DNA from: an uncultured Dokdonia sp.
GTDB taxonomy: Bacteria; Bacteroidota; Bacteroidia; Flavobacteriales; Flavobacteriaceae
DNA length: 64,000 nt
Direction of reading: 5' to 3'
Assembly (NCBI RefSeq): GCF_947496725.1
Contig: NZ_CANMDS010000003.1
Location: 496,001 to 560,000 of the forward strand
The position numbers and the translations under genes were made by a program. Shown piece after piece: positions 1 through 64,000 of the stretch. Positions within the stretch are counted from its first letter, which is position 1; each line of letters starts with the position of its first letter. The notes below the pieces were generated by a model. That model was not told the origin of the DNA. It worked only from the letters and a program-made list of their open reading frames with translations, and searched no databases.

Positions 1-2056
1 TCTGCACAAGCACCTTACCTTGCTTTTCGGTACGCCCTGCCCTACCTGATACCTGAGCAATTAATTGATAGCTACGCTCGTGTGCTCTAAAGTCTGGGAA
101 GTTGAGCATACTATCTGCATTCATAATTCCTACTAAGGTTACGTTTCTAAAGTCTAACCCTTTGGTAAGCATTTGCGTGCCTACTAAAATATCTATCTGC
201 TCTTGCTCAAAAGCTGTTATAAGTTTCTCAAAACCATACTTACCTCTTGTGGTGTCTGAGTCCATACGAGCGATATTGTTATCTGGATACAACTCCTTGA
301 GCTCTGCTTCTATTTGTTCTGTACCAAATCCCTTAGTTGTGAGATCTGTGCCACCACAGGCCATACACTTTTGCTGTAGGGCAATATTATAACCACAATA
401 ATGACAACGAAGTTGTGATCTATACTTATGATAGGTAAGACTCACATCACAATTAGGACATTGCGGAGCGTGCCCGCAAGTATTACACTCTAATATAGGA
501 GAAAAACCACGCCTGTTTTGGAATAAAATAACCTGCTCACCAAGCGCAAGTGCATCTGTAATTGCTCGTAATAATGTATCAGAAAAGTGCCCTGTCATCT
601 CCCTTTTACGAGACTTTTCTTTTATGTCTACAAGGTTAATTTCTGGCATTAAAATATTACCGTGACGCTGTTTTAAAGAGACATAACCATACTTTCCGCT
701 CTGGGCATTATAAACGGTCTCGATAGATGGTGTTGCAGAACCTAATAAGACTTTGGCTTTAAAAAACGCCCCTAGCACAATAGCACAGTCGCGAGCGTGA
801 TACCTTGGCGCGGGATCATATTGCTTAAAGCTACTCTCGTGCTCTTCATCTACTACAATAAGTTTTAAATCTCTAAACGGTAGTAGTAATGCGCTTCTAG
901 CCCCAATAACGATTTGGGCCTTATCCATTTTTTTAAGGACATTATTCCATACTTCTACACGCTCATTTACAGAATACTTAGAATGAAATATAGCTACTCT
1001 TTCTCCAAAATAAGTTTGCAGCCTGCTTATTAACTGTGTAGTAAGAGCAATCTCCGGCAGGAGGTATAGAATTTGATCTCCAGTTGAGAGCATTTCTTCA
1101 ATGAGCTGAACATAGATTTCTGTCTTACCAGAGGCAGTTACACCGTGTAATAATGTAACGTCTTTTGTTTCAAAATGTGTTTTAATCTCAGACAGTGCTG
1201 TTGCTTGATAGGTGTTGAGAGTCTTCGTCTCAAAAACTTCTCCCTCAAACCCCACTCTATCTTGGCGTTTTTGATATGTTTGAAAAACTCCCTTATCTAC
1301 CAGCGCGTTGAGCTGACTAGCGGTTGCTCCAGATGCTTTTTGCAACTCTTGTGAAGATATGGGTTTATTAGTTTTCGCTTTAAGCGAAAAAAAAGTGAGC
1401 ACCATCTCTCTTTGTTTTGGTGCGCGAGATAATTCTTCTAGAATAACAGGCAAAGCCTCCTCACTGTCATACTCTGAGGCTATTGTAATAAACTTTACAA
1501 GCTTAGGGACATACTGCTCGTAAATCTCTTCTTGCATTTCTAAAACCCCTTGATCTATGAGGCGCTGTATAGAAGGTAGTATTTTCTTTTTATCAAGAAT
1601 ATCCATCACTTCGTGCACTTTAAGCTCTGAGCGATGTTGTAATGCTTCATAAATTAAAAACTCATCATCTTGAAGCTCTTCATCATTAATTACAAGACCA
1701 TCAGACTTGAGCCTTATAACGGTCTCACTCTCTAGTAAAAATGCTTTGGGTAATGCTGCTCGCATCACTTCCCCCTCGGTACACATATAATAATTTGCTA
1801 TCCAAGACCAGAATGTGAGCTGCTGCTCTGTGACTATAGGATCTTCATCCAAAATTTGCTGAATTTCCTTTGCCTCATAAATTGTAGGAGCATTAGTGTG
1901 CTTATTTTTTACGATTGAGGCGTACACTTTCTTTTTCCCGAACGGAACTGCAACACGCATTCCTTTCTGAATGTAATTATATTCTGCCTCTGAGACGAGA
2001 TAGGTAAACGTATTTTCTACAGGTCTAGGAAGTATGACGTCTATAAAGTGGGGCAT
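1..2056 (-). CDS. priA: Primosomal protein N' (PriA helicase), C-terminus cut by window edge
   Basis: Replication-restart 3'-5' DNA helicase that rebuilds stalled forks. The reverse strand is open from an ATG at 2056 to base 1, about 685 codons, so roughly the last 130 residues are missing if the usual length of about 815 holds. The N-terminus starts MPHFIDVILPRPVENTFTYL as in PriA 3'BD domains. A Walker A GVTASGKTEIY lies near 1130, a DEEH box near 850, a cysteine-rich zinc region near 355-500, and the last visible residues contain VSGRAGR (helicase motif VI). It is transcribed away from the DUF2147 gene; the 114 bp upstream holds a degenerate copy of the palindromic repeat (2092-2111). Confidence 0.95.
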   Translation of the reverse strand, partial: MPHFIDVILPRPVENTFTYLVSEAEYNYIQKGMRVAVPFGKKKVYASIVKNKHTNAPTIYEAKEIQQILDEDPIVTEQQLTFWSWIANYYMCTEGEVMRAALPKAFLLESETVIRLKSDGLVINDEELQDDEFLIYEALQHRSELKVHEVMDILDKKKILPSIQRLIDQGVLEMQEEIYEQYVPKLVKFITIASEYDSEEALPVILEELSRAPKQREMVLTFFSLKAKTNKPISSQELQKASGATASQLNALVDKGVFQTYQKRQDRVGFEGEVFETKTLNTYQATALSEIKTHFETKDVTLLHGVTASGKTEIYVQLIEEMLSTGDQILYLLPEIALTTQLISRLQTYFGERVAIFHSKYSVNERVEVWNNVLKKMDKAQIVIGARSALLLPFRDLKLIVVDEEHESSFKQYDPAPRYHARDCAIVLGAFFKAKVLLGSATPSIETVYNAQSGKYGYVSLKQRHGNILMPEINLVDIKEKSRKREMTGHFSDTLLRAITDALALGEQVILFQNRRGFSPILECNTCGHAPQCPNCDVSLTYHKYRSQLRCHYCGYNIALQQKCMACGGTDLTTKGFGTEQIEAELKELYPDNNIARMDSDTTRGKYGFEKLITAFEQEQIDILVGTQMLTKGLDFRNVTLVGIMNADSMLNFPDFRAHERSYQLIAQVSGRAGRTEKQGKVLVQ

Positions 2057-2170
2057 AAATGAGCAGTGTGTATTTCAAAAGTACTGTTAAGTAAAGTTTT
2101 GCGAAAGCATAGCACAAAAAAAGAGCCGCAATCTTTACAAAAGGGGCTCTCATTATCAATAATTATGATG

Positions 2171-2602
2171 TTACTTAACGCGTATCCACTCTTGAGTTCT
2201 ATATAAAAAAGCAATATAACCTCTAAGATAGAGCTTATCTGGATTATCATTTTCTATCCAGATTCTTGCCTTATAGGTTTTCCCTTTTTCTGGATCAAAA
2301 ACAGTACCTCCGGTATACTCATCATCATCTCTTTCTAGATTTTTAATAATGTCTAGACCAAGTACAGGCTTGTTATACTCTTCTCCCTCGCAGTAAATAC
2401 ATAGTTTATCTCGATCTTGAGGATTAAGTATTTCTGTAATTTTACCATAAACTTTATCACCCTTTTTATAAATCTCTACGATAGATTTTGCCTCACCAGT
2501 CTCATCATCTATAGTTTTCCATTTACCAAAAACAGAGTCTTGTTGTGCCACAGCACTTGCAGTAAACAGTATTACGATAAAAAAACTAATTAGATACTTC
2601 AT
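2171..2602 (-). CDS. DUF2147 family secreted protein
   Basis: Small exported protein of unknown function, 143 residues from the ATG at 2602 (MKYLISFFIVILFTASAVAQ is a clear signal peptide). An upstream TTG start is possible but would put residues inside the terminator of the preceding gene. The mature part matches the DUF2147 pattern: FGKWKTIDDETGEAKSIVEI near the N-terminus, two cysteines in LCIYCEGE, a GG-T-DPE-G-Y-A-I-DN block and a closing RGYIAFLYRTQEW. Members are often seen as periplasmic lipocalin-like proteins; the ligand is unknown. It follows the chalcone isomerase-like gene but is separated from it by a terminator. Confidence 0.85.
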   Translation of the reverse strand: MKYLISFFIVILFTASAVAQQDSVFGKWKTIDDETGEAKSIVEIYKKGDKVYGKITEILNPQDRDKLCIYCEGEEYNKPVLGLDIIKNLERDDDEYTGGTVFDPEKGKTYKARIWIENDNPDKLYLRGYIAFLYRTQEWIRVK

Positions 2603-2632
2603 AATTTGATAAGTGTATTTATGTTTTAAACC

Positions 2633-2666
2633 AAAAAATGGCAATTCTTGAGAATCGCCATTTTTT
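2633..2666 (-). terminator. Intrinsic terminator after the chalcone isomerase-like gene
   Basis: Inverted repeat with arms AAAAAATGGC-A-ATTCT and AGAAT-C-GCCATTTTTT (one mismatch, 2-3 nt loop), ending in a T-run on the minus strand. It sits 17 bp past the stop of the 2684-3247 gene. Confidence 0.8.
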
Positions 2667-2683
2667 ATAAAAGTTGTAATCTA

Positions 2684-3247
2684 CTAGTTTTTACCTAGCA
2701 TCGCTTCTTTAAGATCATCATCTGCAGGGTCGCTACCTAACCAAATTCCAAAAAGTGCTTTTTTGAATTCTAATCCTGGTATCATCCCTACTTCTTTACC
2801 GTTTTTACTAACAACAGTTCCTTTTCCTTTTACATAAGCAATATCAAAAACATTTGTTTTTACAATCTTATCGCTAAAGAAACCTTTAAATTTTGTGATT
2901 TGTGCATCTAGGGAGCTTGTGTCTCCGTTCATAGAAGCGTCAAAACCATCATCTACAGCTCCTATCATTTTCTTACTTGACACCATACCAGATACGATAT
3001 CCAGCTTCATAGCCATCGTCTCATCTGCATTTACAATAGCAGCGGCATCACTCTTTTTTGAAGCTAGGTATAATCCTCCTGCATATAGATCAAAGATTAC
3101 TTTTTCTCTCATTCCCGCACCGTTAAGTACAAGATTTGTTCCTTCTACAGTCATTGTGTTAGGTAATGTTGCATCACCTACAACTGTTTGAGCTTGGCTA
3201 AAAGTAAGACTACATACTGCTACTAGTGCTAATAAATACTTTTTCAT
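2684..3247 (-). CDS. Chalcone isomerase-like family secreted protein
   Basis: 187 residues with a cleavable signal peptide (MKKYLLALVAVCSLTFSQAQ). The mature part fits the bacterial chalcone isomerase-like family: LNGAGMREKVIFDLYAGGLYL near residues 40-60, a central FDASMNG segment, and a C-terminal FGIWLGSDPADDDLKEAMLG that is characteristic. In plants the fold catalyses flavanone formation or binds fatty acids; the bacterial secreted members have no established substrate, so no reaction is claimed. Ends 19 bp upstream coordinate-wise of the YihY gene on the same strand, so the two may share a transcript that ends at the hairpin at 2633-2666. Confidence 0.85.
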   Translation of the reverse strand: MKKYLLALVAVCSLTFSQAQTVVGDATLPNTMTVEGTNLVLNGAGMREKVIFDLYAGGLYLASKKSDAAAIVNADETMAMKLDIVSGMVSSKKMIGAVDDGFDASMNGDTSSLDAQITKFKGFFSDKIVKTNVFDIAYVKGKGTVVSKNGKEVGMIPGLEFKKALFGIWLGSDPADDDLKEAMLGKN

Positions 3248-3266
3248 AATTTACGTTTGTGTTAAT

Positions 3267-4208
3267 TTAATTAGGGTTTTTGTGTAATATCCTTAGTTTT
3301 TGCAATGTTGCATTGAGCTCAAATCCTAATAATATAAGATTTGAGTTCAACCAAATATAAAGCATCATTATCAATAATGCACCTATTGAGCCATACAACT
3401 CATTATATCTCCCAAAAGTGTCGATATAAATACCAAAAAGGTACGTGGTTATCATAAATAATATAGTAGTCATTAATGCACCTGGTGAAAAAAACCTGCT
3501 TTTGCGCCCCTCTTTGGTACCAAAATAATAGAGCGTTGCAATCACAGCATATATCATTATCAATACAAACACATTTTTTCCAACCGATAGCAATGTTATA
3601 TCTAAATCTGTACTCATAAAGTCTCTCTCCTTGAGAGAAACGAGTAAATACTCAAAATAAACAACTACCGATATAGTAGTAACCAACAACAATGCCAAGA
3701 TAATAGAGGTCGCTATAGCCACAGCATACTGCCTAAAAAAGCTTCGATTAATCTCATTATAATGAGATCCCTCAAAACCACTAAAAATGGAGTTAATACC
3801 ATTTGCCGTAAGAAACAAAGCAAGAAGACCAGCTACAGACAGCAAACCTGCACGCTCATTTTGTGCAATATCACTTATAATAGGTCTAAAAAAATCTAGT
3901 GACTGTGATGGTATGAGCTCATAAATAAACGCCATAAACTTAATATCAAAGTCTGGCACAGGCACATAAGGTATAAGATTAAGCACAAAGATAAGCGCGG
4001 GAAAAATGGCCATAAAAAAACTATAAGCAATAGACCCTGCTCTAGATCCCAGCGCACCTTTTATAATACCAGTAAAGTAAGCGCGTGACAAGTTTAGTAA
4101 AGTCATCCCTTCAAAACCAGGAATCACTACCTTATCTAGCATAGCTACGATCCAGCAAAAAGGCTTGAACCGCATAAGGCGTTGCTCTAAGGTCTTGTCT
4201 GAGGCCAT
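3267..4208 (-). CDS. YihY/virulence factor BrkB family membrane protein
   Basis: 313-residue polytopic inner membrane protein with about six hydrophobic segments. Family signatures include SRAGSIAYSFFMAIFPALIFVLNLIP near residues 55-80, a central LLALFLTANGINSIFSGFEGSHYN, and the C-terminal GSIGALLIMMLYIWLNSNLILLGFELN. Once annotated as ribonuclease BN, but that activity belongs to another gene; the actual role is unclear. Its ATG (4208-4206) overlaps the nadC stop by one base (TAATG), so it is translationally coupled to nadC. Confidence 0.92.
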   Translation of the reverse strand: MASDKTLEQRLMRFKPFCWIVAMLDKVVIPGFEGMTLLNLSRAYFTGIIKGALGSRAGSIAYSFFMAIFPALIFVLNLIPYVPVPDFDIKFMAFIYELIPSQSLDFFRPIISDIAQNERAGLLSVAGLLALFLTANGINSIFSGFEGSHYNEINRSFFRQYAVAIATSIILALLLVTTISVVVYFEYLLVSLKERDFMSTDLDITLLSVGKNVFVLIMIYAVIATLYYFGTKEGRKSRFFSPGALMTTILFMITTYLFGIYIDTFGRYNELYGSIGALLIMMLYIWLNSNLILLGFELNATLQKLRILHKNPN

Positions 4209-5068
4209 TATACCGCTTTAAGGCTTAAATCTAGATTATAAACAGAGTGTGTAAGTGCTCCACTAGAGATATAATCTACACCACAAAGTGCATACTCACG
4301 TATGGTCTCTTCATTAATACCACCAGAAGATTCTGTAAGGCATTTATCACCTATAAGAGCAACCGCCTTACGCGTATCTTCATAATTAAAATTATCAATA
4401 AGAATACGGTATACGTGCTCGTAATTTTCAAGAATCTCTTCTATCTCCTCAAGGCTTCTCGCCTCTACGATTATTTTAAGATCTCGATTTTCAGTTTTAA
4501 GATACGCTACAGTTTTAAGTATCGCCTTAGTCACTCCTCCAGCAAAGTCTATGTGATTATCCTTAAGCATAATCATATCATATAATGCAAAACGATGATT
4601 TTCTCCCCCTCCTATTTTTACTGCCCATTTTTCTAAGGCGCGTATACCTGGAGTGGTCTTTCTTGTATCAAGTATTTTTGTGCTTGTTCCCTCTAGTAGG
4701 TTTACAAAGAACTTTGTTTTGGTCGCTATGGCGCTCATACGTTGCATTGCGTTAAGTACCAGTCGCTCTGCCTTTAAGATGCTTTGGCTCGAGCCAGATA
4801 CATAAAATGCAATGTCTCCATACTTTACCTGGTCACCGTCTGTAAGTACATCTTCTACTACGAGGCTGTCATCTACGTAGGCAAATACCGCTTTCGCGAA
4901 AGCGCAACCCGCAAGAATCCCTTCATCCTTCACCAGTAACTTTGCTTTGCCCGTCGCATCTGCCGGAATACAAGCTAGGCTACTGTGATCTCCATCACCT
5001 ACATCTTCTCTTATTGCATTAGAAATTATACCATCTATCTCAAGCTGAAACTGCGCTTCTGTTATCAT
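4208..5068 (-). CDS. nadC: Nicotinate-nucleotide pyrophosphorylase (carboxylating), quinolinate phosphoribosyltransferase
   Basis: Converts quinolinate and PRPP to nicotinate mononucleotide, CO2 and PPi in de novo NAD synthesis. ATG at 5068 gives 286 residues (MITEAQFQLEIDGII), the usual length; a longer upstream start is not conserved. Hallmarks: REDVGDGDHSS at the N-terminus, LDTRKTTPGIRALEKWAVKIGGGENHR in the PRPP/quinolinate site, MLKDNHID, and the SSGGINEETI glycine-rich end. An exact copy of the palindromic repeat lies inside the gene (4889-4904) and encodes AFAKA in a helix-like stretch where homologues have different residues but no gap. First gene of a nadC-yihY pair, divergent from rlmH. 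Confidence 0.96.
   Translation of the reverse strand: MITEAQFQLEIDGIISNAIREDVGDGDHSSLACIPADATGKAKLLVKDEGILAGCAFAKAVFAYVDDSLVVEDVLTDGDQVKYGDIAFYVSGSSQSILKAERLVLNAMQRMSAIATKTKFFVNLLEGTSTKILDTRKTTPGIRALEKWAVKIGGGENHRFALYDMIMLKDNHIDFAGGVTKAILKTVAYLKTENRDLKIIVEARSLEEIEEILENYEHVYRILIDNFNYEDTRKAVALIGDKCLTESSGGINEETIREYALCGVDYISSGALTHSVYNLDLSLKAV
4889..4904. repeat. Palindromic repeat copy 1 (inside nadC)
   Basis: Exact GCTTTCGCGAAAGC core at 4890-4903, extended to 16 bp (CGC...GCG). Read in nadC as AFAKA. Confidence 0.95.
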
Positions 5069-5137
5069 AAAAATATAAAATACGGTTTCTGTAAAAATAA
5101 GGAAACACAAACACATCCATCGTCATAGAGAGATTTG

Positions 5138-5145
5138 TATTTTTG
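5138..5145 (+). promoter_or_regulatory. Possible -7 element of rlmH with nearly leaderless start
   Basis: TATTTTTG matches the Bacteroidota -7 consensus TAnnTTTG and ends 4 bp before the rlmH ATG. A start site 5-7 bp downstream would fall on the ATG itself. No good -33 TTG is seen, so confidence is limited. Confidence 0.4.
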
Positions 5146-5149
5146 CAAA

Positions 5150-5623
5150 ATGAATATAAAACTTCTATGCGTAGGCAAGACAGATAACAAGCAGCTACAG
5201 ACACTCGTAGACGAGTACAGCAAGCGCTTGAATTTTTATATTAAATACACTATTGAGACTCTTCCAGATATAAAGAATGTAAAAAATCTCAGTGAGCAAG
5301 AGCAAAAGACTAAAGAAGGTGCTCTCATACTTTCAAAATTGGGTCCCTATGATCACCTTGTGCTCTTTGACGAGAATGGCAAATCATTTTCGAGTGTAGG
5401 GTTTTCTAAGTTTTTACAAAAAAAGATGAACAGTGGTATAAAAACCTTAGTCTTTGTGATAGGAGGTCCTTATGGTTTTTCTCAAGAAGTTTACAATAAA
5501 GCGATAGGTAAAGTATCTTTGTCACAAATGACCTTCTCCCACCAGATGGTACGTTTATTTATCACAGAGCAAATTTATAGAGGGTTTACCATTTTAAAAG
5601 GAGAACCTTATCATCATCAATAA
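5150..5623 (+). CDS. rlmH: 23S rRNA (pseudouridine1915-N3)-methyltransferase RlmH
   Basis: SAM-dependent SPOUT methyltransferase that modifies pseudouridine 1915 in helix 69 of 23S rRNA, acting on the 70S ribosome. ATG at 5150 gives 157 residues, the standard family length (MNIKLLCVGKTDNKQLQTL). Visible motifs: LFDENGKSFSS, the SAM-binding knot VFVIGGPYGFS near residue 105, and the C-terminal SLSQMTFSHQMVRLFITEQIYRGFTILKGEPYHHQ. A TTG start five codons upstream is possible but overlaps the likely promoter. Divergent from nadC. Confidence 0.97.
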   Translation: MNIKLLCVGKTDNKQLQTLVDEYSKRLNFYIKYTIETLPDIKNVKNLSEQEQKTKEGALILSKLGPYDHLVLFDENGKSFSSVGFSKFLQKKMNSGIKTLVFVIGGPYGFSQEVYNKAIGKVSLSQMTFSHQMVRLFITEQIYRGFTILKGEPYHHQ

Positions 5624-5721
5624 ACCGAGCCCTACATAGTTTAACCAATATTTATGAGTACTAAAGATACTAAGACGCCGTACTCACGTTATTTTTGTAA
5701 TACATATACGACTACTATTTA

Positions 5722-6342
5722 ATGAGTTCAAAATCAGGCATAAAAAAGAAAAATAGACTACAGCTACTGCACCAGTATTATGTATACACTGGCTTTTACT
5801 CTTTTCTTAAGGATGCACTTAAAAAAGCGCTGCCACCTATACTATTTGTTGTAGCCGCCATAGTATGTATTCACTACTTTGTAATAGACCTTAACACGGC
5901 ATTACAATATGTGATAGATAATTACTCTAATTTTTTAGTACTTACTTTATTCTTTGTTTCGGAATCTATACTTGGTATTATCCCTCCAGAACTTTTTATA
6001 GCTTGGAGCGATAAAACTAGCGACCCTATATTATACCTTTCTATAATAGCCCTACTATCTTACCTAGGTGGTGCTGTCTCTTATTTTACAGGGAGAGCTT
6101 CTCTTAAAATCCCAGCAGTACATAACTACCTTGAGGTAAAAATGGAAAAGCATTTAAAAAATGCTCGTAAATGGGGTGGGTTCTTAATTTTAGTAGGAGC
6201 CTTGCTCCCACTACCCTTTGCCGTAGCAAGTCTTGCTGCTGGTATGATTCGTTTTGATTTTAAATATTGGGCACTCTTTGGTCTAGCGCGTTTTGTACGC
6301 TATGCGATTTATGGAGCAGCCATTTTTAGCCTTGTCTCTTAA
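5722..6342 (+). CDS. VTT/DedA-like membrane protein (YqaA type)
   Basis: 206-residue inner membrane protein. A basic N-terminal tail (residues 1-35) is followed by a hydrophobic segment (PPILFVVAAIVCIHYFVI) and the VTT-type core: FFVSESILGIIPPELFIAW, LSIIALLSYLGGAVSYFTGR, then GGFLILVGALLPLPFAVASLAAGM. The GALLPLPFA..AAG pattern is the conserved re-entrant loop of DedA/VTT proteins, which are linked to lipid carrier flipping and proton-dependent transport; the substrate here is unknown. The stop codon is immediately followed by the rdgB ATG, so the two genes are probably co-transcribed. Confidence 0.8.
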   Translation: MSSKSGIKKKNRLQLLHQYYVYTGFYSFLKDALKKALPPILFVVAAIVCIHYFVIDLNTALQYVIDNYSNFLVLTLFFVSESILGIIPPELFIAWSDKTSDPILYLSIIALLSYLGGAVSYFTGRASLKIPAVHNYLEVKMEKHLKNARKWGGFLILVGALLPLPFAVASLAAGMIRFDFKYWALFGLARFVRYAIYGAAIFSLVS

Positions 6343-6918
6343 ATGAAGTTAGTCTTTGCAACGCACAACCTTAATAAACTTAAGGAAGTACAAGCTCTTG
6401 TACCAGAGCATATCACTATATTATCACTTACAGATATAGGATGTGATGAAGATATTATAGAAGATGCACCTACTATAAAAGGTAACGCGATTATAAAAGC
6501 ACAATACGTACGTGATCATTATGGGTATGATTGCTTTGCAGATGATACGGGTCTCGAGGTTACCGCGCTAGATGGCGCACCTGGGGTATACTCTGCACGA
6601 TATGCAGGACCTCAAAGAAGTGCTTCAGATAATATGGATAAGCTTCTTATTGCTCTTGCAGTTAAACAAGATAGAACGGCGAGGTTTAAGACGGTTATCG
6701 CTTTCGCGAAAGCAGAAAAAATAGAGACTTTTACAGGCATATGTGAGGGAGAAATTACAAAAGAACGTTACGGAGATGACGGTTTTGGTTATGATCCTAT
6801 CTTTAAACCTAACGGCTACGAGGCCACTTTTGCCCAAATGGCAATATCCCTAAAAGGTAAAATAGGCCATAGAGGGCGCGCGATGCAGCAGTTTTTATCT
6901 TACTTAAGAGACGAGTAA
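6343..6918 (+). CDS. rdgB: Non-canonical purine NTP pyrophosphatase (RdgB/HAM1)
   Basis: Hydrolyses XTP, ITP and dITP to monophosphates, cleansing the nucleotide pool. 191 residues starting directly after the upstream stop (MKLVFATHNLNKLKEVQAL). Signatures: N-terminal THNxxKxxE, CFADDTGLEVTALDGAPGVYSARYAG, GDDGFGYDPIFKPNGYEATFAQM, and the C-terminal GHRGRAMQQF, where most relatives have SHR. An exact palindromic repeat at 6699-6713 encodes AFAKA within IAFAKAEKIETFTG, replacing part of a variable beta-hairpin without changing the length. Confidence 0.96.
   Translation: MKLVFATHNLNKLKEVQALVPEHITILSLTDIGCDEDIIEDAPTIKGNAIIKAQYVRDHYGYDCFADDTGLEVTALDGAPGVYSARYAGPQRSASDNMDKLLIALAVKQDRTARFKTVIAFAKAEKIETFTGICEGEITKERYGDDGFGYDPIFKPNGYEATFAQMAISLKGKIGHRGRAMQQFLSYLRDE
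6699..6713. repeat. Palindromic repeat copy 2 (inside rdgB)
   Basis: Exact GCTTTCGCGAAAGC core at 6700-6713. Translated as AFAKA. Confidence 0.95.
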
Positions 6919-6973
6919 ATTACGTTCTTTAAAAAATTACCAAGTCACTTTACGATTATTCAATTATATATAG

Positions 6974-7100
6974 TACTTTTGCACCTTGAAAAACCTCAGG
7001 GTGAGGTACTGCCACTATTTATGGCACGTGTTGATTGAAGCAATTGGTTAATAAGTCGTTGCGCTTCCTACAGCACGATAACTTATTAAAATTTTGTCTT
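6974..7100 (+). promoter_or_regulatory. Promoter and structured 5' leader of the DEAD-box helicase
   Basis: TACTTTTG at 6974-6981 fits the -7 consensus TAnnTTTG, giving a leader of about 110 nt. Three successive hairpins can form: ACCTCA-ggg-TGAGGT (6993-7007), TGCCA-N7-TGGCA (7010-7026), and TTAATAAGT...ACTTATTAA (7048-7089) just before the ATG at 7101. Long structured leaders are known for cold-induced DEAD-box helicase mRNAs in other bacteria; the same role here is inferred. Confidence 0.55.
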
Positions 7101-9041
7101 ATGACATTTGATCAACTGGGCCTAAACGCGCCCTTACTTCAGGCTATCGCCGATATGGGATTTGAAACCCCATCAAAAATCCAAGAAGAAGCTATCCCAC
7201 AACTACTCGCCGAAGATCGCGATATGGTTGCACTTGCACAAACAGGTACAGGTAAAACTGCTGCTTTTGGTTTTCCACTATTACAAAACATTGATGCTTC
7301 AAGCAAGACCACACAAGGTCTTATTATAGCCCCTACTCGTGAGCTATGTCTCCAGATTACTAACGAGATGAAAAACTATGCAAAACACATTAAAGGTGTG
7401 CGCGTAGTAGCTGTTTATGGTGGTTCTAATATACAAGAGCAAGCTCGTGAGATCTCACGTGGTGCTCAGATTGTAGTAGCTACACCAGGACGTATGCAAG
7501 ATATGATGCGTCGTCGTATGGTAGACATTACAAAATTAAGCTACTGTGTTCTTGATGAGGCAGATGAGATGCTTAATATGGGATTCTATGAGGATATTAC
7601 AAATATTCTTGCAGACACTCCAGAAGATAAACTTACGTGGCTCTTTAGCGCGACAATGCCCAGAGAGGTGGCACGTATCGCAAAAGAGTTTATGCACGAC
7701 CCACTAGAGATTACAGTAGGTCATAAAAATGAAGGTGCAAAAAATGTATCACACGAGTACTACGTTGTACACACACGTGATCGTTACCAAGCGCTTAAAC
7801 GTCTTTCTGATGCAAATCCAGATATATTTTCGGTTATATTCTGTCGTACTAAGAGAGATACTCAAAAAGTTGCAGAGCAACTTATAGAAGATGGATATAA
7901 TGCAGGTGCGCTACACGGTGACTTAAGTCAGAACCAGCGTGACCTTGTTATGAAGAGCTTTAGAAATAATCAAATACAGATGCTTGTTGCAACAGATGTT
8001 GCTGCACGTGGTATAGATGTAGATGATATTACACACGTTATAAACTACCAACTTCCAGATGAGATAGAGACATATACGCACCGTTCTGGTCGTACAGGTC
8101 GTGCTGGTAAAACTGGTACCTCTATGGTTATTGTGACCAAGAGTGAAATGCGTAAAATCAAGCAGCTCGAAAAGATTTTAGCAAAGAAGTTTGATCAAAA
8201 AACAATTCCTGACGGAAAAGAGATTACACAAGTACAGTTATTTCACCTTGCAAATAGCATAAATAACACAGAGATCAACCAAGAGATTGATGCTTATCTT
8301 CCAGAAATAGAAGAAGTACTTAAAGACAATACTAAAGAAGAGCTTATAAAGAAAGTGTTTTCTGTAGAGTTTACACGCTTCTTTAATTATTACAAAAAGG
8401 CAAAAGATCTTAATCAAAATGCTGTTGCAGCGTTTAAAGAAGAGTCTGGTGATACAACACGTTACTTTATAAACGTAGGTCGTAAAGACGATTTTGACTG
8501 GATGAAGCTTAAGGACTTCTTAAAAGAAATGACAGGCTTAGGTCAAGACGGGATATACCGTGTAGATTGTAAAGACGCCTTCTCATTCTTCAATACAGAT
8601 ACAGAGCATAAAGAAAAAGTACTTGCACTCTTTGAAGATTATCAACTTGATGGTCGTCGTGTAAGTGTAGAAGAGACACAAGGCGGCGGAGGTCGCGGTG
8701 GTAACCGTGGCGGTGGCGGAAGAGGCCGCAGTGGCGGAGGCCGTAGAGGTGGCAATGATGGCTTTAGAGGAGGTCGTAGCGGTGGCGGTGATCGTCGTCG
8801 TAGCGGTGGTGATCGTGACAGATCAGACAGAAAACGCAGTGACCGTCGTGGCGGTGACCGTGATCGCAAGTCTAGCTATGGAGAAGATCAAGGAAGGTCT
8901 AGAAATCGCTCAGAAAGATCAAGTAGATCAGAAGGTAGATCAGAAGGTAGATCAGATCGTAGAGGACCAAGTCGTACTCCAGACAGAGCTACAGAAGGTA
9001 ATAAAAGCCCATTTTCTGGCAAAAGACGCCGTCGCAGCTAG
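7101..9041 (+). CDS. DEAD-box ATP-dependent RNA helicase with DbpA-type RNA-binding domain and RGG tail (DeaD/CsdA-like)
   Basis: RNA helicase likely acting in ribosome assembly and mRNA decay, especially in the cold. ATG at 7101 gives 646 residues (MTFDQLGLNAPLLQAIADMG). Motifs in order: Q motif FETPSKIQEEAIPQ, Walker A AQTGTGKT, PTRELC, GG, TPGR, DEAD in LDEADEMLNMGF, SAT, and the C-domain VATDVAARGIDVDDITHVIN and HRSGRTGRAG. A DbpA-like RNA-binding fold (residues about 455-535, RYFINVGRKDDFDWMKLKDFL) is followed by a long low-complexity tail of about 110 residues rich in Gly, Arg, Ser and Asp (RGG and SDRR/GDRDR repeats). The tail should bind RNA non-specifically or promote condensation. 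Confidence 0.95.
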   Translation: MTFDQLGLNAPLLQAIADMGFETPSKIQEEAIPQLLAEDRDMVALAQTGTGKTAAFGFPLLQNIDASSKTTQGLIIAPTRELCLQITNEMKNYAKHIKGVRVVAVYGGSNIQEQAREISRGAQIVVATPGRMQDMMRRRMVDITKLSYCVLDEADEMLNMGFYEDITNILADTPEDKLTWLFSATMPREVARIAKEFMHDPLEITVGHKNEGAKNVSHEYYVVHTRDRYQALKRLSDANPDIFSVIFCRTKRDTQKVAEQLIEDGYNAGALHGDLSQNQRDLVMKSFRNNQIQMLVATDVAARGIDVDDITHVINYQLPDEIETYTHRSGRTGRAGKTGTSMVIVTKSEMRKIKQLEKILAKKFDQKTIPDGKEITQVQLFHLANSINNTEINQEIDAYLPEIEEVLKDNTKEELIKKVFSVEFTRFFNYYKKAKDLNQNAVAAFKEESGDTTRYFINVGRKDDFDWMKLKDFLKEMTGLGQDGIYRVDCKDAFSFFNTDTEHKEKVLALFEDYQLDGRRVSVEETQGGGGRGGNRGGGGRGRSGGGRRGGNDGFRGGRSGGGDRRRSGGDRDRSDRKRSDRRGGDRDRKSSYGEDQGRSRNRSERSSRSEGRSEGRSDRRGPSRTPDRATEGNKSPFSGKRRRRS

Positions 9042-9121
9042 CCTAAAGTGTTAGAATTATTGTAAAAGTTAAATTTTGGTATGGTTTTCTCATAGGATTG
9101 CATAAATTGCTACTCTATATG

Positions 9122-9925
9122 ATGAAAACCATACTTTTTTTATTGCTACTTGCCGTATGCACAGTAGGATACTCGCAAGAACCAGCTACCCCAACTGGAG
9201 AAACTTCTACAAAGGAGCTTCAAGATGGATATATAGATGGTAAAGTTTTAAGCAGCAGTACAGATATTGCTTTACAAAACGTAAATATTCTCAACCTTTC
9301 AAACTTTAAAGGAGCTACTACAGATAAGCTAGGTAACTTTGACATTAAGGCTGCCGTAAATGATACATTATACTTTTCATATTTAGGTTATAAATCGCTC
9401 AAAGTAAGAGTAAGTTCTGACTGGATAAAATATGGAGATGTAAAGATTAAAATGACAGAGATAGGCATTGCACTAGAAGAAGTGGTTGTAGAAGAGATAG
9501 AACTTACCGGCTACTTAGAGATAGATGCAAAGAGAATCCCTATTTACAGTAACCAGCGCTATAGCATTTCTGGTCTTAACTCTGGTTATGAAATAGGTCA
9601 AGGACAGCCTGGTGCCGTGTCACGCGTGCTGAGCTCTATTTTTAACCCTGCAGATTTTCTTTACAATATATTCAGCCGTAAGAAAGGACAATTGCGAAAG
9701 CTACGCCAGATGAAAGAAGATGACAAAGTGCGTAACCTTCTTGAACGTAAATTTGACCGCGAGACTCTAGGCGCTCTACTTCAAATAGACCGTGTAGATA
9801 TAGATGCTATATTAAAAAATTGTAGCTATTCAGATAACTTTATAATGACTGCAAATGACCTTCAGATTCTAGATGCCATAAGTGAGTGTTATGAAGAGTA
9901 TCGAGTCTTACAAAATAAAGATTAA
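9122..9925 (+). CDS. Secreted protein with carboxypeptidase regulatory-like domain
   Basis: 267 residues from the ATG at 9122 (signal peptide MKTILFLLLLAVCTVGYSQ); the ATG three bases earlier is an equal alternative. Residues about 30-110 form a CarboxypepD_reg-like beta-sandwich (IDGKVLSSSTDIALQNVNILNLSNFKGATTDKLGNFDIKA...DTLYFSYLGYKSLKV), the module that also precedes TonB-dependent receptors. The rest (FNPADFLYNIFSRKKGQLRKLRQM and following helices) is typical of a stand-alone flavobacterial family without known function. Palindromic repeat copy 3 lies 14 bp past the stop. Confidence 0.75.
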   Translation: MKTILFLLLLAVCTVGYSQEPATPTGETSTKELQDGYIDGKVLSSSTDIALQNVNILNLSNFKGATTDKLGNFDIKAAVNDTLYFSYLGYKSLKVRVSSDWIKYGDVKIKMTEIGIALEEVVVEEIELTGYLEIDAKRIPIYSNQRYSISGLNSGYEIGQGQPGAVSRVLSSIFNPADFLYNIFSRKKGQLRKLRQMKEDDKVRNLLERKFDRETLGALLQIDRVDIDAILKNCSYSDNFIMTANDLQILDAISECYEEYRVLQNKD

Positions 9926-9939
9926 AAGATAATTTTAAT

Positions 9940-9959
9940 TACGCTTTCGCGAAAGCGTA
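9940..9959. repeat. Palindromic repeat copy 3 (between convergent genes)
   Basis: Exact 20-mer TACGCTTTCGCGAAAGCGTA in the 37-bp gap between two convergent genes. No T-run follows, so it is not a standard terminator. Confidence 0.95.
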
Positions 9960-9962
9960 CTC

Positions 9963-10619
9963 CTACCCTCTTTCATCTAGATAGCGCTGCTCAATGCGCT
10001 CTACATCTTTAATCATTTTACGAGTCCAAGCCAGCTTTTTATCAAAAAGTTCTTGCTCAGAAAACTTCCAGTCTACAGCCGAAGATTTGAGCTTAGTCAT
10101 TATATGCTGTAATGTTATTGCCGCAGAAACTGAAATATTGAGACTCTCAGTAAAGCCTACCATAGGTATATAAATAAAATCGTCTGCCTCCTCCATCACG
10201 AGGTCGCTTAAACCTTCTGTCTCTCTACCAAAAAATATAGCAGCCTTCTCTGTCACATCAAACTCTTCTAGCCTGTGTGCATCTTTATGTGGTGACGTGG
10301 CAACAATCTTATAGCCCTGCTCACGCAATGATTTGATACAACTAGAAGCACTATTGTGACGAGATACATCTACCCACTTTTGAGCCCCCATAGCAATCTC
10401 ACGATCTATACGCTTTGCATTTACCTCTTCTATAACGTGCAGTTCTTGTACTCCAAAAGATTCACAACTACGTATTACAGCACTCGTGTTGTGTAATTGA
10501 TATACATCCTCTACAGCCACGGTAAAATGTGTTGTGCGCTCACGTAATACTTTATCAAATAATTGTACGCGACGTTCGGTTAAAAAAGATTGCAGGTAGG
10601 TTAAAAGGTCTTGATCCAT
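9963..10619 (-). CDS. trmH: tRNA (guanosine(18)-2'-O)-methyltransferase TrmH
   Basis: SPOUT-class SAM-dependent enzyme methylating the ribose of G18 in tRNA D-loops. 218 residues, close to the usual length. Motif 1 is HNTSAVIRSCESFGVQELHVI, motif 2 FFGRETEGLSDLVMEEAD, motif 3 IPMVGFTESLNISVSAAITL; these three make the trefoil knot with the catalytic Arg in motif 1. The N- and C-terminal helices (ERRVQLFDKVLRERTTHFTVAVEDV and KKLAWTRKMIKDVERIEQRY) identify TrmH rather than RlmB. Divergent from the sirtuin gene. Confidence 0.93.
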   Translation of the reverse strand: MDQDLLTYLQSFLTERRVQLFDKVLRERTTHFTVAVEDVYQLHNTSAVIRSCESFGVQELHVIEEVNAKRIDREIAMGAQKWVDVSRHNSASSCIKSLREQGYKIVATSPHKDAHRLEEFDVTEKAAIFFGRETEGLSDLVMEEADDFIYIPMVGFTESLNISVSAAITLQHIMTKLKSSAVDWKFSEQELFDKKLAWTRKMIKDVERIEQRYLDERG

Positions 10620-10681
10620 TAAAAATTGTTTACAGGGTAAAGATACTGTACTTTTAAAGTGTAAAAAACCTATTGAGGAGT

Positions 10682-11362
10682 ATGCAAAAAGTTGTTGTAT
10701 TATCTGGCGCTGGTATGAGTGCAGAGAGCGGTCTTAAAACCTTTAGAGATGCAAACGGTCTTTGGGAAGGTCACGATGTAATGCAAGTGGCGACACCAGA
10801 AGGCTGGAAAGCAAACCAAGAGCTTGTTTTAAGATTTTACAACGAGCGCAGGAAGCAACTACTAGAAGTCTTACCTAACCAAGGACATTTTGATCTTGTA
10901 AAACTAGAAGAAGCCTATGACGTACATATCATCACTCAAAATGTAGACGATTTGCACGAGAGAGCGGGTAGCTCAAAAGTTATACACCTACACGGTGAAT
11001 TACTTAAGGTGCGTAGCTGCAAAGACCCGTCTCAAGTTTTAGAATGGAAAAAAGATTTAAAAACTGGTGATTTATGCCCTCAAGGAGGCCAGTTTAGACC
11101 GCATATTGTTTGGTTTGGAGAAGATGTACCACTTATGGAAGATGCTGCTCATATTGTTAGTCAGGCAGATTATATCATCATAGTAGGCACCTCTATGCAA
11201 GTATATCCCGCAGCTGGACTTATCACCCTAGCCCAGCCAGATGCTGAGATTTTTTTTATTGACCCTAAACCAGCTATCTCACAAAAAAAAGGACTAACGA
11301 TACTCCCAGAGAGAGCAACAACAGGAGTCAAAAAGGTGGTAGATACACTTCTTTCTAAATAA
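10682..11362 (+). CDS. NAD-dependent protein deacylase, sirtuin (CobB-like, class III)
   Basis: Removes acyl groups from lysines using NAD+, yielding nicotinamide and O-acyl-ADP-ribose. ATG at 10682, preceded by a rare purine-rich AGGAG, gives 226 residues. Motifs: VVLSGAGMSAESGLKTFRDANGLW (NAD site), ITQNVDDLHERAGS, catalytic His in VIHLHGE, and RPHIVWFGEDVP. The QVATPEGW...LRFYNERRKQLL segment keeps the Tyr and Arg (Y-x-x-R) that define succinyl/malonyl-lysine preference in class III sirtuins. Only two Cys (RSC and DLCPQ) lie where the four zinc ligands normally sit, so it probably binds no structural zinc. Confidence 0.92.
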   Translation: MQKVVVLSGAGMSAESGLKTFRDANGLWEGHDVMQVATPEGWKANQELVLRFYNERRKQLLEVLPNQGHFDLVKLEEAYDVHIITQNVDDLHERAGSSKVIHLHGELLKVRSCKDPSQVLEWKKDLKTGDLCPQGGQFRPHIVWFGEDVPLMEDAAHIVSQADYIIIVGTSMQVYPAAGLITLAQPDAEIFFIDPKPAISQKKGLTILPERATTGVKKVVDTLLSK

Positions 11363-11370
11363 ACTAACAA

Positions 11371-11952
11371 TTGACACTTAACGAGCTTTATAAAGATCTA
11401 GACTACGTCAATCACAGTCGTGAGAAGCGCGCCTACTATGCGCAACTTATTGTTGATAATCCTGGTGCAATGAGACACGTACTAGAAATTCTATTTATGG
11501 TAGACGACCCTAGATCTAATCGTGCCGGATGGCTTGCGGAGTTTGCCACAAAAATGAATATAACAATTATCTTACCGCATCTTGATTACTTTACAACACA
11601 TATGCATACTGTCTATCAAGACTCCGCCTTAAGACCTGTCGCAAAAATTTGCGAATACCTTACAATATCATATTACAAAGAAAAGCACCCAGAAACTAGA
11701 AAGATGCTTTTATCAAGCCATAAGAATTGTATTATAGAATGTGGTTTTGACTGGTTAATCACAGATCAAAAGGTGGCTGTAAAAGCATATACACTTACTT
11801 CTTTATACCACTTAGGCACAGAAACAGATTGGGTTCATCCAGAATTAAAGCGTTTTATGGAAGATGGATACCATACCGGAAGCGCGGCTTTTAAGGCCAG
11901 ATGCAGACACGTTAAAAAATGGATTGAAAAATTCAACAAAAAGCAATCTTAA
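11371..11952 (+). CDS. Conserved alpha-helical protein of unknown function
   Basis: 193 residues starting with TTG at 11371 (TLNELYKDLDYVNHSREKR); no ATG occurs near the N-terminus and the frame is closed just upstream. Residues appear all-helical with an ARM/HEAT-like feel (AQLIVDNPGAMRHVLEILF, VAKICEYLTISYY, VAVKAYTLTSLYHLG). Flavobacterial homologues are sometimes labelled adenylosuccinate lyase, but no lyase signature is visible here, so that name should not be used. It starts 8 bp after the sirtuin stop and is probably co-transcribed with it. Confidence 0.7.
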   Translation: MTLNELYKDLDYVNHSREKRAYYAQLIVDNPGAMRHVLEILFMVDDPRSNRAGWLAEFATKMNITIILPHLDYFTTHMHTVYQDSALRPVAKICEYLTISYYKEKHPETRKMLLSSHKNCIIECGFDWLITDQKVAVKAYTLTSLYHLGTETDWVHPELKRFMEDGYHTGSAAFKARCRHVKKWIEKFNKKQS

Positions 11953-12058
11953 CACCACAAAAAGCAGCAAAATCAAGAATTACATAATGTAATGTTTAAA
12001 GAAAAGTTAAATGTAGTTAAAGAATGCATTTTAACACTTAAAACTTTCTTAATCCTGT

Positions 12059-12066
12059 TATATTTG
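12059..12066 (+). promoter_or_regulatory. -7 promoter element of the 12091 gene
   Basis: TATATTTG matches TAnnTTTG 25 bp before the ATG at 12091. The -33 box is not convincing. Confidence 0.4.
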
Positions 12067-12090
12067 GAACTTTAAACACAAAAACTTCTT

Positions 12091-12792
12091 ATGATTTTAC
12101 GTACACTATTTATTGCTGGTTTCCTACTAACAGCAACGGTTTCAACAGGACAGAACACCTTTGGAGGTGGAGGTTCTTCCACATCTTCAAATTCAGTATT
12201 TAATCAGAAAATGAATTTAGGTTACAAAGCCGGAGCAAACCGAGTTGAAGATAAGAAAGTAGATGGATCACCATACCTTTTTGAAAATTGGGATCGTTCT
12301 GCAACTGTAGTAACAAAGGCAGGCGAAAATCTAAAAATTGAGAATGTAAACTTTGACGGTAGAAGAAATAAAATTGTCGCAAAAATCAATAGTGATTCTA
12401 TTTATACCTTTAACTCTCTTGCAATTGATAAAGCCATTATAAATGGTAAAACGTTTGTAAATATTGAAGCGCCTAACAGTGCTGTTATTAAAGTTTACGA
12501 ACTTGTTGTAGAGACACCAGAATTTAAAATATTAAAAGATCACGTAGTAGATATAAACGAGGGAAGCTCAAACCCTATGCGCGGGACAACAATTGCTCGT
12601 TACATACCTAGAGAGTTCTATATGCTTCTTAAAAACGATAGTTTTGAAAGATTTAGTCTCAGAAAGAAAAAAATATTGAAACTTCTTGCAGCACAAGAGG
12701 AAAAGGTAAAAACCTTTGTAGATCAAAATGATCTTAATTATAAAAATGAAGACGACATAAATAAAATTATGGACTTCTACACAGGTCTTTAA
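12091..12792 (+). CDS. Secreted protein of unknown function
   Basis: 233 residues with a signal peptide (MILRTLFIAGFLLTATVSTGQ) followed by a Gly/Ser-rich linker (NTFGGGGSSTSSNS). The mature part mixes predicted beta strands (ATVVTKAGENLKIENVNFDGRRNKIVAKI, KAIINGKTFVNIEA) with a basic helical C-terminus (FSLRKKKILKLLAAQEEKVKTFV). I do not recognise a named family. It is a single-gene unit with its own -7 element and an intrinsic terminator. Confidence 0.75.
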   Translation: MILRTLFIAGFLLTATVSTGQNTFGGGGSSTSSNSVFNQKMNLGYKAGANRVEDKKVDGSPYLFENWDRSATVVTKAGENLKIENVNFDGRRNKIVAKINSDSIYTFNSLAIDKAIINGKTFVNIEAPNSAVIKVYELVVETPEFKILKDHVVDINEGSSNPMRGTTIARYIPREFYMLLKNDSFERFSLRKKKILKLLAAQEEKVKTFVDQNDLNYKNEDDINKIMDFYTGL

Positions 12793-12810
12793 CACACAAT
12801 CCTACTATAT

Positions 12811-12840
12811 AAAAGCCACCTTCCGGGTGGCTTTTTCTTT
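12811..12840 (+). terminator. Intrinsic terminator
   Basis: AAAGCCACC-TTCC-GGGTGGCTTT followed by TTCTTTT, 18 bp after the 12091-12792 gene. Confidence 0.9.
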
Positions 12841-12890
12841 TATACATTTATAAGTAGAAATGCATACATTCGCATTTTGCTAGTTATTTT

Positions 12891-13976
12891 ATGTATAAAA
12901 AATGTTTTGTTGCTTTAAGCCTTCTCTACTGCAGTTTTATAACCGCACAAGAGGTTAATCCTTTTGAAGTTGAGCTCAATTATTTTTACGGGAGTATATT
13001 GAGGCACAACAAAGACATCACATCGCTCATAACTGGGCATCCAGAAGGGTTGATTTTAAGCTATAACAAGAAAACTTATGGTGAGCAAGAGTGGTCCAGA
13101 AGATATAATTACCCTGACTACGGATTTACATTGGCCTATCAAGATCTTAAAAATGACAACTTAGGCAAGACCTATAACGCTCTAGCGCATTACAGCTTCT
13201 ACTTTCTTAACAGAAAACTTATGGCCAGAGTTGGTCAAGGTATTGGGTATACTACAAATCCTTTTGACATTGAAACCAATGTAGCAAATAACGCTTATGG
13301 CTCAAGATTTTTTAGCGCCACACTTGTAATGCTTAACTACAAGCAACCGATTACCCCACAAATATCATTACAAACAGGACTTACCTTTTTACACGGGTCA
13401 AATGGTAATTTTAAAGCACCTAATACAAGTACAAACACCCTAGCAATTAACGCAGGTGTGGTCTATAAAAACAAACCGATTCCAGACTATATTCCCAGAG
13501 GACCTAGAGAACGCTATACAGAGCCTATAGGTTTTAATTTTGCTCTCAATATGGGGCTTAACGAGAGTGATTATGTTGGGCTGGGTCAAGAACCATTCTT
13601 GATCTTGACTGCTTATGCAGATAAGAGATTGAGTAAAAAAAGTACCATTCTTGCTGGAGCAGAGTTCTTTTTTTCAAAATTCTTAAAGAACGAAATTGAG
13701 TTTCTATCTGTAGCCTTCCCCTCATTTGGTGTTACAAAAGACCAAGATTGGAAACGAGCAGGCGTATTTGTGGGTCACGAATTGCGATTTAATAAAACCG
13801 CACTTATGACGCACGCCGGTTATTATGTGTACTATCCTTATGATTTTGAAGGTAGGTTCTACCAGCGCGTGGGGCTTAAACACTATATACAAGAAAAATA
13901 CTTTATTTCTGCTGCCGTAAAAACGCACGGAGCAAAAGCAGAGGCAGTAGAATTTGGATTAGGAATACGATTATGA
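12891..13976 (+). CDS. PagL-like acyloxyacyl hydrolase (lipid A 3-O-deacylase family), outer membrane
   Basis: 361 residues with a signal peptide (MYKKCFVALSLLYCSFITAQ) and alternating beta-barrel strands ending in a hydrophobic FGLGIRL. The central TFLHGSNGNFKAPNTSTN aligns with the PagL catalytic segment: His and Ser of H-x-S-N are present and the downstream K-x-PN is kept, but the position of the catalytic Glu (12 after the Ser) appears to be Asn. PagL removes the 3-O acyl chain from lipid A; activity here is uncertain for that reason. The stop overlaps the next start by 4 bp (ATGA), so it is coupled to the GIN lipoprotein gene. Confidence 0.8.
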   Translation: MYKKCFVALSLLYCSFITAQEVNPFEVELNYFYGSILRHNKDITSLITGHPEGLILSYNKKTYGEQEWSRRYNYPDYGFTLAYQDLKNDNLGKTYNALAHYSFYFLNRKLMARVGQGIGYTTNPFDIETNVANNAYGSRFFSATLVMLNYKQPITPQISLQTGLTFLHGSNGNFKAPNTSTNTLAINAGVVYKNKPIPDYIPRGPRERYTEPIGFNFALNMGLNESDYVGLGQEPFLILTAYADKRLSKKSTILAGAEFFFSKFLKNEIEFLSVAFPSFGVTKDQDWKRAGVFVGHELRFNKTALMTHAGYYVYYPYDFEGRFYQRVGLKHYIQEKYFISAAVKTHGAKAEAVEFGLGIRL

Positions 13977-14788
13977 TGACAACAAACTTCAGGTTTATAA
14001 GGGCTATATCTACGCTTTCGCGAAAGCGTAATTCCCTCCTACTCGCCCTACTGCTAGCATTTTTCATTTCTTGCGACTCTGAAGATGCAAATGATTGTTT
14101 TCAAACAGATGGAGACATCATAACGTATACACTTGATGTGGATACATTTTCAAAAATCCAAATGGAAGATGACATTCGCGTTATTCTTAAAGAAGGACCT
14201 CAACAACAAGTTATCGTTGAAACTGGCGAAAATCTAGTACCAGACCTCAACCTCTTTGTAGAACAAGAAACACTTGTACTGCAAAACCTAAATGGTTGTA
14301 ATTTTTTACGCGAGTATGGTAGAACTCTTGTAACTGTAACTTCACCAAATATTACTCGCATACGCCAGGCTTCTGCCTTTGAGATTACCAGTGAAGGTTT
14401 ACTCAACTATGAATCATTAACTATTGTAAGCAACTCAACTTCTAATAGCCTTAACATTACAGATATTAATAAAAGTGGTGCTGTGACGCTGCATATAAAC
14501 AGTACTAACCTGGTGATTTCTGCAAATGGATCAAGTAATATTACAATGTCTGGAAGTGTTGAAACGGCATCTATAAACTTTAGCGATGAGTTTCCGCAAT
14601 TCAATGGTAGAAACCTTGAGATAGGCGATTTAACCTTTAATCATACCAGTGCTGCACAAATGGTAGTAAATCCTCAAAACAGCCTACAAGGCGTTATAAA
14701 AGCCACAGGAGACCTTATATCTGTCACAGAACCACCGCTAGTCGATGTAGATGTGCTTTTTACAGGTCAATTAATTTTTGAAGATTAG
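13973..14788 (+). CDS. GIN-domain (DUF2807) lipoprotein
   Basis: 271 residues. The export signal is unusually long: a basic n-region followed by LLLALLLAFFISCD, whose Cys is a lipobox cysteine. Residues about 50-250 form the head-GIN/DUF2807 beta-helix (FSKIQMEDDIRVILKEGPQQQVIVETGENLVPDLNL..., repeated N-x-x-S strands such as ITMSGSVETASINFS). Members are surface-exposed or periplasmic, function unknown. Part of the n-region (TLSRKR) is encoded by an exact 20-bp palindromic repeat at 14011-14030. There is no later Met before the hydrophobic core, so the repeat is truly translated. Confidence 0.85.
   Translation: MMTTNFRFIRAISTLSRKRNSLLLALLLAFFISCDSEDANDCFQTDGDIITYTLDVDTFSKIQMEDDIRVILKEGPQQQVIVETGENLVPDLNLFVEQETLVLQNLNGCNFLREYGRTLVTVTSPNITRIRQASAFEITSEGLLNYESLTIVSNSTSNSLNITDINKSGAVTLHINSTNLVISANGSSNITMSGSVETASINFSDEFPQFNGRNLEIGDLTFNHTSAAQMVVNPQNSLQGVIKATGDLISVTEPPLVDVDVLFTGQLIFED
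14011..14030. repeat. Palindromic repeat copy 4 (in signal peptide of GIN lipoprotein)
   Basis: Exact 20-mer TACGCTTTCGCGAAAGCGTA, read as TLSRKR. Confidence 0.95.
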
Positions 14789-14850
14789 ATTAATTACAAT
14801 ATCTTAAACACTTTGTATATTAAAAACAAATTAACACTAATACTTAAATA

Positions 14851-15231
14851 ATGGTAAAAGCAAAATATCAAAACGTTCTTGACCTAGGAGAAAAACTTAA
14901 CATCCAGAACGGAGATGTAAAAGAAGAAAATGGAGTACTTCACGTAACAGGTACTGCAACAAATCAATATGAGAAAAACCAACTTTGGGATGCTATAAAA
15001 GCGGCCGGAGGAGAAAATCCAGGTGACATTGTAGCAGACATTAAAGTCGCAGATACATCTGTTTATGCACGTCATACAGTTGCGAGTGGAGACACACTAG
15101 GCAAGATTGCAAAGCATTATTATGGAGATGCAATGAAGTACAAAGAGATTTTTGAAGCAAATAAAGACATCCTTAAAAACCCAGATGTTATACATCCAGA
15201 TCAGAATCTTGTGATTCCTAATCTAGGATAA
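14851..15231 (+). CDS. LysM/BON-domain protein (YgaU/Kbp-like)
   Basis: 126 residues without a signal peptide. Residues 1-70 resemble a BON-like domain (ENGVLHVTGTATNQYEKNQLWDAI, ADIKVAD) and residues about 75-124 a LysM domain (HTVASGDTLGKIAKHYYGDAMKYKEIFEANKDILKNPDVIHPDQNLVIP). The E. coli relative YgaU/Kbp binds K+ and is cytoplasmic; a similar small stress-linked role is plausible. Single gene, closed by a strong terminator. Confidence 0.88.
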   Translation: MVKAKYQNVLDLGEKLNIQNGDVKEENGVLHVTGTATNQYEKNQLWDAIKAAGGENPGDIVADIKVADTSVYARHTVASGDTLGKIAKHYYGDAMKYKEIFEANKDILKNPDVIHPDQNLVIPNLG

Positions 15232-15262
15232 TATTCAATAACAACATTGAATTACAATCATA

Positions 15263-15289
15263 AAAAAAGCTCCCAAATTGGGAGCTTTT
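15263..15289 (+). terminator. Intrinsic terminator after LysM gene
   Basis: AAAAGCTCCC-AAATT-GGGAGCTTTT stem loop 32 bp after the stop. The U-tract is short. Confidence 0.85.
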
Positions 15290-15380
15290 CACACTTTAGT
15301 CTAATCTAAAAGTTTTACGCTAAGTATTTAAAATCAAATACTTACAATGATTATATAAATTAATAATTTATATTTTAAAA

Positions 15381-16847
15381 TTATCCTAATCCTGAAATAT
15401 AATTACCATAAAGATCATTAAAACGCATCCCTGTGGTGAGTTTATACTTGCTCAGTTTCTTATATTCTACAAGTCCAAAAAGGATAAACTCTTTTAAGAA
15501 ATAGCGGTCCTCCTCTACTGTTTCGGGCTGATATTTATTTACGAGTTCTTCTAAAGGTGTAATGCTGTCTAGCATTAATTTGTATTCTTTGTCAGTCAAA
15601 TTATCTTCAAGCTCAAAACCACTTTGCTCAAAGAACCAAGCCAAGACATCACCATAAGGATCTTCTTGATTATCTTTTACAAGCTTTTCGATCTTTGGGA
15701 AATAATCATCAAAAAGTGAACGCGTTGCATCACCTATAAGAATTTTTGCAACCTCATCTGCTCCCTCTTGTTCTCCTTCATATACTAATTCTACCTTTCC
15801 GGTAATCGCAGGAATTATGCCCATAATATCAGAATATCGTATTGCAGTAGTTGCATCTCCAGATAACAACATACGACGCTCTGCTGTACTCATTAAGTTT
15901 TCAAATGCCGTTATACTCATACGTGCACTTATACCACTCTTTTCATCTATATACTCGCTCTCTCTAGCCACAAAACCTATCTCTTCTATAAGATCTTTTA
16001 CTAGGTTAGGTACGTGTACTTTAGTTTTCTGGCGCTCGTCTAGATTTGCTTCTTGATCTGTTATAGTACGCGCGATAGCCACTGTTTCTGGATAGTGAGT
16101 AAGTATTTGAGAACCTATACGATCTTTAAGCGGTGTAACTATACTTCCTCTATTTGTATAATCTTCTGGATTTGCAGTAAATACAAACTGCATATCAAGT
16201 GGTAGTCTCAATTTAAAGCCGCGTATTTGAATATCACCTTCTTGTAGAATATTAAACAAAGCCACTTGTATACGTGCTTGTAAATCTGGCAACTCGTTGA
16301 TTACAAAAATTGACCTGTTTGCACGAGGAATCATTCCGTAGTGTATCACGCGGTCATCTGCATAACTTAGTTTCAGGTTTGCTGCCTTTATAGGATCTAC
16401 GTCACCTACTATATCTGCAACAGTTACATCTGGTGTTGCAAGCTTCTCTGCAAAGCGCTCAGATCTATGTACCCAGTGGATAGGTGTGTCATCTCCTTTT
16501 TCCTTAATAAGCTCTGTAGCATACCTCGAGATAGGATTAAGTGGATCATCATTAATTTCTGAACCTGCTACTATAGGCATCCACTCATCAAGGAGGTTTA
16601 CCATCTGTCTTGCAAGTCTAGTTTTTGCCTGGCCACGTAGCCCTAAAAGATTGATATTATGTTTACTTAATATGGCTCTTTCTAGTTCTGGTATAACTGT
16701 GTGCTCGTAACCGTGTATACCTGTAAATGTAGGTGTACCTGCTTGTAATTTTGATATAAGGTGCTCGCGCAACTCTTCTTTTATACTTCTAGATGTCCAC
16801 GATGCTTTTTTAAGAGCTCCTAGTGTTTTTATTTCTGTATGATTCAT
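15381..16847 (-). CDS. MoxR/Mg-chelatase-type AAA+ ATPase
   Basis: 488 residues resembling the ATPase subunit of magnesium chelatase and MoxR/RavA proteins. The nucleotide site reads INLLGLRGQAKTRLARQM (GxxGxxKT), the Walker B position SIFVINELPDL has Asn-Glu rather than Asp-Glu, sensor 1 is FVFTANPEDYTNRG with the following DRIGSQILTHYPE, and a lid domain follows. Such ATPases work with a vWA partner as chaperones or insertases; the gene directly upstream (16901-18022) encodes one, with a 53-bp gap. The physiological target is unknown. No porphyrin or chlorophyll genes are nearby, so chelatase activity is unlikely. Confidence 0.88.
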   Translation of the reverse strand: MNHTEIKTLGALKKASWTSRSIKEELREHLISKLQAGTPTFTGIHGYEHTVIPELERAILSKHNINLLGLRGQAKTRLARQMVNLLDEWMPIVAGSEINDDPLNPISRYATELIKEKGDDTPIHWVHRSERFAEKLATPDVTVADIVGDVDPIKAANLKLSYADDRVIHYGMIPRANRSIFVINELPDLQARIQVALFNILQEGDIQIRGFKLRLPLDMQFVFTANPEDYTNRGSIVTPLKDRIGSQILTHYPETVAIARTITDQEANLDERQKTKVHVPNLVKDLIEEIGFVARESEYIDEKSGISARMSITAFENLMSTAERRMLLSGDATTAIRYSDIMGIIPAITGKVELVYEGEQEGADEVAKILIGDATRSLFDDYFPKIEKLVKDNQEDPYGDVLAWFFEQSGFELEDNLTDKEYKLMLDSITPLEELVNKYQPETVEEDRYFLKEFILFGLVEYKKLSKYKLTTGMRFNDLYGNYISGLG

Positions 16848-16900
16848 AGCTATTCTTGTTTTACCTCATCTCACAATGAGGTATCTATTTTTTTTTACAA

Positions 16901-18022
16901 TTATTTTATTCTCTTCTTTCTGTTGCTTTCATAATCTTGAAAGATCATCTCTCCTAGACCTTGCAGTCCTGTATAGAACGCTTTTCCTTGGTTTGCCTCA
17001 GTAAAATTATCTACAAACTGCTGCAGGTAAGGATCATTTGCAATCATAAAAGTGGTGATAGGTATATGAAGCTTACGGGCTTGTCTAGCCATACTGTAAC
17101 ACTTGTTTACAATATACTCGTCTAGTCCATTTGGATTTTTATAGTAGCGCCCATCTTTAAGCTTTATACAAGACGGTTTACCATCTGTAATATTAAAGAT
17201 CTGTTTATTTGAGTTACGCTTACGTCTCAAGATATCCATAGCGAGATTAAGACCTGCTACTGTGTTAGTGTGATAAGGACCAACTTGTAAATACGGTAAA
17301 TCCTTAATTTTAATAGGCCAGGCATCATTACCATATACGATGATATCTAAAGAGTCTTTTGGATACCTCGTTGTGATGAGCTGTGCAAGTGCCATCGCTA
17401 CCTTTTTGGCTGGAGTAATACGGTCTTCTCCATAAAGTATCATACTGTGCGATATATCTATCATAAGTACGGTACTCATCTGTGCCTTAAAGTGGGTTTC
17501 TTCCACCACTAGATCGCTTTCGCGTAAGCGGAAATCTTCTGCGCCATTATTAATTTGAGCATTGCGCAAACTTTCTGTCATAGAGATACGCTCTAGCCCA
17601 TCACCAAAACGATACTCGCGATAGTCACCAGTATGCTCATCTCCTCTACCGTTAAGTTTTGACCTATGGTTACCCTGAGAGCTCTTTTTAAGCTTCCCAA
17701 AAATTTGATCTAGGGCTCTCTTGCGTATGGCGCGCTCTGTCTTCTCTGTGATAGCCGTGCCGTTGTTACCATCTGGCTTAATTTCTTCTCGTATGTAGCC
17801 TTTGTCTTTAAGCTCCTGTACAAAGTCGTCTAAGGTATACTCATCATTTGTGAGTTTATATTCTTTATCAAGCTCTTTGAGCCAGTCCATCGCCTCGTCA
17901 AAATCACCAGAGGTGTGGGTGATGAGCTCTTGAAATATATCAAGCAGCTGGTCAAAAAGGGATTTTTGCGGAGCGTCATAGGTTTTGAATACAAAACCGC
18001 TCCTATTTTGTTGTTTTCTCAT
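16901..18022 (-). CDS. von Willebrand factor A domain protein, partner of MoxR-like ATPase
   Basis: 373 residues, cytoplasmic. The N-terminal half is helical and charged. The vWA domain occupies about residues 180-360 with a complete metal site: DISHS (STVLMIDISHSMILYG), Thr in HTNTVAGLN, and Asp in ITDGKPSC. Acts presumably as the substrate adaptor for the downstream AAA+ ATPase. First gene of the pair. At 17515-17530 the sequence CGCTTTCGCGTAAGCG is a one-mismatch variant of the palindromic repeat, read as RLRES. Confidence 0.88.
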   Translation of the reverse strand: MRKQQNRSGFVFKTYDAPQKSLFDQLLDIFQELITHTSGDFDEAMDWLKELDKEYKLTNDEYTLDDFVQELKDKGYIREEIKPDGNNGTAITEKTERAIRKRALDQIFGKLKKSSQGNHRSKLNGRGDEHTGDYREYRFGDGLERISMTESLRNAQINNGAEDFRLRESDLVVEETHFKAQMSTVLMIDISHSMILYGEDRITPAKKVAMALAQLITTRYPKDSLDIIVYGNDAWPIKIKDLPYLQVGPYHTNTVAGLNLAMDILRRKRNSNKQIFNITDGKPSCIKLKDGRYYKNPNGLDEYIVNKCYSMARQARKLHIPITTFMIANDPYLQQFVDNFTEANQGKAFYTGLQGLGEMIFQDYESNRKKRIK

Positions 18023-18054
18023 AGCTGTATAAAATTACTACCTAATAGGTCAAT

Positions 18055-18080
18055 AAAAAAGCGCCTCGACAGAGGCGCTT
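18055..18080 (-). terminator. Intrinsic terminator after fasciclin gene
   Basis: GCGCCTC-GACA-GAGGCGC (18061-18078) with an A-run on the plus strand, i.e. a T-run after the hairpin on the minus strand. Confidence 0.9.
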
Positions 18081-18109
18081 CTTAATTCTTTATTAAAAGT
18101 GAGTGGTAA

Positions 18110-18703
18110 TTACTTCCCTTTAGGCATAATTACAGTATCTATAGCGTGTATCACTCCGTTTGAAGCATCTACATCTGTCATAATAATTACAGATGTCCCA
18201 CCTTTTGCATCCTTAATAACGACGTTATCTCCGTCCATCATTAAAGTAATTTGCTCTCCCATCACTGTGTTTGTACTAAAAGAACCATTGTTCTTTTTAA
18301 TAGCAGCAACTACGTCTCCAGCCATATACTCACCAGCTACTACGTGGTAGGTTAAGATATCTGTTAACATTGCTTTGTTTTCTGGCTTTACTAGAGTACC
18401 TACAGTTCCTTCTGGAAGTTTTGCAAAAGCATCATTTGTAGGTGCAAATACAGTAAACGGTCCCGTACTTGCTAATGTTTCCACAAGTCCTGCTGCTTTT
18501 ACAGCTGTTACTAGTGTTGTAAAATTTTCATTACCCACAGCGATATCTACTATTGTACCTGGCTCTTCTACCACAGGCTCTTCTAGTTCTACTACTGCTT
18601 GTGCAACTTCCTCATTTGTTTCTGTTGCTTTTTCTTTAGTTCCTTCGGCGCAAGAAGCAAATAATAATCCTGCTGTTGCTGCCATTAATAAGATCTTTTT
18701 CAT
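18110..18703 (-). CDS. Fasciclin (FAS1) domain lipoprotein
   Basis: 197 residues. [21 protein letters not shown] is a lipoprotein signal with the acylated Cys at about residue 18, followed by an acidic Glu/Val-rich linker. The FAS1 domain (residues about 60-195) shows [41 protein letters not shown], the [13 protein letters not shown] strand and [15 protein letters not shown]1 domains mediate adhesion; the protein would sit on the envelope. It has its own promoter-like element and terminator. Confidence 0.93.
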
Positions 18704-18726
18704 AACAATTGGTTTTTTTATTTGTT

Positions 18727-18753
18727 CAAAGATATGTTCATATTCTTAAACAA
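18727..18753 (-). promoter_or_regulatory. Promoter of the fasciclin gene
   Basis: On the minus strand TTG (18751-18753), 16 bp, then TATCTTTG (18727-18734), matching TTG...TAnnTTTG with slightly short spacing, 24 bp before the ATG. Confidence 0.5.
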
Positions 18754-18814
18754 AAAGCCAATGTTATACCAATGTCTTGTTAATTATTTCATAAGACCTT
18801 ATTAGGGATACAAT

Positions 18815-18834
18815 TACGCTTTCGCGAAAGCGTG
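18815..18834. repeat. Palindromic repeat copy 5 (divergent intergenic)
   Basis: Exact core at 18818-18831; 19 of 20 bases match the extended unit. Lies between the divergent fasciclin and Asp-box genes. Confidence 0.95.
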
Positions 18835-18952
18835 AATAAAACCTTTAAAACATAGGGCATCCATTAACAACTATTTAAGAAATTAAGATTGTCTTTTAAT
18901 TAACTTTAGTCCCTTGACCGAAAGGTTATTATAATTCAACCAAAATTTTATA

Positions 18953-21900
18953 ATGAAACAACTCTTCTCACTCCTACTGCTATGCATCTGCACAGTAGTA
19001 TCTGCTCAAAAACTTGATATGTCCTTGCTCAAGGATGTACAACCCCGTAACATAGGCCCAGGCGGTATGTCTGGACGTGTGACTGCTATAGATGTGGTTA
19101 CAGATAATCCAGATGTAATGTACGTAGGTACAGCTTCTGGAGGTTTATGGAAATCTACTTCTGGCGGAATAAAATGGGATCCTGTTTTTGAAAACGAGCT
19201 CACAGCATCTATAGGGGCGGTAGCGATACAGCAATCTAACCCATCTGTGATATGGGTAGGTACAGGTGAAGGAAATCCGCGTAACTCTCTTAATGGTGGT
19301 TATGGTGTTTATAAATCACTAGATGGCGGTAAGACGTGGCAATCTATGGGATTAGAAAAAACCCGTCACATACACCGTGTTATTATAGATCCTACTAATC
19401 CAGATGTGGTTTATGTGGGCGCTATAGGTTCTCCTTGGGGAGAACACCCAGAACGTGGCGTTTTTAAAACTACAGATGGTGGTAAAACTTGGAACAAGAT
19501 TTTATTTACAAACATCAAGTCTGGTGTGGCAGATATGGTTATGGACCCTACAAATCCTAATAAACTTATTGTAGCAATGTGGGAGCACAAACGTGACCCT
19601 TGGTTCTTTAAGTCTGGTGGTGCAGGTTCTGGTATGTATATGACGCACGATGGTGGTGACACTTGGAAAGAGCTCACAGATCAAGATGGACTTCCTAAAG
19701 GAGAACTAGGTCGTATAGGTCTCTCTATTGCGCCTGGAAGCCCTAACGTGGTTTATGCGCTTGTAGAAGCAAAGAAGAATGCATTGTACCGCTCTAATGA
19801 TGGTGGCTTTAACTGGAAAAAGATTAATGACAAGAGTGATATAGGCAACAGACCATTTTACTATAGTGATATACACGTAGATCCACAAAATGAAAATCGT
19901 GTGTTTTCTGTATTTACTTATGTAAACGTATCTGAAGATGGTGGAAAGAACTTTGACCAACTTATGGGCGCTTACGGAGTAGATAATGGAGTACACCCAG
20001 ATCACCACGCCTGGTGGATACACCCTAATAATGGGAAATTTATGATGGACGGTAATGACGGCGGTCTTAACATCACAAAAGATGGTGGTAAGACGTGGCG
20101 TTTTATAGGTAACTTACCTGTAGCTCAGTTTTATCACATTAATGTAGATAATGAGTTTCCTTATAATGTATATGGAGGTATGCAAGATAATGGATCGTGG
20201 AGAGGACCTGCCTATGTATGGAAAGCTCAAGGGATACGTAACGATTACTGGCAAGAAATCTCTTTTGGAGATGGTTTTGACGTAGTGCCAGATCGCGATG
20301 ACAGCCAGTACGGGTGGTCTATGAGTCAGCAGGGGTTTGTGAGCCGTTATGATTACAAAACAGGAAATAACTATGGTGTAAAGCCTACGCACCCAGATGC
20401 AGATGTAAAACTTCGTTTCAACTGGAACAGTGCTATTAATATTGATCCTTTTGATAACAGTACTATATACTTTGGTAGTCAGTTTGTACACAAGTCTACA
20501 GATAAAGGACTCACTTGGGAAATAATCTCTCCAGACCTTACTACAAACGACCCAGAGAAACAAAAGCAATCTGAATCTGGTGGTCTTACTATGGATGCCA
20601 CCGGTGCAGAAAATCACACTACCATTCTTGTTATAGAACCTTCTCCGCTTGAAAAAGATATGTTTTGGGTAGGTACAGACGATGGCCGTGTACATTATAC
20701 TACAAATGGCGGATCATCATACACAGAAGTGTCTAATAACTTAAAAGGTTTACCAAAAGGAAGCTGGATTGTACAAATTAAAGCAAGTGATAAGAATAAA
20801 GGTGAAGCGCTTCTAGTTGCAAACGACTATAGACGCTTTAACTACACTCCTTATGCCTACAGAACCACAAATTATGGTAAAAGCTGGACGCGCATTGTAG
20901 ATGAGAATGATGTGCAGAGTTATGCATTATCAATTATAGAAGATCCAGAAGAAAAGAATCTTTTGTTCTTAGGTACAGATGACGGTCTTTATGTGTCTAT
21001 TGATGCAGGTAACAACTGGCAGAAATGGACTAAAGGATTCCCTACTACTTCGGTAAAAGATTTAGTAATTCACCCTAGAGAGCACGATCTTGTCATTGGG
21101 ACCTTTGGGCGTGCAGCCTGGGTTCTTGATGATATAAGACCACTGCGTAAGATAGCGAGTGATAGAAGTACGCTTTCGCGAAAGCTACAACTCTTTACCC
21201 CTCCTACTGCATATGACGCATCATACCAGCAACCTACGGGAAGTCGTTTTGGAGCAGATGCCATCTATAACGGTGAGAACAGAAAAAGCGGTGCGCAAAT
21301 CGCTTACTATGTTACTAAACAAAAAGTAGATAAAAAGAAAAAAGGTGATAAGAAAGATGCTGAAGAAGCAGATGAGGCAAAAGTAACTTGGGATTCTATC
21401 CACCTTAAAATATATGATGGTGCTAGACAGATACGTCACCTCAAGTGGAAAACTCCAGACAGTACCGGTATTTATAAAACTACTTGGTATATGAATGAGT
21501 CTGGTGGTGATCGCCCATCTAGACGCGTTAGAAAACGTAAGAATGAAACTAGAGGAGTTTCTGTTAAACCAGGAACTTACAAGCTTGTAATGCAGTATGG
21601 AGATCAAACAAGCGAGAGCGCTATCACAGTAGAGAGCGACCCAAGGTATGATGTGCCGCAAAAAGCAATAGACGATAGTTACAATGCTGCCAAAGATCTT
21701 GAAGCGATGACTCAAGTAGCCGCAGATGCTGTAAAACAGCTTGTAGAGAGCAAGAATCTTGCAAATGATTACAAGAAAATGATTAACAAACTTGATGATA
21801 AAAAGGCGTATAAAGATGAGCTAGCCTCTATAAAAGATATGGATAAGCGCATAGATGAGGTAATCGCATTATACATAGGTAAGGTAGATAAAAGGCAGGG

Positions 21901-22147
21901 TATCACACGTAATCCAGAAATCACAGTGATGAATCGTATAGGTGCTGCCAGTGGTTATGTACGTAGTCGCCCTAACGGACTTACTACGACAGAGACTACT
22001 CTTATGTCACACGCACGTAATGAACTACAGAGCGCGCTAGAGAAAACTAATACATTCTTTAGCACAGAGTGGGCACCATTTGAAACCACGCTTAAAGCTA
22101 TGGATGTAAGTAGCTTTAAAGAGATAAAAACGTTTAAATTAAACTAA
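18953..22147 (+). CDS. Large secreted Asp-box/BNR repeat protein ('VPS10/sortilin-like')
   Basis: 1064 residues with a signal peptide (MKQLFSLLLLCICTVVSAQ). About ten Asp-box repeats (S/T-x-DGG-x-T-W) are visible between residues 50 and 700, for example SLDGGKTWQ, TTDGGKTWN, THDGGDTWK, SEDGGKNF, TKDGGKTWR, STDKGLTWE, SIDAGNNWQ, which fold as a large beta-propeller. The family is widespread in Bacteroidota and labelled glycosyl hydrolase or sortilin-like, but no catalytic residues can be named. The C-terminal third has a beta domain and a helical end, without an obvious T9SS sorting tail. Copy 6 of the palindromic repeat is read as STLSRKL. Followed after 2 bp by the DUF2490 gene. Confidence 0.88.
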   Translation: MKQLFSLLLLCICTVVSAQKLDMSLLKDVQPRNIGPGGMSGRVTAIDVVTDNPDVMYVGTASGGLWKSTSGGIKWDPVFENELTASIGAVAIQQSNPSVIWVGTGEGNPRNSLNGGYGVYKSLDGGKTWQSMGLEKTRHIHRVIIDPTNPDVVYVGAIGSPWGEHPERGVFKTTDGGKTWNKILFTNIKSGVADMVMDPTNPNKLIVAMWEHKRDPWFFKSGGAGSGMYMTHDGGDTWKELTDQDGLPKGELGRIGLSIAPGSPNVVYALVEAKKNALYRSNDGGFNWKKINDKSDIGNRPFYYSDIHVDPQNENRVFSVFTYVNVSEDGGKNFDQLMGAYGVDNGVHPDHHAWWIHPNNGKFMMDGNDGGLNITKDGGKTWRFIGNLPVAQFYHINVDNEFPYNVYGGMQDNGSWRGPAYVWKAQGIRNDYWQEISFGDGFDVVPDRDDSQYGWSMSQQGFVSRYDYKTGNNYGVKPTHPDADVKLRFNWNSAINIDPFDNSTIYFGSQFVHKSTDKGLTWEIISPDLTTNDPEKQKQSESGGLTMDATGAENHTTILVIEPSPLEKDMFWVGTDDGRVHYTTNGGSSYTEVSNNLKGLPKGSWIVQIKASDKNKGEALLVANDYRRFNYTPYAYRTTNYGKSWTRIVDENDVQSYALSIIEDPEEKNLLFLGTDDGLYVSIDAGNNWQKWTKGFPTTSVKDLVIHPREHDLVIGTFGRAAWVLDDIRPLRKIASDRSTLSRKLQLFTPPTAYDASYQQPTGSRFGADAIYNGENRKSGAQIAYYVTKQKVDKKKKGDKKDAEEADEAKVTWDSIHLKIYDGARQIRHLKWKTPDSTGIYKTTWYMNESGGDRPSRRVRKRKNETRGVSVKPGTYKLVMQYGDQTSESAITVESDPRYDVPQKAIDDSYNAAKDLEAMTQVAADAVKQLVESKNLANDYKKMINKLDDKKAYKDELASIKDMDKRIDEVIALYIGKVDKRQGITRNPEITVMNRIGAASGYVRSRPNGLTTTETTLMSHARNELQSALEKTNTFFSTEWAPFETTLKAMDVSSFKEIKTFKLN
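21169..21188. repeat. Palindromic repeat copy 6 (inside Asp-box gene)
   Basis: Exact core 21172-21185 with a TAC left extension; the right extension is lost (CTAC). Read as TLSRKL. Confidence 0.95.
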
Positions 22148-22149
22148 GT

Positions 22150-22833
22150 ATGAAAAAGCTTTTAGCCTTAATACTATTATTCTCATCTCTTATATCATTA
22201 CAAGCCCAAGACCGTGGCGAAGATGATCTAGGCGCGTGGGCTATGATATTTACAAATAATAGAATATCAGAAAAGCTAAGCATACACGCAGAGGCACAGT
22301 ATAGAACGTATGAGTTTGGGAGTAACTTTAATCAGCTACTCCTTCGTACGGCTCTTAACTACCATATATCAGATAAGGCTATGGCTTCTTTTGGGTATGG
22401 TAACATCACCACAGACACAAACTTTCTTGAGTTTGCAGGTGAAGAGAATGTAAATGAAAATCGTCTGTATGAGCAGTTTGTTCTTAAAAATAGTCTTGGC
22501 AAGTTTAACTTTAGCCATAGATATCGACTAGAGCAACGTTTTATAAATAGACCTGCTGGTGAGAATACAACAGAGCATAGAGCGCGTTACTTTTTACGAG
22601 TAACCTACCCTCTTAATGACAAATGGTTTCTAACCGCATATGATGAGATTTTTTTAAATCTGCAGAATGACTTTTTTGGGCAGAATAGACTGTACGGTGC
22701 TTTAGGCTACAACTTTAGTGAGAACCTAAGTGCACAAATGGGATATCTCAAAAATGATTTTGCGGTAGACACCTATGACAGGTTTCAACTCGCTGTTTTT
22801 ATAAAAACAGACTGGCGAAAGTCTAAGTCATAA
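22150..22833 (+). CDS. DUF2490 outer-membrane beta-barrel-like protein
   Basis: 227 residues with a signal peptide (MKKLLALILLFSSLISLQAQ). The rest alternates amphipathic strands: LGAWAMIFTNNRISEKLSIHAEAQYRTYEF, QLLLRTALNYHIS, FNFSHRYRLEQRFI, ARYFLRVTYPL, and a C-terminal RFQLAVFIKTDWR ending close to an aromatic-rich strand, all typical of DUF2490. Probably an outer membrane barrel; no substrate known. Starts 2 bp after the Asp-box gene stop and so is very likely in one operon with it. Confidence 0.88.
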   Translation: MKKLLALILLFSSLISLQAQDRGEDDLGAWAMIFTNNRISEKLSIHAEAQYRTYEFGSNFNQLLLRTALNYHISDKAMASFGYGNITTDTNFLEFAGEENVNENRLYEQFVLKNSLGKFNFSHRYRLEQRFINRPAGENTTEHRARYFLRVTYPLNDKWFLTAYDEIFLNLQNDFFGQNRLYGALGYNFSENLSAQMGYLKNDFAVDTYDRFQLAVFIKTDWRKSKS

Positions 22834-22843
22834 TACTAATTTC

Positions 22844-22876
22844 AAAAAGTCTCAATTGATAATTGAGACTTTTTTT
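22844..22876. terminator. Bidirectional intrinsic terminator
   Basis: AAAAAGTCTCAATT-GATA-AATTGAGACTTTTTTT between convergent genes. It overlaps the stop codon of the minus-strand DUF418 remnant. Confidence 0.92.
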
Positions 22877-23995
22877 ATGTTCTTTCTTTTTTAAGCGGTA
22901 AAACTTGCCCGTAAGACACACATCGCCATAACCACTCTAAAGGCCCAAATTTAAAATAACGAAGCCATAAATTACTCACTAATACTTGCAAACAAAAGAT
23001 TACAATTGCAAGCAATAAAGTTTCAAAAGGACTTAGTCGCTCATATAAACTTAAACCGCTAGAGGTAAATATAATTAAGCTTATTACACTCTGTAATATA
23101 TAATTGGTTAATGCCATTCTCCCTACGTGCCTAAGTGGCAAAACCATCTTTTTGAAAATAGCGTACTTCTCCAGACATCTATTTTCCACAATACTGTATC
23201 CCAGGTGAAAAATAAAAACATGACCCTATAGATGGTAATTACTACAAACATTATAAGAACAGGACGTTTTATACGAAGTGCAAAATCTTGAAGCTTATGT
23301 AACACTCCTTCCCTACCTAATAGTAATCCTATCAAAAACATTGCGAAAGCCTTAGGAGCTAAAAACACATAAAGCATCCCAACATTACTCTTGTATTCTT
23401 GTATACGTAGCATTACATTATCATAATAACTTCCGCTTCTTATTGTTGCTCTTATATCATCTGGTGTGTAGGTAGATAAATAGGACATCATATCATAACC
23501 TACCCATTTCATTAAATATGTCGCTACTGAGTTATAAAAGGGAAAGAATAAAAGTAGCACTGCACATATTACCAAGTAGCTGTTCTTAAACCTTGCCGCA
23601 ACAAGTGTTAAAAGACCTAGAATCGCATATAGATGTATCACATCACCACTCCAAAGAAATATAATATGTAATACCCCAAACACAAATAAGGCAAACATTC
23701 TTCTATAAAAGAAAAAATGGCCTATTCCCTTGCGTTTCATACTTGCGAGCTGGATACTTACCCCAACACCAAAGAGTAATGAAAATATTGGGAAGAACTT
23801 TGAGTAAAAGAATAACTGCTTTATTCTTACAGCTAGACTGTCAAGAATGCTGGTAAATTGCTCTGCGAATGCATCACCATTTATAAACGTGCAATTCATT
23901 ATCTCTATGTTCACCACAAAAATACCAAAGATTGCAAAGCCTCTAAGTATATCTAGTAATACTATTCTGTGATTTTGATTTACAGGTGATAACAT
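22875..23995 (-). pseudogene. DUF418-family membrane protein, frameshifted and probably internally deleted
   Basis: The N-terminal part (ATG at 23995, 290 codons) has the DUF418 start LDILRGFAIFGIFVVNIEIMN and several membrane segments but ends at a TAG at 23123. The C-terminal DUF418 signature (VGRMALTNYILQSVISLIIF...FGPLEWLWRCVSYG) continues in another frame to 22875. The overlap zone is 23123-23189. Besides the frameshift, the segment between the FLIGLLLGREGVLHKL block and GRMALTNY is about 50 residues shorter than I expect for the family, suggesting a deletion that caused the shift. It could still make two fragments, but function is doubtful. A sequencing error would explain the frame but not the missing residues. 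Confidence 0.75.
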
Positions 23996-24130
23996 AAAAG
24001 TAAGGTGACTTTATAGAATTTTTGCGTTTCTAAATGTACTATTTGCTCTTTAATATTTGTAATTTAAAAGCTTTTAAGATAGGTTATCTTTTGAATAACG
24101 ACTTACACTATCTAACTATAAAACAACCAT

Positions 24131-25345
24131 ATGAGATCAAGTAAAATAAACTTTACAAATGCACACGGAGAGGTATTGGCTGGAAGATTAGATCTACCTG
24201 CAAATCAAGACCCACATAACTTTGCCATTTTTGCACATTGCTTTACCTGTACAAAAGATTTTAGTGCAGTGCGCAATGTAAGTAGAGCACTTGCCTCTCA
24301 AGGTTTTGGCGTGTTACGCTTTGATTTTACGGGTTTAGGTGACAGTGATGGTGACTTTGCAGATACAAACTTCTCCAGTAATGTTGATGATCTCATAAGC
24401 GCTGCAGATTTTCTTGCCAAAGAATACAAAGCGCCGTCTTTACTTGTGGGACACTCGCTAGGTGGTGCTGCAGCAATTTTTGCAGGTGTTAAGATTGATA
24501 CGATAAAGGCTGTCGCAACTATAGGAGCGCCTAGCAATCCAGTACACGTACAAAAGCAACTAGGCTCTCAGCTTTCAGTAATAAAAGATAAAGGTCAGGC
24601 TAATGTAAAACTCGCAGGGCGTGACTTTACTTTTAAAAAGCAGTTTATAGATAATCTAGAAGAAAACTCTTGTGTAGAAGCTGCTCGTAACCTTCACGAA
24701 GCCTTACTTATACTCCACTCACCACAAGACGATACCGTTTCTATAAAAAATGCCGAAGAAATATACCACGCCGCGCATCACCCTAAGAGCTTTGTAACCC
24801 TAGATGGATCTGAGCACTTACTTATTGATAAAGAAAATGCAGCTTACGTAGGTAAAATAATTGCTGGATGGGCTGCGAGATATATACCACAACCTGTTCA
24901 AGAGACCATAAAAACCACCTTTCAAGTGGTGGCAAGTCTAGATGACGAAGAGGGCTTTACAACCTTACTAAAACTAGGTAATCACCATATGAAGGCAGAT
25001 GAGCCAGTACGCGTAGGCGGAAACGACTATGGCCCTACCCCATATGAGTTACTCGCAGGTAGTCTTTCTGCCTGTACCGCAATGACCATACAGATGTATG
25101 CAAAGCGCAAAAAGTGGCTTGTAGAAAACGTTGAGGTGCACACCAGTTACAGTAAAACGCACGCTCAAGATTGTGTTGCTTGTGAAGACAACCCTTCGGC
25201 TAAGATTGATACCTTTCATCGTGAGATTAAAATAACGTCGGATCTAGATGAGAAGCAGCTAAATCGTCTTTTACAAATTGCAGACAAATGCCCAGTACAC
25301 AAAACCCTTCATAGCGAGACACAGGTAATAACAACGCTTAGTTAG
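24131..25345 (+). CDS. Bifunctional alpha/beta hydrolase - OsmC family fusion protein
   Basis: 404 residues, cytoplasmic. Residues 1-255 are a serine hydrolase: FAHCFTCTKDF (oxyanion region), RFDFTGLGDSDG, nucleophile LLVGHSLGGAA, acid in LILHSPQDDTVS, His in DGSEHLLI. Residues about 265-400 are an OsmC/Ohr domain with its redox pair of cysteines in GSLSACTAMTIQMYAKRK and IADKCPVHKTL. OsmC proteins reduce organic hydroperoxides; the fused hydrolase may release oxidised acyl substrates, which is inference. The two-domain arrangement is common in flavobacteria. A palindromic repeat follows the stop. Confidence 0.93.
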   Translation: MRSSKINFTNAHGEVLAGRLDLPANQDPHNFAIFAHCFTCTKDFSAVRNVSRALASQGFGVLRFDFTGLGDSDGDFADTNFSSNVDDLISAADFLAKEYKAPSLLVGHSLGGAAAIFAGVKIDTIKAVATIGAPSNPVHVQKQLGSQLSVIKDKGQANVKLAGRDFTFKKQFIDNLEENSCVEAARNLHEALLILHSPQDDTVSIKNAEEIYHAAHHPKSFVTLDGSEHLLIDKENAAYVGKIIAGWAARYIPQPVQETIKTTFQVVASLDDEEGFTTLLKLGNHHMKADEPVRVGGNDYGPTPYELLAGSLSACTAMTIQMYAKRKKWLVENVEVHTSYSKTHAQDCVACEDNPSAKIDTFHREIKITSDLDEKQLNRLLQIADKCPVHKTLHSETQVITTLS

Positions 25346-25348
25346 AAT

Positions 25349-25368
25349 TACGCTTTCGCGAAAGCGCA
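25349..25368. repeat. Palindromic repeat copy 7 (intergenic)
   Basis: Exact core 25352-25365; 19 of 20 bases of the extended unit. Lies 4 bp past the stop of the hydrolase-OsmC gene. Confidence 0.95.
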
Positions 25369-25452
25369 CTCATAACCATACACCACATTATCTAGTTAAG
25401 AATCAAAACGTCAAAAGTAATACAAGTTCAACTCCAAAAGGGAGGCTTCATA

Positions 25453-25884
25453 TTGCCTGAAAAGCTGGGTAATGAGTGGTCTAATGCTGGTCATAAGCGC
25501 GTCTTGCTGAAAGCTAGTAATGATACAAATACGCTAGAAACACATATAGCCATACGTAAATTGAAAGGCGTGTACTGGGTTCTATTTGGAAAACAGCACC
25601 ATAAAACATTGCAAATTGAGCCGCTGGATAATTTTAGCATTCAGCTCATAGAAGATACCACTAAGTACGGTGTGGTCACTCCAGAAGCATTTGACGCGGT
25701 TTATGATAGTGACCCAGAGGGCGCAGCTATTTTTGAATCGCTCACAGATGGTAAAAAAAGAGGTCTTATTTATCAAATAAGACGCTATAAAAATGAGCAA
25801 ACTCAAGTAGATAAAATGCTTATACTCTTTGAAAATCTCAAACGTGGCTTACGTGACCTAAAAACCTTATTTAAAGCACTCTAA
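25453..25884 (+). CDS. YdeI/OmpD-associated-like protein (DUF1905-type region), start uncertain
   Basis: The C-terminal part carries the YdeI-like motif TPEAFDAVYDSDPEGAAIFESLTDGKKRGLIYQI followed by a basic helix (KMLILFENLKRGLRDLKTLF). The N-terminal half looks like a DUF1905 small barrel (KRVLLKASNDTNTLETHIAIRKLKGVYWVLFGKQ). The TTG at 25453 gives 143 residues. The frame stays open upstream to 25396 and reads VIQVQLQKGGFILPEK, which looks coding, yet no ATG, GTG or TTG occurs there. So the real start is either a rare codon or the gene has lost its 5' end. Function unknown; the family is linked to peptide or bacteriocin resistance in some bacteria. Confidence 0.6.
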   Translation: MPEKLGNEWSNAGHKRVLLKASNDTNTLETHIAIRKLKGVYWVLFGKQHHKTLQIEPLDNFSIQLIEDTTKYGVVTPEAFDAVYDSDPEGAAIFESLTDGKKRGLIYQIRRYKNEQTQVDKMLILFENLKRGLRDLKTLFKAL

Positions 25885-25961
25885 CATTAAATAATTGTAA
25901 ACTATTACTTAGCACACGCAACGTATAGGTAGTTACTGCATCTTATGCAAAACTATATTAT

Positions 25962-26465
25962 ATGAAACACGTATGTATCCTACTACTCGTATCTTTCTCA
26001 CTACTGAGCTGTGTAACAGACAGAAATAGTGATGATGTAGATACCATTGACCTATTAACAAACTATGACGCGATTACACTTGATCGCCCTACGTTTGAAG
26101 CAAGCGTCACTCTTGAAGACGCTAGAACCATTGTAAACTCAGGCAAAATTTATGTTCTTAACGGTTTACTATTTGTAAATGAAAAGAACAAGGGTTTTCA
26201 CATTTTTGATAATGAAAATCCATCTTCACCTATTGCTCTTGCCTATATAAAGGCACCTGGAGCAACAGATCTCGCAATTAAAAATAATGTGTATTACATC
26301 AATCAAGCTGTAGACCTTATTGCGGTTACTTATGATAAACAAACAGCAAACTTGCAGGTAACAAAGCGCATTAGAGAGGTATTTCCTCCTAAAATATCTC
26401 CAGATGGATTTATACACGACATCCCAGATGGAGAAATTATCATTGATTACGAACTTGAAGATTAA
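25962..26465 (+). CDS. Small lipoprotein paired with a LVIVD-type lipoprotein
   Basis: 167 residues. MKHVCILLLVSFSLLSCVTD is a lipoprotein signal. The mature part has beta-rich stretches (KIYVLNGLLFVNEKNKGFHIFDNENPSSPIALAYIKAPGATDLAI), resembling one blade of a LVIVD-type propeller, and ends in an acidic tail. No function known. It is followed after 5 bp by the related 26471 gene, so the two probably act or are exported together. Confidence 0.75.
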   Translation: MKHVCILLLVSFSLLSCVTDRNSDDVDTIDLLTNYDAITLDRPTFEASVTLEDARTIVNSGKIYVLNGLLFVNEKNKGFHIFDNENPSSPIALAYIKAPGATDLAIKNNVYYINQAVDLIAVTYDKQTANLQVTKRIREVFPPKISPDGFIHDIPDGEIIIDYELED

Positions 26466-26470
26466 ATAAG

Positions 26471-27217
26471 ATGAAAAAGTATATATACATAATTGCCCTA
26501 GTGATAGTTGCATTAGGATGTAGTTCTGACGGAACTAGCAGTGGTGAGTCTTTGAGCACAGCAGATAGTGTAGGTCAAGGCGGCTCACTTGCAACCTTTG
26601 TTATAAAAGGCAACTACCTCTATACGGTAGATAATGAAGATCTAAATGTATTTAATATTACAAATACAACAGAGCCAGTACTGGTTAATACGGTACGCAT
26701 AGGTTTTGATATTGAAACACTATTCAGCTACAGGGATTATCTTTATATAGGATCTCGTAATGGGATGTTTATTTATAGTGTAAATAATCCAGAGTTTCCA
26801 GAACAATTATCTTCTGTACAGCACTTCACTTCTTGTGATCCCGTGGTAGCAAATGATCAATATGCATTTGTAACCCTATGGAGTGACTTAGGTTGCAATG
26901 GTTTTGTAAATCAGCTAGAGGTGTATGACGTATCTGATGTACTCAATCCTATGCTTGTTAACGTTCGCCAACTCACATTCCCAAAAGGATTAGGCCTATA
27001 TGGTGATTACCTTATCGTATGTGATGATGAGATTAAAATATTTGATGTATCAAACCCTGCAGAATCTGTGCTAGTGCATAGTATTGATAAACTGGCATTT
27101 GATGTGATAATTCAAGGTGACTTGCTTATTGCAGTAGGTGAAAGTGGTGTATATCAATATAGTCTTGATGCTCAAAATATCACAAACACTTCACAATTAA
27201 GCACCATAAGTATCTAA
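26471..27217 (+). CDS. LVIVD-repeat-like lipoprotein
   Basis: 248 residues with a lipoprotein signal (MKKYIYIIALVIVALGCSSD). Repeated units read Y-L-Y-x-V-D...L-x-V-F-N-I-T-N...P-V-L-V (NYLYTVDNEDLNVFNITNTTEPVLVNTV, YLYIGSRNGMFIYSVNNPEFPEQLSSV, LEVYDVSDVLNPMLVNV, IKIFDVSNPAESVLVHSI), the pattern of LVIVD/YVTN-type beta-propellers. Likely on the cell surface or in the periplasm. Ligand unknown. Confidence 0.78.
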   Translation: MKKYIYIIALVIVALGCSSDGTSSGESLSTADSVGQGGSLATFVIKGNYLYTVDNEDLNVFNITNTTEPVLVNTVRIGFDIETLFSYRDYLYIGSRNGMFIYSVNNPEFPEQLSSVQHFTSCDPVVANDQYAFVTLWSDLGCNGFVNQLEVYDVSDVLNPMLVNVRQLTFPKGLGLYGDYLIVCDDEIKIFDVSNPAESVLVHSIDKLAFDVIIQGDLLIAVGESGVYQYSLDAQNITNTSQLSTISI

Positions 27218-27298
27218 AAGGTTTTATAAAATCTTAGTATTTCTTAAGTTGTCGTGGTATATTAGAGCTAATTAATCACTAATTATCAAAACCAAAAG

Positions 27299-27883
27299 AT
27301 GATGAAATACAGATTTATGACAATAGCCTTACTATCTCTAGCCACACTAGCGAGTTGTAAAGGTGATAAAAAAGAAAGCGAAGAAGTAATAGAAGTTGTT
27401 GAGGTAGAAGAAGTAGAAGTTATGCCAGAGATGCAAAAACTCACTTTAAAACTTGAACCTAAGAGTGACAGTAAAGCTTCTGGAAGTGTTGTTTTTAAAG
27501 AAGAAGACGGTGTTGTAAAATTTACAGCAGTAATAGGTGGACTAGATGAAGGTATGCACGCCATACACATACACGACAAGGCAGACTGTTCAAGCGCAGA
27601 TGGAAAATCTACAGGAGGACACTGGAACCCTACAAACGAGCAGCACGGTAAGTGGGGCGCAACAGAGGGATATCATAAAGGTGATATAGGTAACTTCCCA
27701 GCAGATGAAAACGGAAACGGAACCATCACAATGAGCACAGACCAGTGGTGTATAGGTTGTGGAGATCCTAAAAAAGATGTTGTAGGTAAAGCAATTATCG
27801 TACACCAAGGTACAGATGATTTTACATCGCAACCTAGTGGTGCTGCAGGAGCAAGAATTTCTTGCGGTGGTATTATTAAATAA
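27299..27883 (+). CDS. sodC: Cu/Zn superoxide dismutase, lipoprotein form
   Basis: Dismutates superoxide outside the cytoplasm. 194 residues; an ATG at 27299 is directly followed by a second one. The lipoprotein signal ends in LATLASC and is followed by an acidic Glu/Val linker. Copper and zinc ligands are visible: MHAIHIHDKADC (His-x-His), STGGHWNPTNEQHG, GYHKGDIGN with a following Asp, and AIIVHQGTDDF. The disulfide Cys pair (DKADCSS and ARISCGG) is present, plus two extra Cys in QWCIGCGDP. Single gene, ended by a strong terminator. Confidence 0.95.
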   Translation: MMKYRFMTIALLSLATLASCKGDKKESEEVIEVVEVEEVEVMPEMQKLTLKLEPKSDSKASGSVVFKEEDGVVKFTAVIGGLDEGMHAIHIHDKADCSSADGKSTGGHWNPTNEQHGKWGATEGYHKGDIGNFPADENGNGTITMSTDQWCIGCGDPKKDVVGKAIIVHQGTDDFTSQPSGAAGARISCGGIIK

Positions 27884-27901
27884 TTAATTGCACTATAAAA
27901 T

Positions 27902-27936
27902 AAAAAAGGCTCTTGCTTACCGCAAGAGCCTTTTTT
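27902..27936 (+). terminator. Intrinsic terminator of sodC
   Basis: AAAAAAGGCTCTTGC-TTAC-CGCAAGAGCCTTTTTT, 18 bp after the stop. Confidence 0.93.
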
Positions 27937-28033
27937 ATGGGTTATATTAGGTTATTACTGTCACTCACTTGATGCTTATACATTCCCACTTATATGCTTG
28001 TAAGCATATGCAGTTTCAAATAATAGAAGACAT

Positions 28034-28062
28034 AAAAAAAGCCCCCGCAAATGCGAGGGCTT
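28034..28062 (-). terminator. Intrinsic terminator of the nusB-DUF1573-yajC operon
   Basis: AAGCCC-C-CGCA-AA-TGCG-A-GGGCTT with an A-run on the plus strand (T-run on the minus strand), downstream of yajC. A separate small inverted repeat TATGCTT-GT-AAGCATA lies near 27993-28009. Confidence 0.85.
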
Positions 28063-28083
28063 ATATATAATAATTAGAAAAGA

Positions 28084-28383
28084 CTATTTCTTTGTTTCTA
28101 CAACGCTTTTGTTAAGCGACTGAGACATCTCAATAGATAGTGCAGATCTTTCAAACTTCATTTTACCAGACATTGTTTCCAATACACAGGTACCATTATC
28201 ATTAAGTTCTAAAATCTTACCGTGTAGACCACTTTTTGTAATTACACGATCACCCTTCTTAAGATCTTTATCAAAGTTCTTTTCTTGTTTGAGTTTCTTA
28301 CGTTGTGGTAATACTATAAAGAATACAATAAATACCGTAAACAATAAGAGAGGACCTAATATGCCCTGCAATCCTTCACCCAT
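28084..28383 (-). CDS. yajC: Preprotein translocase accessory subunit YajC
   Basis: 99 residues with one N-terminal membrane segment (GPLLLFTVFIVFFIVLPQRKKLKQEKNF) and a cytoplasmic domain KKGDRVITKSGLHGKILELNDNGTCVLE, the YajC hallmark. Associates with SecDF in the Sec translocon. Last gene of nusB-DUF1573-yajC, 5 bp after the DUF1573 stop. Confidence 0.95.
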   Translation of the reverse strand: MGEGLQGILGPLLLFTVFIVFFIVLPQRKKLKQEKNFDKDLKKGDRVITKSGLHGKILELNDNGTCVLETMSGKMKFERSALSIEMSQSLNKSVVETKK

Positions 28384-28388
28384 AATTC

Positions 28389-28847
28389 TTATTTAGCTGC
28401 TCCAGCAGCAGGGTTTACAAATGCCTTGATCTTTACAGTCTCTGTACCTCTCTCAGTATTTGCTTTGATTGTTACAGTTTTAGTTACTTGGTTAGTACCG
28501 CTACCGTTATATTTTACAAGAAGCTCACCTTTCTCACCTGGTGCAACTGGATTTTTAGAATATTCTGGTACTGTACATCCACAAGAACTCTTTGCGTCTA
28601 CAATTACTAGTGGTGCTTTACCTGTGTTAGTAAATGTAAATTTGTGCTCTACAGTGTTTCCTTTTTCAATGTTTCCGAAATCAAATTCAGTCTCATCAAA
28701 AGCGATTACTGGATATGTTGTAGCTTGAGCGTCTCTTGCCGCTGCAACTTCAACATTTTCTTCTTTTACTTTGCTCGCTGCATCCTCCTTACAAGAAGTA
28801 AATACCATAGCCGAAAGTACTCCTAATACTAATAAACCTTTTTTCAT
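28389..28847 (-). CDS. DUF1573 lipoprotein
   Basis: 152 residues. Lipoprotein signal MKKGLLVLGVLSAMVFTSCKED, then a DUF1573 Ig-like domain: FDETEFDFGNIEKGNTVEHKFTFTNTGKAPLVIVDAKSSCGCTVPEYSKNPVAPGEKGELLVKYN. The CGC motif is invariant in the family. Found between nusB and yajC across Bacteroidota; function is not established. Confidence 0.94.
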   Translation of the reverse strand: MKKGLLVLGVLSAMVFTSCKEDAASKVKEENVEVAAARDAQATTYPVIAFDETEFDFGNIEKGNTVEHKFTFTNTGKAPLVIVDAKSSCGCTVPEYSKNPVAPGEKGELLVKYNGSGTNQVTKTVTIKANTERGTETVKIKAFVNPAAGAAK

Positions 28848-28894
28848 TGTTGTTTTTTTATAAATAATGATTCGTAAAAATAAGAAAAAGTATA

Positions 28895-29839
28895 CTATTT
28901 TAAACCTCTACCCTCTTTCTTTAACCTTTTTTCTCGCTCATATTGTTTTACAAGCTTATCAAGTATACCGTTTATAAAGATGCTACTCTTAGGTGTTGAG
29001 TATTCCTTAGAGATTTCTAAGTACTCATTTATAGTCACTTTAACAGGTATAGTAGGGAATTTTAAAAACTCACAAAGTGCCATTTTTATAAGCACCATAT
29101 CTACATCTGCGATACGTTCTTTATCCCAGTTTGGTGTGTTTTCTGTAATCTCGTTTGCTAGAAAAGTCTCATTTGCAACCGTCTTCTCTAGTAACTCTGT
29201 ACCAAAATGTACATCCTCCTCATTTTTAAATAAGCTAGGTAGTAATGAAGACTCTGGTGATGCCGGTTTTAGCTTGCCCAGTCTTCTTAGCACTGCCATA
29301 TTAATCATAGGCAAGTCATCTATCCAGGTAAGGCGTGCATCTTCTATATAATCATATAGCTTATCATTAGGCGCTATTATCTCTGTATATAAATCTATAA
29401 TAAGCTTACGATCTATTTTAAAAGTAGTCTCCTCCTCTTCCATATATGAGGCATAGCGATCACTAGCTACAATCTCGTTATATATGATAGCAACATACTC
29501 ATCATTCTGTCTCCAGTGTTTGAGTTTACGCTTGCTTATTTCATCACGTAGCTCACCATTGTCAGACAGTTTAGTCAAGACCTGGTTGTTAATGAATTTT
29601 GTGTTGGGATTTTTTTCTTCTTCGGTAGCTAGAATCTTTTTAGAGATTTTTTCTTGTTCCGCTTTCGCGAAAGCGTGAACCTCCACCATCAAATCTAGCA
29701 TTAAGAGATACAGATTGTACATCTGGTTCATACTCTCTACTGTAAATTTATCTTCATTTTGAAGATCAAACTGCTCCTTACTCCCAAGGGCGTAAATGGT
29801 TTGCATTACTTTGACACGGATATGGCGTCTGTTTAACAT
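28895..29839 (-). CDS. nusB: Transcription antitermination/rRNA processing factor NusB
   Basis: 314 residues, about twice the E. coli length because of the N-terminal extension usual in Bacteroidota. The start MLNRRHIRVKVMQTIYAL and the C-terminal NusB fold (DVDMVLIKMALCEFLKFPTIPVKVTINEYLEISKEYSTPKSSIFINGILDKL) are diagnostic. Binds boxA RNA with NusE/S10. Palindromic repeat copy 8 at 29660-29675 encodes AFAKA in the extension (EVHAFAKAEQEK). First gene of the operon, with a TAnnTTTG element upstream. Confidence 0.95.
   Translation of the reverse strand: MLNRRHIRVKVMQTIYALGSKEQFDLQNEDKFTVESMNQMYNLYLLMLDLMVEVHAFAKAEQEKISKKILATEEEKNPNTKFINNQVLTKLSDNGELRDEISKRKLKHWRQNDEYVAIIYNEIVASDRYASYMEEEETTFKIDRKLIIDLYTEIIAPNDKLYDYIEDARLTWIDDLPMINMAVLRRLGKLKPASPESSLLPSLFKNEEDVHFGTELLEKTVANETFLANEITENTPNWDKERIADVDMVLIKMALCEFLKFPTIPVKVTINEYLEISKEYSTPKSSIFINGILDKLVKQYEREKRLKKEGRGLK
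29660..29676. repeat. Palindromic repeat copy 8 (inside nusB)
   Basis: Exact core GCTTTCGCGAAAGC at 29661-29674, read as AFAKA. Confidence 0.95.
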
Positions 29840-29896
29840 AGCAACAAAGAACTTTTATAGTTATAAAAACGAATTATGGTCATTTTTAAATCGGTG

Positions 29897-29904
29897 CAAA
29901 AATA
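29897..29904 (-). promoter_or_regulatory. -7 promoter element of nusB operon
   Basis: TATTTTTG on the minus strand matches TAnnTTTG, 58 bp before the nusB start. A clear -33 TTG is not visible. Confidence 0.45.
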
Positions 29905-30017
29905 CGGTATTTCTAAAAGTATCATCACATATTATCAATTATGTTACAGGAAAATTTGGCTCGCACAGGTCTTAAAAAAAACCGACCTTAGCGCTTCAAA
30001 AAAATTGCAGTACGGTG

Positions 30018-31775
30018 ATGGGTGCATTAAAATCTCTTAACAAATATTTTTTACGTTATAAATGGCGTCTTATAGCCGGTTTCTTTATAGTTATCGCGGC
30101 TCGTGTCTTTGCCGTTTTTAATGTAGATATTGTAGGTGATATCGTAAATGATGTTGAGACTTACATAAAAAGTGGAGACACAAACCTAGATGGCCTCAAA
30201 GATAGTATGCTTTTAAAACTGGGTTTACTTCTAGGTGCTGCCCTACTCTCTGGTTTTTTTACATTCTTAATGAGACAACTCATCATTGTAGTCTCTAGAT
30301 TTATAGAGGCAGATCTTAAAGATGATGTCTATGCACAGTACCAGCGTCTCAGCCTAGGTTTTTATAAAAAAAATAGAACTGGTGACCTTATGAACCGCAT
30401 CTCTGAAGATGTAACAAAAGTACGTATGTACGTAGGTCCTGCAATTATGTATCTTCTACAAGCACTTGTACTCTTTGCAGTTGTGATACCTTATATGGTG
30501 CGTATGGCGCCATCGCTAGCCGCATATACCTTAATACCCTTACCAGTTTTATCTATCGCTATTTATAAACTAAGCCGCGCGATACACGTGCGCAGTACTA
30601 TAGTTCAAGAGTACCTGTCTAAACTTACTACGTTTACACAAGAGTCTTTTAGCGGTATATCTGTCATAAAAGCATATACACTAGAGCCTAATACGTTTAG
30701 AGACTTTGCAACACTTAGCGAAGACAGCAAGCAAAAAAATCTTGACCTTGTAAAAGTGCAGGCCTTTTTCTTCCCACTTATGATAGGGCTCATAGGTGCG
30801 AGTAACCTCATTGTGATATTTGTAGGAGGACAACAGTACATAGATGGTACTATACCAGAACTAGGCACGCTTGTAGAGTTTATAATGTATGTAAATATGC
30901 TCACCTGGCCAGTTGCTACTGTAGGTTGGGTAACCTCTATTATAAAAGCAGCAGAGGCTTCTCAAGTACGCATTAATGAATTTTTAGAAATCGAACCAGA
31001 TATCGTAAATACCATTACAGAGCACACACCTATAAATGGTGCTATCGCTTTTAAGAATGTCACTTTTACGTATGAAGACACACTCATTACCGCTCTTAAG
31101 GATATAAGCTTTACAGTACAACCAGGGCAAACACTTGCTATAATAGGGCCTACTGGTTCTGGTAAATCTACCATTTTAGAACTTATAGGGCGTCTCTATG
31201 ATGTTACAGACGGAACCATTGCCATAGATGGGACAGCTATAAAAAACCTTAATCTCAATGATTTTCGTTCTGAGATAGGTTATGTACCTCAAGATGCCTT
31301 CTTATTTTCTGATACCATAGGTGAGAATATAAAATTTGGGAAGACAGATGCTAGTGATGAAGAGGTTTACGCTTTCGCGAAAGCGGCCTCCGTACACCAC
31401 AACATAATAGACTTTAAGGATGGGTATGACACCGTACTTGGTGAGCGGGGCATTACCTTATCTGGAGGACAGAAACAACGTGTATCTATCGCAAGAGCGC
31501 TTATAGGATCTCCTAAAATCTTATTACTAGATGACTCGTTAAGCGCAGTAGATACCGAGACAGAAGAAGAAATACTCAATAACTTACAGCAGCTCACAAC
31601 AAATACAACCACTATTATCGTGAGCCACAGAATCTCATCTGCAAAAAATGCCGATCAGATTATCATTCTCGAAGATGGTAAAATAACCCAGCAAGGCTCT
31701 CATAATCAATTAATAACAGAAGAGGGCTACTATAAAGAGTTGTATGTAAAGCAGCTGGACGAGAAAGAAATGTAA
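30018..31775 (+). CDS. ABC transporter, fused permease and ATPase (MsbA/MdlB-like exporter)
   Basis: 585 residues from the ATG at 30018, the size of a half-transporter that works as a dimer. Residues 1-320 hold six membrane helices. The ATPase domain shows Walker A IIGPTGSGKSTIL, Q-loop GYVPQDAFLFSD, signature LSGGQKQR, Walker B KILLLDDSLSAVD and switch His in IVSHRISS. Substrate unknown; lipid or drug export is typical. Copy 9 of the palindromic repeat encodes AFAKA in EEVYAFAKAASVHHNII, a region where other exporters have residues such as EAAKAA, again without a length change. A second GTG start sits one codon upstream. Confidence 0.94.
   Translation: MGALKSLNKYFLRYKWRLIAGFFIVIAARVFAVFNVDIVGDIVNDVETYIKSGDTNLDGLKDSMLLKLGLLLGAALLSGFFTFLMRQLIIVVSRFIEADLKDDVYAQYQRLSLGFYKKNRTGDLMNRISEDVTKVRMYVGPAIMYLLQALVLFAVVIPYMVRMAPSLAAYTLIPLPVLSIAIYKLSRAIHVRSTIVQEYLSKLTTFTQESFSGISVIKAYTLEPNTFRDFATLSEDSKQKNLDLVKVQAFFFPLMIGLIGASNLIVIFVGGQQYIDGTIPELGTLVEFIMYVNMLTWPVATVGWVTSIIKAAEASQVRINEFLEIEPDIVNTITEHTPINGAIAFKNVTFTYEDTLITALKDISFTVQPGQTLAIIGPTGSGKSTILELIGRLYDVTDGTIAIDGTAIKNLNLNDFRSEIGYVPQDAFLFSDTIGENIKFGKTDASDEEVYAFAKAASVHHNIIDFKDGYDTVLGERGITLSGGQKQRVSIARALIGSPKILLLDDSLSAVDTETEEEILNNLQQLTTNTTTIIVSHRISSAKNADQIIILEDGKITQQGSHNQLITEEGYYKELYVKQLDEKEM
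31368..31387. repeat. Palindromic repeat copy 9 (inside ABC exporter gene)
   Basis: Exact core 31371-31384 with left TAC; right flank GGC. Read as YAFAKA. Confidence 0.95.
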
Positions 31776-31788
31776 AAAATAATTGGGC

Positions 31789-31813
31789 AATGGTATATTT
31801 TTTACCATTTTTG
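31789..31813 (+). terminator. Weak terminator-like hairpin after ABC gene
   Basis: AATGGTA-N7-TACCATT followed by TTTTG, in the 76-bp gap before the PUR gene. Stem is AT-rich, so the call is tentative. Confidence 0.35.
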
Positions 31814-31851
31814 AAACAACAAACACACAATCCAAAACAAGAAGGACCATT

Positions 31852-32250
31852 ATGAGTGATTACGACGGAAGAGACAATGAAGAGATTTTTTCAAAAGTAC
31901 TTAGAGCAGGACGACGCACGTACTTCTTTGATGTAAGATCTACAAAGGCAGGAGATTATTACCTTACCATTACAGAGAGTAAAAAGTTTACTAATGATGA
32001 TGGTTCTTTCCACTTTAAGAAACACAAAATATATTTATATAAAGAAGACTTTGCTGGATTTACAGAAAATCTTAATGAGATGACTTCTTACATACTAGAA
32101 GAAAAAGGTGAAGAAGTAATATCTGACCGTCACCAGAATGATTACTCAAGGCCTGTAGCATCAGAAGTGGTAGACTCTGGAGGTGTAACCTCAGAAGAGC
32201 CTACTGCAACGGCAGATAAGTTTACAGATGTAAGCTTTGATGATATATAA
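31852..32250 (+). CDS. PUR-family (DUF3276) DNA/RNA-binding protein
   Basis: 132 residues from the ATG at 31852 (MSDYDGRDNEEIFSKVLRAG); a TTG-started extension upstream overlaps a hairpin and is unlikely. The PUR-alpha-like core is clear: GRRTYFFDVRSTKAGDYYLTITESKK and FHFKKHKIYLYKEDFAGFTENLNEMTSYIL. The C-terminal 40 residues are acidic and Ser/Thr/Val-rich. Bacteroidota PUR proteins bind single-stranded nucleic acids; targets are unknown. Ends in a bidirectional terminator. Confidence 0.92.
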   Translation: MSDYDGRDNEEIFSKVLRAGRRTYFFDVRSTKAGDYYLTITESKKFTNDDGSFHFKKHKIYLYKEDFAGFTENLNEMTSYILEEKGEEVISDRHQNDYSRPVASEVVDSGGVTSEEPTATADKFTDVSFDDI

Positions 32251-32269
32251 GCCCTAGCATAAATTAAAT

Positions 32270-32300
32270 AAAAAAGCCACGTTTATGACGTGGCTTTTTT
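32270..32300. terminator. Bidirectional intrinsic terminator
   Basis: AAAAAAGCCACGT-TTATG-ACGTGGCTTTTTT between convergent genes. Confidence 0.93.
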
Positions 32301-32322
32301 ATTGATCTAGGTTAAAAATCTT

Positions 32323-33462
32323 TTAGTTAAATATGATAGGTATTTCCACAAGACTATTTGGTCTTATGTCTCCAGTACTCGCTGTTTGTATTACCGTTAA
32401 ATCTCTATTGAGAATTACCACTACCCCTTGAGTCTCTCCATCTACTTCTATAGTACCCATTACAATATAATAAGATGTAAACTGCGCTATATCTGTATTG
32501 CGTATGTTTATACTCATCCCAGTCTGGTCTAAAATAGTATTGATAAGACCTACCTCTGTATAATTACTAATACTGTTTGTATTATAATTATAAGTATTAG
32601 TAATTTTACCTGTTACATCTTTAAATGCAAGCTCTTGAGCTAGTGCTTTTGTTTGATTAAATCCATCTGTGACCGTAAAACCTTCTGGAAATGAAGTCTG
32701 CTCACTTATCGCAAGTGTTTCAAAATCTAGTGTGGCGTGAGAAAGAGAGGTTCCATTAAAATCAAATAAGTACATCACGTCAAGATTCTCATCATATATG
32801 TAAGCGCCATATTGATCTATATCCCACACTCCTACTGCATCACCAATGTCTGCATTGTGAACAAATAGCTTCTTTACCCCGGAAAGAGTGTCTGTTCCCA
32901 CAATAAATGTCTTGTCACCCTTTGCCATTATACTAGATGCTGCATTGCTTACAGAAACATTACCTATATAAGCTTCTGTAATTACAGCAGTAGTCTTATT
33001 ATAGGTACTTATATATAGGTTACAACAGGTACTTGACCCATCTACATAATAAGTAATAATCTTATTTCCTGTATTTGTTGTGTAAAGCTCAAATTCATTT
33101 ACAGGATTAGATGGTGTAAAGTAATCACTATATACCTCTTGATTTCCATTAACGACACCATATGTAATAAACTGAGAAGTAGGTATGCCAGAAGCTATCG
33201 CTATGCGATCCCCAATGGTATTCCTTAAAAAACCAAACTCAAAGCCTATTTCTTCTTGTAAATTAATGGTTGTACTTTCTTCATTAAGATAATTCCAAGT
33301 AACTACATTACCACTAGATCCAGTAACTAAATTGTCTCCTATTATTGCTATTTGAGCCAGTGAGGTATTTACATCAGACTCGGGCATACTAGCCGTATCG
33401 TCGTCATTATTACAGGCCGTAACGCCAAGAAGTAAAAAAGGTAAAAATTTAAAAAATCTCAT
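32323..33462 (-). CDS. Lipoprotein of unknown function (possible beta-propeller)
   Basis: 379 residues, lipoprotein signal MRFFKFLPFLLLGVTACNND. The mature part is rich in aromatic and Thr/Asn beta strands with recurring units (IAIIGDNLVTGSSGNVVTWNYLN, KTFIVGTDTLSGVKKLFVHN, YIYDENLDVMYLFDFNGTSLSHATLDF), suggesting a propeller, but no family is recognised. One CC pair (SSTCCNLYIS) is present. Followed (upstream in coordinates) by a terminator; the RidA lipoprotein gene lies 37 bp before its start and may be co-transcribed. Confidence 0.75.
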   Translation of the reverse strand: MRFFKFLPFLLLGVTACNNDDDTASMPESDVNTSLAQIAIIGDNLVTGSSGNVVTWNYLNEESTTINLQEEIGFEFGFLRNTIGDRIAIASGIPTSQFITYGVVNGNQEVYSDYFTPSNPVNEFELYTTNTGNKIITYYVDGSSTCCNLYISTYNKTTAVITEAYIGNVSVSNAASSIMAKGDKTFIVGTDTLSGVKKLFVHNADIGDAVGVWDIDQYGAYIYDENLDVMYLFDFNGTSLSHATLDFETLAISEQTSFPEGFTVTDGFNQTKALAQELAFKDVTGKITNTYNYNTNSISNYTEVGLINTILDQTGMSINIRNTDIAQFTSYYIVMGTIEVDGETQGVVVILNRDLTVIQTASTGDIRPNSLVEIPIIFN

Positions 33463-33499
33463 TGATAGATGATGTTTTAATTTATTGATTAAAAGTAAG

Positions 33500-33988
33500 T
33501 TATTTCTTTCTTACTGCTATAACTTCAATCTCAATTTTTGCTCCTGCAGCCAGTGCCTTTGCTGCAAAGGTGGTTCTCGCAGGCTTTTGTGGCAAGTACG
33601 ATTTATAGATAGCGTTAAATGTTGCAAAGTCCTCAATATCTTCTAGCACAACCATTGCTTTTACAACATCTGTCATTTCTAGATTGTGATGTGCAAGCAC
33701 CGCTTTTATGTTTTCTAAGGTTTGCTTTGTTTCGGCTTCAATGCCGCCTGTTACGAGTGTTCTCGTGCTTTGATCCATCCCTATTTGTCCAGATAGAAAA
33801 TACATATCACCTACTTGCACAACATCAGAAAATGGTGCGTCTGCCTTAGTGGGTTCGTGAGACGTGTGGAACACTGGTGCTCTCTTCTCCATATGACCTT
33901 CTGGAGGTGGTGTGTGGGGTCTTTGTAACTCCTCCTTACAAGATGTGAGTAAAAGCATCCCAAAGATTGTCAATATAATAGGTCTCAT
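33500..33988 (-). CDS. RidA/YjgF-family protein with lipoprotein signal
   Basis: 162 residues. RidA proteins deaminate reactive enamine/imine intermediates. Residues about 45-162 are a full RidA domain: YFLSGQIGMD, TKQTLENIKAVLAHHNLEMTDVVKAMVVLEDIEDFATFNAIYKSYL, and PARTTFAAKALAAGAKIEIEVIAV with the catalytic Arg and the Glu. Most RidA proteins are cytosolic; this one begins MRPIILTIFGMLLLTSCKEE, a lipoprotein signal with a Cys at residue 17, so it should be on the membrane outside the cytoplasm. Substrate unknown there. Confidence 0.9.
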   Translation of the reverse strand: MRPIILTIFGMLLLTSCKEELQRPHTPPPEGHMEKRAPVFHTSHEPTKADAPFSDVVQVGDMYFLSGQIGMDQSTRTLVTGGIEAETKQTLENIKAVLAHHNLEMTDVVKAMVVLEDIEDFATFNAIYKSYLPQKPARTTFAAKALAAGAKIEIEVIAVRKK

Positions 33989-34078
33989 AGTTATATATTT
34001 TGGTAATAAATGTACGGATAGATAGCAACATTTTTTAACTATTATGTATTTTTAAACTTTGAGATAAATGCGATTTAG

Positions 34079-34098
34079 TACGCTTTCGCGAAAGCGTA
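34079..34098. repeat. Palindromic repeat copy 10 (upstream of HerA-like gene)
   Basis: Exact 20-mer TACGCTTTCGCGAAAGCGTA, 16 bp before the ATG at 34115, in a divergent intergenic region. Confidence 0.95.
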
Positions 34099-34114
34099 AA
34101 CACAACAATCTACT

Positions 34115-35650
34115 ATGGACAAAAAAGAAGAGTTTCTAAAATCTATTACAAAAGGAAACACCTTTAAGGGTGACTTTATCACTATGGGAGCAGCAATGCT
34201 AGATGGCGAGACCATCACAAATGCTCACGTAAAAGTACCTCTTAAAACTCTTAATCGTCACGGTCTCATTGCTGGTGCTACAGGTACTGGTAAAACAAAA
34301 ACATTACAAGTACTTGCCGAAAATCTGTCTGATAAAGGGATACCGGTACTACTTATGGATATGAAAGGTGATCTCTCTGGTATTGCAAAAGCAAGTCCTG
34401 GTCACGCAAAGATAGATGAGCGCCACGAGAAGATAGGCCTACCCTTTGATGCCAAAGACTTCCCAGTAGAACTCCTCACACTTTCTGAACAAAATGGTGT
34501 GCGCCTTAGAGCTACAGTAAGTGAGTTTGGACCTGTACTGTTCTCACGTATACTTGATGCTACGGTGGCACAATCTGGTATTATCTCTATACTTTTTAAG
34601 TACAGTGATGATAAAAAATTACCACTACTAGATCTTAAAGACTTTAAAAAGATTTTACAATATGCGACCAAAGAAGGCAAGGCAGAAATAGAAGAAGAGT
34701 ATGGGCGTATTTCTCCAGCTTCTTCTGGTTCTATCCTGCGTAAAATAGTAGAACTTGAACAGCAGGGAGCAGATATTTTCTTTGGAGAAAAATCTTTTGA
34801 TACAGATGACCTTACTCGCACCACCTCTGACGGTCGTGGAGTAATTAATGTGATACGCCTTACAGATATACAAGACAGACCTAAATTATTCTCAACTTTT
34901 ATGTTGAGTCTACTTGCAGAGATTTACTCTACATTTCCAGAGCAAGGAGATAGCGGCCAGCCAGAGCTTGTAATTTTTATAGATGAAGCGCACCTTATTT
35001 TTAAAGAAGCTTCAAAAGCGTTACATAGCCAGATAGAGAGTATTGTAAAGTTAATACGATCTAAAGGTGTAGGTATCTATTTTGTGACTCAAAACCCAAC
35101 AGATATTCCAGATGGCGTATTGAGCCAGCTAGGTCTTAAAGTGCAGCACGCATTACGTGCGTTTACTGCAAAAGATAGAAAAGCCATAAAACTCACTGCC
35201 GAAAACTATCCAGATTCTGAATATTATGACACAAAGACCGTTCTTACATCTTTAGGTATAGGAGAAGCACTTGTATCTGCTCTAGATGAGAAGGGTCGCC
35301 CTACTCCTCTTGCAGCTACAATGTTACGCGCACCTATGTCACGTATGGATGTATTAACCCAAAAGGAAATAGATGGTATAAACGACAGGTCTGAGCTTGT
35401 AGAAAAATATAGCGAAATTTCAGATAGAGAGAGTGCCTACGAACTACTCAAAAAGAAAATAGATAAAGCTAACGAAGCTGAAGCAAAGGAAAAGGCTAAA
35501 AAAGAAAGAGCCAAAGCCTCAAAAACATCATCAAAATCTAAGAGCACAAGATCAACTCAAAGTGCTGGATCAAAAGCATTAATTAAAGTGCTTACAAGCG
35601 CAACCGTTATACGTGGTGTCTTTGGGATACTAGGTAAAATGTTGAAATAA
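34115..35650 (+). CDS. HerA-like/DUF853 ATPase (YjgR type)
   Basis: 511 residues, cytoplasmic. Walker A GLIAGATGTGKTKTLQVL near residue 55, Walker B LVIFIDEAHLIFKEA near 290, and GVGIYFVTQNPTDIPDGVLSQLGLKVQHALRAF with the arginine finger region. The family is related to HerA/FtsK translocases; a defined role is missing in most bacteria. The last 60 residues are Lys/Ser-rich and low complexity (KEKAKKERAKASKTSSKSKS) before a hydrophobic helix. Starts 16 bp after a palindromic repeat, and the 35690 lipoprotein gene follows after 39 bp. Confidence 0.9.
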   Translation: MDKKEEFLKSITKGNTFKGDFITMGAAMLDGETITNAHVKVPLKTLNRHGLIAGATGTGKTKTLQVLAENLSDKGIPVLLMDMKGDLSGIAKASPGHAKIDERHEKIGLPFDAKDFPVELLTLSEQNGVRLRATVSEFGPVLFSRILDATVAQSGIISILFKYSDDKKLPLLDLKDFKKILQYATKEGKAEIEEEYGRISPASSGSILRKIVELEQQGADIFFGEKSFDTDDLTRTTSDGRGVINVIRLTDIQDRPKLFSTFMLSLLAEIYSTFPEQGDSGQPELVIFIDEAHLIFKEASKALHSQIESIVKLIRSKGVGIYFVTQNPTDIPDGVLSQLGLKVQHALRAFTAKDRKAIKLTAENYPDSEYYDTKTVLTSLGIGEALVSALDEKGRPTPLAATMLRAPMSRMDVLTQKEIDGINDRSELVEKYSEISDRESAYELLKKKIDKANEAEAKEKAKKERAKASKTSSKSKSTRSTQSAGSKALIKVLTSATVIRGVFGILGKMLK

Positions 35651-35689
35651 TAATGACACATAACAAATGTGTACCCTCAATTTAATCTT

Positions 35690-36235
35690 ATGAAAAGAAA
35701 TATAATCGCCCTTTCAATACTAGGTTTAATAGCTAGTAGCTGTAGTAACTCTGGAAACTTTGCTATTACAAATGAAGGTGTTGGACCACTTACAAAAACA
35801 ACAAAAGTAAGCGAACTCAAAACTACCTTTGCAAATGATAGTCTTGTAGATGCAAATGGATCTACAGAACTAAAAGCACCCGTGCAGTACATCTCGGTTT
35901 TTGAAAAAGGAGGTAAAAAACTACTAGAACTAGAACCTACCACAGGCAAGTCTGATGCTACAATAAACTACATACGTTTATATGACGAGCGCTATACTAC
36001 AGAAGGTGGAGTTACTGTAAAAAGTACCTTTAAGGACATTCTAGATGGGCACGAGATAAAGCGCATAGAAAACCTTATATCTACTATAGTTGTACTTGTA
36101 GAAGATAGTGATGTGTATTTTACTATTGATAAAAAACACTTGCCATCAGAGCTTATGTTTGATACAACCACTAAGGTTGAACTCACTCAAATCCCTGATG
36201 ATGCACCTATCAAGTATATTCAAATAAGCTGGTAA
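35690..36235 (+). CDS. Lipoprotein of unknown function
   Basis: 181 residues from the ATG at 35690 (MKRNIIALSILGLIASSCSN, lipobox Cys at about 18). The mature region contains two short beta domains (LELEPTTGKSDATINYIRLYDERYTTEGGVTVKSTFKDILDG, VYFTIDKKHLPSELMFDTTTKVELTQIP). No family recognised. The stop overlaps closely with the next start (1-bp gap to the cupin gene), so the genes form an operon 34115-37447. Confidence 0.75.
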   Translation: MKRNIIALSILGLIASSCSNSGNFAITNEGVGPLTKTTKVSELKTTFANDSLVDANGSTELKAPVQYISVFEKGGKKLLELEPTTGKSDATINYIRLYDERYTTEGGVTVKSTFKDILDGHEIKRIENLISTIVVLVEDSDVYFTIDKKHLPSELMFDTTTKVELTQIPDDAPIKYIQISW

Positions 36236-36236
36236 T

Positions 36237-36596
36237 ATGAGTTATAAGATTCAAAAAAGCCCTTTTATTGTGCCTACTACAGATGGTAAAACCATAAAGG
36301 AGCACTGGGGAAAAGCGACAGATGGCAATAATGATATAAGCATCGCTCATATGATTGCTCCACCTGGGTGGAGTGAGCCATTTCAAACTCCAGAGTTTGA
36401 TGAGTACACGTATATCATAAAAGGTAAAAAACAGTTTATTATAGACGGAGACACTATTGTACTACACGCAGGGCAAAGTATCAAAATCGACCGTAACACG
36501 AGAGTGCAATACAGCAATCCCTTTGATGCAGAGTGTGAGTATATGGCTATTTGTACTCCTGCGTTTTCACCAGATTCTGTTCACCGAGAAGAATAA
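36237..36596 (+). CDS. Cupin-domain protein
   Basis: 119 residues forming a single small beta-barrel: IAPPGWSEPFQTPEFDEYTYIIKGKKQFIIDGDTIVLHAGQSIKIDRNTRVQYSNPFDAECEYMAIC. The usual His pair of cupin motif 1 is replaced by Glu/Asp-rich residues (PEFDEYTYIIKG), so metal binding may differ. Catalytic activity unknown. Sits between the lipoprotein and an alpha/beta hydrolase. Confidence 0.85.
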   Translation: MSYKIQKSPFIVPTTDGKTIKEHWGKATDGNNDISIAHMIAPPGWSEPFQTPEFDEYTYIIKGKKQFIIDGDTIVLHAGQSIKIDRNTRVQYSNPFDAECEYMAICTPAFSPDSVHREE

Positions 36597-36601
36597 AAAT
36601 T

Positions 36602-37447
36602 TTGAAAAAGACTTTACAAAGATTTATTCCTAAATTAATAGGAGCAAAAATCAACGCACTAAGTATAGCAAACCCAAAAGCTGCGGCACAGCAAGCTTTT
36701 AATATATTTTGTACTCCGCGCAAAGGAAAACCTTATGGTGAGCAAATAGATTACCTTAATAAGGCTACCTATGAGCGCTTTACTTCTGGATCGTGTGATT
36801 TACAAGCATATCGCTGGGAAGGCACTGGTAAAAAAGTACTTCTCATACACGGCTGGGAGAGCAACACGCATCGCTGGTTTAAACTAGTAGAAGAACTACA
36901 GCAAGAAAATTATGATATCTATGCCATAGATGCACCCGCTCACGGTAACTCTACAGGGACATTGCTCAATGTTCCTCGTTATGCAAAAGCCATAGAAGAA
37001 GCTGTACAACGATACCAACCGGACCATATTATAGGGCACTCTATAGGTGGGCTAGCTACGGTTTTTCATCAGTATACTTATAAACCTACACAATTTACAT
37101 CTGCAGTAATACTAGGATCTGCATCAGAGCTTAGTGAGATAATGGTAGGTTATAGAGCTATACTTGGACTCAACAATAGAACGATGAATTCTCTTGAACA
37201 GCTCGTAAAGGAGTTATTTGGTTTTGGTTTTAAAGGCTTTTCTGGCGCAGCTTTTGCAAAAGAGCTTACCCTACCGGCTTTAATAATCCACGATAAGTTT
37301 GATAAAATCACTCCTGTATCTGCCTCACAAAACATCCATAAAAACTGGAAAGGAAGCACCTACATTGAGACCGAAGGTTTTGGTCACTCACTCTATCAAG
37401 AAGAAGTAAGATCTGAAATTATTAAATTTTTAAAGAAAGAGTTTTAA
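36602..37447 (+). CDS. Alpha/beta hydrolase
   Basis: 281 residues starting with TTG at 36602 (LKKTLQRFIPKLIGAK), 5 bp after the cupin stop; an extension further upstream would run through the cupin gene in another frame. Catalytic parts: oxyanion region LLIHGWESNTHRWF, DAPAHGNSTG, nucleophile IIGHSIGGLATVF, acid near ALIIHDKFDKITPV, His in EGFGHSLYQ. Physiological ester unknown. It ends 4 bp inside the convergent DinB gene. Confidence 0.88.
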   Translation: MKKTLQRFIPKLIGAKINALSIANPKAAAQQAFNIFCTPRKGKPYGEQIDYLNKATYERFTSGSCDLQAYRWEGTGKKVLLIHGWESNTHRWFKLVEELQQENYDIYAIDAPAHGNSTGTLLNVPRYAKAIEEAVQRYQPDHIIGHSIGGLATVFHQYTYKPTQFTSAVILGSASELSEIMVGYRAILGLNNRTMNSLEQLVKELFGFGFKGFSGAAFAKELTLPALIIHDKFDKITPVSASQNIHKNWKGSTYIETEGFGHSLYQEEVRSEIIKFLKKEF

Positions 37448-37959
37448 TCTTCTTCATTAAGAGTGTTTAAGTTCATTCCCTCATAAAATCCAAGGGGCTG
37501 GTCTATAACAAGTTTCACTTGCATAGCGATCTGCCCCGTGTGATATGAGAAGTGCTCAACTGCGTGTAATACGATACCAGTACCAGAAAGCTCAAAACCT
37601 TGTACGTTTCTCTTTTTTAAAAGATTTTCTGGTGTAGCATCATCAATAATAGTAGTAGAAGTTTGAACTGTAAGTAAAAGTCGTTGTAGCAACTCATCTT
37701 TTGTAAAACCATCTTCGGTACTAAACTCCTCTTCTCTATTACGCTCATCTGGATTACCTCCTAGTCCAGAAACAATATATTGGGTCATATTCCCACAGAT
37801 ATGCAATAACTGGTTACCAAGTGTATTAAGACTCTGGTTTTGCTTTGTCCACAGCTCCTCTTCTACCACCTTAGAAAGCGCAATACTTATCATACGCACA
37901 TTCTCTTCTAGTCTAAAAATAGCATTGTCCTTAAAATCTTGATGCCAAGTATTAATCAT
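37444..37959 (-). CDS. DinB-like four-helix-bundle protein
   Basis: 171 residues with the DinB/DUF1572-like layout: NVRMISIALSKVVEEELWTKQNQSLNTLGNQLLHICGNMTQYIV (helices with a metal-site His in LLHICGN) and GTGIVLHAVEHFSYHTGQIAMQVK with HxxxH-like residues. Such proteins often act as thiol-dependent metal enzymes; the substrate is unknown. It starts 11 bp after hisA and probably belongs to the same transcript. Confidence 0.82.
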   Translation of the reverse strand: MINTWHQDFKDNAIFRLEENVRMISIALSKVVEEELWTKQNQSLNTLGNQLLHICGNMTQYIVSGLGGNPDERNREEEFSTEDGFTKDELLQRLLLTVQTSTTIIDDATPENLLKKRNVQGFELSGTGIVLHAVEHFSYHTGQIAMQVKLVIDQPLGFYEGMNLNTLNEED

Positions 37960-37970
37960 ATCTATACGTT

Positions 37971-38693
37971 CTAACTTAGTATAAAATCTTCTAGTTGCTT
38001 CAATGAGATTCTATTCTCATAGATTGCCTTCCCTATAATGGTTCCCTCACAGCCCATTTCTGCAAGCTTTGGCAACTCGTCAAAGGTAGAAATTCCTCCA
38101 GAAGCAATAAGTTTTAAGTCTGGTGTGCTAGCAAGTATTTCTTGATATAAGTCAAAACTAGGCCCTTCTAGCATACCGTCTTTACTTATATCTGTGCAGA
38201 TTACATAAGAGACACCTTCTTTTTGATAAGCGTTTATAAACTCCACCACATCATCATCAGACTCCTCTAGCCAGCCAGAAATAGCAATTTTACGATGATG
38301 AGCATCTGCTCCCAAGATAATTTTATCACTGCCAAATTTTGACAACCAGCTTTTAAACGTATCTGGATTTTTCACAGCAATACTACCACCAGTTATTTGA
38401 GAAGCTCCGCTTTCAAAGGCAATGCGTAAATCTTCGTCTGTTTTAAGACCTCCTCCAAAGTCTACTTTTAACGCAGTCTTTGTAGCTATTTGCTCAAGGA
38501 TTTTATGGTTTACAATGTGCTTGCTTTTTGCACCATCTAGATCTACAAGGTGTAAATGCGTGATACCGTGTGCCTCAAACTGCTTTGCAACCTCCAGCGG
38601 ATTTTCATTATATATTTTCTTTGTATTATAATCTCCCTTTGAGAGACGCACACAATTACCATCTATGATATCTATAGCAGGTATTATTCTCAT
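37971..38693 (-). CDS. hisA: Phosphoribosylformimino-5-aminoimidazole carboxamide ribotide isomerase
   Basis: Catalyses the fourth step of histidine synthesis (ProFAR to PRFAR), a TIM barrel. 240 residues; starts [21 protein letters not shown] with the catalytic Asp, then [43 protein letters not shown] and [13 protein letters not shown]. The start overlaps the hisH stop by 4 bp. In most flavobacteria hisF and hisIE come next; here a DinB gene follows instead. Confidence 0.97.
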
Positions 38694-39271
38694 AATTCTA
38701 AAAAGTTTTTAAGTATTTGCTCTCCTACAGCGCTACTTTTTTCTGGGTGGAACTGAGTTCCATAAAAATTATTTTTGGCAAGAGCGCTACTGTAAGGAAG
38801 TCCGTATGTAGTAGTTGCAATCGTGTCTTCTACTACGGGAGCATAAAAACTGTGCACCATATATATAAAAGAATCTTCGGCTACTTGATTAAAAAGTGGT
38901 GATGATAGATTATTAATGGTGTTCCACTGTATTTGTGGGACTTTTACGCTTTCGCGAAAGCGTACTACATCTACATTAAAAATATCAAGACCTATAGTAT
39001 CTCCTTCTTCTGAACCTGTACACATTAATTGCATACCCAAACAGATACCCAGCACAGGCTGTGTGAGTGTAGGAATCACTTTATCAAGACCAGTCTCTCG
39101 TAATTTACTCATAGCGCTACTCGCCTCTCCTACTCCAGGAAAAATGACTTTATCTGCACTACGTATTTCTTCTTCTCTATCACTTAAGACCGCCTGATAA
39201 CCAAGACGCTCTATCGCAAATTTTATGCTCTGGATGTTTCCAGCGCCATAATTAATGATCACAATTTTCAT
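38690..39271 (-). CDS. hisH: Imidazole glycerol phosphate synthase, glutamine amidotransferase subunit
   Basis: 193 residues. Class I glutaminase feeding ammonia to HisF. Visible: [11 protein letters not shown], nucleophile [10 protein letters not shown], and [11 protein letters not shown] with the catalytic His and Glu. Copy 11 of the palindromic repeat falls at 38945-38964 and codes for RFRESV in [16 protein letters not shown], where homologues usually have RF followed by a variable loop and KVPHMGW; the length is kept. Overlaps hisB by one base. Confidence 0.96.
38945..38964. repeat. Palindromic repeat copy 11 (inside hisH)
   Basis: Exact 20-mer TACGCTTTCGCGAAAGCGTA, read as RFRESV. Confidence 0.95.
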
Positions 39272-40407
39272 TATAACATTCCTTTTGTAGATGGAAGAAT
39301 CATTTTATCTGCATCACGCTTTACGGCTACTTTGATAGCTTTTGCAAATGCCTTAAAGATAGCTTCAATCTTGTGGTGCTCGTTTGTTCCTTCGGCTTTG
39401 ATATTAAGGTTTGCCTTTGCACCATCTGTAAATGATTTAAAGAAGTGGTAAAACATCTCCGTAGGCATTTTACCTATCATCTCACGGTTAAAATCTGCTT
39501 CCCATACGAGCCAGTTTCTACCACCAAAATCTATAGCAACTTGCGCAAGACAGTCATCCATAGGCAGGCAAAAACCGTAACGCTCTATTCCTAATTTATT
39601 ACCTAAAGCAATGGCAAACACTTCTCCTAGTGCAATTGCCGTGTCTTCTATAGTGTGGTGCTCATCTACTTCTAGGTCTCCTTTTACTTGGATGTCTAGA
39701 TCCATTTGCCCGTGACGCGCTATCTGGTCAAGCATATGGTCAAAGAAAGCTAGACCCGTATCTATGTTTGATTTGCCCGTACCGTCTAGGTTAAGGGTTA
39801 TGTTTATGTCTGTCTCATTAGTTTTTCGCGCAAGCGTAGCAACACGACTTTCTAATTTTAAAAACTCGTATATTTTTTGCCAGTCGTTTGTCTCTAGCGC
39901 AATGTCTTTATTGAGCTCATCTTCAGATATGGTAATCTCACCAGTACCGAGGTTTGTGTTATCATTGATATAGATTCCTTTGGCTCCCAGATTTGTCGCT
40001 AGTTGCATATCTGTAAGTCTATCACCTATTACAAAAGAGTTTTTGAGATCATACTCCTCAGAAAAGTATTGTGTAAGTAAACCGGTTCCAGGCTTTCTAG
40101 TGTCTTTATTTTCGTGCGGAAAAGTTCTATCTAAAAATACATTATCAAAAACAACACCTTCATTTTCAAAAGACTTCATAATGAAGTTGTGCACTGGCCA
40201 GAATGTATCTTCTGGAAAAGAATCTGTACCTAAACCATCTTGATTTGTTATCATCACTAACTCATAATCGAGTTCTTGAGCAATCTTACCTAACCAAGTA
40301 AAACACTTAGGGTAAAAAATCATTTTTTCAAACGCATCGATTTGTTCATCTACCGTTTCTTTAATCATTGTACCATCGCGGTCGATAAAAAGTACTTTTT
40401 TTGCCAT
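39271..40407 (-). CDS. hisB: Bifunctional histidinol-phosphatase / imidazoleglycerol-phosphate dehydratase
   Basis: 378 residues. The N-terminal 165 residues are a HAD phosphatase ([14 protein letters not shown] with Dx[23 protein letters not shown]). The remainder is the IGP dehydratase with metal-binding His clusters ([46 protein letters not shown]). At 39819-39838 a 16-of-20 variant of the palindromic repeat is read as TLARKT in the linker between the domains. Overlaps hisC and hisH by single bases. Confidence 0.97.
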
Positions 40408-41453
40408 TACTGTATTGTATTTAATGCGTTTATTAGTGTTGTATTTTCTTCTTTGGTCCCTACTGTAAAACGTAGTGTGTTCTCACAAAGCGCCTGTGTG
40501 CTGCGATTGCGCACAACTATTCCTTTTTCTATAAGCTGTTTATAACGCTTGTTTGCATCGTCTACTTTAGTTAAAATAAAGTTTGCGTCAGACGGATATA
40601 CTTTTTCTACAAAAGCCACATCTTTAAGCACAGCTGCTAGTGTTTTTCTATTATCAAGTAAGGTATCTACCTCATTATGAATCATACGTAAATCGCTCAA
40701 TCTATCATAAGCGCGATCTTGCGTTAATGCATTTACATTATAAGGAGGCTTAATTTTATTAAGAATCGCAATAACTTCTTTACTTGCAAAGCATAAACCT
40801 AGACGTATACCAGCAAGACCGTAAGCCTTAGAAAGCGTTTGAGTGATTACAAGGTTAGGATAATTTTCTAACTGTGATATCCAACTCTCTGCTGCTGCAA
40901 AATCTATATATGCCTCATCAAGAACTACTAACCCATTAAAGTTTTCTAACACCTCAATAATAAGATCAGGTTGGATCATATTACCCGTAGGATTATTTGG
41001 TGAGCATATAAAAATGAGCTTTGTAGTATCACTCAGAGCATTCAGAATACCTTCAGTATCCAGTTGGAAATCTTTGGTAAGAAGTACCTCTGTATTTGCT
41101 ACGTCATTTGTACCTGCCAGTACATTATACATACCGTAGGTAGGTGGTACCGTTATAATACCATCTACTCCAGGATTACAGAATGCTCTAAAAATAAGAT
41201 CGAGCACCTCGTCGCTTCCATTACCTAGTAAAATCTGAGATTCTGAGACCTTTTTTTGAGAGGCTACCAAACTCTTTAAACTACGCTGTTGCGGGTCTGG
41301 ATAACGGTTTACACCATTATCAAACGGATTTTCATTTGCATCTAGAAAAACCATTTCTTTATCAAAATCTGTAAACTCATCTCGCGCAGAAGAGTACGGT
41401 TTCATCCTTGCAACATTTGCTCTAACGAGCTTATTTATGTCAAATTTGTTCAT
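40407..41453 (-). CDS. hisC: Histidinol-phosphate aminotransferase
   Basis: 348 residues, fold type I PLP enzyme that converts imidazole acetol phosphate to histidinol phosphate with glutamate. Key parts: [60 protein letters not shown] Lys in [17 protein letters not shown]. Shares one base with hisB and follows hisD after 32 bp. Confidence 0.97.
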
Positions 41454-41485
41454 TGTGCTATACGTACTTAATAATCTTTACTGCT

Positions 41486-42769
41486 TTATTTTAATGCGTT
41501 AAGTCTAAGAGTTACCGCATTTTTATGAGCATCAAGACCCTCTGCCTCTGCCATAAGTTCTATAGCACGACCTATATTTTTTATTCCAGTTTCAGATATT
41601 TTTTGAAATGTCATAGACTTCATAAAACTATCTAGATTTACACCGCTGTACTGCTTAGCATAACCATTTGTAGGTAAGGTATGGTTTGTACCAGACGCAT
41701 AATCTCCCGCGCTTTCTGGAGTATAGTTGCCTATGAAAACAGATCCCGCATTACCTATATTATCTACATAGTAGTCATCATTTGATGTGCAAACTATAAA
41801 GTGTTCTGGACCGTACTCATCTATAAGCGCGAGTGCCGTCTCATCATCTTTTACATAAATGAGTTTGCTGTTATCAATAGCTTTTTCTGCAATACGCTTT
41901 CGCGAAAGCGTACTCATCTGCTCTTCTACTTCTTTTTCTACCTCGTCTATCAAATCCTTTGAAGTAGAAACCAAAATCACCTGACTATCAACGCCGTGCT
42001 CTGCCTGACTTAATAAGTCTGAAGCTACGAAACTTGCCTGAGCGGCATCATCTGCCACAACAAGTAATTCTGATGGACCTGCTGGCATATCTATAGCCAC
42101 ACCGTGCTTTGTAGCAAGCTGCTTTGCAACAGTCACAAACTGATTACCTGGTCCAAATATTTTATAAACTTGAGGAACGGTCTCTGTACCAAAGGTCATC
42201 GCAGCAATAGCCTGAATACCTCCTACTTTAAAGATTTTTGTAACTCCGCTTAGCTTTGCTGTATAAAGAATGGCAGGGTTTACCTTTCCTTCTTTATCTG
42301 GTGGCGTACATAATACAATCTCTTTACAACCAGCGATATTTGCTGGCGTTGCAAGCATTAAGATGGTAGAAAATAAAGGCGCTGTACCTCCCGGTATGTA
42401 AAGACCCACTTTTTGAATAGGTCTTTTTTCTTGCCAGCAATCTACACCTTCTGTAGTAGCAATAGCCACTCTCTCTGTTTTTTGGGCTGTGTGAAAACGT
42501 TCAATATTACCTTTTGCAAGTTGTATGGCTTCCTTTAACTCGGTAGATATAAGCTCTTGCGCTTCCTCTATTTCTGTATCAGTTACTGCAGTGCTCTCAA
42601 GAGTCACATTATCAAAGATGCTTGTGTACTTTGCTACCGCAGTATCTCCTTTTTCCTTTACTTCCTTAAAAATATCGGTAACGGTGGCTTCTATATCATC
42701 TACAGTTTGAGTAGGTCTTTTTAAAATTTCTGCCCACTCACTTCTTTCTGGATTATAAATCTTATTCAT
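41486..42769 (-). CDS. hisD: Histidinol dehydrogenase
   Basis: 427 residues. Oxidises histidinol to histidine in two NAD+-dependent steps, with one Zn. Signatures: YIPGGTAPLFSTILMLATPANIAGCKEIVLCTPP, IFGPGNQFVTVAKQLA, DMPAGPSELLVVADD, LLSQAEHGVDSQ, and EHFIVC...GNYTPESAGDYASGTNHTLPTNGYA. Palindromic repeat copy 12 (41893-41912) encodes TLSRKR in EEQMSTLSRKRIAEKAI, where relatives have e.g. LPRRxIAxKAL, without insertion. 12 bp after hisG. Confidence 0.97.
   Translation of the reverse strand: MNKIYNPERSEWAEILKRPTQTVDDIEATVTDIFKEVKEKGDTAVAKYTSIFDNVTLESTAVTDTEIEEAQELISTELKEAIQLAKGNIERFHTAQKTERVAIATTEGVDCWQEKRPIQKVGLYIPGGTAPLFSTILMLATPANIAGCKEIVLCTPPDKEGKVNPAILYTAKLSGVTKIFKVGGIQAIAAMTFGTETVPQVYKIFGPGNQFVTVAKQLATKHGVAIDMPAGPSELLVVADDAAQASFVASDLLSQAEHGVDSQVILVSTSKDLIDEVEKEVEEQMSTLSRKRIAEKAIDNSKLIYVKDDETALALIDEYGPEHFIVCTSNDDYYVDNIGNAGSVFIGNYTPESAGDYASGTNHTLPTNGYAKQYSGVNLDSFMKSMTFQKISETGIKNIGRAIELMAEAEGLDAHKNAVTLRLNALK
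41893..41912. repeat. Palindromic repeat copy 12 (inside hisD)
   Basis: Exact 20-mer TACGCTTTCGCGAAAGCGTA, read as TLSRKR. Confidence 0.95.
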
Positions 42770-42781
42770 AGCAACGTAAAA

Positions 42782-43642
42782 TTATAGCACCATTTTTTCG
42801 ATTGGGCATACAAGTATTCCTTCTGCACCTGCTTTTTTGAGATTATCTATCACATCCCAAAAACTATCTTTATTTATTACTGAGTGTACACTACTCCAGC
42901 CTTCTTGTGCTAGTGGTAAAACCGTAGGACTTCTCATACCTGGAAGCATTGCGATAACATCATCAAGCTTTGCGTCTGGCACATTCATAAGTACATATTT
43001 ACTGCGTTGTCCTGCAAGTACAGATTGTATACGGAATTTAAGCGTTTCTAATAGCTCCTTACGCTCATCAGAAATAGTAGGTGATGCAGTAAGAACAGCC
43101 TCAGAAGTGAGCATTTGCTCTACTTCCTTAAGATTATTTTTAAATAATGTACTACCACTAGAAACTATATCACAGATAGCATCTGCAAGTCCAATATTTG
43201 GAGCAATTTCTACCGAACCGTTAATGATGTGTAGCTCTGCGTTCACACCTTTTTCGGCTAGATATTCTCTTACTGTATTAGGGTATGAAGTTGCAATGCG
43301 CTTACCTTCAAGATCTTTTACAGAGTTGTATTCTTGTCCTTTTGGGATTGCTAGTGACACCTTGCATTTTGAAAAACCTAGTCTCTCTATAATAGGAAGA
43401 TCCTTTCCTTTTTCTATAAGAGTATTTTCTCCAAGTATTGCGATATCTACCACTCCGTCTCTTAAGTATTGTGGGATATCACCATTACGTAGGTATAAAA
43501 CCTCTAGCGGGAAATTTCTAGCAGTTGCTTTGAGTTGATCTTTACCGTTATCAATAGAGACACCACAATTTTTTAATAGTTGTAGTGATTCCTCATTAAG
43601 ACGTCCAGACTTTTGAATAGCAATTCTAATTTTTTGACTCAT
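42782..43642 (-). CDS. hisG: ATP phosphoribosyltransferase, long form
   Basis: 286 residues. Commits ATP and PRPP to histidine synthesis. Start IRIAIQKSGRLNEESLQLLKNCG, then DIAILGENTL, ATSYPNTVREYLAEKG, and a PRPP loop ADAICDIVSSGSTL. The C-terminal 80 residues (LKFRIQSVLAGQRSKYVLMNVP...GAEGILVCPIEKMVL) are the ACT-like regulatory domain that confers His feedback inhibition, so HisZ is not required. First structural gene of the operon, 29 bp after the attenuator T-run. Confidence 0.97.
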   Translation of the reverse strand: MSQKIRIAIQKSGRLNEESLQLLKNCGVSIDNGKDQLKATARNFPLEVLYLRNGDIPQYLRDGVVDIAILGENTLIEKGKDLPIIERLGFSKCKVSLAIPKGQEYNSVKDLEGKRIATSYPNTVREYLAEKGVNAELHIINGSVEIAPNIGLADAICDIVSSGSTLFKNNLKEVEQMLTSEAVLTASPTISDERKELLETLKFRIQSVLAGQRSKYVLMNVPDAKLDDVIAMLPGMRSPTVLPLAQEGWSSVHSVINKDSFWDVIDNLKKAGAEGILVCPIEKMVL

Positions 43643-43670
43643 TTTTGTTGGTTTGTGTTTAAAGTACCCA

Positions 43671-43709
43671 AAAAAGAAAAAACCCGTTTGAGTATCTCAA
43701 ACGGGTTTT
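43671..43709 (-). terminator. his operon attenuator (intrinsic terminator)
   Basis: On the minus strand: AAAACCCGTTTGAG-ATA-CTCAAACGGGTTTT followed by TTCTTTTT. It lies between the His-rich leader peptide gene and hisG. The 5' arm octamer CGTTTGAG (43696-43703) can instead pair with CTCAAGCG at 43739-43746 in the leader peptide gene (one G-U pair), giving the antiterminator. Confidence 0.88.
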
Positions 43710-43732
43710 ATATGATTTATTTACATACCAAA

Positions 43733-43789
43733 CTACCTCGCTTGAGCGATTGCTGTAGTGTGGTGATGATGTGTTTTGTTCAATTTCAT
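43733..43789 (-). CDS. hisL: his operon leader peptide
   Basis: A 19-codon frame, ATG at 43789 to TAG at 43733, encoding MKLNKTHHHHTTAIAQAR with four consecutive His codons (codons 7-10). It lies between a good promoter and an intrinsic terminator in front of hisG. When His-tRNA is scarce the ribosome should stall on the His codons, leaving CTCAAGCG (codons 15-17) free to pair with the terminator 5' arm, so transcription continues into hisG. When His is plentiful the ribosome reaches the stop, covers that segment, and the terminator forms. Not a random frame: position, His run and pairing all agree. Confidence 0.87.
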   Translation of the reverse strand: MKLNKTHHHHTTAIAQAR

Positions 43790-43797
43790 TTCTGTAG

Positions 43798-43827
43798 CAA
43801 ATTTAAGAAGTCTTTTGTTAAAAACAA
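43798..43827 (-). promoter_or_regulatory. Promoter of the his operon
   Basis: Minus strand TTG (43825-43827), exactly 19 bp, then TAAATTTG (43798-43805), a perfect TTG-N19-TAnnTTTG. The start site would be 4-6 bp before the hisL ATG, so the leader mRNA is almost leaderless. Confidence 0.8.
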
Positions 43828-43925
43828 GTGAATAAACTGATTTAATAATTACTTAACACACGTAACTTTTTAGTAGATTTGAAATAGCGCTTTAAAAATT
43901 ATAATTAAAGCACAGATATGTTACT

Positions 43926-44615
43926 ATGAAAGGATTTTTGGGGGCCTTCCTTGTTTTTTTGCTTTGGTCATTTACGTGTATTTACTACGTAAGTACTAGG
44001 ACATCTCCATCTGTAGCAGATCTAGACTCCACATCTACTCGTGAGTCTCAAGTTAAACTCAACGCTGCCAATACTGGAAAAATTAATAAAAGTAAGAATA
44101 TCACAAACGAGCTACATATAGATAGCACTACAAACACGCACATTGATCGCGAAGCATCAATATTACTAGCAGAGGAGATTCAAAAATCTATCGCTATTAG
44201 CGATACGATAGACATAACAAAGGACGAACCTATAATTACTTTTGAAAATGAATTTGACATTCCAGATGGACCATCATTTTCAAGTAAAGTGTTTTACCCT
44301 AGATACAACAATACAGATCTTATACTAGACAAAGAGCTCGTAGCTTATGCTTCTGAACTTAAACAACTACTCAAAAATAATCCCAATAAAAAAGTTACCA
44401 TACTAGGTCATACTGATAATGTAGGGAGTGATCGAGACAATTTTACCACAGGATTAAAGAAGTCTAGACAGATAAAATGGTATCTTACCGCCAGAAGAGG
44501 GATCCCTCGCAGTAAAATTACAGCCACCTCTAGAGGTGAAGAAGAACCTATAGCGTCTAATAATACTGTATCTGGACGCCGTCAAAACAATAGAATAGAA
44601 ATTATAGTAGATTAA
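43926..44615 (+). CDS. OmpA-family protein
   Basis: 229 residues with one N-terminal hydrophobic segment (GFLGAFLVFLLWSFTCIYYVS), probably an uncleaved anchor. Residues about 120-229 are an OmpA_C peptidoglycan-binding domain: LVAYASELKQLLKNNPNKKVTILGHTDNVGSDRDNFTTGLKKSRQIKWYLTARRGIPRSKITATSRGEEEPIASNNTVSGRRQNNRIEIIV. A TAGATTTG -7 element lies at 43874-43881. Its stop overlaps the next start (TAATG), so the pair is coupled. Confidence 0.9.
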   Translation: MKGFLGAFLVFLLWSFTCIYYVSTRTSPSVADLDSTSTRESQVKLNAANTGKINKSKNITNELHIDSTTNTHIDREASILLAEEIQKSIAISDTIDITKDEPIITFENEFDIPDGPSFSSKVFYPRYNNTDLILDKELVAYASELKQLLKNNPNKKVTILGHTDNVGSDRDNFTTGLKKSRQIKWYLTARRGIPRSKITATSRGEEEPIASNNTVSGRRQNNRIEIIVD

Positions 44616-45244
44616 TGCTCGTATTACAAGAGGCCATATCAATACCTATCGCATACATAGAGACCTTTGTTATGACGCTTGTTGCATTTATAATAGGTTA
44701 TATAGGCGCACAGCTATCTAATAAGATTAAAGCAAAACGTAAACTACAAGCGCACAAAGATGAGGTTGCAAAACTTTCAAACAAGCTTAACAATCTCCAA
44801 GATGAACTAGATAGAAAGGCAGATGGTGTTTTTAGAAAAGATCGTATGGATGAGGAGTTTGAACATCTTCAAATACGTAATAGAGCCTTTTCTGAAGATG
44901 TACTTACCGAAAAACTTATAAAGTCAGACGTCAAAGATCCTATAAGTTATGAACGTATAGGTAAAGCTACTATCGAGGAGCGCAATGATTTACAAAAAAT
45001 AACAGGTATAGGACCTTATACTGAAGAAAAACTTAATGAGTTAGGTATTTATACATTTGAGCAAATAAGTCGTTTTAATAATGAAGACATCCTGGCTGTG
45101 ACAAAGCTTATAAAATTCTTTCCCGATAGAATTAAAAAGGACAGATGGGTTGCAAAAGCAAAGCTACTAACCGCGACTGCACAACTAGAAAACGCAAATA
45201 CTGAGAACTCAAAAAAGAAGATTATGAATGAAAAAACCACCTAG
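44615..45244 (+). CDS. Membrane-anchored coiled-coil protein with helix-hairpin-helix domain
   Basis: 209 residues. Segments: a membrane helix (residues about 15-35, FVMTLVAFIIGYIGAQLS), a charged coiled coil (about 40-75, KAKRKLQAHKDEVAKLSNKLNNLQDELDRK), and an HhH-like domain (DLQKITGIGPYTEEKLNELGIYTFEQISRFNNEDILAVTKLIKFFPDRI), the pattern of the 'flap endonuclease-like 5' nuclease'/RuvA-C-type domain found in many bacterial envelope proteins. Coupled to the OmpA-like gene, so it may connect the envelope with the nucleoid; that is speculation. The C-terminus overlaps the terminator. Confidence 0.8.
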   Translation: MLVLQEAISIPIAYIETFVMTLVAFIIGYIGAQLSNKIKAKRKLQAHKDEVAKLSNKLNNLQDELDRKADGVFRKDRMDEEFEHLQIRNRAFSEDVLTEKLIKSDVKDPISYERIGKATIEERNDLQKITGIGPYTEEKLNELGIYTFEQISRFNNEDILAVTKLIKFFPDRIKKDRWVAKAKLLTATAQLENANTENSKKKIMNEKTT

Positions 45245-45258
45245 TAGGTGGTTTTTTT
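45231..45258 (+). terminator. Intrinsic terminator overlapping the stop codon
   Basis: AAAAAACCACCT-AGT-AGGTGGTTTTTTT; the TAG stop (45242-45244) forms the loop. Confidence 0.9.
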
Positions 45259-45277
45259 ATAGAATACAAACAGGAAA

Positions 45278-45727
45278 CTAGTTAATCTTCTCCCCTGCCT
45301 CATTAAACTCTACATCTTTATTTTTACCTTTTCTCTTAAACTCTACGTCATAAAACAGCCCTTTTTCAGCGCTCTGTACACGTTCTATCTCTGTGATTTT
45401 CTCGTGACTGTAGTCTTTATCTATAGCCTTTCTTACTGCCTTAGGTAGCTCATCTTTTTCAATACTCACCTCTGTTTCTATCCACGCCCCGTTAGGATTA
45501 AAGTCTGCACGGTGCCTTATACCGTCTATTCTAAATCTTGACTCATAGTTTCCATTTGAGTCTACGTGCCAGTCTGGATCATTCTCTCCTGGATATTTGG
45601 CTTGAAATGTCGCCTTTACAGCCTCTGGTGCATATCCTTTCTTACTATTTTGACTTTCAACTTTTTGAACACAACTCACTGCGAGTATAAAGCCAAATAA
45701 TAAAAGTACTTTCTGATATTTAAACAT
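45278..45727 (-). CDS. PepSY-like lipoprotein
   Basis: 149 residues with a lipoprotein signal (MFKYQKVLLLFGFILAVSCV). The two-repeat PepSY-like (PF11396-type) pattern is seen: APEAVKATFQAKYPGENDPDWHVDSNGNYESRFRIDGIRHRADFNPNGAWIETEVSI and ELPKAVRKAIDKDYSHEKITEIERVQSAEKGLFYDVEFKRKGKNKDVEFNEAGE. Function unknown; PepSY-like proteins may bind or inhibit periplasmic enzymes. The ATG directly follows the T-run of a strong terminator hairpin at 45728-45776. Confidence 0.87.
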   Translation of the reverse strand: MFKYQKVLLLFGFILAVSCVQKVESQNSKKGYAPEAVKATFQAKYPGENDPDWHVDSNGNYESRFRIDGIRHRADFNPNGAWIETEVSIEKDELPKAVRKAIDKDYSHEKITEIERVQSAEKGLFYDVEFKRKGKNKDVEFNEAGEKIN

Positions 45728-45776
45728 AAAAAAAATCTTTACAATCTACCCATTATGACGAGTAGACTGTAAAGAT
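45728..45776 (-). terminator. Terminator of the fabG-vWA-SPFH unit, abutting the next start codon
   Basis: Minus strand ATCTTTACAGTCTAC-N12-GTAGATTGTAAAGAT, a 15-bp stem with one G-U pair, followed by eight T, then the PepSY ATG (45727). It either closes the upstream operon or acts as an attenuator for the PepSY gene. Confidence 0.82.
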
Positions 45777-45779
45777 ATA

Positions 45780-45796
45780 AGCTTTCGCGAAAGCGT
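45780..45796. repeat. Palindromic repeat copy 13 (intergenic)
   Basis: Exact core 45781-45794; right side GCGTC, left side lost. Next to the 45728-45776 terminator. Confidence 0.95.
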
Positions 45797-45832
45797 CATC
45801 TTAACACTTTCATATAATTTTATGAGAGTATT

Positions 45833-46648
45833 CTAATTATTTCCTAAAATTAATGGTAGTCCAGATTCACCAGAACCTACAACTATCACCTTAGAATTTG
45901 GAGATTTTGATAACTCTATTGTTGCATCAATACCTTTATCTTGTAGAATCTTATCTGTAAGTGACGCACTAAGAATCTTGTTTGCATCTGCCTTACCTTG
46001 TGCTTCTATACGTACTTTTTCTGCCTCTTTTGTAGCTGTTACTAGGCGGAACTCATACTCAAGAGACTCTTGCTCTTGCTTTAATTTTCGCTCGATAGCT
46101 TCTTTAATTGTATTTGGTAAAGTTACATCTCTTACTAGTATCTCATCTAGCTCGATGTACTGATCCTTTATAATCTTTTTTGTTTCTTCAAAAATTTCTG
46201 ACTGTATTGCATCTCTCTTAGAAGAATATAACTGCTCTGGCGTATAACGCCCCACAACAGATCTCGCTGCAGATCGTATAGTAGGCAATAAGATACGTTG
46301 TAAGTAGTCTTCACCTATCTCTTGGTGCAACTTCCCTACATCTGTATATCTAGGCTTGTACCAAGCAGATGCGTCTAGTTGTATATCTAGTCCGTTTGAA
46401 GATAGTACTTTCATTTTTTCAAAAAGCTCTTGACGACGCACTTCATAAACGTACACCTTGTTCCAAGGGGCTACCAGATGAAATCCTTCTCCTAGTGGTG
46501 GCTCATCTGTTACCACACCACCGCCAAATGTTTTATACAACACGCCCGCCTCTCCAGAGTCTATTGTGATGGCAGATTTTGTGATAATCACGAGTAGAAT
46601 AACGAGGCCTATTACGACAGGTACTCCAATTTTAGGTAATTTTTCCAT
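45833..46648 (-). CDS. SPFH/Band 7 (prohibitin-like) membrane protein
   Basis: 271 residues: N-terminal membrane helix (VPVVIGLVILLVIITKSAITI), the Band 7 domain (DSGEAGVLYKTFGGGVVTDEPPLGEGFHLVAPWNKVYVYEVRRQELFEKMKVLSSNGLDIQLDASAWY...), and a helical SPFH C-terminus (AIERKLKQEQESLEYEFRLVTATKEAEKVRIEAQGKADANKILSASL). Prohibitin-type assemblies scaffold membrane proteases. Third gene of the unit fabG-vWA-SPFH (21-bp gap). Confidence 0.92.
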   Translation of the reverse strand: MEKLPKIGVPVVIGLVILLVIITKSAITIDSGEAGVLYKTFGGGVVTDEPPLGEGFHLVAPWNKVYVYEVRRQELFEKMKVLSSNGLDIQLDASAWYKPRYTDVGKLHQEIGEDYLQRILLPTIRSAARSVVGRYTPEQLYSSKRDAIQSEIFEETKKIIKDQYIELDEILVRDVTLPNTIKEAIERKLKQEQESLEYEFRLVTATKEAEKVRIEAQGKADANKILSASLTDKILQDKGIDATIELSKSPNSKVIVVGSGESGLPLILGNN

Positions 46649-46669
46649 AGCTAATTTTTAATTTTAATT

Positions 46670-48703
46670 TTAAGTAAGTCCATTATACTTGCGCATAAAC
46701 CACTCCAAAGCGAGCAATAATGCCAAAATTGCAAGTAGTAATTTCCAGTCTATAAAAGGTACACTATTTTTTGTACTCTTCTGTATAGGTTTATATCTAT
46801 TATCTGCAATGAGCGACGTTATAAGTTTATCTAAACTTACAGGGTTATATAAACCGCCATCTGTATGAGACGCTAGAAGTTGTAGCTGTGTTACATTTGC
46901 ATTTAAAAATTGTTGCTCTATATCAAAAGGAACAATTGTAAAAGATCCAGAACGCGCGATACCTTGATCTGCTACAGATACGGTAAACTTATAACTTCCA
47001 GGCTCAAGATTATTCATATCTACTTGATAGGTGTTCTTTTTAAGTAATAATGGAATCTCTGTAAGCTTTTTTGACTCCTGGTTTATCACTTTTATAGACA
47101 CCTTAGCCCTTGCATCAAAATTGTAATTTTTATCAAAGTACTGTGCATAAAGCATCACTGCTTTATTGCCATAGTAAAACGACTCATAATCTAAGTTAAG
47201 TCTACTTTTCTTCTTGTTTGAAGCAGCATATTGTACTAGATTATCTATAAAATTATCAAAAGATTTAAAATCACGCTTGTCTACAAAACTCTGTGCTCGC
47301 CACTTCCATAAACCTTCTCCTAATATATATACCTCTCTTCTTCCACTATCTTCTGTTGTGGCTATAAGTGGTTGATTAGTCTCTACAAGGCCTATACTTT
47401 GTGATAAAGCAATGTCTGCTTTTGTATTAAAACGCGTCTCTCCAAAGGCCGCAACTAGGGGTGGGAAATCGTCAAAACCTATATCTTCAATTACAAATGC
47501 AGAAAAGTTAGGATTAAGCCGAGCTTGTACTTCTTCTGTTTGACCTGTAATCTCTTGTGTGATTGTTTTTTGAAATTTATTTATAGCATTCCAGCCAGTG
47601 TGCTCTCCAGTTATTGTTATACTATTTTTAGCTAGTGTTTCTAGTTGTTTATAGACATCATTAAAACTTGCGTCTGGTTGATAGAGTATAATAAGTTCAT
47701 ACTCATTTATTTTAGAAACCGCGTCTGATGGTTTTGTGAAGGTAACCGTGCGCAATCTATTACTCTCAATACTCTTTTTAAGCATTCCCACATCTGGGTG
47801 AACTATATTACTTATAAGAAGTACATTCGTTTTTTGATCTATAACCTCTATCGCAAAGTTTTTATAGTTATTGCTTTTATTCTTCTCACTTGCAACAGGC
47901 ACAAGACTCACACTATATTGTCTCACTCCTACTTGTGTTGCAGGAACTTCTATATTAAAAATTTGTGATGCTTTTTCTGGGCTAAAATTTACAGACTCTC
48001 GATGAAGCACCTTCCCGCCAGAACGCACAGATAAAGTAGAGTTTATAGTCCCCTCACCGTTATATGTGGCAAATATCTCAACAGGAAATTTATTATTTAT
48101 ATAAGCATACCTATTTACATTGATCTGCCCCAGCTTAAGATCATCATAAATGATAGTGTCACCCAGTACAACAGGATACACTTGTTGATTATAATTTTGA
48201 GCAACATACTGGTAGGCCTCACCATAGGTTTGATTACCATCAGAGAGTAAAACGACGGGAGCTACATCTGTTGTATAAATATCTTCAAGACCACGCAAAG
48301 CGTTTGAGATATTAGTCTGCTTATTAGTAAATGAAAGGGAATCTAGTGATTTAAAATCATCTCCAAATTGATAGTACTGAATATCAAAAGCATCGTTGAG
48401 TTTTGCGCTTTCGCGAAAGCGGGATATCACTTCTTGAGACACACCATCATAACCAAGGTGGGCAATACTAGAAGAATTATCTACAGCGACAGCCAGTGAA
48501 GGCTTCTCTGTGTAGTAAGATACTTGCTCATACTTAGGGTTAATAAGTAAAAGCAGTAATCCAAAAATGGTTAAAAATCGTAAAAATGTATAAACGCGAT
48601 TGCGCTTACTTTTATATTTAACACGATAGAAATATTGAAAAACCGCTACTCCCAGTGAGAGAATAGCAGCTCCAATAATTAATAATAGTGTCTCTGTTTG
48701 CAA
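46670..48703 (-). CDS. Large membrane-anchored vWA-domain protein
   Basis: 677 residues. Two membrane helices at the N-terminus (LLIIGAAILSLGVAVFQYF and FLRFLTIFGLLLLLI) and one at the C-terminus (LLLAILALLLALEWFM). A vWA domain follows the first two: metal site DNSSSIAHLG, then ISNALRGLEDIYTTDVAPVVLLSDGNQ. The middle is beta-rich, extracytoplasmic. Similar large vWA proteins occur widely in Bacteroidota without a known role. Copy 14 of the palindromic repeat (48406-48421) encodes RFRESAK in SRFRESAKLN. 37 bp after fabG. Confidence 0.85.
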   Translation of the reverse strand: MQTETLLLIIGAAILSLGVAVFQYFYRVKYKSKRNRVYTFLRFLTIFGLLLLLINPKYEQVSYYTEKPSLAVAVDNSSSIAHLGYDGVSQEVISRFRESAKLNDAFDIQYYQFGDDFKSLDSLSFTNKQTNISNALRGLEDIYTTDVAPVVLLSDGNQTYGEAYQYVAQNYNQQVYPVVLGDTIIYDDLKLGQINVNRYAYINNKFPVEIFATYNGEGTINSTLSVRSGGKVLHRESVNFSPEKASQIFNIEVPATQVGVRQYSVSLVPVASEKNKSNNYKNFAIEVIDQKTNVLLISNIVHPDVGMLKKSIESNRLRTVTFTKPSDAVSKINEYELIILYQPDASFNDVYKQLETLAKNSITITGEHTGWNAINKFQKTITQEITGQTEEVQARLNPNFSAFVIEDIGFDDFPPLVAAFGETRFNTKADIALSQSIGLVETNQPLIATTEDSGRREVYILGEGLWKWRAQSFVDKRDFKSFDNFIDNLVQYAASNKKKSRLNLDYESFYYGNKAVMLYAQYFDKNYNFDARAKVSIKVINQESKKLTEIPLLLKKNTYQVDMNNLEPGSYKFTVSVADQGIARSGSFTIVPFDIEQQFLNANVTQLQLLASHTDGGLYNPVSLDKLITSLIADNRYKPIQKSTKNSVPFIDWKLLLAILALLLALEWFMRKYNGLT
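48406..48421. repeat. Palindromic repeat copy 14 (inside vWA gene)
   Basis: Exact core 48407-48420, flanked C and G. Read as RFRES. Confidence 0.95.
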
Positions 48704-48740
48704 TAGTATATGACTAAATTATATTGAGTTTTACCTTGTT

Positions 48741-49487
48741 TTAGGTAAGCATCCCTCCATCTACATTAATCACTTGACCTGTGATGTAGGCACTCATATC
48801 ACTTGCTAAAAATACACAAGCGTTTGCAATATCTTCTGGGCTTCCACCACGTTTAAGCGGTATAGCATCTCTCCACGATGCAACAGTAGCCTCATCTAGC
48901 TTACCTGTCATTTCTGTCTCGATAAATCCTGGTGCAATCACGTTAGTACGTATGTTACGAGAACCTAGCTCTAGTGCCATAGATTTTGAAAAACCTATCA
49001 TACCTGCCTTCGATGCTGCATAGTTTGCCTGCCCAGCATTTCCTTTTACTCCTACTACAGAGCTCATATTTATGATACTTCCCTTACGAGCCTTGAGCAT
49101 CGTGCGCTGTACAGCCTTAGTCATATTAAAAATAGACTTAAGGTTTACTTCTATCACTTTATCAAAATCTTCTTCAGACATACGCATAAGGAGATTATCT
49201 TTTGTGATACCTGCGTTGTTTATCAAGATATCAATCGCGCCAAAATCTTCAAGCACATTTTTTACAAGCTCTTGTGCCTGCTCAAAGTCTGCAGCGTTAC
49301 TTTTATATCCTTTTACCTTTACACCAGTTCCTTCTAAGCTTTTTTCAAGCTCATCTGCCGCGGCAGATGATGAGCTGTATGTAAAAGCTACATTTGCTCC
49401 GTGTTGTGCAAAAACCTCTGCTATTCCTTTTCCTATACCACGGCTAGCACCTGTAATAATGGCTGTTTTTCCCTCTAGTAATTTCAT
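48741..49487 (-). CDS. fabG: 3-oxoacyl-[acyl-carrier-protein] reductase
   Basis: NADPH-dependent ketoreductase of fatty acid synthesis. 248 residues, SDR fold: TGASRGIGKGIAE (cofactor), NNAG in LINNAGITKDNLLMRM, catalytic Ser in INMSSVVGVKGN, YAASKAG with Tyr and Lys, and ITGQVINVDGGM. First gene of a unit with the vWA and SPFH genes; it is divergent from nothing and lies 197 bp after the sucD gene end, separated by a terminator. Confidence 0.97.
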   Translation of the reverse strand: MKLLEGKTAIITGASRGIGKGIAEVFAQHGANVAFTYSSSSAAADELEKSLEGTGVKVKGYKSNAADFEQAQELVKNVLEDFGAIDILINNAGITKDNLLMRMSEEDFDKVIEVNLKSIFNMTKAVQRTMLKARKGSIINMSSVVGVKGNAGQANYAASKAGMIGFSKSMALELGSRNIRTNVIAPGFIETEMTGKLDEATVASWRDAIPLKRGGSPEDIANACVFLASDMSAYITGQVINVDGGMLT

Positions 49488-49557
49488 TATAAATATTGTG
49501 TCTGTTGGCTGTTTTGTTTTTATAATAAGTGCTCGGTATACTTAACATATTCTTTCC

Positions 49558-49577
49558 TACGCTTTCGCGAAAGCGTA
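49558..49577. repeat. Palindromic repeat copy 15 (between sucD and fabG)
   Basis: Exact 20-mer TACGCTTTCGCGAAAGCGTA, intergenic. Confidence 0.95.
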
Positions 49578-49630
49578 ATACCCCACTTATTTATATATCA
49601 AATATAAGAATTACGATAACCATAAAGCAC

Positions 49631-49663
49631 AAAAAAACCTCTCGATACTTGAGAGGTTTTTTT
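49631..49663 (-). terminator. Intrinsic terminator of sucD
   Basis: AAAAAAACCTCTC-GATACTT-GAGAGGTTTTTTT, symmetrical runs on both strands. Confidence 0.92.
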
Positions 49664-49683
49664 AATAGTTATTAGATAAAATA

Positions 49684-50556
49684 CTAGCCTAAAACTTCTG
49701 CTACTTTCTTACCTATTTCTGCTGGAGAATCTACTACGTGTATTCCACATTCTCTCATAATTGCTTTTTTAGCTTGAGCTGTATCATCAGATCCACCTAC
49801 AATTGCACCTGCGTGCCCCATTGTACGTCCTGCTGGTGCAGTCTCTCCGGCTATAAATCCTATAACTGGCTTCTTGCTTCCGCTTTCTTTATACCACTTT
49901 GCAGCATCACCTTCTAGTTGACCACCTATCTCACCTATCATTACGACAGCTTCTGTTGCTGGGTCATTTATAAGTAACTCTACAGCTTCTTTTGTAGTTG
50001 TCCCGATAATTGGGTCACCACCTATACCGATTGCTGTTGTGATACCAAGACCTTGTTTTACAACCTGGTCTGCAGCTTCATAAGTAAGTGTTCCAGATTT
50101 TGAAACGATACCTACTTTTCCTTCTTTAAAAACAAAACCTGGCATAATACCTACTTTTGCTTCTCCTGGAGTGATTACACCTGGACAGTTAGGTCCTATA
50201 AGGCGACACTCTTTTGTAGCGATATAGTCTGATGCTTTGATCATATCTGCAACAGGGATACCTTCTGTAATTGTTATAATTACTTTGATACCTGCATCTG
50301 CAGCTTCCATAATTGCATCTGCAGCAAATGCTGGCGGTACAAAAATAATAGTTGTGTCTGCTCCTACTTTTTCTACAGCTTCTTGTACTGTGTTAAAAAC
50401 AGGCTTATCTAGGTGTACTTGTCCTCCTTTACCTGGAGTAACTCCACCTACTACATTTGTTCCATAGTCGATCATCTGGCCCGCGTGGAAAGTTCCCTCG
50501 CTACCTGTAAATCCTTGAACAATTATTTTTGAATCTTTATTTACTAAAACGCTCAT
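49684..50556 (-). CDS. sucD: Succinyl-CoA ligase, alpha subunit
   Basis: TCA cycle substrate-level phosphorylation, partner of SucC which is not in the window. 290 residues. CoA-binding start [74 protein letters not shown], and active-site His in [13 protein letters not shown]. Stands alone with its own promoter (TTG-N20-TATTTTTG) and terminator. Confidence 0.97.
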
Positions 50557-50581
50557 CAGTTTGTTTTAAAATTTTGCTCTG

Positions 50582-50612
50582 CAAAAATAGCAGTTTGATT
50601 AAGTATTCTCAA
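50582..50612 (-). promoter_or_regulatory. Promoter of sucD
   Basis: Minus strand TTG (50610-50612), 20 bp, TATTTTTG (50582-50589). Fits TTG-N17-23-TAnnTTTG; leader of about 20 nt. Confidence 0.75.
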
Positions 50613-50630
50613 GTAAAATATTAACGAATT

Positions 50631-51032
50631 TTACTTCCAAGACTTCATAGCCTTTTTATCTTCTTCTATAGGTTGGCTCATTTGGTAACCACGGTACATT
50701 AATCCGTCTTTAAGTTCCCATATAGCCATAAAGTGTGCAATAGGCTCTTCTACCTCTGGTGTTTCTATAGTAGTTACGTGATATGTAAAGCGTATCACTA
50801 CATTATCACCGTCAGACAGAAGGTGTGTAATTTGAGGTCGTACCGCATCAAAAGACTTACCAGCCTCTGTTGCCATATCCTTTACAGCCTGGATATCCAT
50901 ATGATTGTATCCAGTTTTTGCATTCCAGTAAAGTTCCATTTCTGGATGCATATACTTATCAAGGTTAGAGGTGTCATTAAAAAAATCTGACTTATAAAAC
51001 TCTTGTACGATCTTCTTCTTACTCTTAGCCAT
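50631..51032 (-). CDS. SnoaL/NTF2-like protein
   Basis: 133 residues with an NTF2-like cone fold: KIVQEFYKSDFFNDTSNLDKYMHPEMELYWNAKTGYNHMDIQAVKDMA and a beta-rich HLLSDGDNVVIRFTYHVTTIETPEVEEPIAHFMAIWELKDGLMYRGYQMSQP. Members may be enzymes or binding domains; no reaction can be assigned. It shares one base with the lpxD-like gene upstream (coupled). Confidence 0.87.
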   Translation of the reverse strand: MAKSKKKIVQEFYKSDFFNDTSNLDKYMHPEMELYWNAKTGYNHMDIQAVKDMATEAGKSFDAVRPQITHLLSDGDNVVIRFTYHVTTIETPEVEEPIAHFMAIWELKDGLMYRGYQMSQPIEEDKKAMKSWK

Positions 51033-51967
51033 TATTGTTTATTTAATTTGTCTAATAATTCTTGAACCTGTCGCAATGCCGCAAGCTCTTTATATTTTGT
51101 TCTAAAATCTCCTGCTGGAGATCCAAAATAACTTTTACCACCTTCTAGTGACTTACTTACACCACTTTGTGCAGAGATAACCGCTTTACCACCTACGGTA
51201 ATACCACTGGTTACACCTACCTGACCCCATAATGTCACTTCATCTTCTATAACTACACATCCAGCTATACCAGTCTGAGAGGCTATTAAAACCTTCTCTC
51301 CTATAACCGTATCGTGACCTATGTGCACCTGGTTATCTATTTTAGTGCCAGCACCTACAGTAGTATCTCCTGTAACGCCTTTATCTATAGTACAAGCAGC
51401 ACCTATATCTACATTATCTTTTATAACTACGCGACCACCAGATTTAAGTTTATCAAAAGCTTCTGGGCGTTTTTTATAATAAAAAGCATCTGCACCCAGT
51501 ATACTCCCAGCGTGTATTGTCACATTATCACCTATTACCGTATGGTCGTAAAGGCTTACGTTAGAGTGTATGGTGCAATTCTTTCCTATTGTAACGTGAT
51601 TACCTATAAAGGCATTAGGTTGTATAACGGTTCCCTCACCTATTGTTGCTGTTTTGGCAACACTGGCTCCTGCACTCTCAAAAGGTTTAAAATGCGTAGT
51701 AAGTTTATTAAAATCTCTAAAAGGATCATCAGAAATAAGTAGTCCTTTGCCTTCTGGGCAATCTACCTCTTTATTGATAAGTATAACCGTTGCAGCACTG
51801 TTAAGCGCTTTATCATAATACTTAGGGTGATCTACAAATACGATATCTCCCTCCTCTACGACGTGTATCTCATTCATACCAAGTACTGGAAATGATGGTT
51901 CACCCACAAATGTGGCGTCTATGAGACTAGCAACTTCTTGAAGTGTATGTTGTTTTTTAAATTTCAC
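51032..51967 (-). CDS. LpxD-like UDP-3-O-acylglucosamine N-acyltransferase (second paralogue)
   Basis: 311 residues, mostly hexapeptide left-handed beta-helix repeats (AKTATIGEGTVIQPNAFIGNHVTIGKNCTIHSNVSLYDHTVIGDNVTIHAGSI...). The N-terminal domain (HTLQEVASLIDATFVGEPSFPVLGMNEIHVVEEGDIVFVDHPKYYDKAL) matches LpxD; the catalytic His region reads KIDNQVHIGHDTVIGE. The canonical lpxD is at 54978-56003, so this paralogue may acylate a different substrate or modify lipid A further. Located with a NTF2-like gene rather than lpxC. Confidence 0.85.
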   Translation of the reverse strand: MKFKKQHTLQEVASLIDATFVGEPSFPVLGMNEIHVVEEGDIVFVDHPKYYDKALNSAATVILINKEVDCPEGKGLLISDDPFRDFNKLTTHFKPFESAGASVAKTATIGEGTVIQPNAFIGNHVTIGKNCTIHSNVSLYDHTVIGDNVTIHAGSILGADAFYYKKRPEAFDKLKSGGRVVIKDNVDIGAACTIDKGVTGDTTVGAGTKIDNQVHIGHDTVIGEKVLIASQTGIAGCVVIEDEVTLWGQVGVTSGITVGGKAVISAQSGVSKSLEGGKSYFGSPAGDFRTKYKELAALRQVQELLDKLNKQ

Positions 51968-51985
51968 GATTACGAATATAATAAG

Positions 51986-52012
51986 AAAATCCCGCGAAAT
52001 TGCGGGATTTTT
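51986..52012 (-). terminator. Intrinsic terminator of efp
   Basis: AAAATCCCGC-GAAATT-GCGGGATTTTT between efp and the lpxD-like gene. Confidence 0.9.
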
Positions 52013-52034
52013 ATAATTAGTTAGCTAGTATTAT

Positions 52035-52601
52035 TTATTCTTTAACACGCTCCTTATACGTACCTTTTACAGTCTCGATTTTGATCTTATCTCCTTCATT
52101 TATAAATAAAGGTACGTTTACCTCTGCACCTGTCTCTACTGTTGCAGGTTTTGTAGCATTTGTAGCCGTATTTCCTTTTACTCCAGGCTCAGTATGTGTT
52201 ACTTCTAGTATAACAGAACCAGGCATATCTACAGATAGCGGAGAGTTGTCTTCAGAGTTAATAAGTACAGTTACTACTTCACCTTCCTTTAATAAGTCAG
52301 AACGATCTAGCGCTGTTTCTTGTAAAGCAATCTGTGTATAATCTTCGGTATTCATAAAGTGATACCCTTCTCCATCATTGTATAAAAACTGAAATTTGTG
52401 AGTTTCTACACGTACTTCTTCAATTTTATGTCCTGCCGAAAATGTGTTATCTAACACTTTTCCAGTTGTCACGCTCTTCATTTTTGTACGTACAAAAGCT
52501 GGACCTTTACCAGGTTTTACGTGTAAAAATTCTACAATTTTATAGATGTCATTATTGTAGTGTAAACAAAGACCGTTACGGATATCTGATGTTGTTGCCA
52601 T
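52035..52601 (-). CDS. efp: Elongation factor P
   Basis: 188 residues; rescues ribosomes stalled at polyproline. Three beta domains. The loop that inserts next to the P-site tRNA reads FLHVKPGKGPAFVRTKMKS, with Lys at the tip, the unmodified or hydroxylysine-type. Further: PLSVDMPGSVILEVTHTEPGVKGNTATNATKPATVETGAEVNVPLFINEGDKIKIETVKGTYKERV. Single gene with a terminator downstream. Confidence 0.97.
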   Translation of the reverse strand: MATTSDIRNGLCLHYNNDIYKIVEFLHVKPGKGPAFVRTKMKSVTTGKVLDNTFSAGHKIEEVRVETHKFQFLYNDGEGYHFMNTEDYTQIALQETALDRSDLLKEGEVVTVLINSEDNSPLSVDMPGSVILEVTHTEPGVKGNTATNATKPATVETGAEVNVPLFINEGDKIKIETVKGTYKERVKE

Positions 52602-52663
52602 AAATTAAAATTAATCGACTACCTCTTAGCTCGAGATACTCATATTGATATTGTTGTTAAAAT

Positions 52664-52677
52664 AACGCTTTCGCGAA
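52664..52677. repeat. Degenerate palindromic repeat
   Basis: ACGCTTTCGCGAAA, i.e. the left two-thirds of the unit, the right arm replaced by ATAGG. Lies 105 bp from copy 16, in the efp-lpxA gap. Confidence 0.8.
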
Positions 52678-52767
52678 AATAGGAAAAGATTACCACTCTC
52701 CCCTCTTGATTATTATTCTGTCACCTCGCGGCTAAAGCTAGAGGTTGTTTGATATGGTTTATATTCC

Positions 52768-52785
52768 GCTTTCGCGAAAGCGTAA
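52768..52785. repeat. Palindromic repeat copy 16 (efp-lpxA gap)
   Basis: Exact core 52769-52782 with right extension GTA. Two copies occupy this 193-bp gap. Confidence 0.95.
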
Positions 52786-52794
52786 ACATAGCTA

Positions 52795-53577
52795 TTAAGA
52801 GCTAAAGTACCCCTTCATAATACCCCGTTGAGAGTTCTTTATAAACTGTAAGATCTCATCGCGCTCTTGAGTTGCCTCCATCTCTGCTTCTATAATAGTG
52901 ACCGCTTGTGAGTTGTTATAATTCTTTTGGTATAGTATACGGAAGATATCTTGTATCTCTCTTATCTTTTCTGTCGTAAAACCACGTCTACGTAGTCCTA
53001 TAGAGTTTATACCTACATAACTTAATGGCTCACGACCTGCTTTTACAAATGGCGGTACATCCTTACGTACTAGCGATCCACCGGTTACAAAGGCGTGACT
53101 CCCTATGGTACAAAATTGCTGTATGGCAGCCATACCTGCAAGGACCACATAATCACCTACGGTAATGTGTCCTGCTAGTGTACTATTGTTAGAAAAAATA
53201 CAGTTATCGCCCACTATACAATCGTGTGCTATGTGACAGTATGCCATAATCCAGCAGTTATTACCTACTTGAGTTTTCATACGGTCTGATGTACCACGGT
53301 TTATGGTAACACACTCACGTATCGTGGTGTTATCACCTATAATGGTAACGGTATCTTCATCATTAAACTTTTTATCTTGTGGTACTGCAGAGATCACTGC
53401 TCCCGGAAAGATACTTACGTTCTTCCCTATACGAGCTCCCTCCATAATAGTTACGTTAGAACCTATCCAGCTTCCCTCTCCTATCACAACATTATTATGT
53501 ATGGTTGTAAAAGGCTCTATCACTACATTCTTTGCAATTTTTGCACCTGGGTGCACATATGCTAATGGCTGATTCAT
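52795..53577 (-). CDS. lpxA: UDP-N-acetylglucosamine acyltransferase
   Basis: First step of lipid A synthesis: acylates the 3-OH of UDP-GlcNAc. 260 residues: hexapeptide repeats from residue 8 (HPGAKIAKNVVIEPFTTIHNNVVIGEG), catalytic His in NNCWIMAYCHIAHDCIVGD, and the C-terminal helical domain (SIGLRRRGFTTEKIREIQDIFRILY). One base separates it from the lpxC-fabZ stop, so it belongs to the lpx operon. Confidence 0.97.
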   Translation of the reverse strand: MNQPLAYVHPGAKIAKNVVIEPFTTIHNNVVIGEGSWIGSNVTIMEGARIGKNVSIFPGAVISAVPQDKKFNDEDTVTIIGDNTTIRECVTINRGTSDRMKTQVGNNCWIMAYCHIAHDCIVGDNCIFSNNSTLAGHITVGDYVVLAGMAAIQQFCTIGSHAFVTGGSLVRKDVPPFVKAGREPLSYVGINSIGLRRRGFTTEKIREIQDIFRILYQKNYNNSQAVTIIEAEMEATQERDEILQFIKNSQRGIMKGYFSS

Positions 53578-53578
53578 A

Positions 53579-54985
53579 TTAGTTATTTTTTACTTTAACG
53601 ATCTGAGCCATTATCTCTGCCTCCGACACTAATTTTCCATTTGCATAAGCACGTGCTTGCATCTGGCAAATTCCTCTACGTATAGGCGCCATAAGGTCTA
53701 GCTTAAAAATAAGCGTATCACCAGGCACCACTTGATGTTTATATCTTACGTTATCTATTTTAAGTAAATAAGTAAGATAGTTTTCTGGATCTGGCACTGT
53801 ACTTAATACAAGTATACCTCCCGTTTGTGCCATTGCCTCAATCTGAAGTACTCCTGGCATTACAGGTGCACCAGGAAAATGCCCTACGAAGAATGGTTCA
53901 TTCATCGTGACATTTTTTATACCTATTACGTGCTCTTCTGTAAGTTCTAGAATTTTATCTACCAGTAAGAATGGAGGTCTGTGTGGTAACATCTCCATAA
54001 TTTGATTAATATCCTTTACCGGCGCTGCGTGTAAGTCTACATCTGGCACATAGTTACGACGCTCATTTTTTATCATTTTCTGTAGCTTCTTTGCAAACTG
54101 TGTATTTACAAAATGCCCAGGCTTATTTGCTATTACTTTACCACGTATACGAGTACCTGCAAGTGCAAGATCTCCTATTACATCAAGTAATTTATGACGT
54201 GCTGCCTCGTTTGCGTGATGCAAAGTAAGGTTGTCTAAAATACCGTTAGGTTTTACCGCAATGTGATCTTTATTAAAGGCTACGCGTAACTTTTCCATTG
54301 TACTAGGTGATAATTCCTTATCTACATATACAATTGCATTGTTAAGATCACCTCCTTTTATAAGACCGTGCTCAAGTAGCATCTCTATCTCGTGTAGAAA
54401 ACTAAAAGTTCTACTATCTGATATCTCTTCTTTAAACTCTGAAATGTGCTGTATACTTGCATTTTGAGTACCTAGCACCTTTGTACCAAAGTCCACCATT
54501 GTAGTTACCTGATACTCGTCTGATGGCATAAGGATAATCTCACTACCCGTTTCTTCATCTCTGTAGGTAATCACTTCTTTTACAATATACTCATCTCGTA
54601 TAGCTTCTTGCTCTTGTATACCTGCTTCTTCTAGTGCTTCTACAAAAAACTTTGACGATCCATCCATTATAGGCGGCTCAGATGCGTCTAGCTCGATAAG
54701 CAGGTTATCTATCTCTAGACCTACACAAGCTGCAAGAACGTGCTCTGTAGTTTGTATAGCAACACCGTTCTTCTCAAGGTTAGTCCCTCGCTGCGTGTTA
54801 GTCACAAGAGAGGCATCTGCATTGAGAATAGGCTCGCCTTCAATGTCTAATCGCTTAAACTTGTACCCGTGATTTTCTGGTGCTGGCTTAAATGTCATTT
54901 TTACATTTGCACCAGTATGCAAACCTACTCCTGTAAGGCTTACTTCTTTTGCTATCGTACGTTGTTGTGCTTTAGCGTTACCCAT
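53579..54985 (-). CDS. lpxC-fabZ: Bifunctional UDP-3-O-acyl-GlcNAc deacetylase / 3-hydroxyacyl-ACP dehydratase
   Basis: 468 residues, the fusion typical of Bacteroidota. Residues 1-300 are LpxC: GVGLHTGANVKMTFKPAPENHGYKF, TTEHVLAACVGLEIDNLLIELDASEPPIMDGSS, zinc/catalytic RHKLLDVIGDLAL and IRGKVIANKPGH. Residues about 320-468 are FabZ: INQIMEMLPHRPPFLLVDKILEL, GHFPGAPVMPGVLQIEAMAQTGG with catalytic His and Glu. Couples lipid A synthesis to the fatty acid cycle. Overlaps lpxD by 8 bp. Confidence 0.97.
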   Translation of the reverse strand: MGNAKAQQRTIAKEVSLTGVGLHTGANVKMTFKPAPENHGYKFKRLDIEGEPILNADASLVTNTQRGTNLEKNGVAIQTTEHVLAACVGLEIDNLLIELDASEPPIMDGSSKFFVEALEEAGIQEQEAIRDEYIVKEVITYRDEETGSEIILMPSDEYQVTTMVDFGTKVLGTQNASIQHISEFKEEISDSRTFSFLHEIEMLLEHGLIKGGDLNNAIVYVDKELSPSTMEKLRVAFNKDHIAVKPNGILDNLTLHHANEAARHKLLDVIGDLALAGTRIRGKVIANKPGHFVNTQFAKKLQKMIKNERRNYVPDVDLHAAPVKDINQIMEMLPHRPPFLLVDKILELTEEHVIGIKNVTMNEPFFVGHFPGAPVMPGVLQIEAMAQTGGILVLSTVPDPENYLTYLLKIDNVRYKHQVVPGDTLIFKLDLMAPIRRGICQMQARAYANGKLVSEAEIMAQIVKVKNN

Positions 54986-56003
54986 TGTTTTGTTGTTTTT
55001 CTAGTTTGTTTACCGCTTGTACAATTTTTGGTAAATTTTTAAAATGTACATATGAGCGGTTCCAGTCTGCGTAGTTAAATGATGGAGAGCCTTGCAGCAC
55101 TTCACCATCTTTTATATTTCTTCCTATACCAGATTGTGCTTGTATGCGCACTTTATCGCCTATAGTGAGGTGACCAGAGATACCTACTTGCCCACCTATA
55201 AGACAGTGCTTCCCTATCTTAGTAGACCCGGCAACTCCTGTCTGAGCAGCAATAGCGGTGTGTGCACCTATCTCTACGTTATGTGCAATCTGTATTTGGT
55301 TATCTAGTTTTACTCCTTTTCTTATAATAGTAGATCCTAGGGTAGCACGATCTATAGTAGTACCAGCACCTATATCTACGTGATCTTCTATAATTACATT
55401 ACCTGTTTGTGGTACTTTACTATACTCCCCTTTTTCATTTGGCGTAAAGCCAAATCCATCTGCGCCCACTATAGCACCACTGTGTATATAAACAGTATTA
55501 CCTATCACACTGTCTGAGTACACCTTAGACCCTGCAAAAAGCACGCAGTTATCACCTATAGTTACATTATCACCTATATATACATTAGGATAAATCTTTA
55601 CATTATCACCTATACGTACGTTATCACCTAAGTAAGAAAATGCACCTAGATATAGTCCTTCACCATAACTAGCCGTATCTGATATAAAACAAGGTTGCTC
55701 TATACCGGACTTATTAAGTTTTACTTGATTATAGTATTCTAGTAATTTTGAAAAAGACTTGTAAGCATCTTCTACACGTATGAGCGTAGGCTTAACTTCT
55801 TGATCTGCCACAAAATCATTACCCACAATGGCAATACTTGCCTCTGTTGAGTAGATGTATGATGTATACTTAGGGTTTGCCAGAAAAGTAAGAGACCCTG
55901 GGGTTCCTTCTTCTATTTTGGCGAGCTTAGAGACCTCTACTTCTGGGTTACCTTCTACGGTCCCTTCTAGTATGCCTGCGATTTGGGTTGCGGTAAATTT
56001 CAT
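54978..56003 (-). CDS. lpxD: UDP-3-O-(3-hydroxyacyl)glucosamine N-acyltransferase
   Basis: 341 residues from the ATG at 56003 (MKFTATQIAGILEGTVEGNPEVEV). N-terminal uridine-binding domain LAKIEEGTPGSLTFLANPKYTSYIYST, then a long hexapeptide beta-helix, catalytic His in KLDNQIQIAHNVEIGAHTAIAAQTGVAGS, and a C-terminal helix (SYVHFKNLPKIVQAVNKLEKQ). Adds the N-linked acyl chain of lipid A. Transcribed with lpxC-fabZ and lpxA, and 21 bp after the HD gene. Confidence 0.97.
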   Translation of the reverse strand: MKFTATQIAGILEGTVEGNPEVEVSKLAKIEEGTPGSLTFLANPKYTSYIYSTEASIAIVGNDFVADQEVKPTLIRVEDAYKSFSKLLEYYNQVKLNKSGIEQPCFISDTASYGEGLYLGAFSYLGDNVRIGDNVKIYPNVYIGDNVTIGDNCVLFAGSKVYSDSVIGNTVYIHSGAIVGADGFGFTPNEKGEYSKVPQTGNVIIEDHVDIGAGTTIDRATLGSTIIRKGVKLDNQIQIAHNVEIGAHTAIAAQTGVAGSTKIGKHCLIGGQVGISGHLTIGDKVRIQAQSGIGRNIKDGEVLQGSPSFNYADWNRSYVHFKNLPKIVQAVNKLEKQQNNG

Positions 56004-56024
56004 AAAGCACAAAAATAGGAAAAA

Positions 56025-57248
56025 TTAACGTTTAGGTTTTGGGTAACACAGATAGTTTTTAACTACTTCTTTAGTAAGCGATTTTAAACTAAGCTGGTCA
56101 CTAGCCTTTACAACATCTACAATCTTTCCATTACTCAATAATATATTAATACCCCCTTTTTTATAATTATACGCTTGATTAGATATCGTACCCGTAATTA
56201 CAAAGTAATTTGCCTCTTCTTGAGAGATACCATACTGCTCCATAAGGGCGCTTCTATGCTTCTCTAGCTTTGCTGGAGCAAATGGCTTCTTACGTATTTT
56301 TACTTTTAATAAGTCTCTATTTATAATACTCTTAGACAGCTCAGAAAGCACAAAGTCCTTATGCGAGCACCACTCCTTCATTGCCGAAATAATGTCATAA
56401 TCATCAAGCTGTGCAAAGGTATCTAAGCTCTTTTTTATGGTATCGCTATCTATTTGATTTTGTAAAAAGAACTGCAGTGCCTTGCTAGAAGGTAATATCT
56501 CACCCTCTCGCGAGAGCTCTTTTGCTCTTTTAAGCACGCGTGTGAGTAACTGCTCTGCCACAATACCTGTTTTATGTAAATACACTTGCCAGTACATAAG
56601 GCGTCGCGCCACGAGAAACTTCTCTACCGTATACACACCTTTTTCTTCTACTACTAGGTGGTCATCCTTTACATTGAGCATTGCGACTATGCGCTCTGTA
56701 TTAATATTACCCTCTGCCATACCCGTATAAAAGCTATCGCGCTTGAGGTAGTCTGTACGATCCATATCTAGCTGCCCAGAAACCAGCTGATTTAAAAAGG
56801 AGCGATGATATGACCCTTCAAAAATCTGTATGGCGAGCGTTAAACTTCCGTTAAACTCCTCATTGAGAGCCTCCATAAATAAGGTAGAAATGTCTTCGTG
56901 ACTCACCCCATCTACAATGCTATGCTCCATCGCGTGAGAAAAAGGACCGTGACCTATATCGTGTAATAAGATGGCTATAAGTACAGCTTCTTGCTCTGCC
57001 TCAGATATAACAACACCTTTGTCTATAAGGACTTTGAGCGCTTTTTGCATTACACCCAGACAGCCTATAGCGTGCTGAAATCTGGTGTGGTGCGCCCCAG
57101 GATATACTAGATAAGAAAGTCCCATCTGGGTGATACGCCTCAGTCGCTGAAAATATTTATGCTGTATGAGATCAAAGAGCACCCCATTTGGTATGGTAAT
57201 AAACCCATAAATTGGGTCGTTAATAATTGTAACTTTGGAAGACTGCAA
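56025..57248 (-). CDS. HD-domain phosphohydrolase
   Basis: 407 residues. HD metal site: RLRRITQMGLSYLVYPGAHHTRFQHAIGCLGVMQ, ILLHDIGHGPFSHAMEHS, and QLDMDRTDYLKRDSF. This is the dNTPase-like/YdhJ-type HD family found next to lpxD in flavobacteria; it may hydrolyse dNTPs or other nucleotides. Substrate not proven. First gene of the lpx unit; a palindromic repeat sits in the divergent region before porX. Confidence 0.92.
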   Translation of the reverse strand: MQSSKVTIINDPIYGFITIPNGVLFDLIQHKYFQRLRRITQMGLSYLVYPGAHHTRFQHAIGCLGVMQKALKVLIDKGVVISEAEQEAVLIAILLHDIGHGPFSHAMEHSIVDGVSHEDISTLFMEALNEEFNGSLTLAIQIFEGSYHRSFLNQLVSGQLDMDRTDYLKRDSFYTGMAEGNINTERIVAMLNVKDDHLVVEEKGVYTVEKFLVARRLMYWQVYLHKTGIVAEQLLTRVLKRAKELSREGEILPSSKALQFFLQNQIDSDTIKKSLDTFAQLDDYDIISAMKEWCSHKDFVLSELSKSIINRDLLKVKIRKKPFAPAKLEKHRSALMEQYGISQEEANYFVITGTISNQAYNYKKGGINILLSNGKIVDVVKASDQLSLKSLTKEVVKNYLCYPKPKR

Positions 57249-57274
57249 TAGAAAAAGTTTAAATTCTGTTGTTT

Positions 57275-57294
57275 TACGCTTTCGCGAAAGCGTA
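57275..57294. repeat. Palindromic repeat copy 17 (between HD gene and porX)
   Basis: Exact 20-mer TACGCTTTCGCGAAAGCGTA, divergent intergenic, 63 bp before the porX ATG. Confidence 0.95.
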
Positions 57295-57356
57295 CTCCTT
57301 ACAAATATAAGGTTTCACCATACAACGGTAAGGCCACTAAAGAACTAACTATATAT

Positions 57357-58904
57357 ATGAGCAACATACAAATACTCTGGGTAGACGACGAAATAGACTT
57401 ATTAAAACCACACATCCTCTTTCTGGAAAAGAAAAACTATAGCGTGACCACCTGTGATAACGGTGCAGAGGCAGTAGATATGATAGATGAGCAAAACTTT
57501 GATATCATATTTCTAGATGAGAATATGCCTGGCCTCACGGGGCTTGAGACGCTCAATGAGATAAAAAATAAAAGAGAAAATGTACCCGTCGTGATGATCA
57601 CTAAGAGCGAAGAAGAGTACATTATGGAGGAAGCCATAGGCTCAAAAATAGTAGACTACCTTATAAAACCGGTAAATCCTAACCAGATCTTACTAAGCTT
57701 AAAGAAAAACCTTGACCATAGCCGTCTTATAAGCCAGAAAACAACATCCTCATACCAGCAAGAGTTTAGAAAAATTGCGATGGACCTCTCTATGATAAAT
57801 AGTTTTGAGGAGTGGAGCGAACTGTACCAGAAACTCATTTACTGGGAGATGGAGCTAGAAGGCATAGAAGATAGCGGGATGTTTGAGATTCTAGAGTCTC
57901 AAAAAACAGAGGCAAATAACCAGTTTTGTAAATTTATAGATAAAAATTACCCAGACTGGTTTGACGGTTATGAGGCCCCTACAATGTCTCACACCTTGTT
58001 TAAAGACAAGGTACAACCTCATATTAAAAAGGGTACTCCTACCCTTTTTGTAGTGATAGATAATATGCGCTATGACCAGTGGAAGGCTTTTGAGCCACAC
58101 CTTGCTGCTCATTATAAAAAAGTAGAAGAAGAGCCTTACTACAGTATACTCCCTACGGCAACACAGTATGCTCGTAATGCCATATTTTCTGGGCTTATGC
58201 CAGAAGATATGAAAAAGAAGCACCCCAACCTATGGCTTGATGACACAGACGAGGGAGGAAAAAATATGCACGAGGCGGCTTTTCTTGAGGCGCAACTTAA
58301 GAGATTAAGCCTAGATGTAAAGTGGGAATACCACAAAATCACTAATCTTAAAAATGGTAAAAAGCTAGCAGACAACTTTAAGTCTCAGAAGGATAATGAC
58401 CTTACTGTGGTGGTCTATAACTTTGTAGATATGCTCTCCCACTCTAAAACCGAGATGGAGGTCATAAAAGAACTAGCTAGTAATGATAAGGCATACCGCT
58501 CTCTTACAGAGAGCTGGTTTAAAAACTCACCGCTGCTCTCTATGATACAGCAAGCACAAGAGCTAGGTATGAAGCTGGTTCTTACTACAGATCACGGTAC
58601 TATAAATGTAAAAAATCCATCTAAGGTAATAGGTGATAAAAACACGAGTCTTAACCTACGTTATAAAACAGGCCGTAGCCTCACCTATGAAGATAAAGAT
58701 GTACTCGCAGCACCAGACCCGCGCACCATACACTTACCTTCTATAAATATGAGTAGCTCTTATATTTTTGCAAAGAGTGACCTCTTTTTTGCCTACCCAA
58801 ATAATTTTAATCACTACGTGAGTTATTATAGAAATACCTACCAGCACGGAGGCGTGAGCCTTGAAGAAATGGTGATTCCATTTGTTGTAATGGAACCTAA
58901 ATAG
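57357..58904 (+). CDS. porX: T9SS regulator PorX (response regulator - PglZ domain)
   Basis: 515 residues. Residues 1-120 are a receiver domain: acidic pair VDDEID, phosphoacceptor Asp in IIFLDENMPGLTGLE, and YLIKPVNPNQ. After a helical linker, residues about 215-510 are a PglZ/alkaline-phosphatase-type domain: FVVIDNMRYDQWKAFEPHL, THATQYARN-like LPTATQYARNAIFSG, and LTTDHGTINVKNP with metal ligands. PorX with PorY and SigP controls genes of the type IX secretion system and can hydrolyse oligonucleotides. Flanked on both sides by exact palindromic repeats. Confidence 0.95.
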   Translation: MSNIQILWVDDEIDLLKPHILFLEKKNYSVTTCDNGAEAVDMIDEQNFDIIFLDENMPGLTGLETLNEIKNKRENVPVVMITKSEEEYIMEEAIGSKIVDYLIKPVNPNQILLSLKKNLDHSRLISQKTTSSYQQEFRKIAMDLSMINSFEEWSELYQKLIYWEMELEGIEDSGMFEILESQKTEANNQFCKFIDKNYPDWFDGYEAPTMSHTLFKDKVQPHIKKGTPTLFVVIDNMRYDQWKAFEPHLAAHYKKVEEEPYYSILPTATQYARNAIFSGLMPEDMKKKHPNLWLDDTDEGGKNMHEAAFLEAQLKRLSLDVKWEYHKITNLKNGKKLADNFKSQKDNDLTVVVYNFVDMLSHSKTEMEVIKELASNDKAYRSLTESWFKNSPLLSMIQQAQELGMKLVLTTDHGTINVKNPSKVIGDKNTSLNLRYKTGRSLTYEDKDVLAAPDPRTIHLPSINMSSSYIFAKSDLFFAYPNNFNHYVSYYRNTYQHGGVSLEEMVIPFVVMEPK

Positions 58905-58910
58905 ACGTAT

Positions 58911-58930
58911 TACGCTTTCGCGAAAGCGTA
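58911..58930. repeat. Palindromic repeat copy 18 (after porX)
   Basis: Exact 20-mer TACGCTTTCGCGAAAGCGTA, 6 bp past the porX stop and followed by a separate terminator. Confidence 0.95.
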
Positions 58931-58940
58931 AACTCAACTA

Positions 58941-58972
58941 AAAAAACCACAGCCAGAAGCTGTGGTTTTTTT
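58941..58972. terminator. Bidirectional intrinsic terminator of porX
   Basis: AAAAAACCACAGC-CAGAA-GCTGTGGTTTTTTT, between convergent genes. It shows that the adjacent palindrome is not needed as a terminator. Confidence 0.92.
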
Positions 58973-58999
58973 GTGATGCTATAAAATATCAAAACGTAG

Positions 59000-60847
59000 T
59001 TACCCCGTTTTATTAATTCGCTCTAAAAAGTCTATCACATTATCATCTTTTTTTGTCACAGCAGTCTCTTTAATACCCTCTAGATTCTTAATAAAATAAG
59101 ATACAGAGAGTCCAGTCACACGCTTAAAGTGTGTAGAAAATGATTTTACGTTAGAAAAACCTATCTCCTCTGCAATGGCGGCAACGGTGTATGAACGTAG
59201 TTTATGAGAAGCATACAGCTCCGTAAGCACATAATTAACACGTAAATCACTTAGGTACGTAGAAAAATTATCAGATTTTTCTACGTTAATGTATTTAGAA
59301 AGATAGGAGGCGTTTGTTCCTATTTGTGCAGCAAGACTCTTAAGCGTCACGTTATGAGAAGTAAAAAGGGCCTTTTTCTCAAAACGGTCTAGACCTTCTT
59401 GTATCTTTTCTAGTTGCGCTGGCTTTATGTGTGATAAAGGGCCGTCTTGCTCAGCTTTTACAACTGCTAAGGTTTCTTCGGCTTCCATTATAGGGTTTGT
59501 TTCTTGTACGACCCACTCACTATATATGGCGCGCAATTTTTCAAAACGTTGTTTTAAAATACGTCGCTTTCTATATTGAATAAGCGCATAAAATAGGGCA
59601 AGTAACCCTAGGCTTATAAAAAAAATAAGACCAACCGTGCGCTGTTTTTTATCACCCTCAAGACTTTGTATGACTGCTTCCTTTTCTGAGAGTAATTGAG
59701 GGATCGTATAAGATGCTACAATACCATCACCTATGGTTTTACTAAGTGATCCATAATCCTCTTCATAGGTTATCATTTTATTTAGGTACTCAATTTGTTT
59801 TGTGCTATTACCCGTGTTTTTGTAGTGTGTAAGGAGGTAATCGTAGGTGGTTTTAAGTTCTTGAAAGAAATAATCTGCACCACCAGTCTTGTGTAAACTA
59901 TCAGTTTTAAGAAATGAAGCGAGCGCCTCTTCAGGCTGCCGTAGTCCTTTATGAGCAATACCTTTTAAAGCATAAGAGCGTGATAACTCATCATCATCTG
60001 CATCTAGATTTTCAACCAAATATTGATTAGTAAACTTTAATCCCTCTTTAAAATTATGTGATTTAATATAGATGCCTGCTTGTAACCCTACGTAGGATAA
60101 ATAATAGTCATTATCACTAGCATCTTTTGCATATTGCTCAATCTTTGATATATAATGTGTGGCGCTGTCTAATTCATTTATATCATAATAAGCAGTAGCA
60201 ATATTATATTGCACAGATGCCAATGTTTCTTTATAAAAAGCTTCATCACCATATAGAAATATTTTTCTGATCTTATCTGTACTGTAGGTCTTTTCAATTT
60301 CTTTTAAAACTTGTATTCCCTCAACGGCTTTATTATTATTAACAAGTAATACTGCTATTAAGTTTTTTAGAGACCATTCATTTGATAAGTTTTTAGATTT
60401 TTCTGCAAATTTTAAGGCCTCTTGAGCTGTATCATAAGATTCTTGTAGTTGATCAATGTAAAGAAGATTGATAGCCTTTTCAATTAATATCTGCTCATAT
60501 AAGTCTGATGATTCTTGTTTGTCTGTATGTTGAAGTGCATAATCTATACTTGCAATATCTCCTCTAAAAGTACCCAAATTACTATAAAATTTAGCAAAGT
60601 CAGCTTTTAGCTCTTTTTGCTGAGCTTCTATAATCAGAGACTTAGCATAGAGTTCTATAGTGAGTGAATCTACATCTGCAGGTGGCTCAACTGCAAATTT
60701 AAAAAACTGTTTTCTAAGTACTGAGTAGTCTATAGAAGCTATAGAATCTGGTACTTCTTGATCTGTGATATACGGTAGGTCTTGGCTGGATACCAAAGCT
60801 GGTAGGCAAAGAAGTATTGTTAAGAAATATAAGGTGTAAACCTTCAT
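59000..60847 (-). CDS. TPR-transmembrane-AraC one-component regulator (paralogue 1)
   Basis: 615 residues. Signal peptide or anchor (MKVYTLYFLTILLCLPALVSSQ), then about 380 residues of TPR-like helices (YNIATAYYDINELDSATHYISKIEQYAKDA, EALASFLKTDSLHKTGG) outside the cytoplasm, one membrane helix (TVGLIFFISLGLLALFYALIQY), a coiled region, and an AraC-type HTH pair (about 490-600: VTLKSLAAQIGTNASYLSKYINVEKSDNFSTYL and YTVAAIAEEIGFSNVKSFSTHFKRVTGLSVSYF). Senses an external signal and regulates DNA directly. The 61021 gene upstream is a paralogue with a nearly identical HTH part and a diverged sensor. Confidence 0.9.
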   Translation of the reverse strand: MKVYTLYFLTILLCLPALVSSQDLPYITDQEVPDSIASIDYSVLRKQFFKFAVEPPADVDSLTIELYAKSLIIEAQQKELKADFAKFYSNLGTFRGDIASIDYALQHTDKQESSDLYEQILIEKAINLLYIDQLQESYDTAQEALKFAEKSKNLSNEWSLKNLIAVLLVNNNKAVEGIQVLKEIEKTYSTDKIRKIFLYGDEAFYKETLASVQYNIATAYYDINELDSATHYISKIEQYAKDASDNDYYLSYVGLQAGIYIKSHNFKEGLKFTNQYLVENLDADDDELSRSYALKGIAHKGLRQPEEALASFLKTDSLHKTGGADYFFQELKTTYDYLLTHYKNTGNSTKQIEYLNKMITYEEDYGSLSKTIGDGIVASYTIPQLLSEKEAVIQSLEGDKKQRTVGLIFFISLGLLALFYALIQYRKRRILKQRFEKLRAIYSEWVVQETNPIMEAEETLAVVKAEQDGPLSHIKPAQLEKIQEGLDRFEKKALFTSHNVTLKSLAAQIGTNASYLSKYINVEKSDNFSTYLSDLRVNYVLTELYASHKLRSYTVAAIAEEIGFSNVKSFSTHFKRVTGLSVSYFIKNLEGIKETAVTKKDDNVIDFLERINKTG

Positions 60848-60870
60848 AAGGGAAACTAACTAATAGCCGA

Positions 60871-60912
60871 CAAAAATAAAGATTACATTTTAAATTTTAC
60901 GAAATTTCTTAC
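60871..60912 (-). promoter_or_regulatory. Promoter and shared operator-like element of regulator 1
   Basis: TATTTTTG on the minus strand (60871-60878) fits TAnnTTTG. 20 bp further upstream lies GTAAGAAATTTCGT (60899-60912), which is repeated exactly in front of the paralogue at 62919-62932 with 19-bp spacing. Confidence 0.55.
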
Positions 60913-60980
60913 GTCTTTACAATCTAGTTATACTTTAAGCCACCTATTGATCATATAAAACTTCAATATTACAAAGAGTA

Positions 60981-61004
60981 AGTACGCTTTCGCGAAAGCG
61001 TACT
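60981..61004. repeat. Palindromic repeat copy 19 (between tandem regulators)
   Basis: Longest copy: exact 20-mer at 60983-61002, with the perfect palindrome extended to 24 bp by AG...CT. Directly behind the stop of regulator 2. Confidence 0.95.
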
Positions 61005-61020
61005 AAAAAACAAATATTAC

Positions 61021-62874
61021 TTAACCAGCTTTATTCACACGATCAGAAAGGTTGATAACGCCGTCCTTCTCCTCATTAGAAAAGCTGTCTCGCTCACTAG
61101 AAAGATTTTTTATAAAATAGGAGACCGAAAGCCCAGTGACACGTTTAAAGTGTGTTGAAAATGATTTTACGTTAGAAAAGCCTACCTCCTCTGCTATAGC
61201 GGCGACCGTGTAAGATTTTAATTTTGGATTGTTATAAAGCTCTTTAAGGACATAATTAATTCTCAAATCATTTAAGTAAGTAGAAAAATTCTCAGATTTT
61301 TCTACATTAATATATTTCGAAAGGTAAGAAGCGTTTGTCCCTATTTGTATGGCAAGACTCTTGAGGGTCACGTTATGAGATGTAAAAAGAGCCTTTTTCT
61401 CAAAACGATCTAAGCCTTCTTGTATCTTTTCAAGCTGGGCTGGTTTAATATGTGATAATGCGCCTTCTATATGATCTTCTACAACAGGCAGCTTGACTGC
61501 AGTAGCTTCTTCTCGTTTCTCCTCAGTGGTTATGCGTTCACTATAAGTATCTCTTAAGTTTATAAAACGTTGCTTTAACTTGAGTCGTCTTCTATATTGA
61601 TAAACCGCAAAGCTTACCGCTGCCAGCCCCAATATTACAAATAGTATTAAACCAATGTTCTTGCTTTCTTTTTCTTGTTCTAATGTCTTTATCGCATTTT
61701 CTTTTTCTGACAGCAACTCTGGTAACGTGTAAGACGCTATTATCTCGTCACCTACATTCTGGCTAAGTTTACCATACTCCTCTTCATAAGCAATCATCTT
61801 ATTGAGATATTCAATTTGTCTAGCTACATCTCCTGTTTGTTTATAATGATTGTGTAGATAATCATAAGTAACTTTTAAATCTGAAAAGAAATAATCTGAT
61901 CCTGCAATATCACGTAAACTATCGGCTGTAAGAAATGAAGTTAGAGCCTTCTCAGGTTGACTTAAGCCCTTGTAGGCGATGCCTTGCATTGTATAGGAGT
62001 GAGAAAACTCGTTATTATTTCGGTTAATAGAAACATCTAGATATTCGTTGGTTAATTTCAAACCTTCTGTATAGTTTTCTTTTCTTATTAAAATACCACC
62101 TTTTAAGCCTAAATACGCGCTAAGATATTCTTTACTACCAGAGATATCTGCATACTCCTTTACTTTGTTAATATATTCAGAAGCTTTTTTATATTTTTTA
62201 AGTTTAAAATATGTTAAAGCCAGACTATACTGTATCTCTGTAAGAGCTTCCTTAATATATTGATCTGTCCCAAACTTAAATATTTCATTAATTACATCAG
62301 TATGATGTAACTCTTCAAGTTCTAAATACATTTTAATACCCTCCTTAGACTTACCACTGTCTTCTAGTAATAAAGCCATAATATTTTTTGTAGTATACGC
62401 TATAACTGGATTATTAAAACGTTGATTCTTATCATAAGCCTCTTGAGTTAAACTATAAGCTTCTTCTAAATTAGATTCTATCCGTATAAAATAAAGAGCT
62501 TTACTTATTAAAGCCTCAATGTAAAACTCGTCAAGATTATGTATTGTGGTATACCCTATTACATAATCAATGGTAGGTAAACTATTCTCTCGGTAATCAC
62601 TTAGTGTAATATAAAATTTAGAGACTTCTAGATGATCATTTTTCTCTGTTGCTTTGATTATTAAATCTTTACTGTACAACTCTAATAATAGCGTATCAAT
62701 TACTTGAGGGTCTTTGTAAGTAAGTTCAAAGAATTTTTTCCTTACTGCTTGATAATCTTGTAGTCGTATAGAGTCTGGGACCTTATTATCTATTAGGAAG
62801 GGTAAATCTTGAGCATTACCAGAAATAGTTACAACAAAATAAAATAAAAAGAGGAGAAAAACGCGCTTCTTCAT
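61021..62874 (-). CDS. TPR-transmembrane-AraC one-component regulator (paralogue 2)
   Basis: 617 residues from the ATG at 62874 (MKKRVFLLFLFYFVVTISGNAQ); a longer frame starting further upstream would overlap the -7 element. Architecture as paralogue 1: periplasmic TPR-like sensor, membrane helix (NIGLILFVILGLAAVSFAVYQY), AraC HTH pair (VTLKSLAIQIGTNASYLSKYINVEKSENFSTYL, YTVAAIAEEVGFSNVKSFSTHFKRVTGLSVSYF). The HTH half is almost identical to paralogue 1 while the sensor half differs at roughly half of the positions, suggesting the same DNA site with different signals. Confidence 0.9.
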   Translation of the reverse strand: MKKRVFLLFLFYFVVTISGNAQDLPFLIDNKVPDSIRLQDYQAVRKKFFELTYKDPQVIDTLLLELYSKDLIIKATEKNDHLEVSKFYITLSDYRENSLPTIDYVIGYTTIHNLDEFYIEALISKALYFIRIESNLEEAYSLTQEAYDKNQRFNNPVIAYTTKNIMALLLEDSGKSKEGIKMYLELEELHHTDVINEIFKFGTDQYIKEALTEIQYSLALTYFKLKKYKKASEYINKVKEYADISGSKEYLSAYLGLKGGILIRKENYTEGLKLTNEYLDVSINRNNNEFSHSYTMQGIAYKGLSQPEKALTSFLTADSLRDIAGSDYFFSDLKVTYDYLHNHYKQTGDVARQIEYLNKMIAYEEEYGKLSQNVGDEIIASYTLPELLSEKENAIKTLEQEKESKNIGLILFVILGLAAVSFAVYQYRRRLKLKQRFINLRDTYSERITTEEKREEATAVKLPVVEDHIEGALSHIKPAQLEKIQEGLDRFEKKALFTSHNVTLKSLAIQIGTNASYLSKYINVEKSENFSTYLNDLRINYVLKELYNNPKLKSYTVAAIAEEVGFSNVKSFSTHFKRVTGLSVSYFIKNLSSERDSFSNEEKDGVINLSDRVNKAG

Positions 62875-62891
62875 AAATAGCAAGTAAAACT

Positions 62892-62932
62892 CAAAAATAT
62901 ACATTCATTGATAAACAAACGAAATTTCTTAC
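62892..62932 (-). promoter_or_regulatory. Promoter and shared operator-like element of regulator 2
   Basis: TATTTTTG (62892-62899) fits TAnnTTTG, with a TTG 16 bp upstream. GTAAGAAATTTCGT at 62919-62932 is identical to the element at 60899-60912; its core GAAATTTC is palindromic. Confidence 0.55.
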
Positions 62933-63732
62933 TTAATTCATTAAATGAATAACACCTAATAGTTTTTACTTAAAACATAAAAGTAAGTGTATGTCGTACC
63001 GCTGTTTTATGCCGTCATTTTAGCAGGTTTTTTGACTTCAAATGTCTATTTGAAATACATTATGCCTTTTTTACTTTAAATGGACAAAACAACGACCAAA
63101 CCTTTGTCTTTCAGCACACTGCAATTTCGGTAAAAAGATAAATATAGACGGTATATTTATAAATGTACCTATACCCTAGTTGATTGGTATGGTATAAAAC
63201 AAGACCTTTAAATTATTAATGTCGTTTAAGGACAATCAAAAAATGGACAAGTACCTGATGTAATTTACTATATACAATGGATTAATTGTAATTTAAGGTA
63301 CTATCACAATTCTAATAATCGGTGTTTATTAACTCGTTTTTATACTACATATTAGGGGTTTGCAACTAAAACAAGTTATATGAAGGGGTCTAACAGTTAA
63401 TCAAATGTTACCTTCAAATCTATTACAGATTGACATCGATTTATTAGAATTATATTAAGTATTGCTCTCGCACTACTTCTTTCAAAATTTTTATTTCTTT
63501 TTATTAGAAGACAACAGTTTTGTACTCCTCCTTCCTACTTCTTAAGGAAAGGAGTAAAATTCTATTCAAAAACTTTATGCCAGTTTTTCTAAATGAATTG
63601 ACAATTATTATCACAATCCTTGATTGAAAGAATATTCCTACGTATTTAGATATATTAAGACTCGTATATAGTATTTGAACGATAAAAGTTTAAAAAATTC
63701 TTATATTAGCAACGCCCTTAAAATACTTAATA
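62933..63732. other. 0.8-kb gene-free region
   Basis: Very AT-rich, no credible reading frame on either strand. It contains a perfect hairpin TTCAAAT-GTCT-ATTTGAA (63037-63054) and an imperfect inverted repeat near 63524-63555 (ACTCCT..TTCCT / AGGAAAGGAGT). No palindromic repeat copy, no tRNA-like fold and no clear terminator. It could hold a small RNA or a decayed gene; nothing more can be said. Confidence 0.6.
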
Positions 63733-64000
63733 ATGCAAATATCTTATGATTTATCTGATATAGAAGCTATTGCAGATAAAATCGTCACTACCGTCCAAAG
63801 CAACGTATTGCTTTTTTATGGAGAGATGGGTGCTGGTAAAACAACACTTATTAATGCCATTGCAAAAAAACTTGGTGTGACAGACACCATAAGTAGCCCC
63901 ACTTTTTCTATTGTTAATGAATATGTCACAGGTAATGACCAGCTCATTTACCACTTTGACTTTTATAGAATCACAAATCAAGAAGAAGCGCTTGATATGG
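63733..64000 (+). CDS. tsaE: tRNA threonylcarbamoyladenosine biosynthesis ATPase TsaE, 3' end outside window
   Basis: ATG at 63733, 89 codons visible to the window end. MQISYDLSDIEAIADKIVTTV is followed by Walker A LLFYGEMGAGKTTLINAIAKKLG, the SSPTFSIVNEY segment and HFDFYRI, all diagnostic for TsaE. The protein (about 135-140 residues in full) supports TsaB/TsaD in making t6A37 of ANN-decoding tRNAs. Confidence 0.93.
   Translation, partial: MQISYDLSDIEAIADKIVTTVQSNVLLFYGEMGAGKTTLINAIAKKLGVTDTISSPTFSIVNEYVTGNDQLIYHFDFYRITNQEEALDM

Follow-up and report, generated by a model that had tools for sequence, protein, structure and literature searches.

Copies of a Palindromic Motif in the Window

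The window analyzed here, a 64-kb stretch of Dokdonia DNA, carries a 14-bp palindromic core, GCTTTCGCGAAAGC, often lengthened to TACGCTTTCGCGAAAGCGTA, at 19 sites. A sequence-only reading of the same DNA had listed these copies, and all of them are present with correct coordinates except for one shifted by a single base (52768, not 52769). Its counts of nine exact 20-mers, nine copies within ORFs and ten within gaps are also correct, as is its expectation of less than one copy by chance (0.19 when up to two mismatches are allowed; 21 matches were reached in 0 of 100 shuffles).

The coding copies lie in the ORFs of a quinolinate phosphoribosyltransferase (site 4887..4906 with the 14-mer at 4890, ORF 4208–5116; exact in 2 of 3 relatives), a Ham1-family protein (6697..6716 with the 14-mer at 6700, ORF 6343–6918; 3 of 3), a DUF2807 protein (exact 20-mer at 14011..14030, ORF 13973–14788; 3 of 3), a NusB-family protein (29658..29677, ORF 28895–29839; 3 of 3), an ABC transporter (31368..31387, ORF 30015–31775; 3 of 3), a glutamine amidotransferase (exact 20-mer at 38945..38964, ORF 38690–39271; 4 of 5) and a histidinol dehydrogenase (exact 20-mer at 41893..41912, ORF 41486–42769; 5 of 5, the exact core occurring also in G230, a genome of another genus), and in the ORFs 18953–22147 (21169..21188; 3 of 3) and 46670–48703 (48404..48423; 10 of 10).

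Among the intergenic copies, exact 20-mers are found at 9940..9959, 34079..34098 (exact in 4 of 4 relatives), 49558..49577 (6 of 9; misaligned or absent in G010, L003, and L004), 57275..57294 and 58911..58930, respectively upstream and downstream of porX (7 of 9 and 5 of 5), and 60983..61002 (1 of 1). The others are located at 18815..18834 (3 of 3), 25349..25368, directly past the ORF 24131–25345, 45778..45797 (5 of 5) and 52765..52784; this last site is poorly conserved (exact in 1 of 7 relatives), and a version without the outer GC is common to G005, G007, G008, and L002. Four further places had been regarded as variants: 17516..17529 (one mismatch, GCTTTCGCGTAAGC, in the ORF 16901–18022) and 52667..52680 (two mismatches, GCTTTCGCGAAAAT, with the outer GC missing from one half) are near misses, but those at 2095 and 39822 carry three mismatches. 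No Rfam family matches within the 64-kb window.

Copy Number and Distribution among Genomes

The over-representation suggested by the window is borne out genome-wide: the 3.29-Mb Dokdonia genome contains 905 exact copies (about 275 per Mb, at a mean distance of about 3.6 kb) and the reversed pattern, used as control, has 0 copies in the same genome. Counts are not at background level, nor are the copies confined to one region with mobile-element flanks. The 905 exact copies are accompanied by 71 one-mismatch forms. The three-mismatch class amounts to 18 against a background of 9.1 ± 6.2 (444 kb), i.e., about twofold, and 33 of 75 near misses retain one intact half.

In the Bacteroidota genomes covered by the searches, copies number in the hundreds only in Dokdonia, in Nonlabens and in a single genome from a third genus. 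The other Dokdonia genomes have 369–903 copies (17 of 17), the three Nonlabens genomes (g11) in a draw of 397 genomes of the family have 578, 609, and 664, and G230 (genus g210, the third genus of Flavobacteriaceae) has 408; the remaining 391 family genomes, outside g1, g11, and G230, have 0–19. Larger Dokdonia genomes have fewer sites per Mb (570–903 sites in genomes of 4.3–5.5 Mb, 794–905 in genomes near 3.3 Mb). Copies also turn up, 2–3 in 11–14 kb, in some viral contigs that are AT-rich and carry phage genes, and the site is absent from the two Nonlabens phages examined. Other genera have clusters of copies too, located on metal-resistance islands that they share.

At the 80 named PorX loci, where each genome contributed no more than 21.6 kb and shared genes inflate the counts, no similar motif of comparable excess was detected in other genera. 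On a PorX tree two changes are needed to explain the distribution of the motif, which may have had a single origin on this tree; the tree was built by a quick method from one gene with 104 rows (including the nearest 80 named loci and 23 from the genome searches), and L062, L109, and L110 were marked as motif-bearing by genus though their own loci are without it.

Architecture and Conservation of the Element

The core and its two arms form a symmetric unit about 55–65 bp long. G is avoided on the outward strand for 20–25 bp on each side, both within and between genes. In 169 coding and 157 intergenic sites it accounts for 1–14% of the bases from +4 to +19 outward, and for 10% or less at 13 of the 16 positions in each set, against a background of 19%. 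At the 19 window sites, G outnumbers C (85 vs. 48) among bases 4–25 outward on the 5′ side, and C outnumbers G (124 vs. 24) on the 3′ side. The resulting skew score of 137, compared with −0.6 ± 17.8 at random places (highest of 2000: 62), contradicts the former statement that no conserved flanks are visible. GC-rich viral contigs served as negative control: their 54 copies (80 of 120 stretches) have no arm skew (C 0.29, G 0.29). In Nonlabens, the arms have A maxima at +4, +7, +10, and +13.

Covariation between the arms is absent at positions 1–20, the exception being position 1 in Nonlabens, where variants are few (z 3.6); therefore, the element resembles a double-stranded site read by halves and not a hairpin. 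A hairpin or cruciform was rejected on these grounds and because the 75 near misses, 74 of them listed, include a single compensated double change (GCTTCCGCGGAAGC). An intrinsic terminator was rejected as well, given the missing arm covariation, the 76 of 148 sites (about half) that lie inside genes and the mixed gene orientation around the 67 gap sites with two neighbors (39 same-strand, 16 divergent, 12 convergent).

In comparisons with G005, G007, and G008 (79–85% overall identity), the core is exact at 44 of 48 orthologous positions, and identity reaches 98–100% in the core vs. 67–88% at 10–40 bp from the center. Motif-free loci provide 41 matches to the site at 48404–48423, none of them gapped there. 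At 12 sites, a gap falls within 4 residues in 331 of 838 matches; nearly all of the gapped matches, many of them alignments of repeat proteins, belong to five Nonlabens sites, four LpxD-like and one other, and gaps are few at the remaining sites (L004: 3 of 4). Since some LpxD-like gene sites occupy gap-rich stretches, single insertions may have taken place. An insertion element was rejected in view of the conservation of positions across species and of gaps mostly confined to LpxD-like sites. The earlier view that the motif is neither a mobile element nor a promoter or terminator is on the whole upheld by the coding location of about half of the copies and by positions kept across species.

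Placement along the Chromosome

The sites are regularly spaced along the chromosome. Twenty samples of 20 kb across G016, equivalent to 12% of a chromosome on which ori and ter were not placed, have 3–9 sites each and none is empty. A site-free gap of 24.9 kb corresponds to an integrase island and another of 13.3 kb carries integrase and hipA genes; G016 stretches without alignment to the compared G007 DNA have 67 sites in 252 kb, or 5.3 per 20 kb. Sites are thus missing from two integrase islands, but not from accessory DNA in general.

Two tracts of G007 (window ~15–27 kb and ~36–44 kb) have 93–99% identity to the window per kb, mostly 97–98%, vs. 67–87% elsewhere, which points to homologous import between species. 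Import-like tracts contain 40 sites against 33.9 ± 3.7 (P 0.055, over 363 kb); P was 0.03 in an earlier run restricted to 400 kb, and for the window portion of the data sites are slightly rarer inside such tracts (6.1 vs. 6.8 per 20 kb).

Alternative Explanations

That a mobile repeat of the REP, REPIN or MITE kind has multiplied through the genome is hardly credible. The high copy number, the clusters on metal-resistance islands shared in other genera and the frequently gapped alignments at LpxD-like gene sites would fit it; against these stand the genic half of the copies, the ungapped matches at 48404–48423, the stability of positions across species and the lack of a common flank past the arm skew, and the metal-resistance islands are larger elements bearing the tag. 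Nearly as improbable is a HIP1-type repeat, to which DNA methylation coupled to biased repair would give rise and permanence. Cyanobacterial HIP1 and alternate HIPs are likewise highly iterated palindromes, but HIP1 measures 8 bp and reaches about 1000–2000 copies per Mb (available part of PMC4390886), whereas the Dokdonia element has an invariant 14-bp core with arms extending 20–25 bp beyond and a much lower density. Besides, the 12 motif genomes do not all share any one of the four methyltransferase families searched (above cut-off, PF01555 in 2, PF00145 in 6, PF02086 in 6, and PF02384 in 11), the Dokdonia genome itself having 0, 0, 1, and 3 matches, respectively. From the four options of the sequence-only reading, an uptake signal and a chromosome site remain, and HIP1-type or methylation-guarded sites are unsupported. 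A bidirectional Chi-like recombination or repair signal, attenuating resection by AddAB/RecBCD-type enzymes, is also improbable, if less so. Chi sites in E. coli have a density similar to one per about 3.6 kb, and the C-poor 5′ and G-poor 3′ arms imply limited pairing within an arm in single strands, the C-poor 5′ arms being suited to recombinase loading; the A peaks in Nonlabens and the absence of the site from two Nonlabens phages and two integrase islands would also agree. However, known Chi sites are 5–8 nt long, non-palindromic and oriented, a form different from this long palindrome, and conservation at each site seems too strict for redundant signals.

A stronger competitor, though we consider it rather unlikely, is a chromosome-organizing function, in which some 900 dimer sites of a lineage-specific nucleoid-associated or SMC/ParB-like loader protein, placed every few kb and each kept exact by selection, would anchor or bridge the nucleoid. 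Palindromes with independent half-sites and symmetric arms are typical of intracellular homodimers, and the sites of Noc, SlmA, ParB, and MatP are dimer-read palindromes that organize chromosomes. The perfect palindrome, the near misses with one half intact, the regular spacing and the lack of empty samples in G016 are consistent with such a role. On the other hand, Noc, SlmA, and MatP-type sites number tens per chromosome with an ori or ter bias, unlike the ~900 sites seen here, and the 20 G016 samples show no sector bias; parS- and Noc-type words are absent from 1.16 Mb, no such protein was identified, gaps of 10–25 kb are tolerated and Dokdonia genomes of 4.3–5.5 Mb hold no more sites than those of about 3.3 Mb, yet their extra DNA would need organizing too.

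A Putative DNA Uptake Sequence

The most likely explanation, with a chance somewhat short of even, is that the palindrome serves as a DNA uptake sequence, upheld by recombination with an uptake bias; this reading is ranked somewhat above a chromosome-organizing site. In its favor are the copy numbers and their lineage restriction, the strict core at orthologous positions, the skewed arms, the site-free gaps with integrase genes, the tracts shared between species and the presence of comEC and dprA. We infer a protein that reads the site, uptake as its purpose and drive as its upkeep: a symmetric (dimeric or two-sided) protein would read the element as double-stranded DNA, competent cells would preferentially take in environmental DNA bearing the tag, and recombination of this DNA into the chromosome would create, restore and spread tags. 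Such a drive would leave tags exact, confined to places that tolerate them, spaced by roughly the length of an imported fragment and lacking in new islands. More tentatively, the element may be a two-armed palindromic self-DNA tag of ~60 bp, the first of its kind in Bacteroidota, with symmetric recognition as double-stranded DNA either on the cell surface or in the periplasm.

Several observations weigh against uptake: no receptor gene was found, the enrichment of sites in import-like tracts is only weak, copies occur in some AT-rich viral contigs that have phage genes and the non-aligning stretches of G016 are not site-poor. ComEC and DprA, core competence proteins, are present in 10 of 10 genomes, eight with and two without the high-copy motif, and therefore do not explain its restriction. 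To our knowledge, the uptake sequences that can be named are oriented and none is palindromic. No report of natural transformation of Dokdonia was found in the open-licence literature. On the supporting side, Riemerella columbina, assigned to the same family by its authors, prefers its own DNA in transformation (available part of PMC7965970). The 14-mer GCTTTCGCGAAAGC was not found in literature text, no title among the papers matching the inner 10-mer concerns a repeated bacterial motif, and TTTCGCG is absent from the available part of PMC5217627.

The element shares with the DNA uptake sequences (DUS) of Neisseria and the uptake signal sequences (USS) of Haemophilus its high copy number (1,892 DUS and 1,465 USS), a core that outlasts its surroundings, permissive positions and lineage restriction (Neisseria DUS being conserved above their surroundings, located at permissive core positions and absent from recently acquired genes), as far as the available parts of PMC7811141 and PMC2397512 describe these systems. 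It differs from both in its palindromic 14-bp core, its G-avoiding arms on both sides and its occurrence in a different phylum, and from USS, which lie ~1 kb apart (PMC7811141, same part), in its wider spacing.

Biological Implications

These ocean bacteria serve as rhodopsin models. If the element organizes the chromosome, it would provide what we judge to be an unusually dense and strict binding-site map and a handle on nucleoid organization in Bacteroidota. If it is an uptake tag, its palindromic two-armed design would be new relative to the oriented DUS and USS, motif-guided transformation would extend to another phylum with a different geometry, and the tag would help account for the tracts imported from species to species. 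If the site is recognized symmetrically on the surface or in the periplasm, DNA uptake in these bacteria would be barcoded across a whole genus and independent of orientation, and the receptor would differ from the receptors of DUS and USS, which are oriented.

Copy Number and Conservation

The palindromic core GCTTTCGCGAAAGC, a 14-mer often extended to a 20-mer and called here the tag, occurs 19 times in the window, as the sequence-only reading had counted, with nine exact 20-mers among the copies and a division into nine inside open reading frames (ORFs) and ten between them. The positions given in that reading hold for all copies but one, which had been shifted by a single base and truly starts at 52768. 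The whole genome (GCF_947496725.1; 3,291,590 bases in 121 contigs) contains 905 copies and none of the reversed control; permitting one mismatch brings the total to 976, i.e., 71 above the exact count.

At orthologous positions in three relatives the core is exact in 44 of 48 comparisons (14/16 in G005, 15/16 in G007, 15/16 in G008; overall identity 79, 85, and 79%, respectively). Eight further sources, near and far, give 24 exact cores out of 33 (genomes G016 6/6, G003 3/4, G010 1/3, and G230 1/2; loci L001 6/6, L002 4/5, L004 2/4, and L003 1/3). Within genes, the protein sequence is dictated by the DNA word: the 41 matches to 48404–48423 from motif-free loci share just 10% of the motif's residues.

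Distribution Among Genomes

The nearest relatives by PorX search are Dokdonia (99% for the PorX of locus L001). Among 80 named loci around porX the 14-mer is present in 10, comprising 4/4 from Dokdonia, 6/7 from Nonlabens (the one without it, L062, spans just 5.8 kb) and 0/69 others. Other same-genus genomes carry 369–903 copies in 17 of 17 cases. A draw of 397 genomes from the family includes six with more than 100 copies (905 and 857 in genus g1; 578, 664, and 609 in g11; 408 in G230 of g210) and 391 with 0–19, and in a phylum draw of 395 genomes none, the own genome aside, has more than 6. Judging from PorX identity (G011 to D. sinensis, G281 to N. xylanidelens), g1 is presumably Dokdonia and g11 Nonlabens. 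The PorX tree allows one origin of the tag, without proving it.

Other words are repeated in other genera. In the Gillisia PorX loci L066, L074, and L075 the word GTCGGGATGACA has 11 copies in 50.8 kb, and the palindrome AGGAATTCCT occurs six times in 151 kb and six times in 302 kb of the Kordia and Winogradskyella PorX loci, counts which exceed the composition expectation and may be inflated by shared genes.

Anatomy of the Site

The arms on either side of the core were described in 148 Dokdonia sites (those of the window together with those of twenty 20-kb samples from the same-genus genome G016), where flank composition departs from background to about ±25 bp. The outward strand is enriched in A and C and avoids G, which falls to 1–4% at +4 to +7 and 3–15% at +8 to +25 against a background of 19%. 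The pattern is repeated in a set of 326 Dokdonia sites, coding (169) and intergenic (157) alike; L258, a stretch orthologous to part of the window, is kept in both sets and in the coding/gap and near-miss sets. Nonlabens arms (32 coding and 32 intergenic sites) agree, with A peaks at +3, +4, +7, +10, and +13, and those of G230 (24 sites) are weaker. Left and right arms show no overall covariation; at position 5, a single one among the 20 compared in either of two sets, they covary negatively in Dokdonia (G016 sites; z −3.3), the outward pairs being T/A and A/T 133, T/T 63, and A/A 30, a hint of hidden asymmetry within the palindromic site.

In 1.16 Mb of Dokdonia DNA there are 75 near misses (one or two mismatches) vs. 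326 exact copies, and 33 of the 75 keep one half-site intact, with A or T replacing the outer GC of its partner. These 33, from G016 stretches, represent a recurrent second form, WWTTTCGCGAAAGC; at window position 52768 a form lacking the outer GC in one half is common to four relatives. With L258 excluded (444 kb), forms with one, two, and three mismatches number 7, 19, and 18 vs. means of 0.05, 0.7, and 9.1 for 60 shuffled palindromes, and at four and five mismatches these 444 kb show no clear excess (93 vs. 83 and 634 vs. 543 expected).

Spacing and Placement

The coefficient of variation of 127 distances is 0.49, vs. 0.92 under uniform placement (2000 trials, minimum 0.71); six of these distances fall below 1 kb against 36.5 expected, and the Fano factor of counts per 20 kb is 0.30. 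Each of the 20 G016 samples holds 3–9 sites and none is empty, the samples being denser (129 in 400 kb, 322 per Mb) than the whole genome (899 in 3.29 Mb, 273 per Mb). A contiguous 800 kb of G016 contains 209 sites at a mean distance of 3.8 kb, with 126 of 208 distances within 1.5–4.5 kb and a coefficient of 0.75 because gaps reach 24.9 kb. The longest of these gaps corresponds to an island carrying an integrase, a TonB receptor, a P-type ATPase, and an Eco57I-type methylase, adjoining a ychF-type gene; another, of 13.3 kb, has integrase and hipA genes, one of 13.9 kb holds six ORFs (one of 2388 aa), and two are filled by tag-free single ORFs of 4339 aa (G016:C1 1594900–1607919, L323–L324) and 4126 aa (1967753–1980133, L362–L256). 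Sites favor intergenic DNA, with 76 coding and 72 non-coding observed; under the ORF model, 132 would be coding.

Stray Copies, Islands, and Phages

Clustered copies are frequent in low-copy genomes, and a pair of copies 933 bp apart is found in each of G118, G127, G141, G254, and G200. Nine of the 12 stretches around stray copies align mutually over kilobases (exceptions L085, L089, and L092); the aligned island (L081–L084, L086–L088, L090, and L091; Flavobacteriaceae) spans several genera and includes the pair 933 bp apart, and in L081 it encodes proteins for heavy-metal efflux (AcrB-type, outer-membrane efflux, multicopper oxidase, P-type ATPase, and HlyD-type). The 12 stretches together contain 33 sites, and these show the arm skew (C 0.25, G 0.11). 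The shared stretches may be islands that were tagged while in tagged hosts and later moved.

The related Nonlabens phages P12024S and P12024L have no copies in 70.7 kb. Among the matches listed (80 of 120 stretches examined), two or three copies occur in some viral contigs that are AT-rich and have phage genes, e.g., L174, L143, and L157, which encode head, terminase/portal or tape-measure proteins and have 3, 2, and 2 in 11–14 kb. Arm skew is weak at AT-rich viral sites (n = 31; C 0.19, G 0.13) and absent at 54 copies in GC-rich viral contigs (C 0.29, G 0.29), which are probably chance matches.

Possible Functions

We tentatively favor a DNA uptake sequence, at a little under even chances. 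The profile of the tag is close to that of the Neisseria uptake sequence as described in passages of PMC2397512 and unlike that of HIP1 in passages of PMC4390886. ComEC and DprA occur in 10 of 10 genomes, eight with the motif in high copy and two without. According to PMC7965970, Riemerella columbina prefers its own DNA in uptake; its authors list there A/T-rich words no longer than 10 bp, with no function settled. Apart from the tag, the window encodes at 34115–35650 an ATPase related to the CedD/CedB/HerA DNA-translocating ATPases, with matches that fall below the curated cut-offs.

That the tag organizes the chromosome is rather unlikely in our estimate and remains a strong rival, because a palindrome with independent half-sites suits an intracellular dimer at least equally well. 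A Chi-like site is improbable, and a slim chance is left to some other explanation. A methylation-linked repeat is very improbable; of four methyltransferase families compared with 12 motif genomes none is universal (PF01555 in 2, PF00145 in 6, PF02086 in 6, and PF02384 in 11 over cut-offs). A mobile repeat is likewise very improbable; at 48404–48423, 41 matches from motif-free loci align ungapped.

Recombination Between Dokdonia Species

Import-like tracts were compared with their surroundings in 310 kb of G016 and 52 kb of the window, giving 6.3 vs. 4.5 sites per 20 kb in G016 and 6.1 vs. 6.8 in the window; the import-like tracts of both together hold 40 sites vs. 33.9 ± 3.7 (P 0.055; P 0.03 for the first 400 kb alone), figures in which conserved genes can mimic imports. 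Compared with the window, G007 is a mosaic in which ~15–27 kb (15000–27200) and ~36–44 kb (36000–44000) are 93–99% identical per kb, mostly 97–98%, against 67–87% in the rest, which marks the two tracts as long homologous imports between Dokdonia species.
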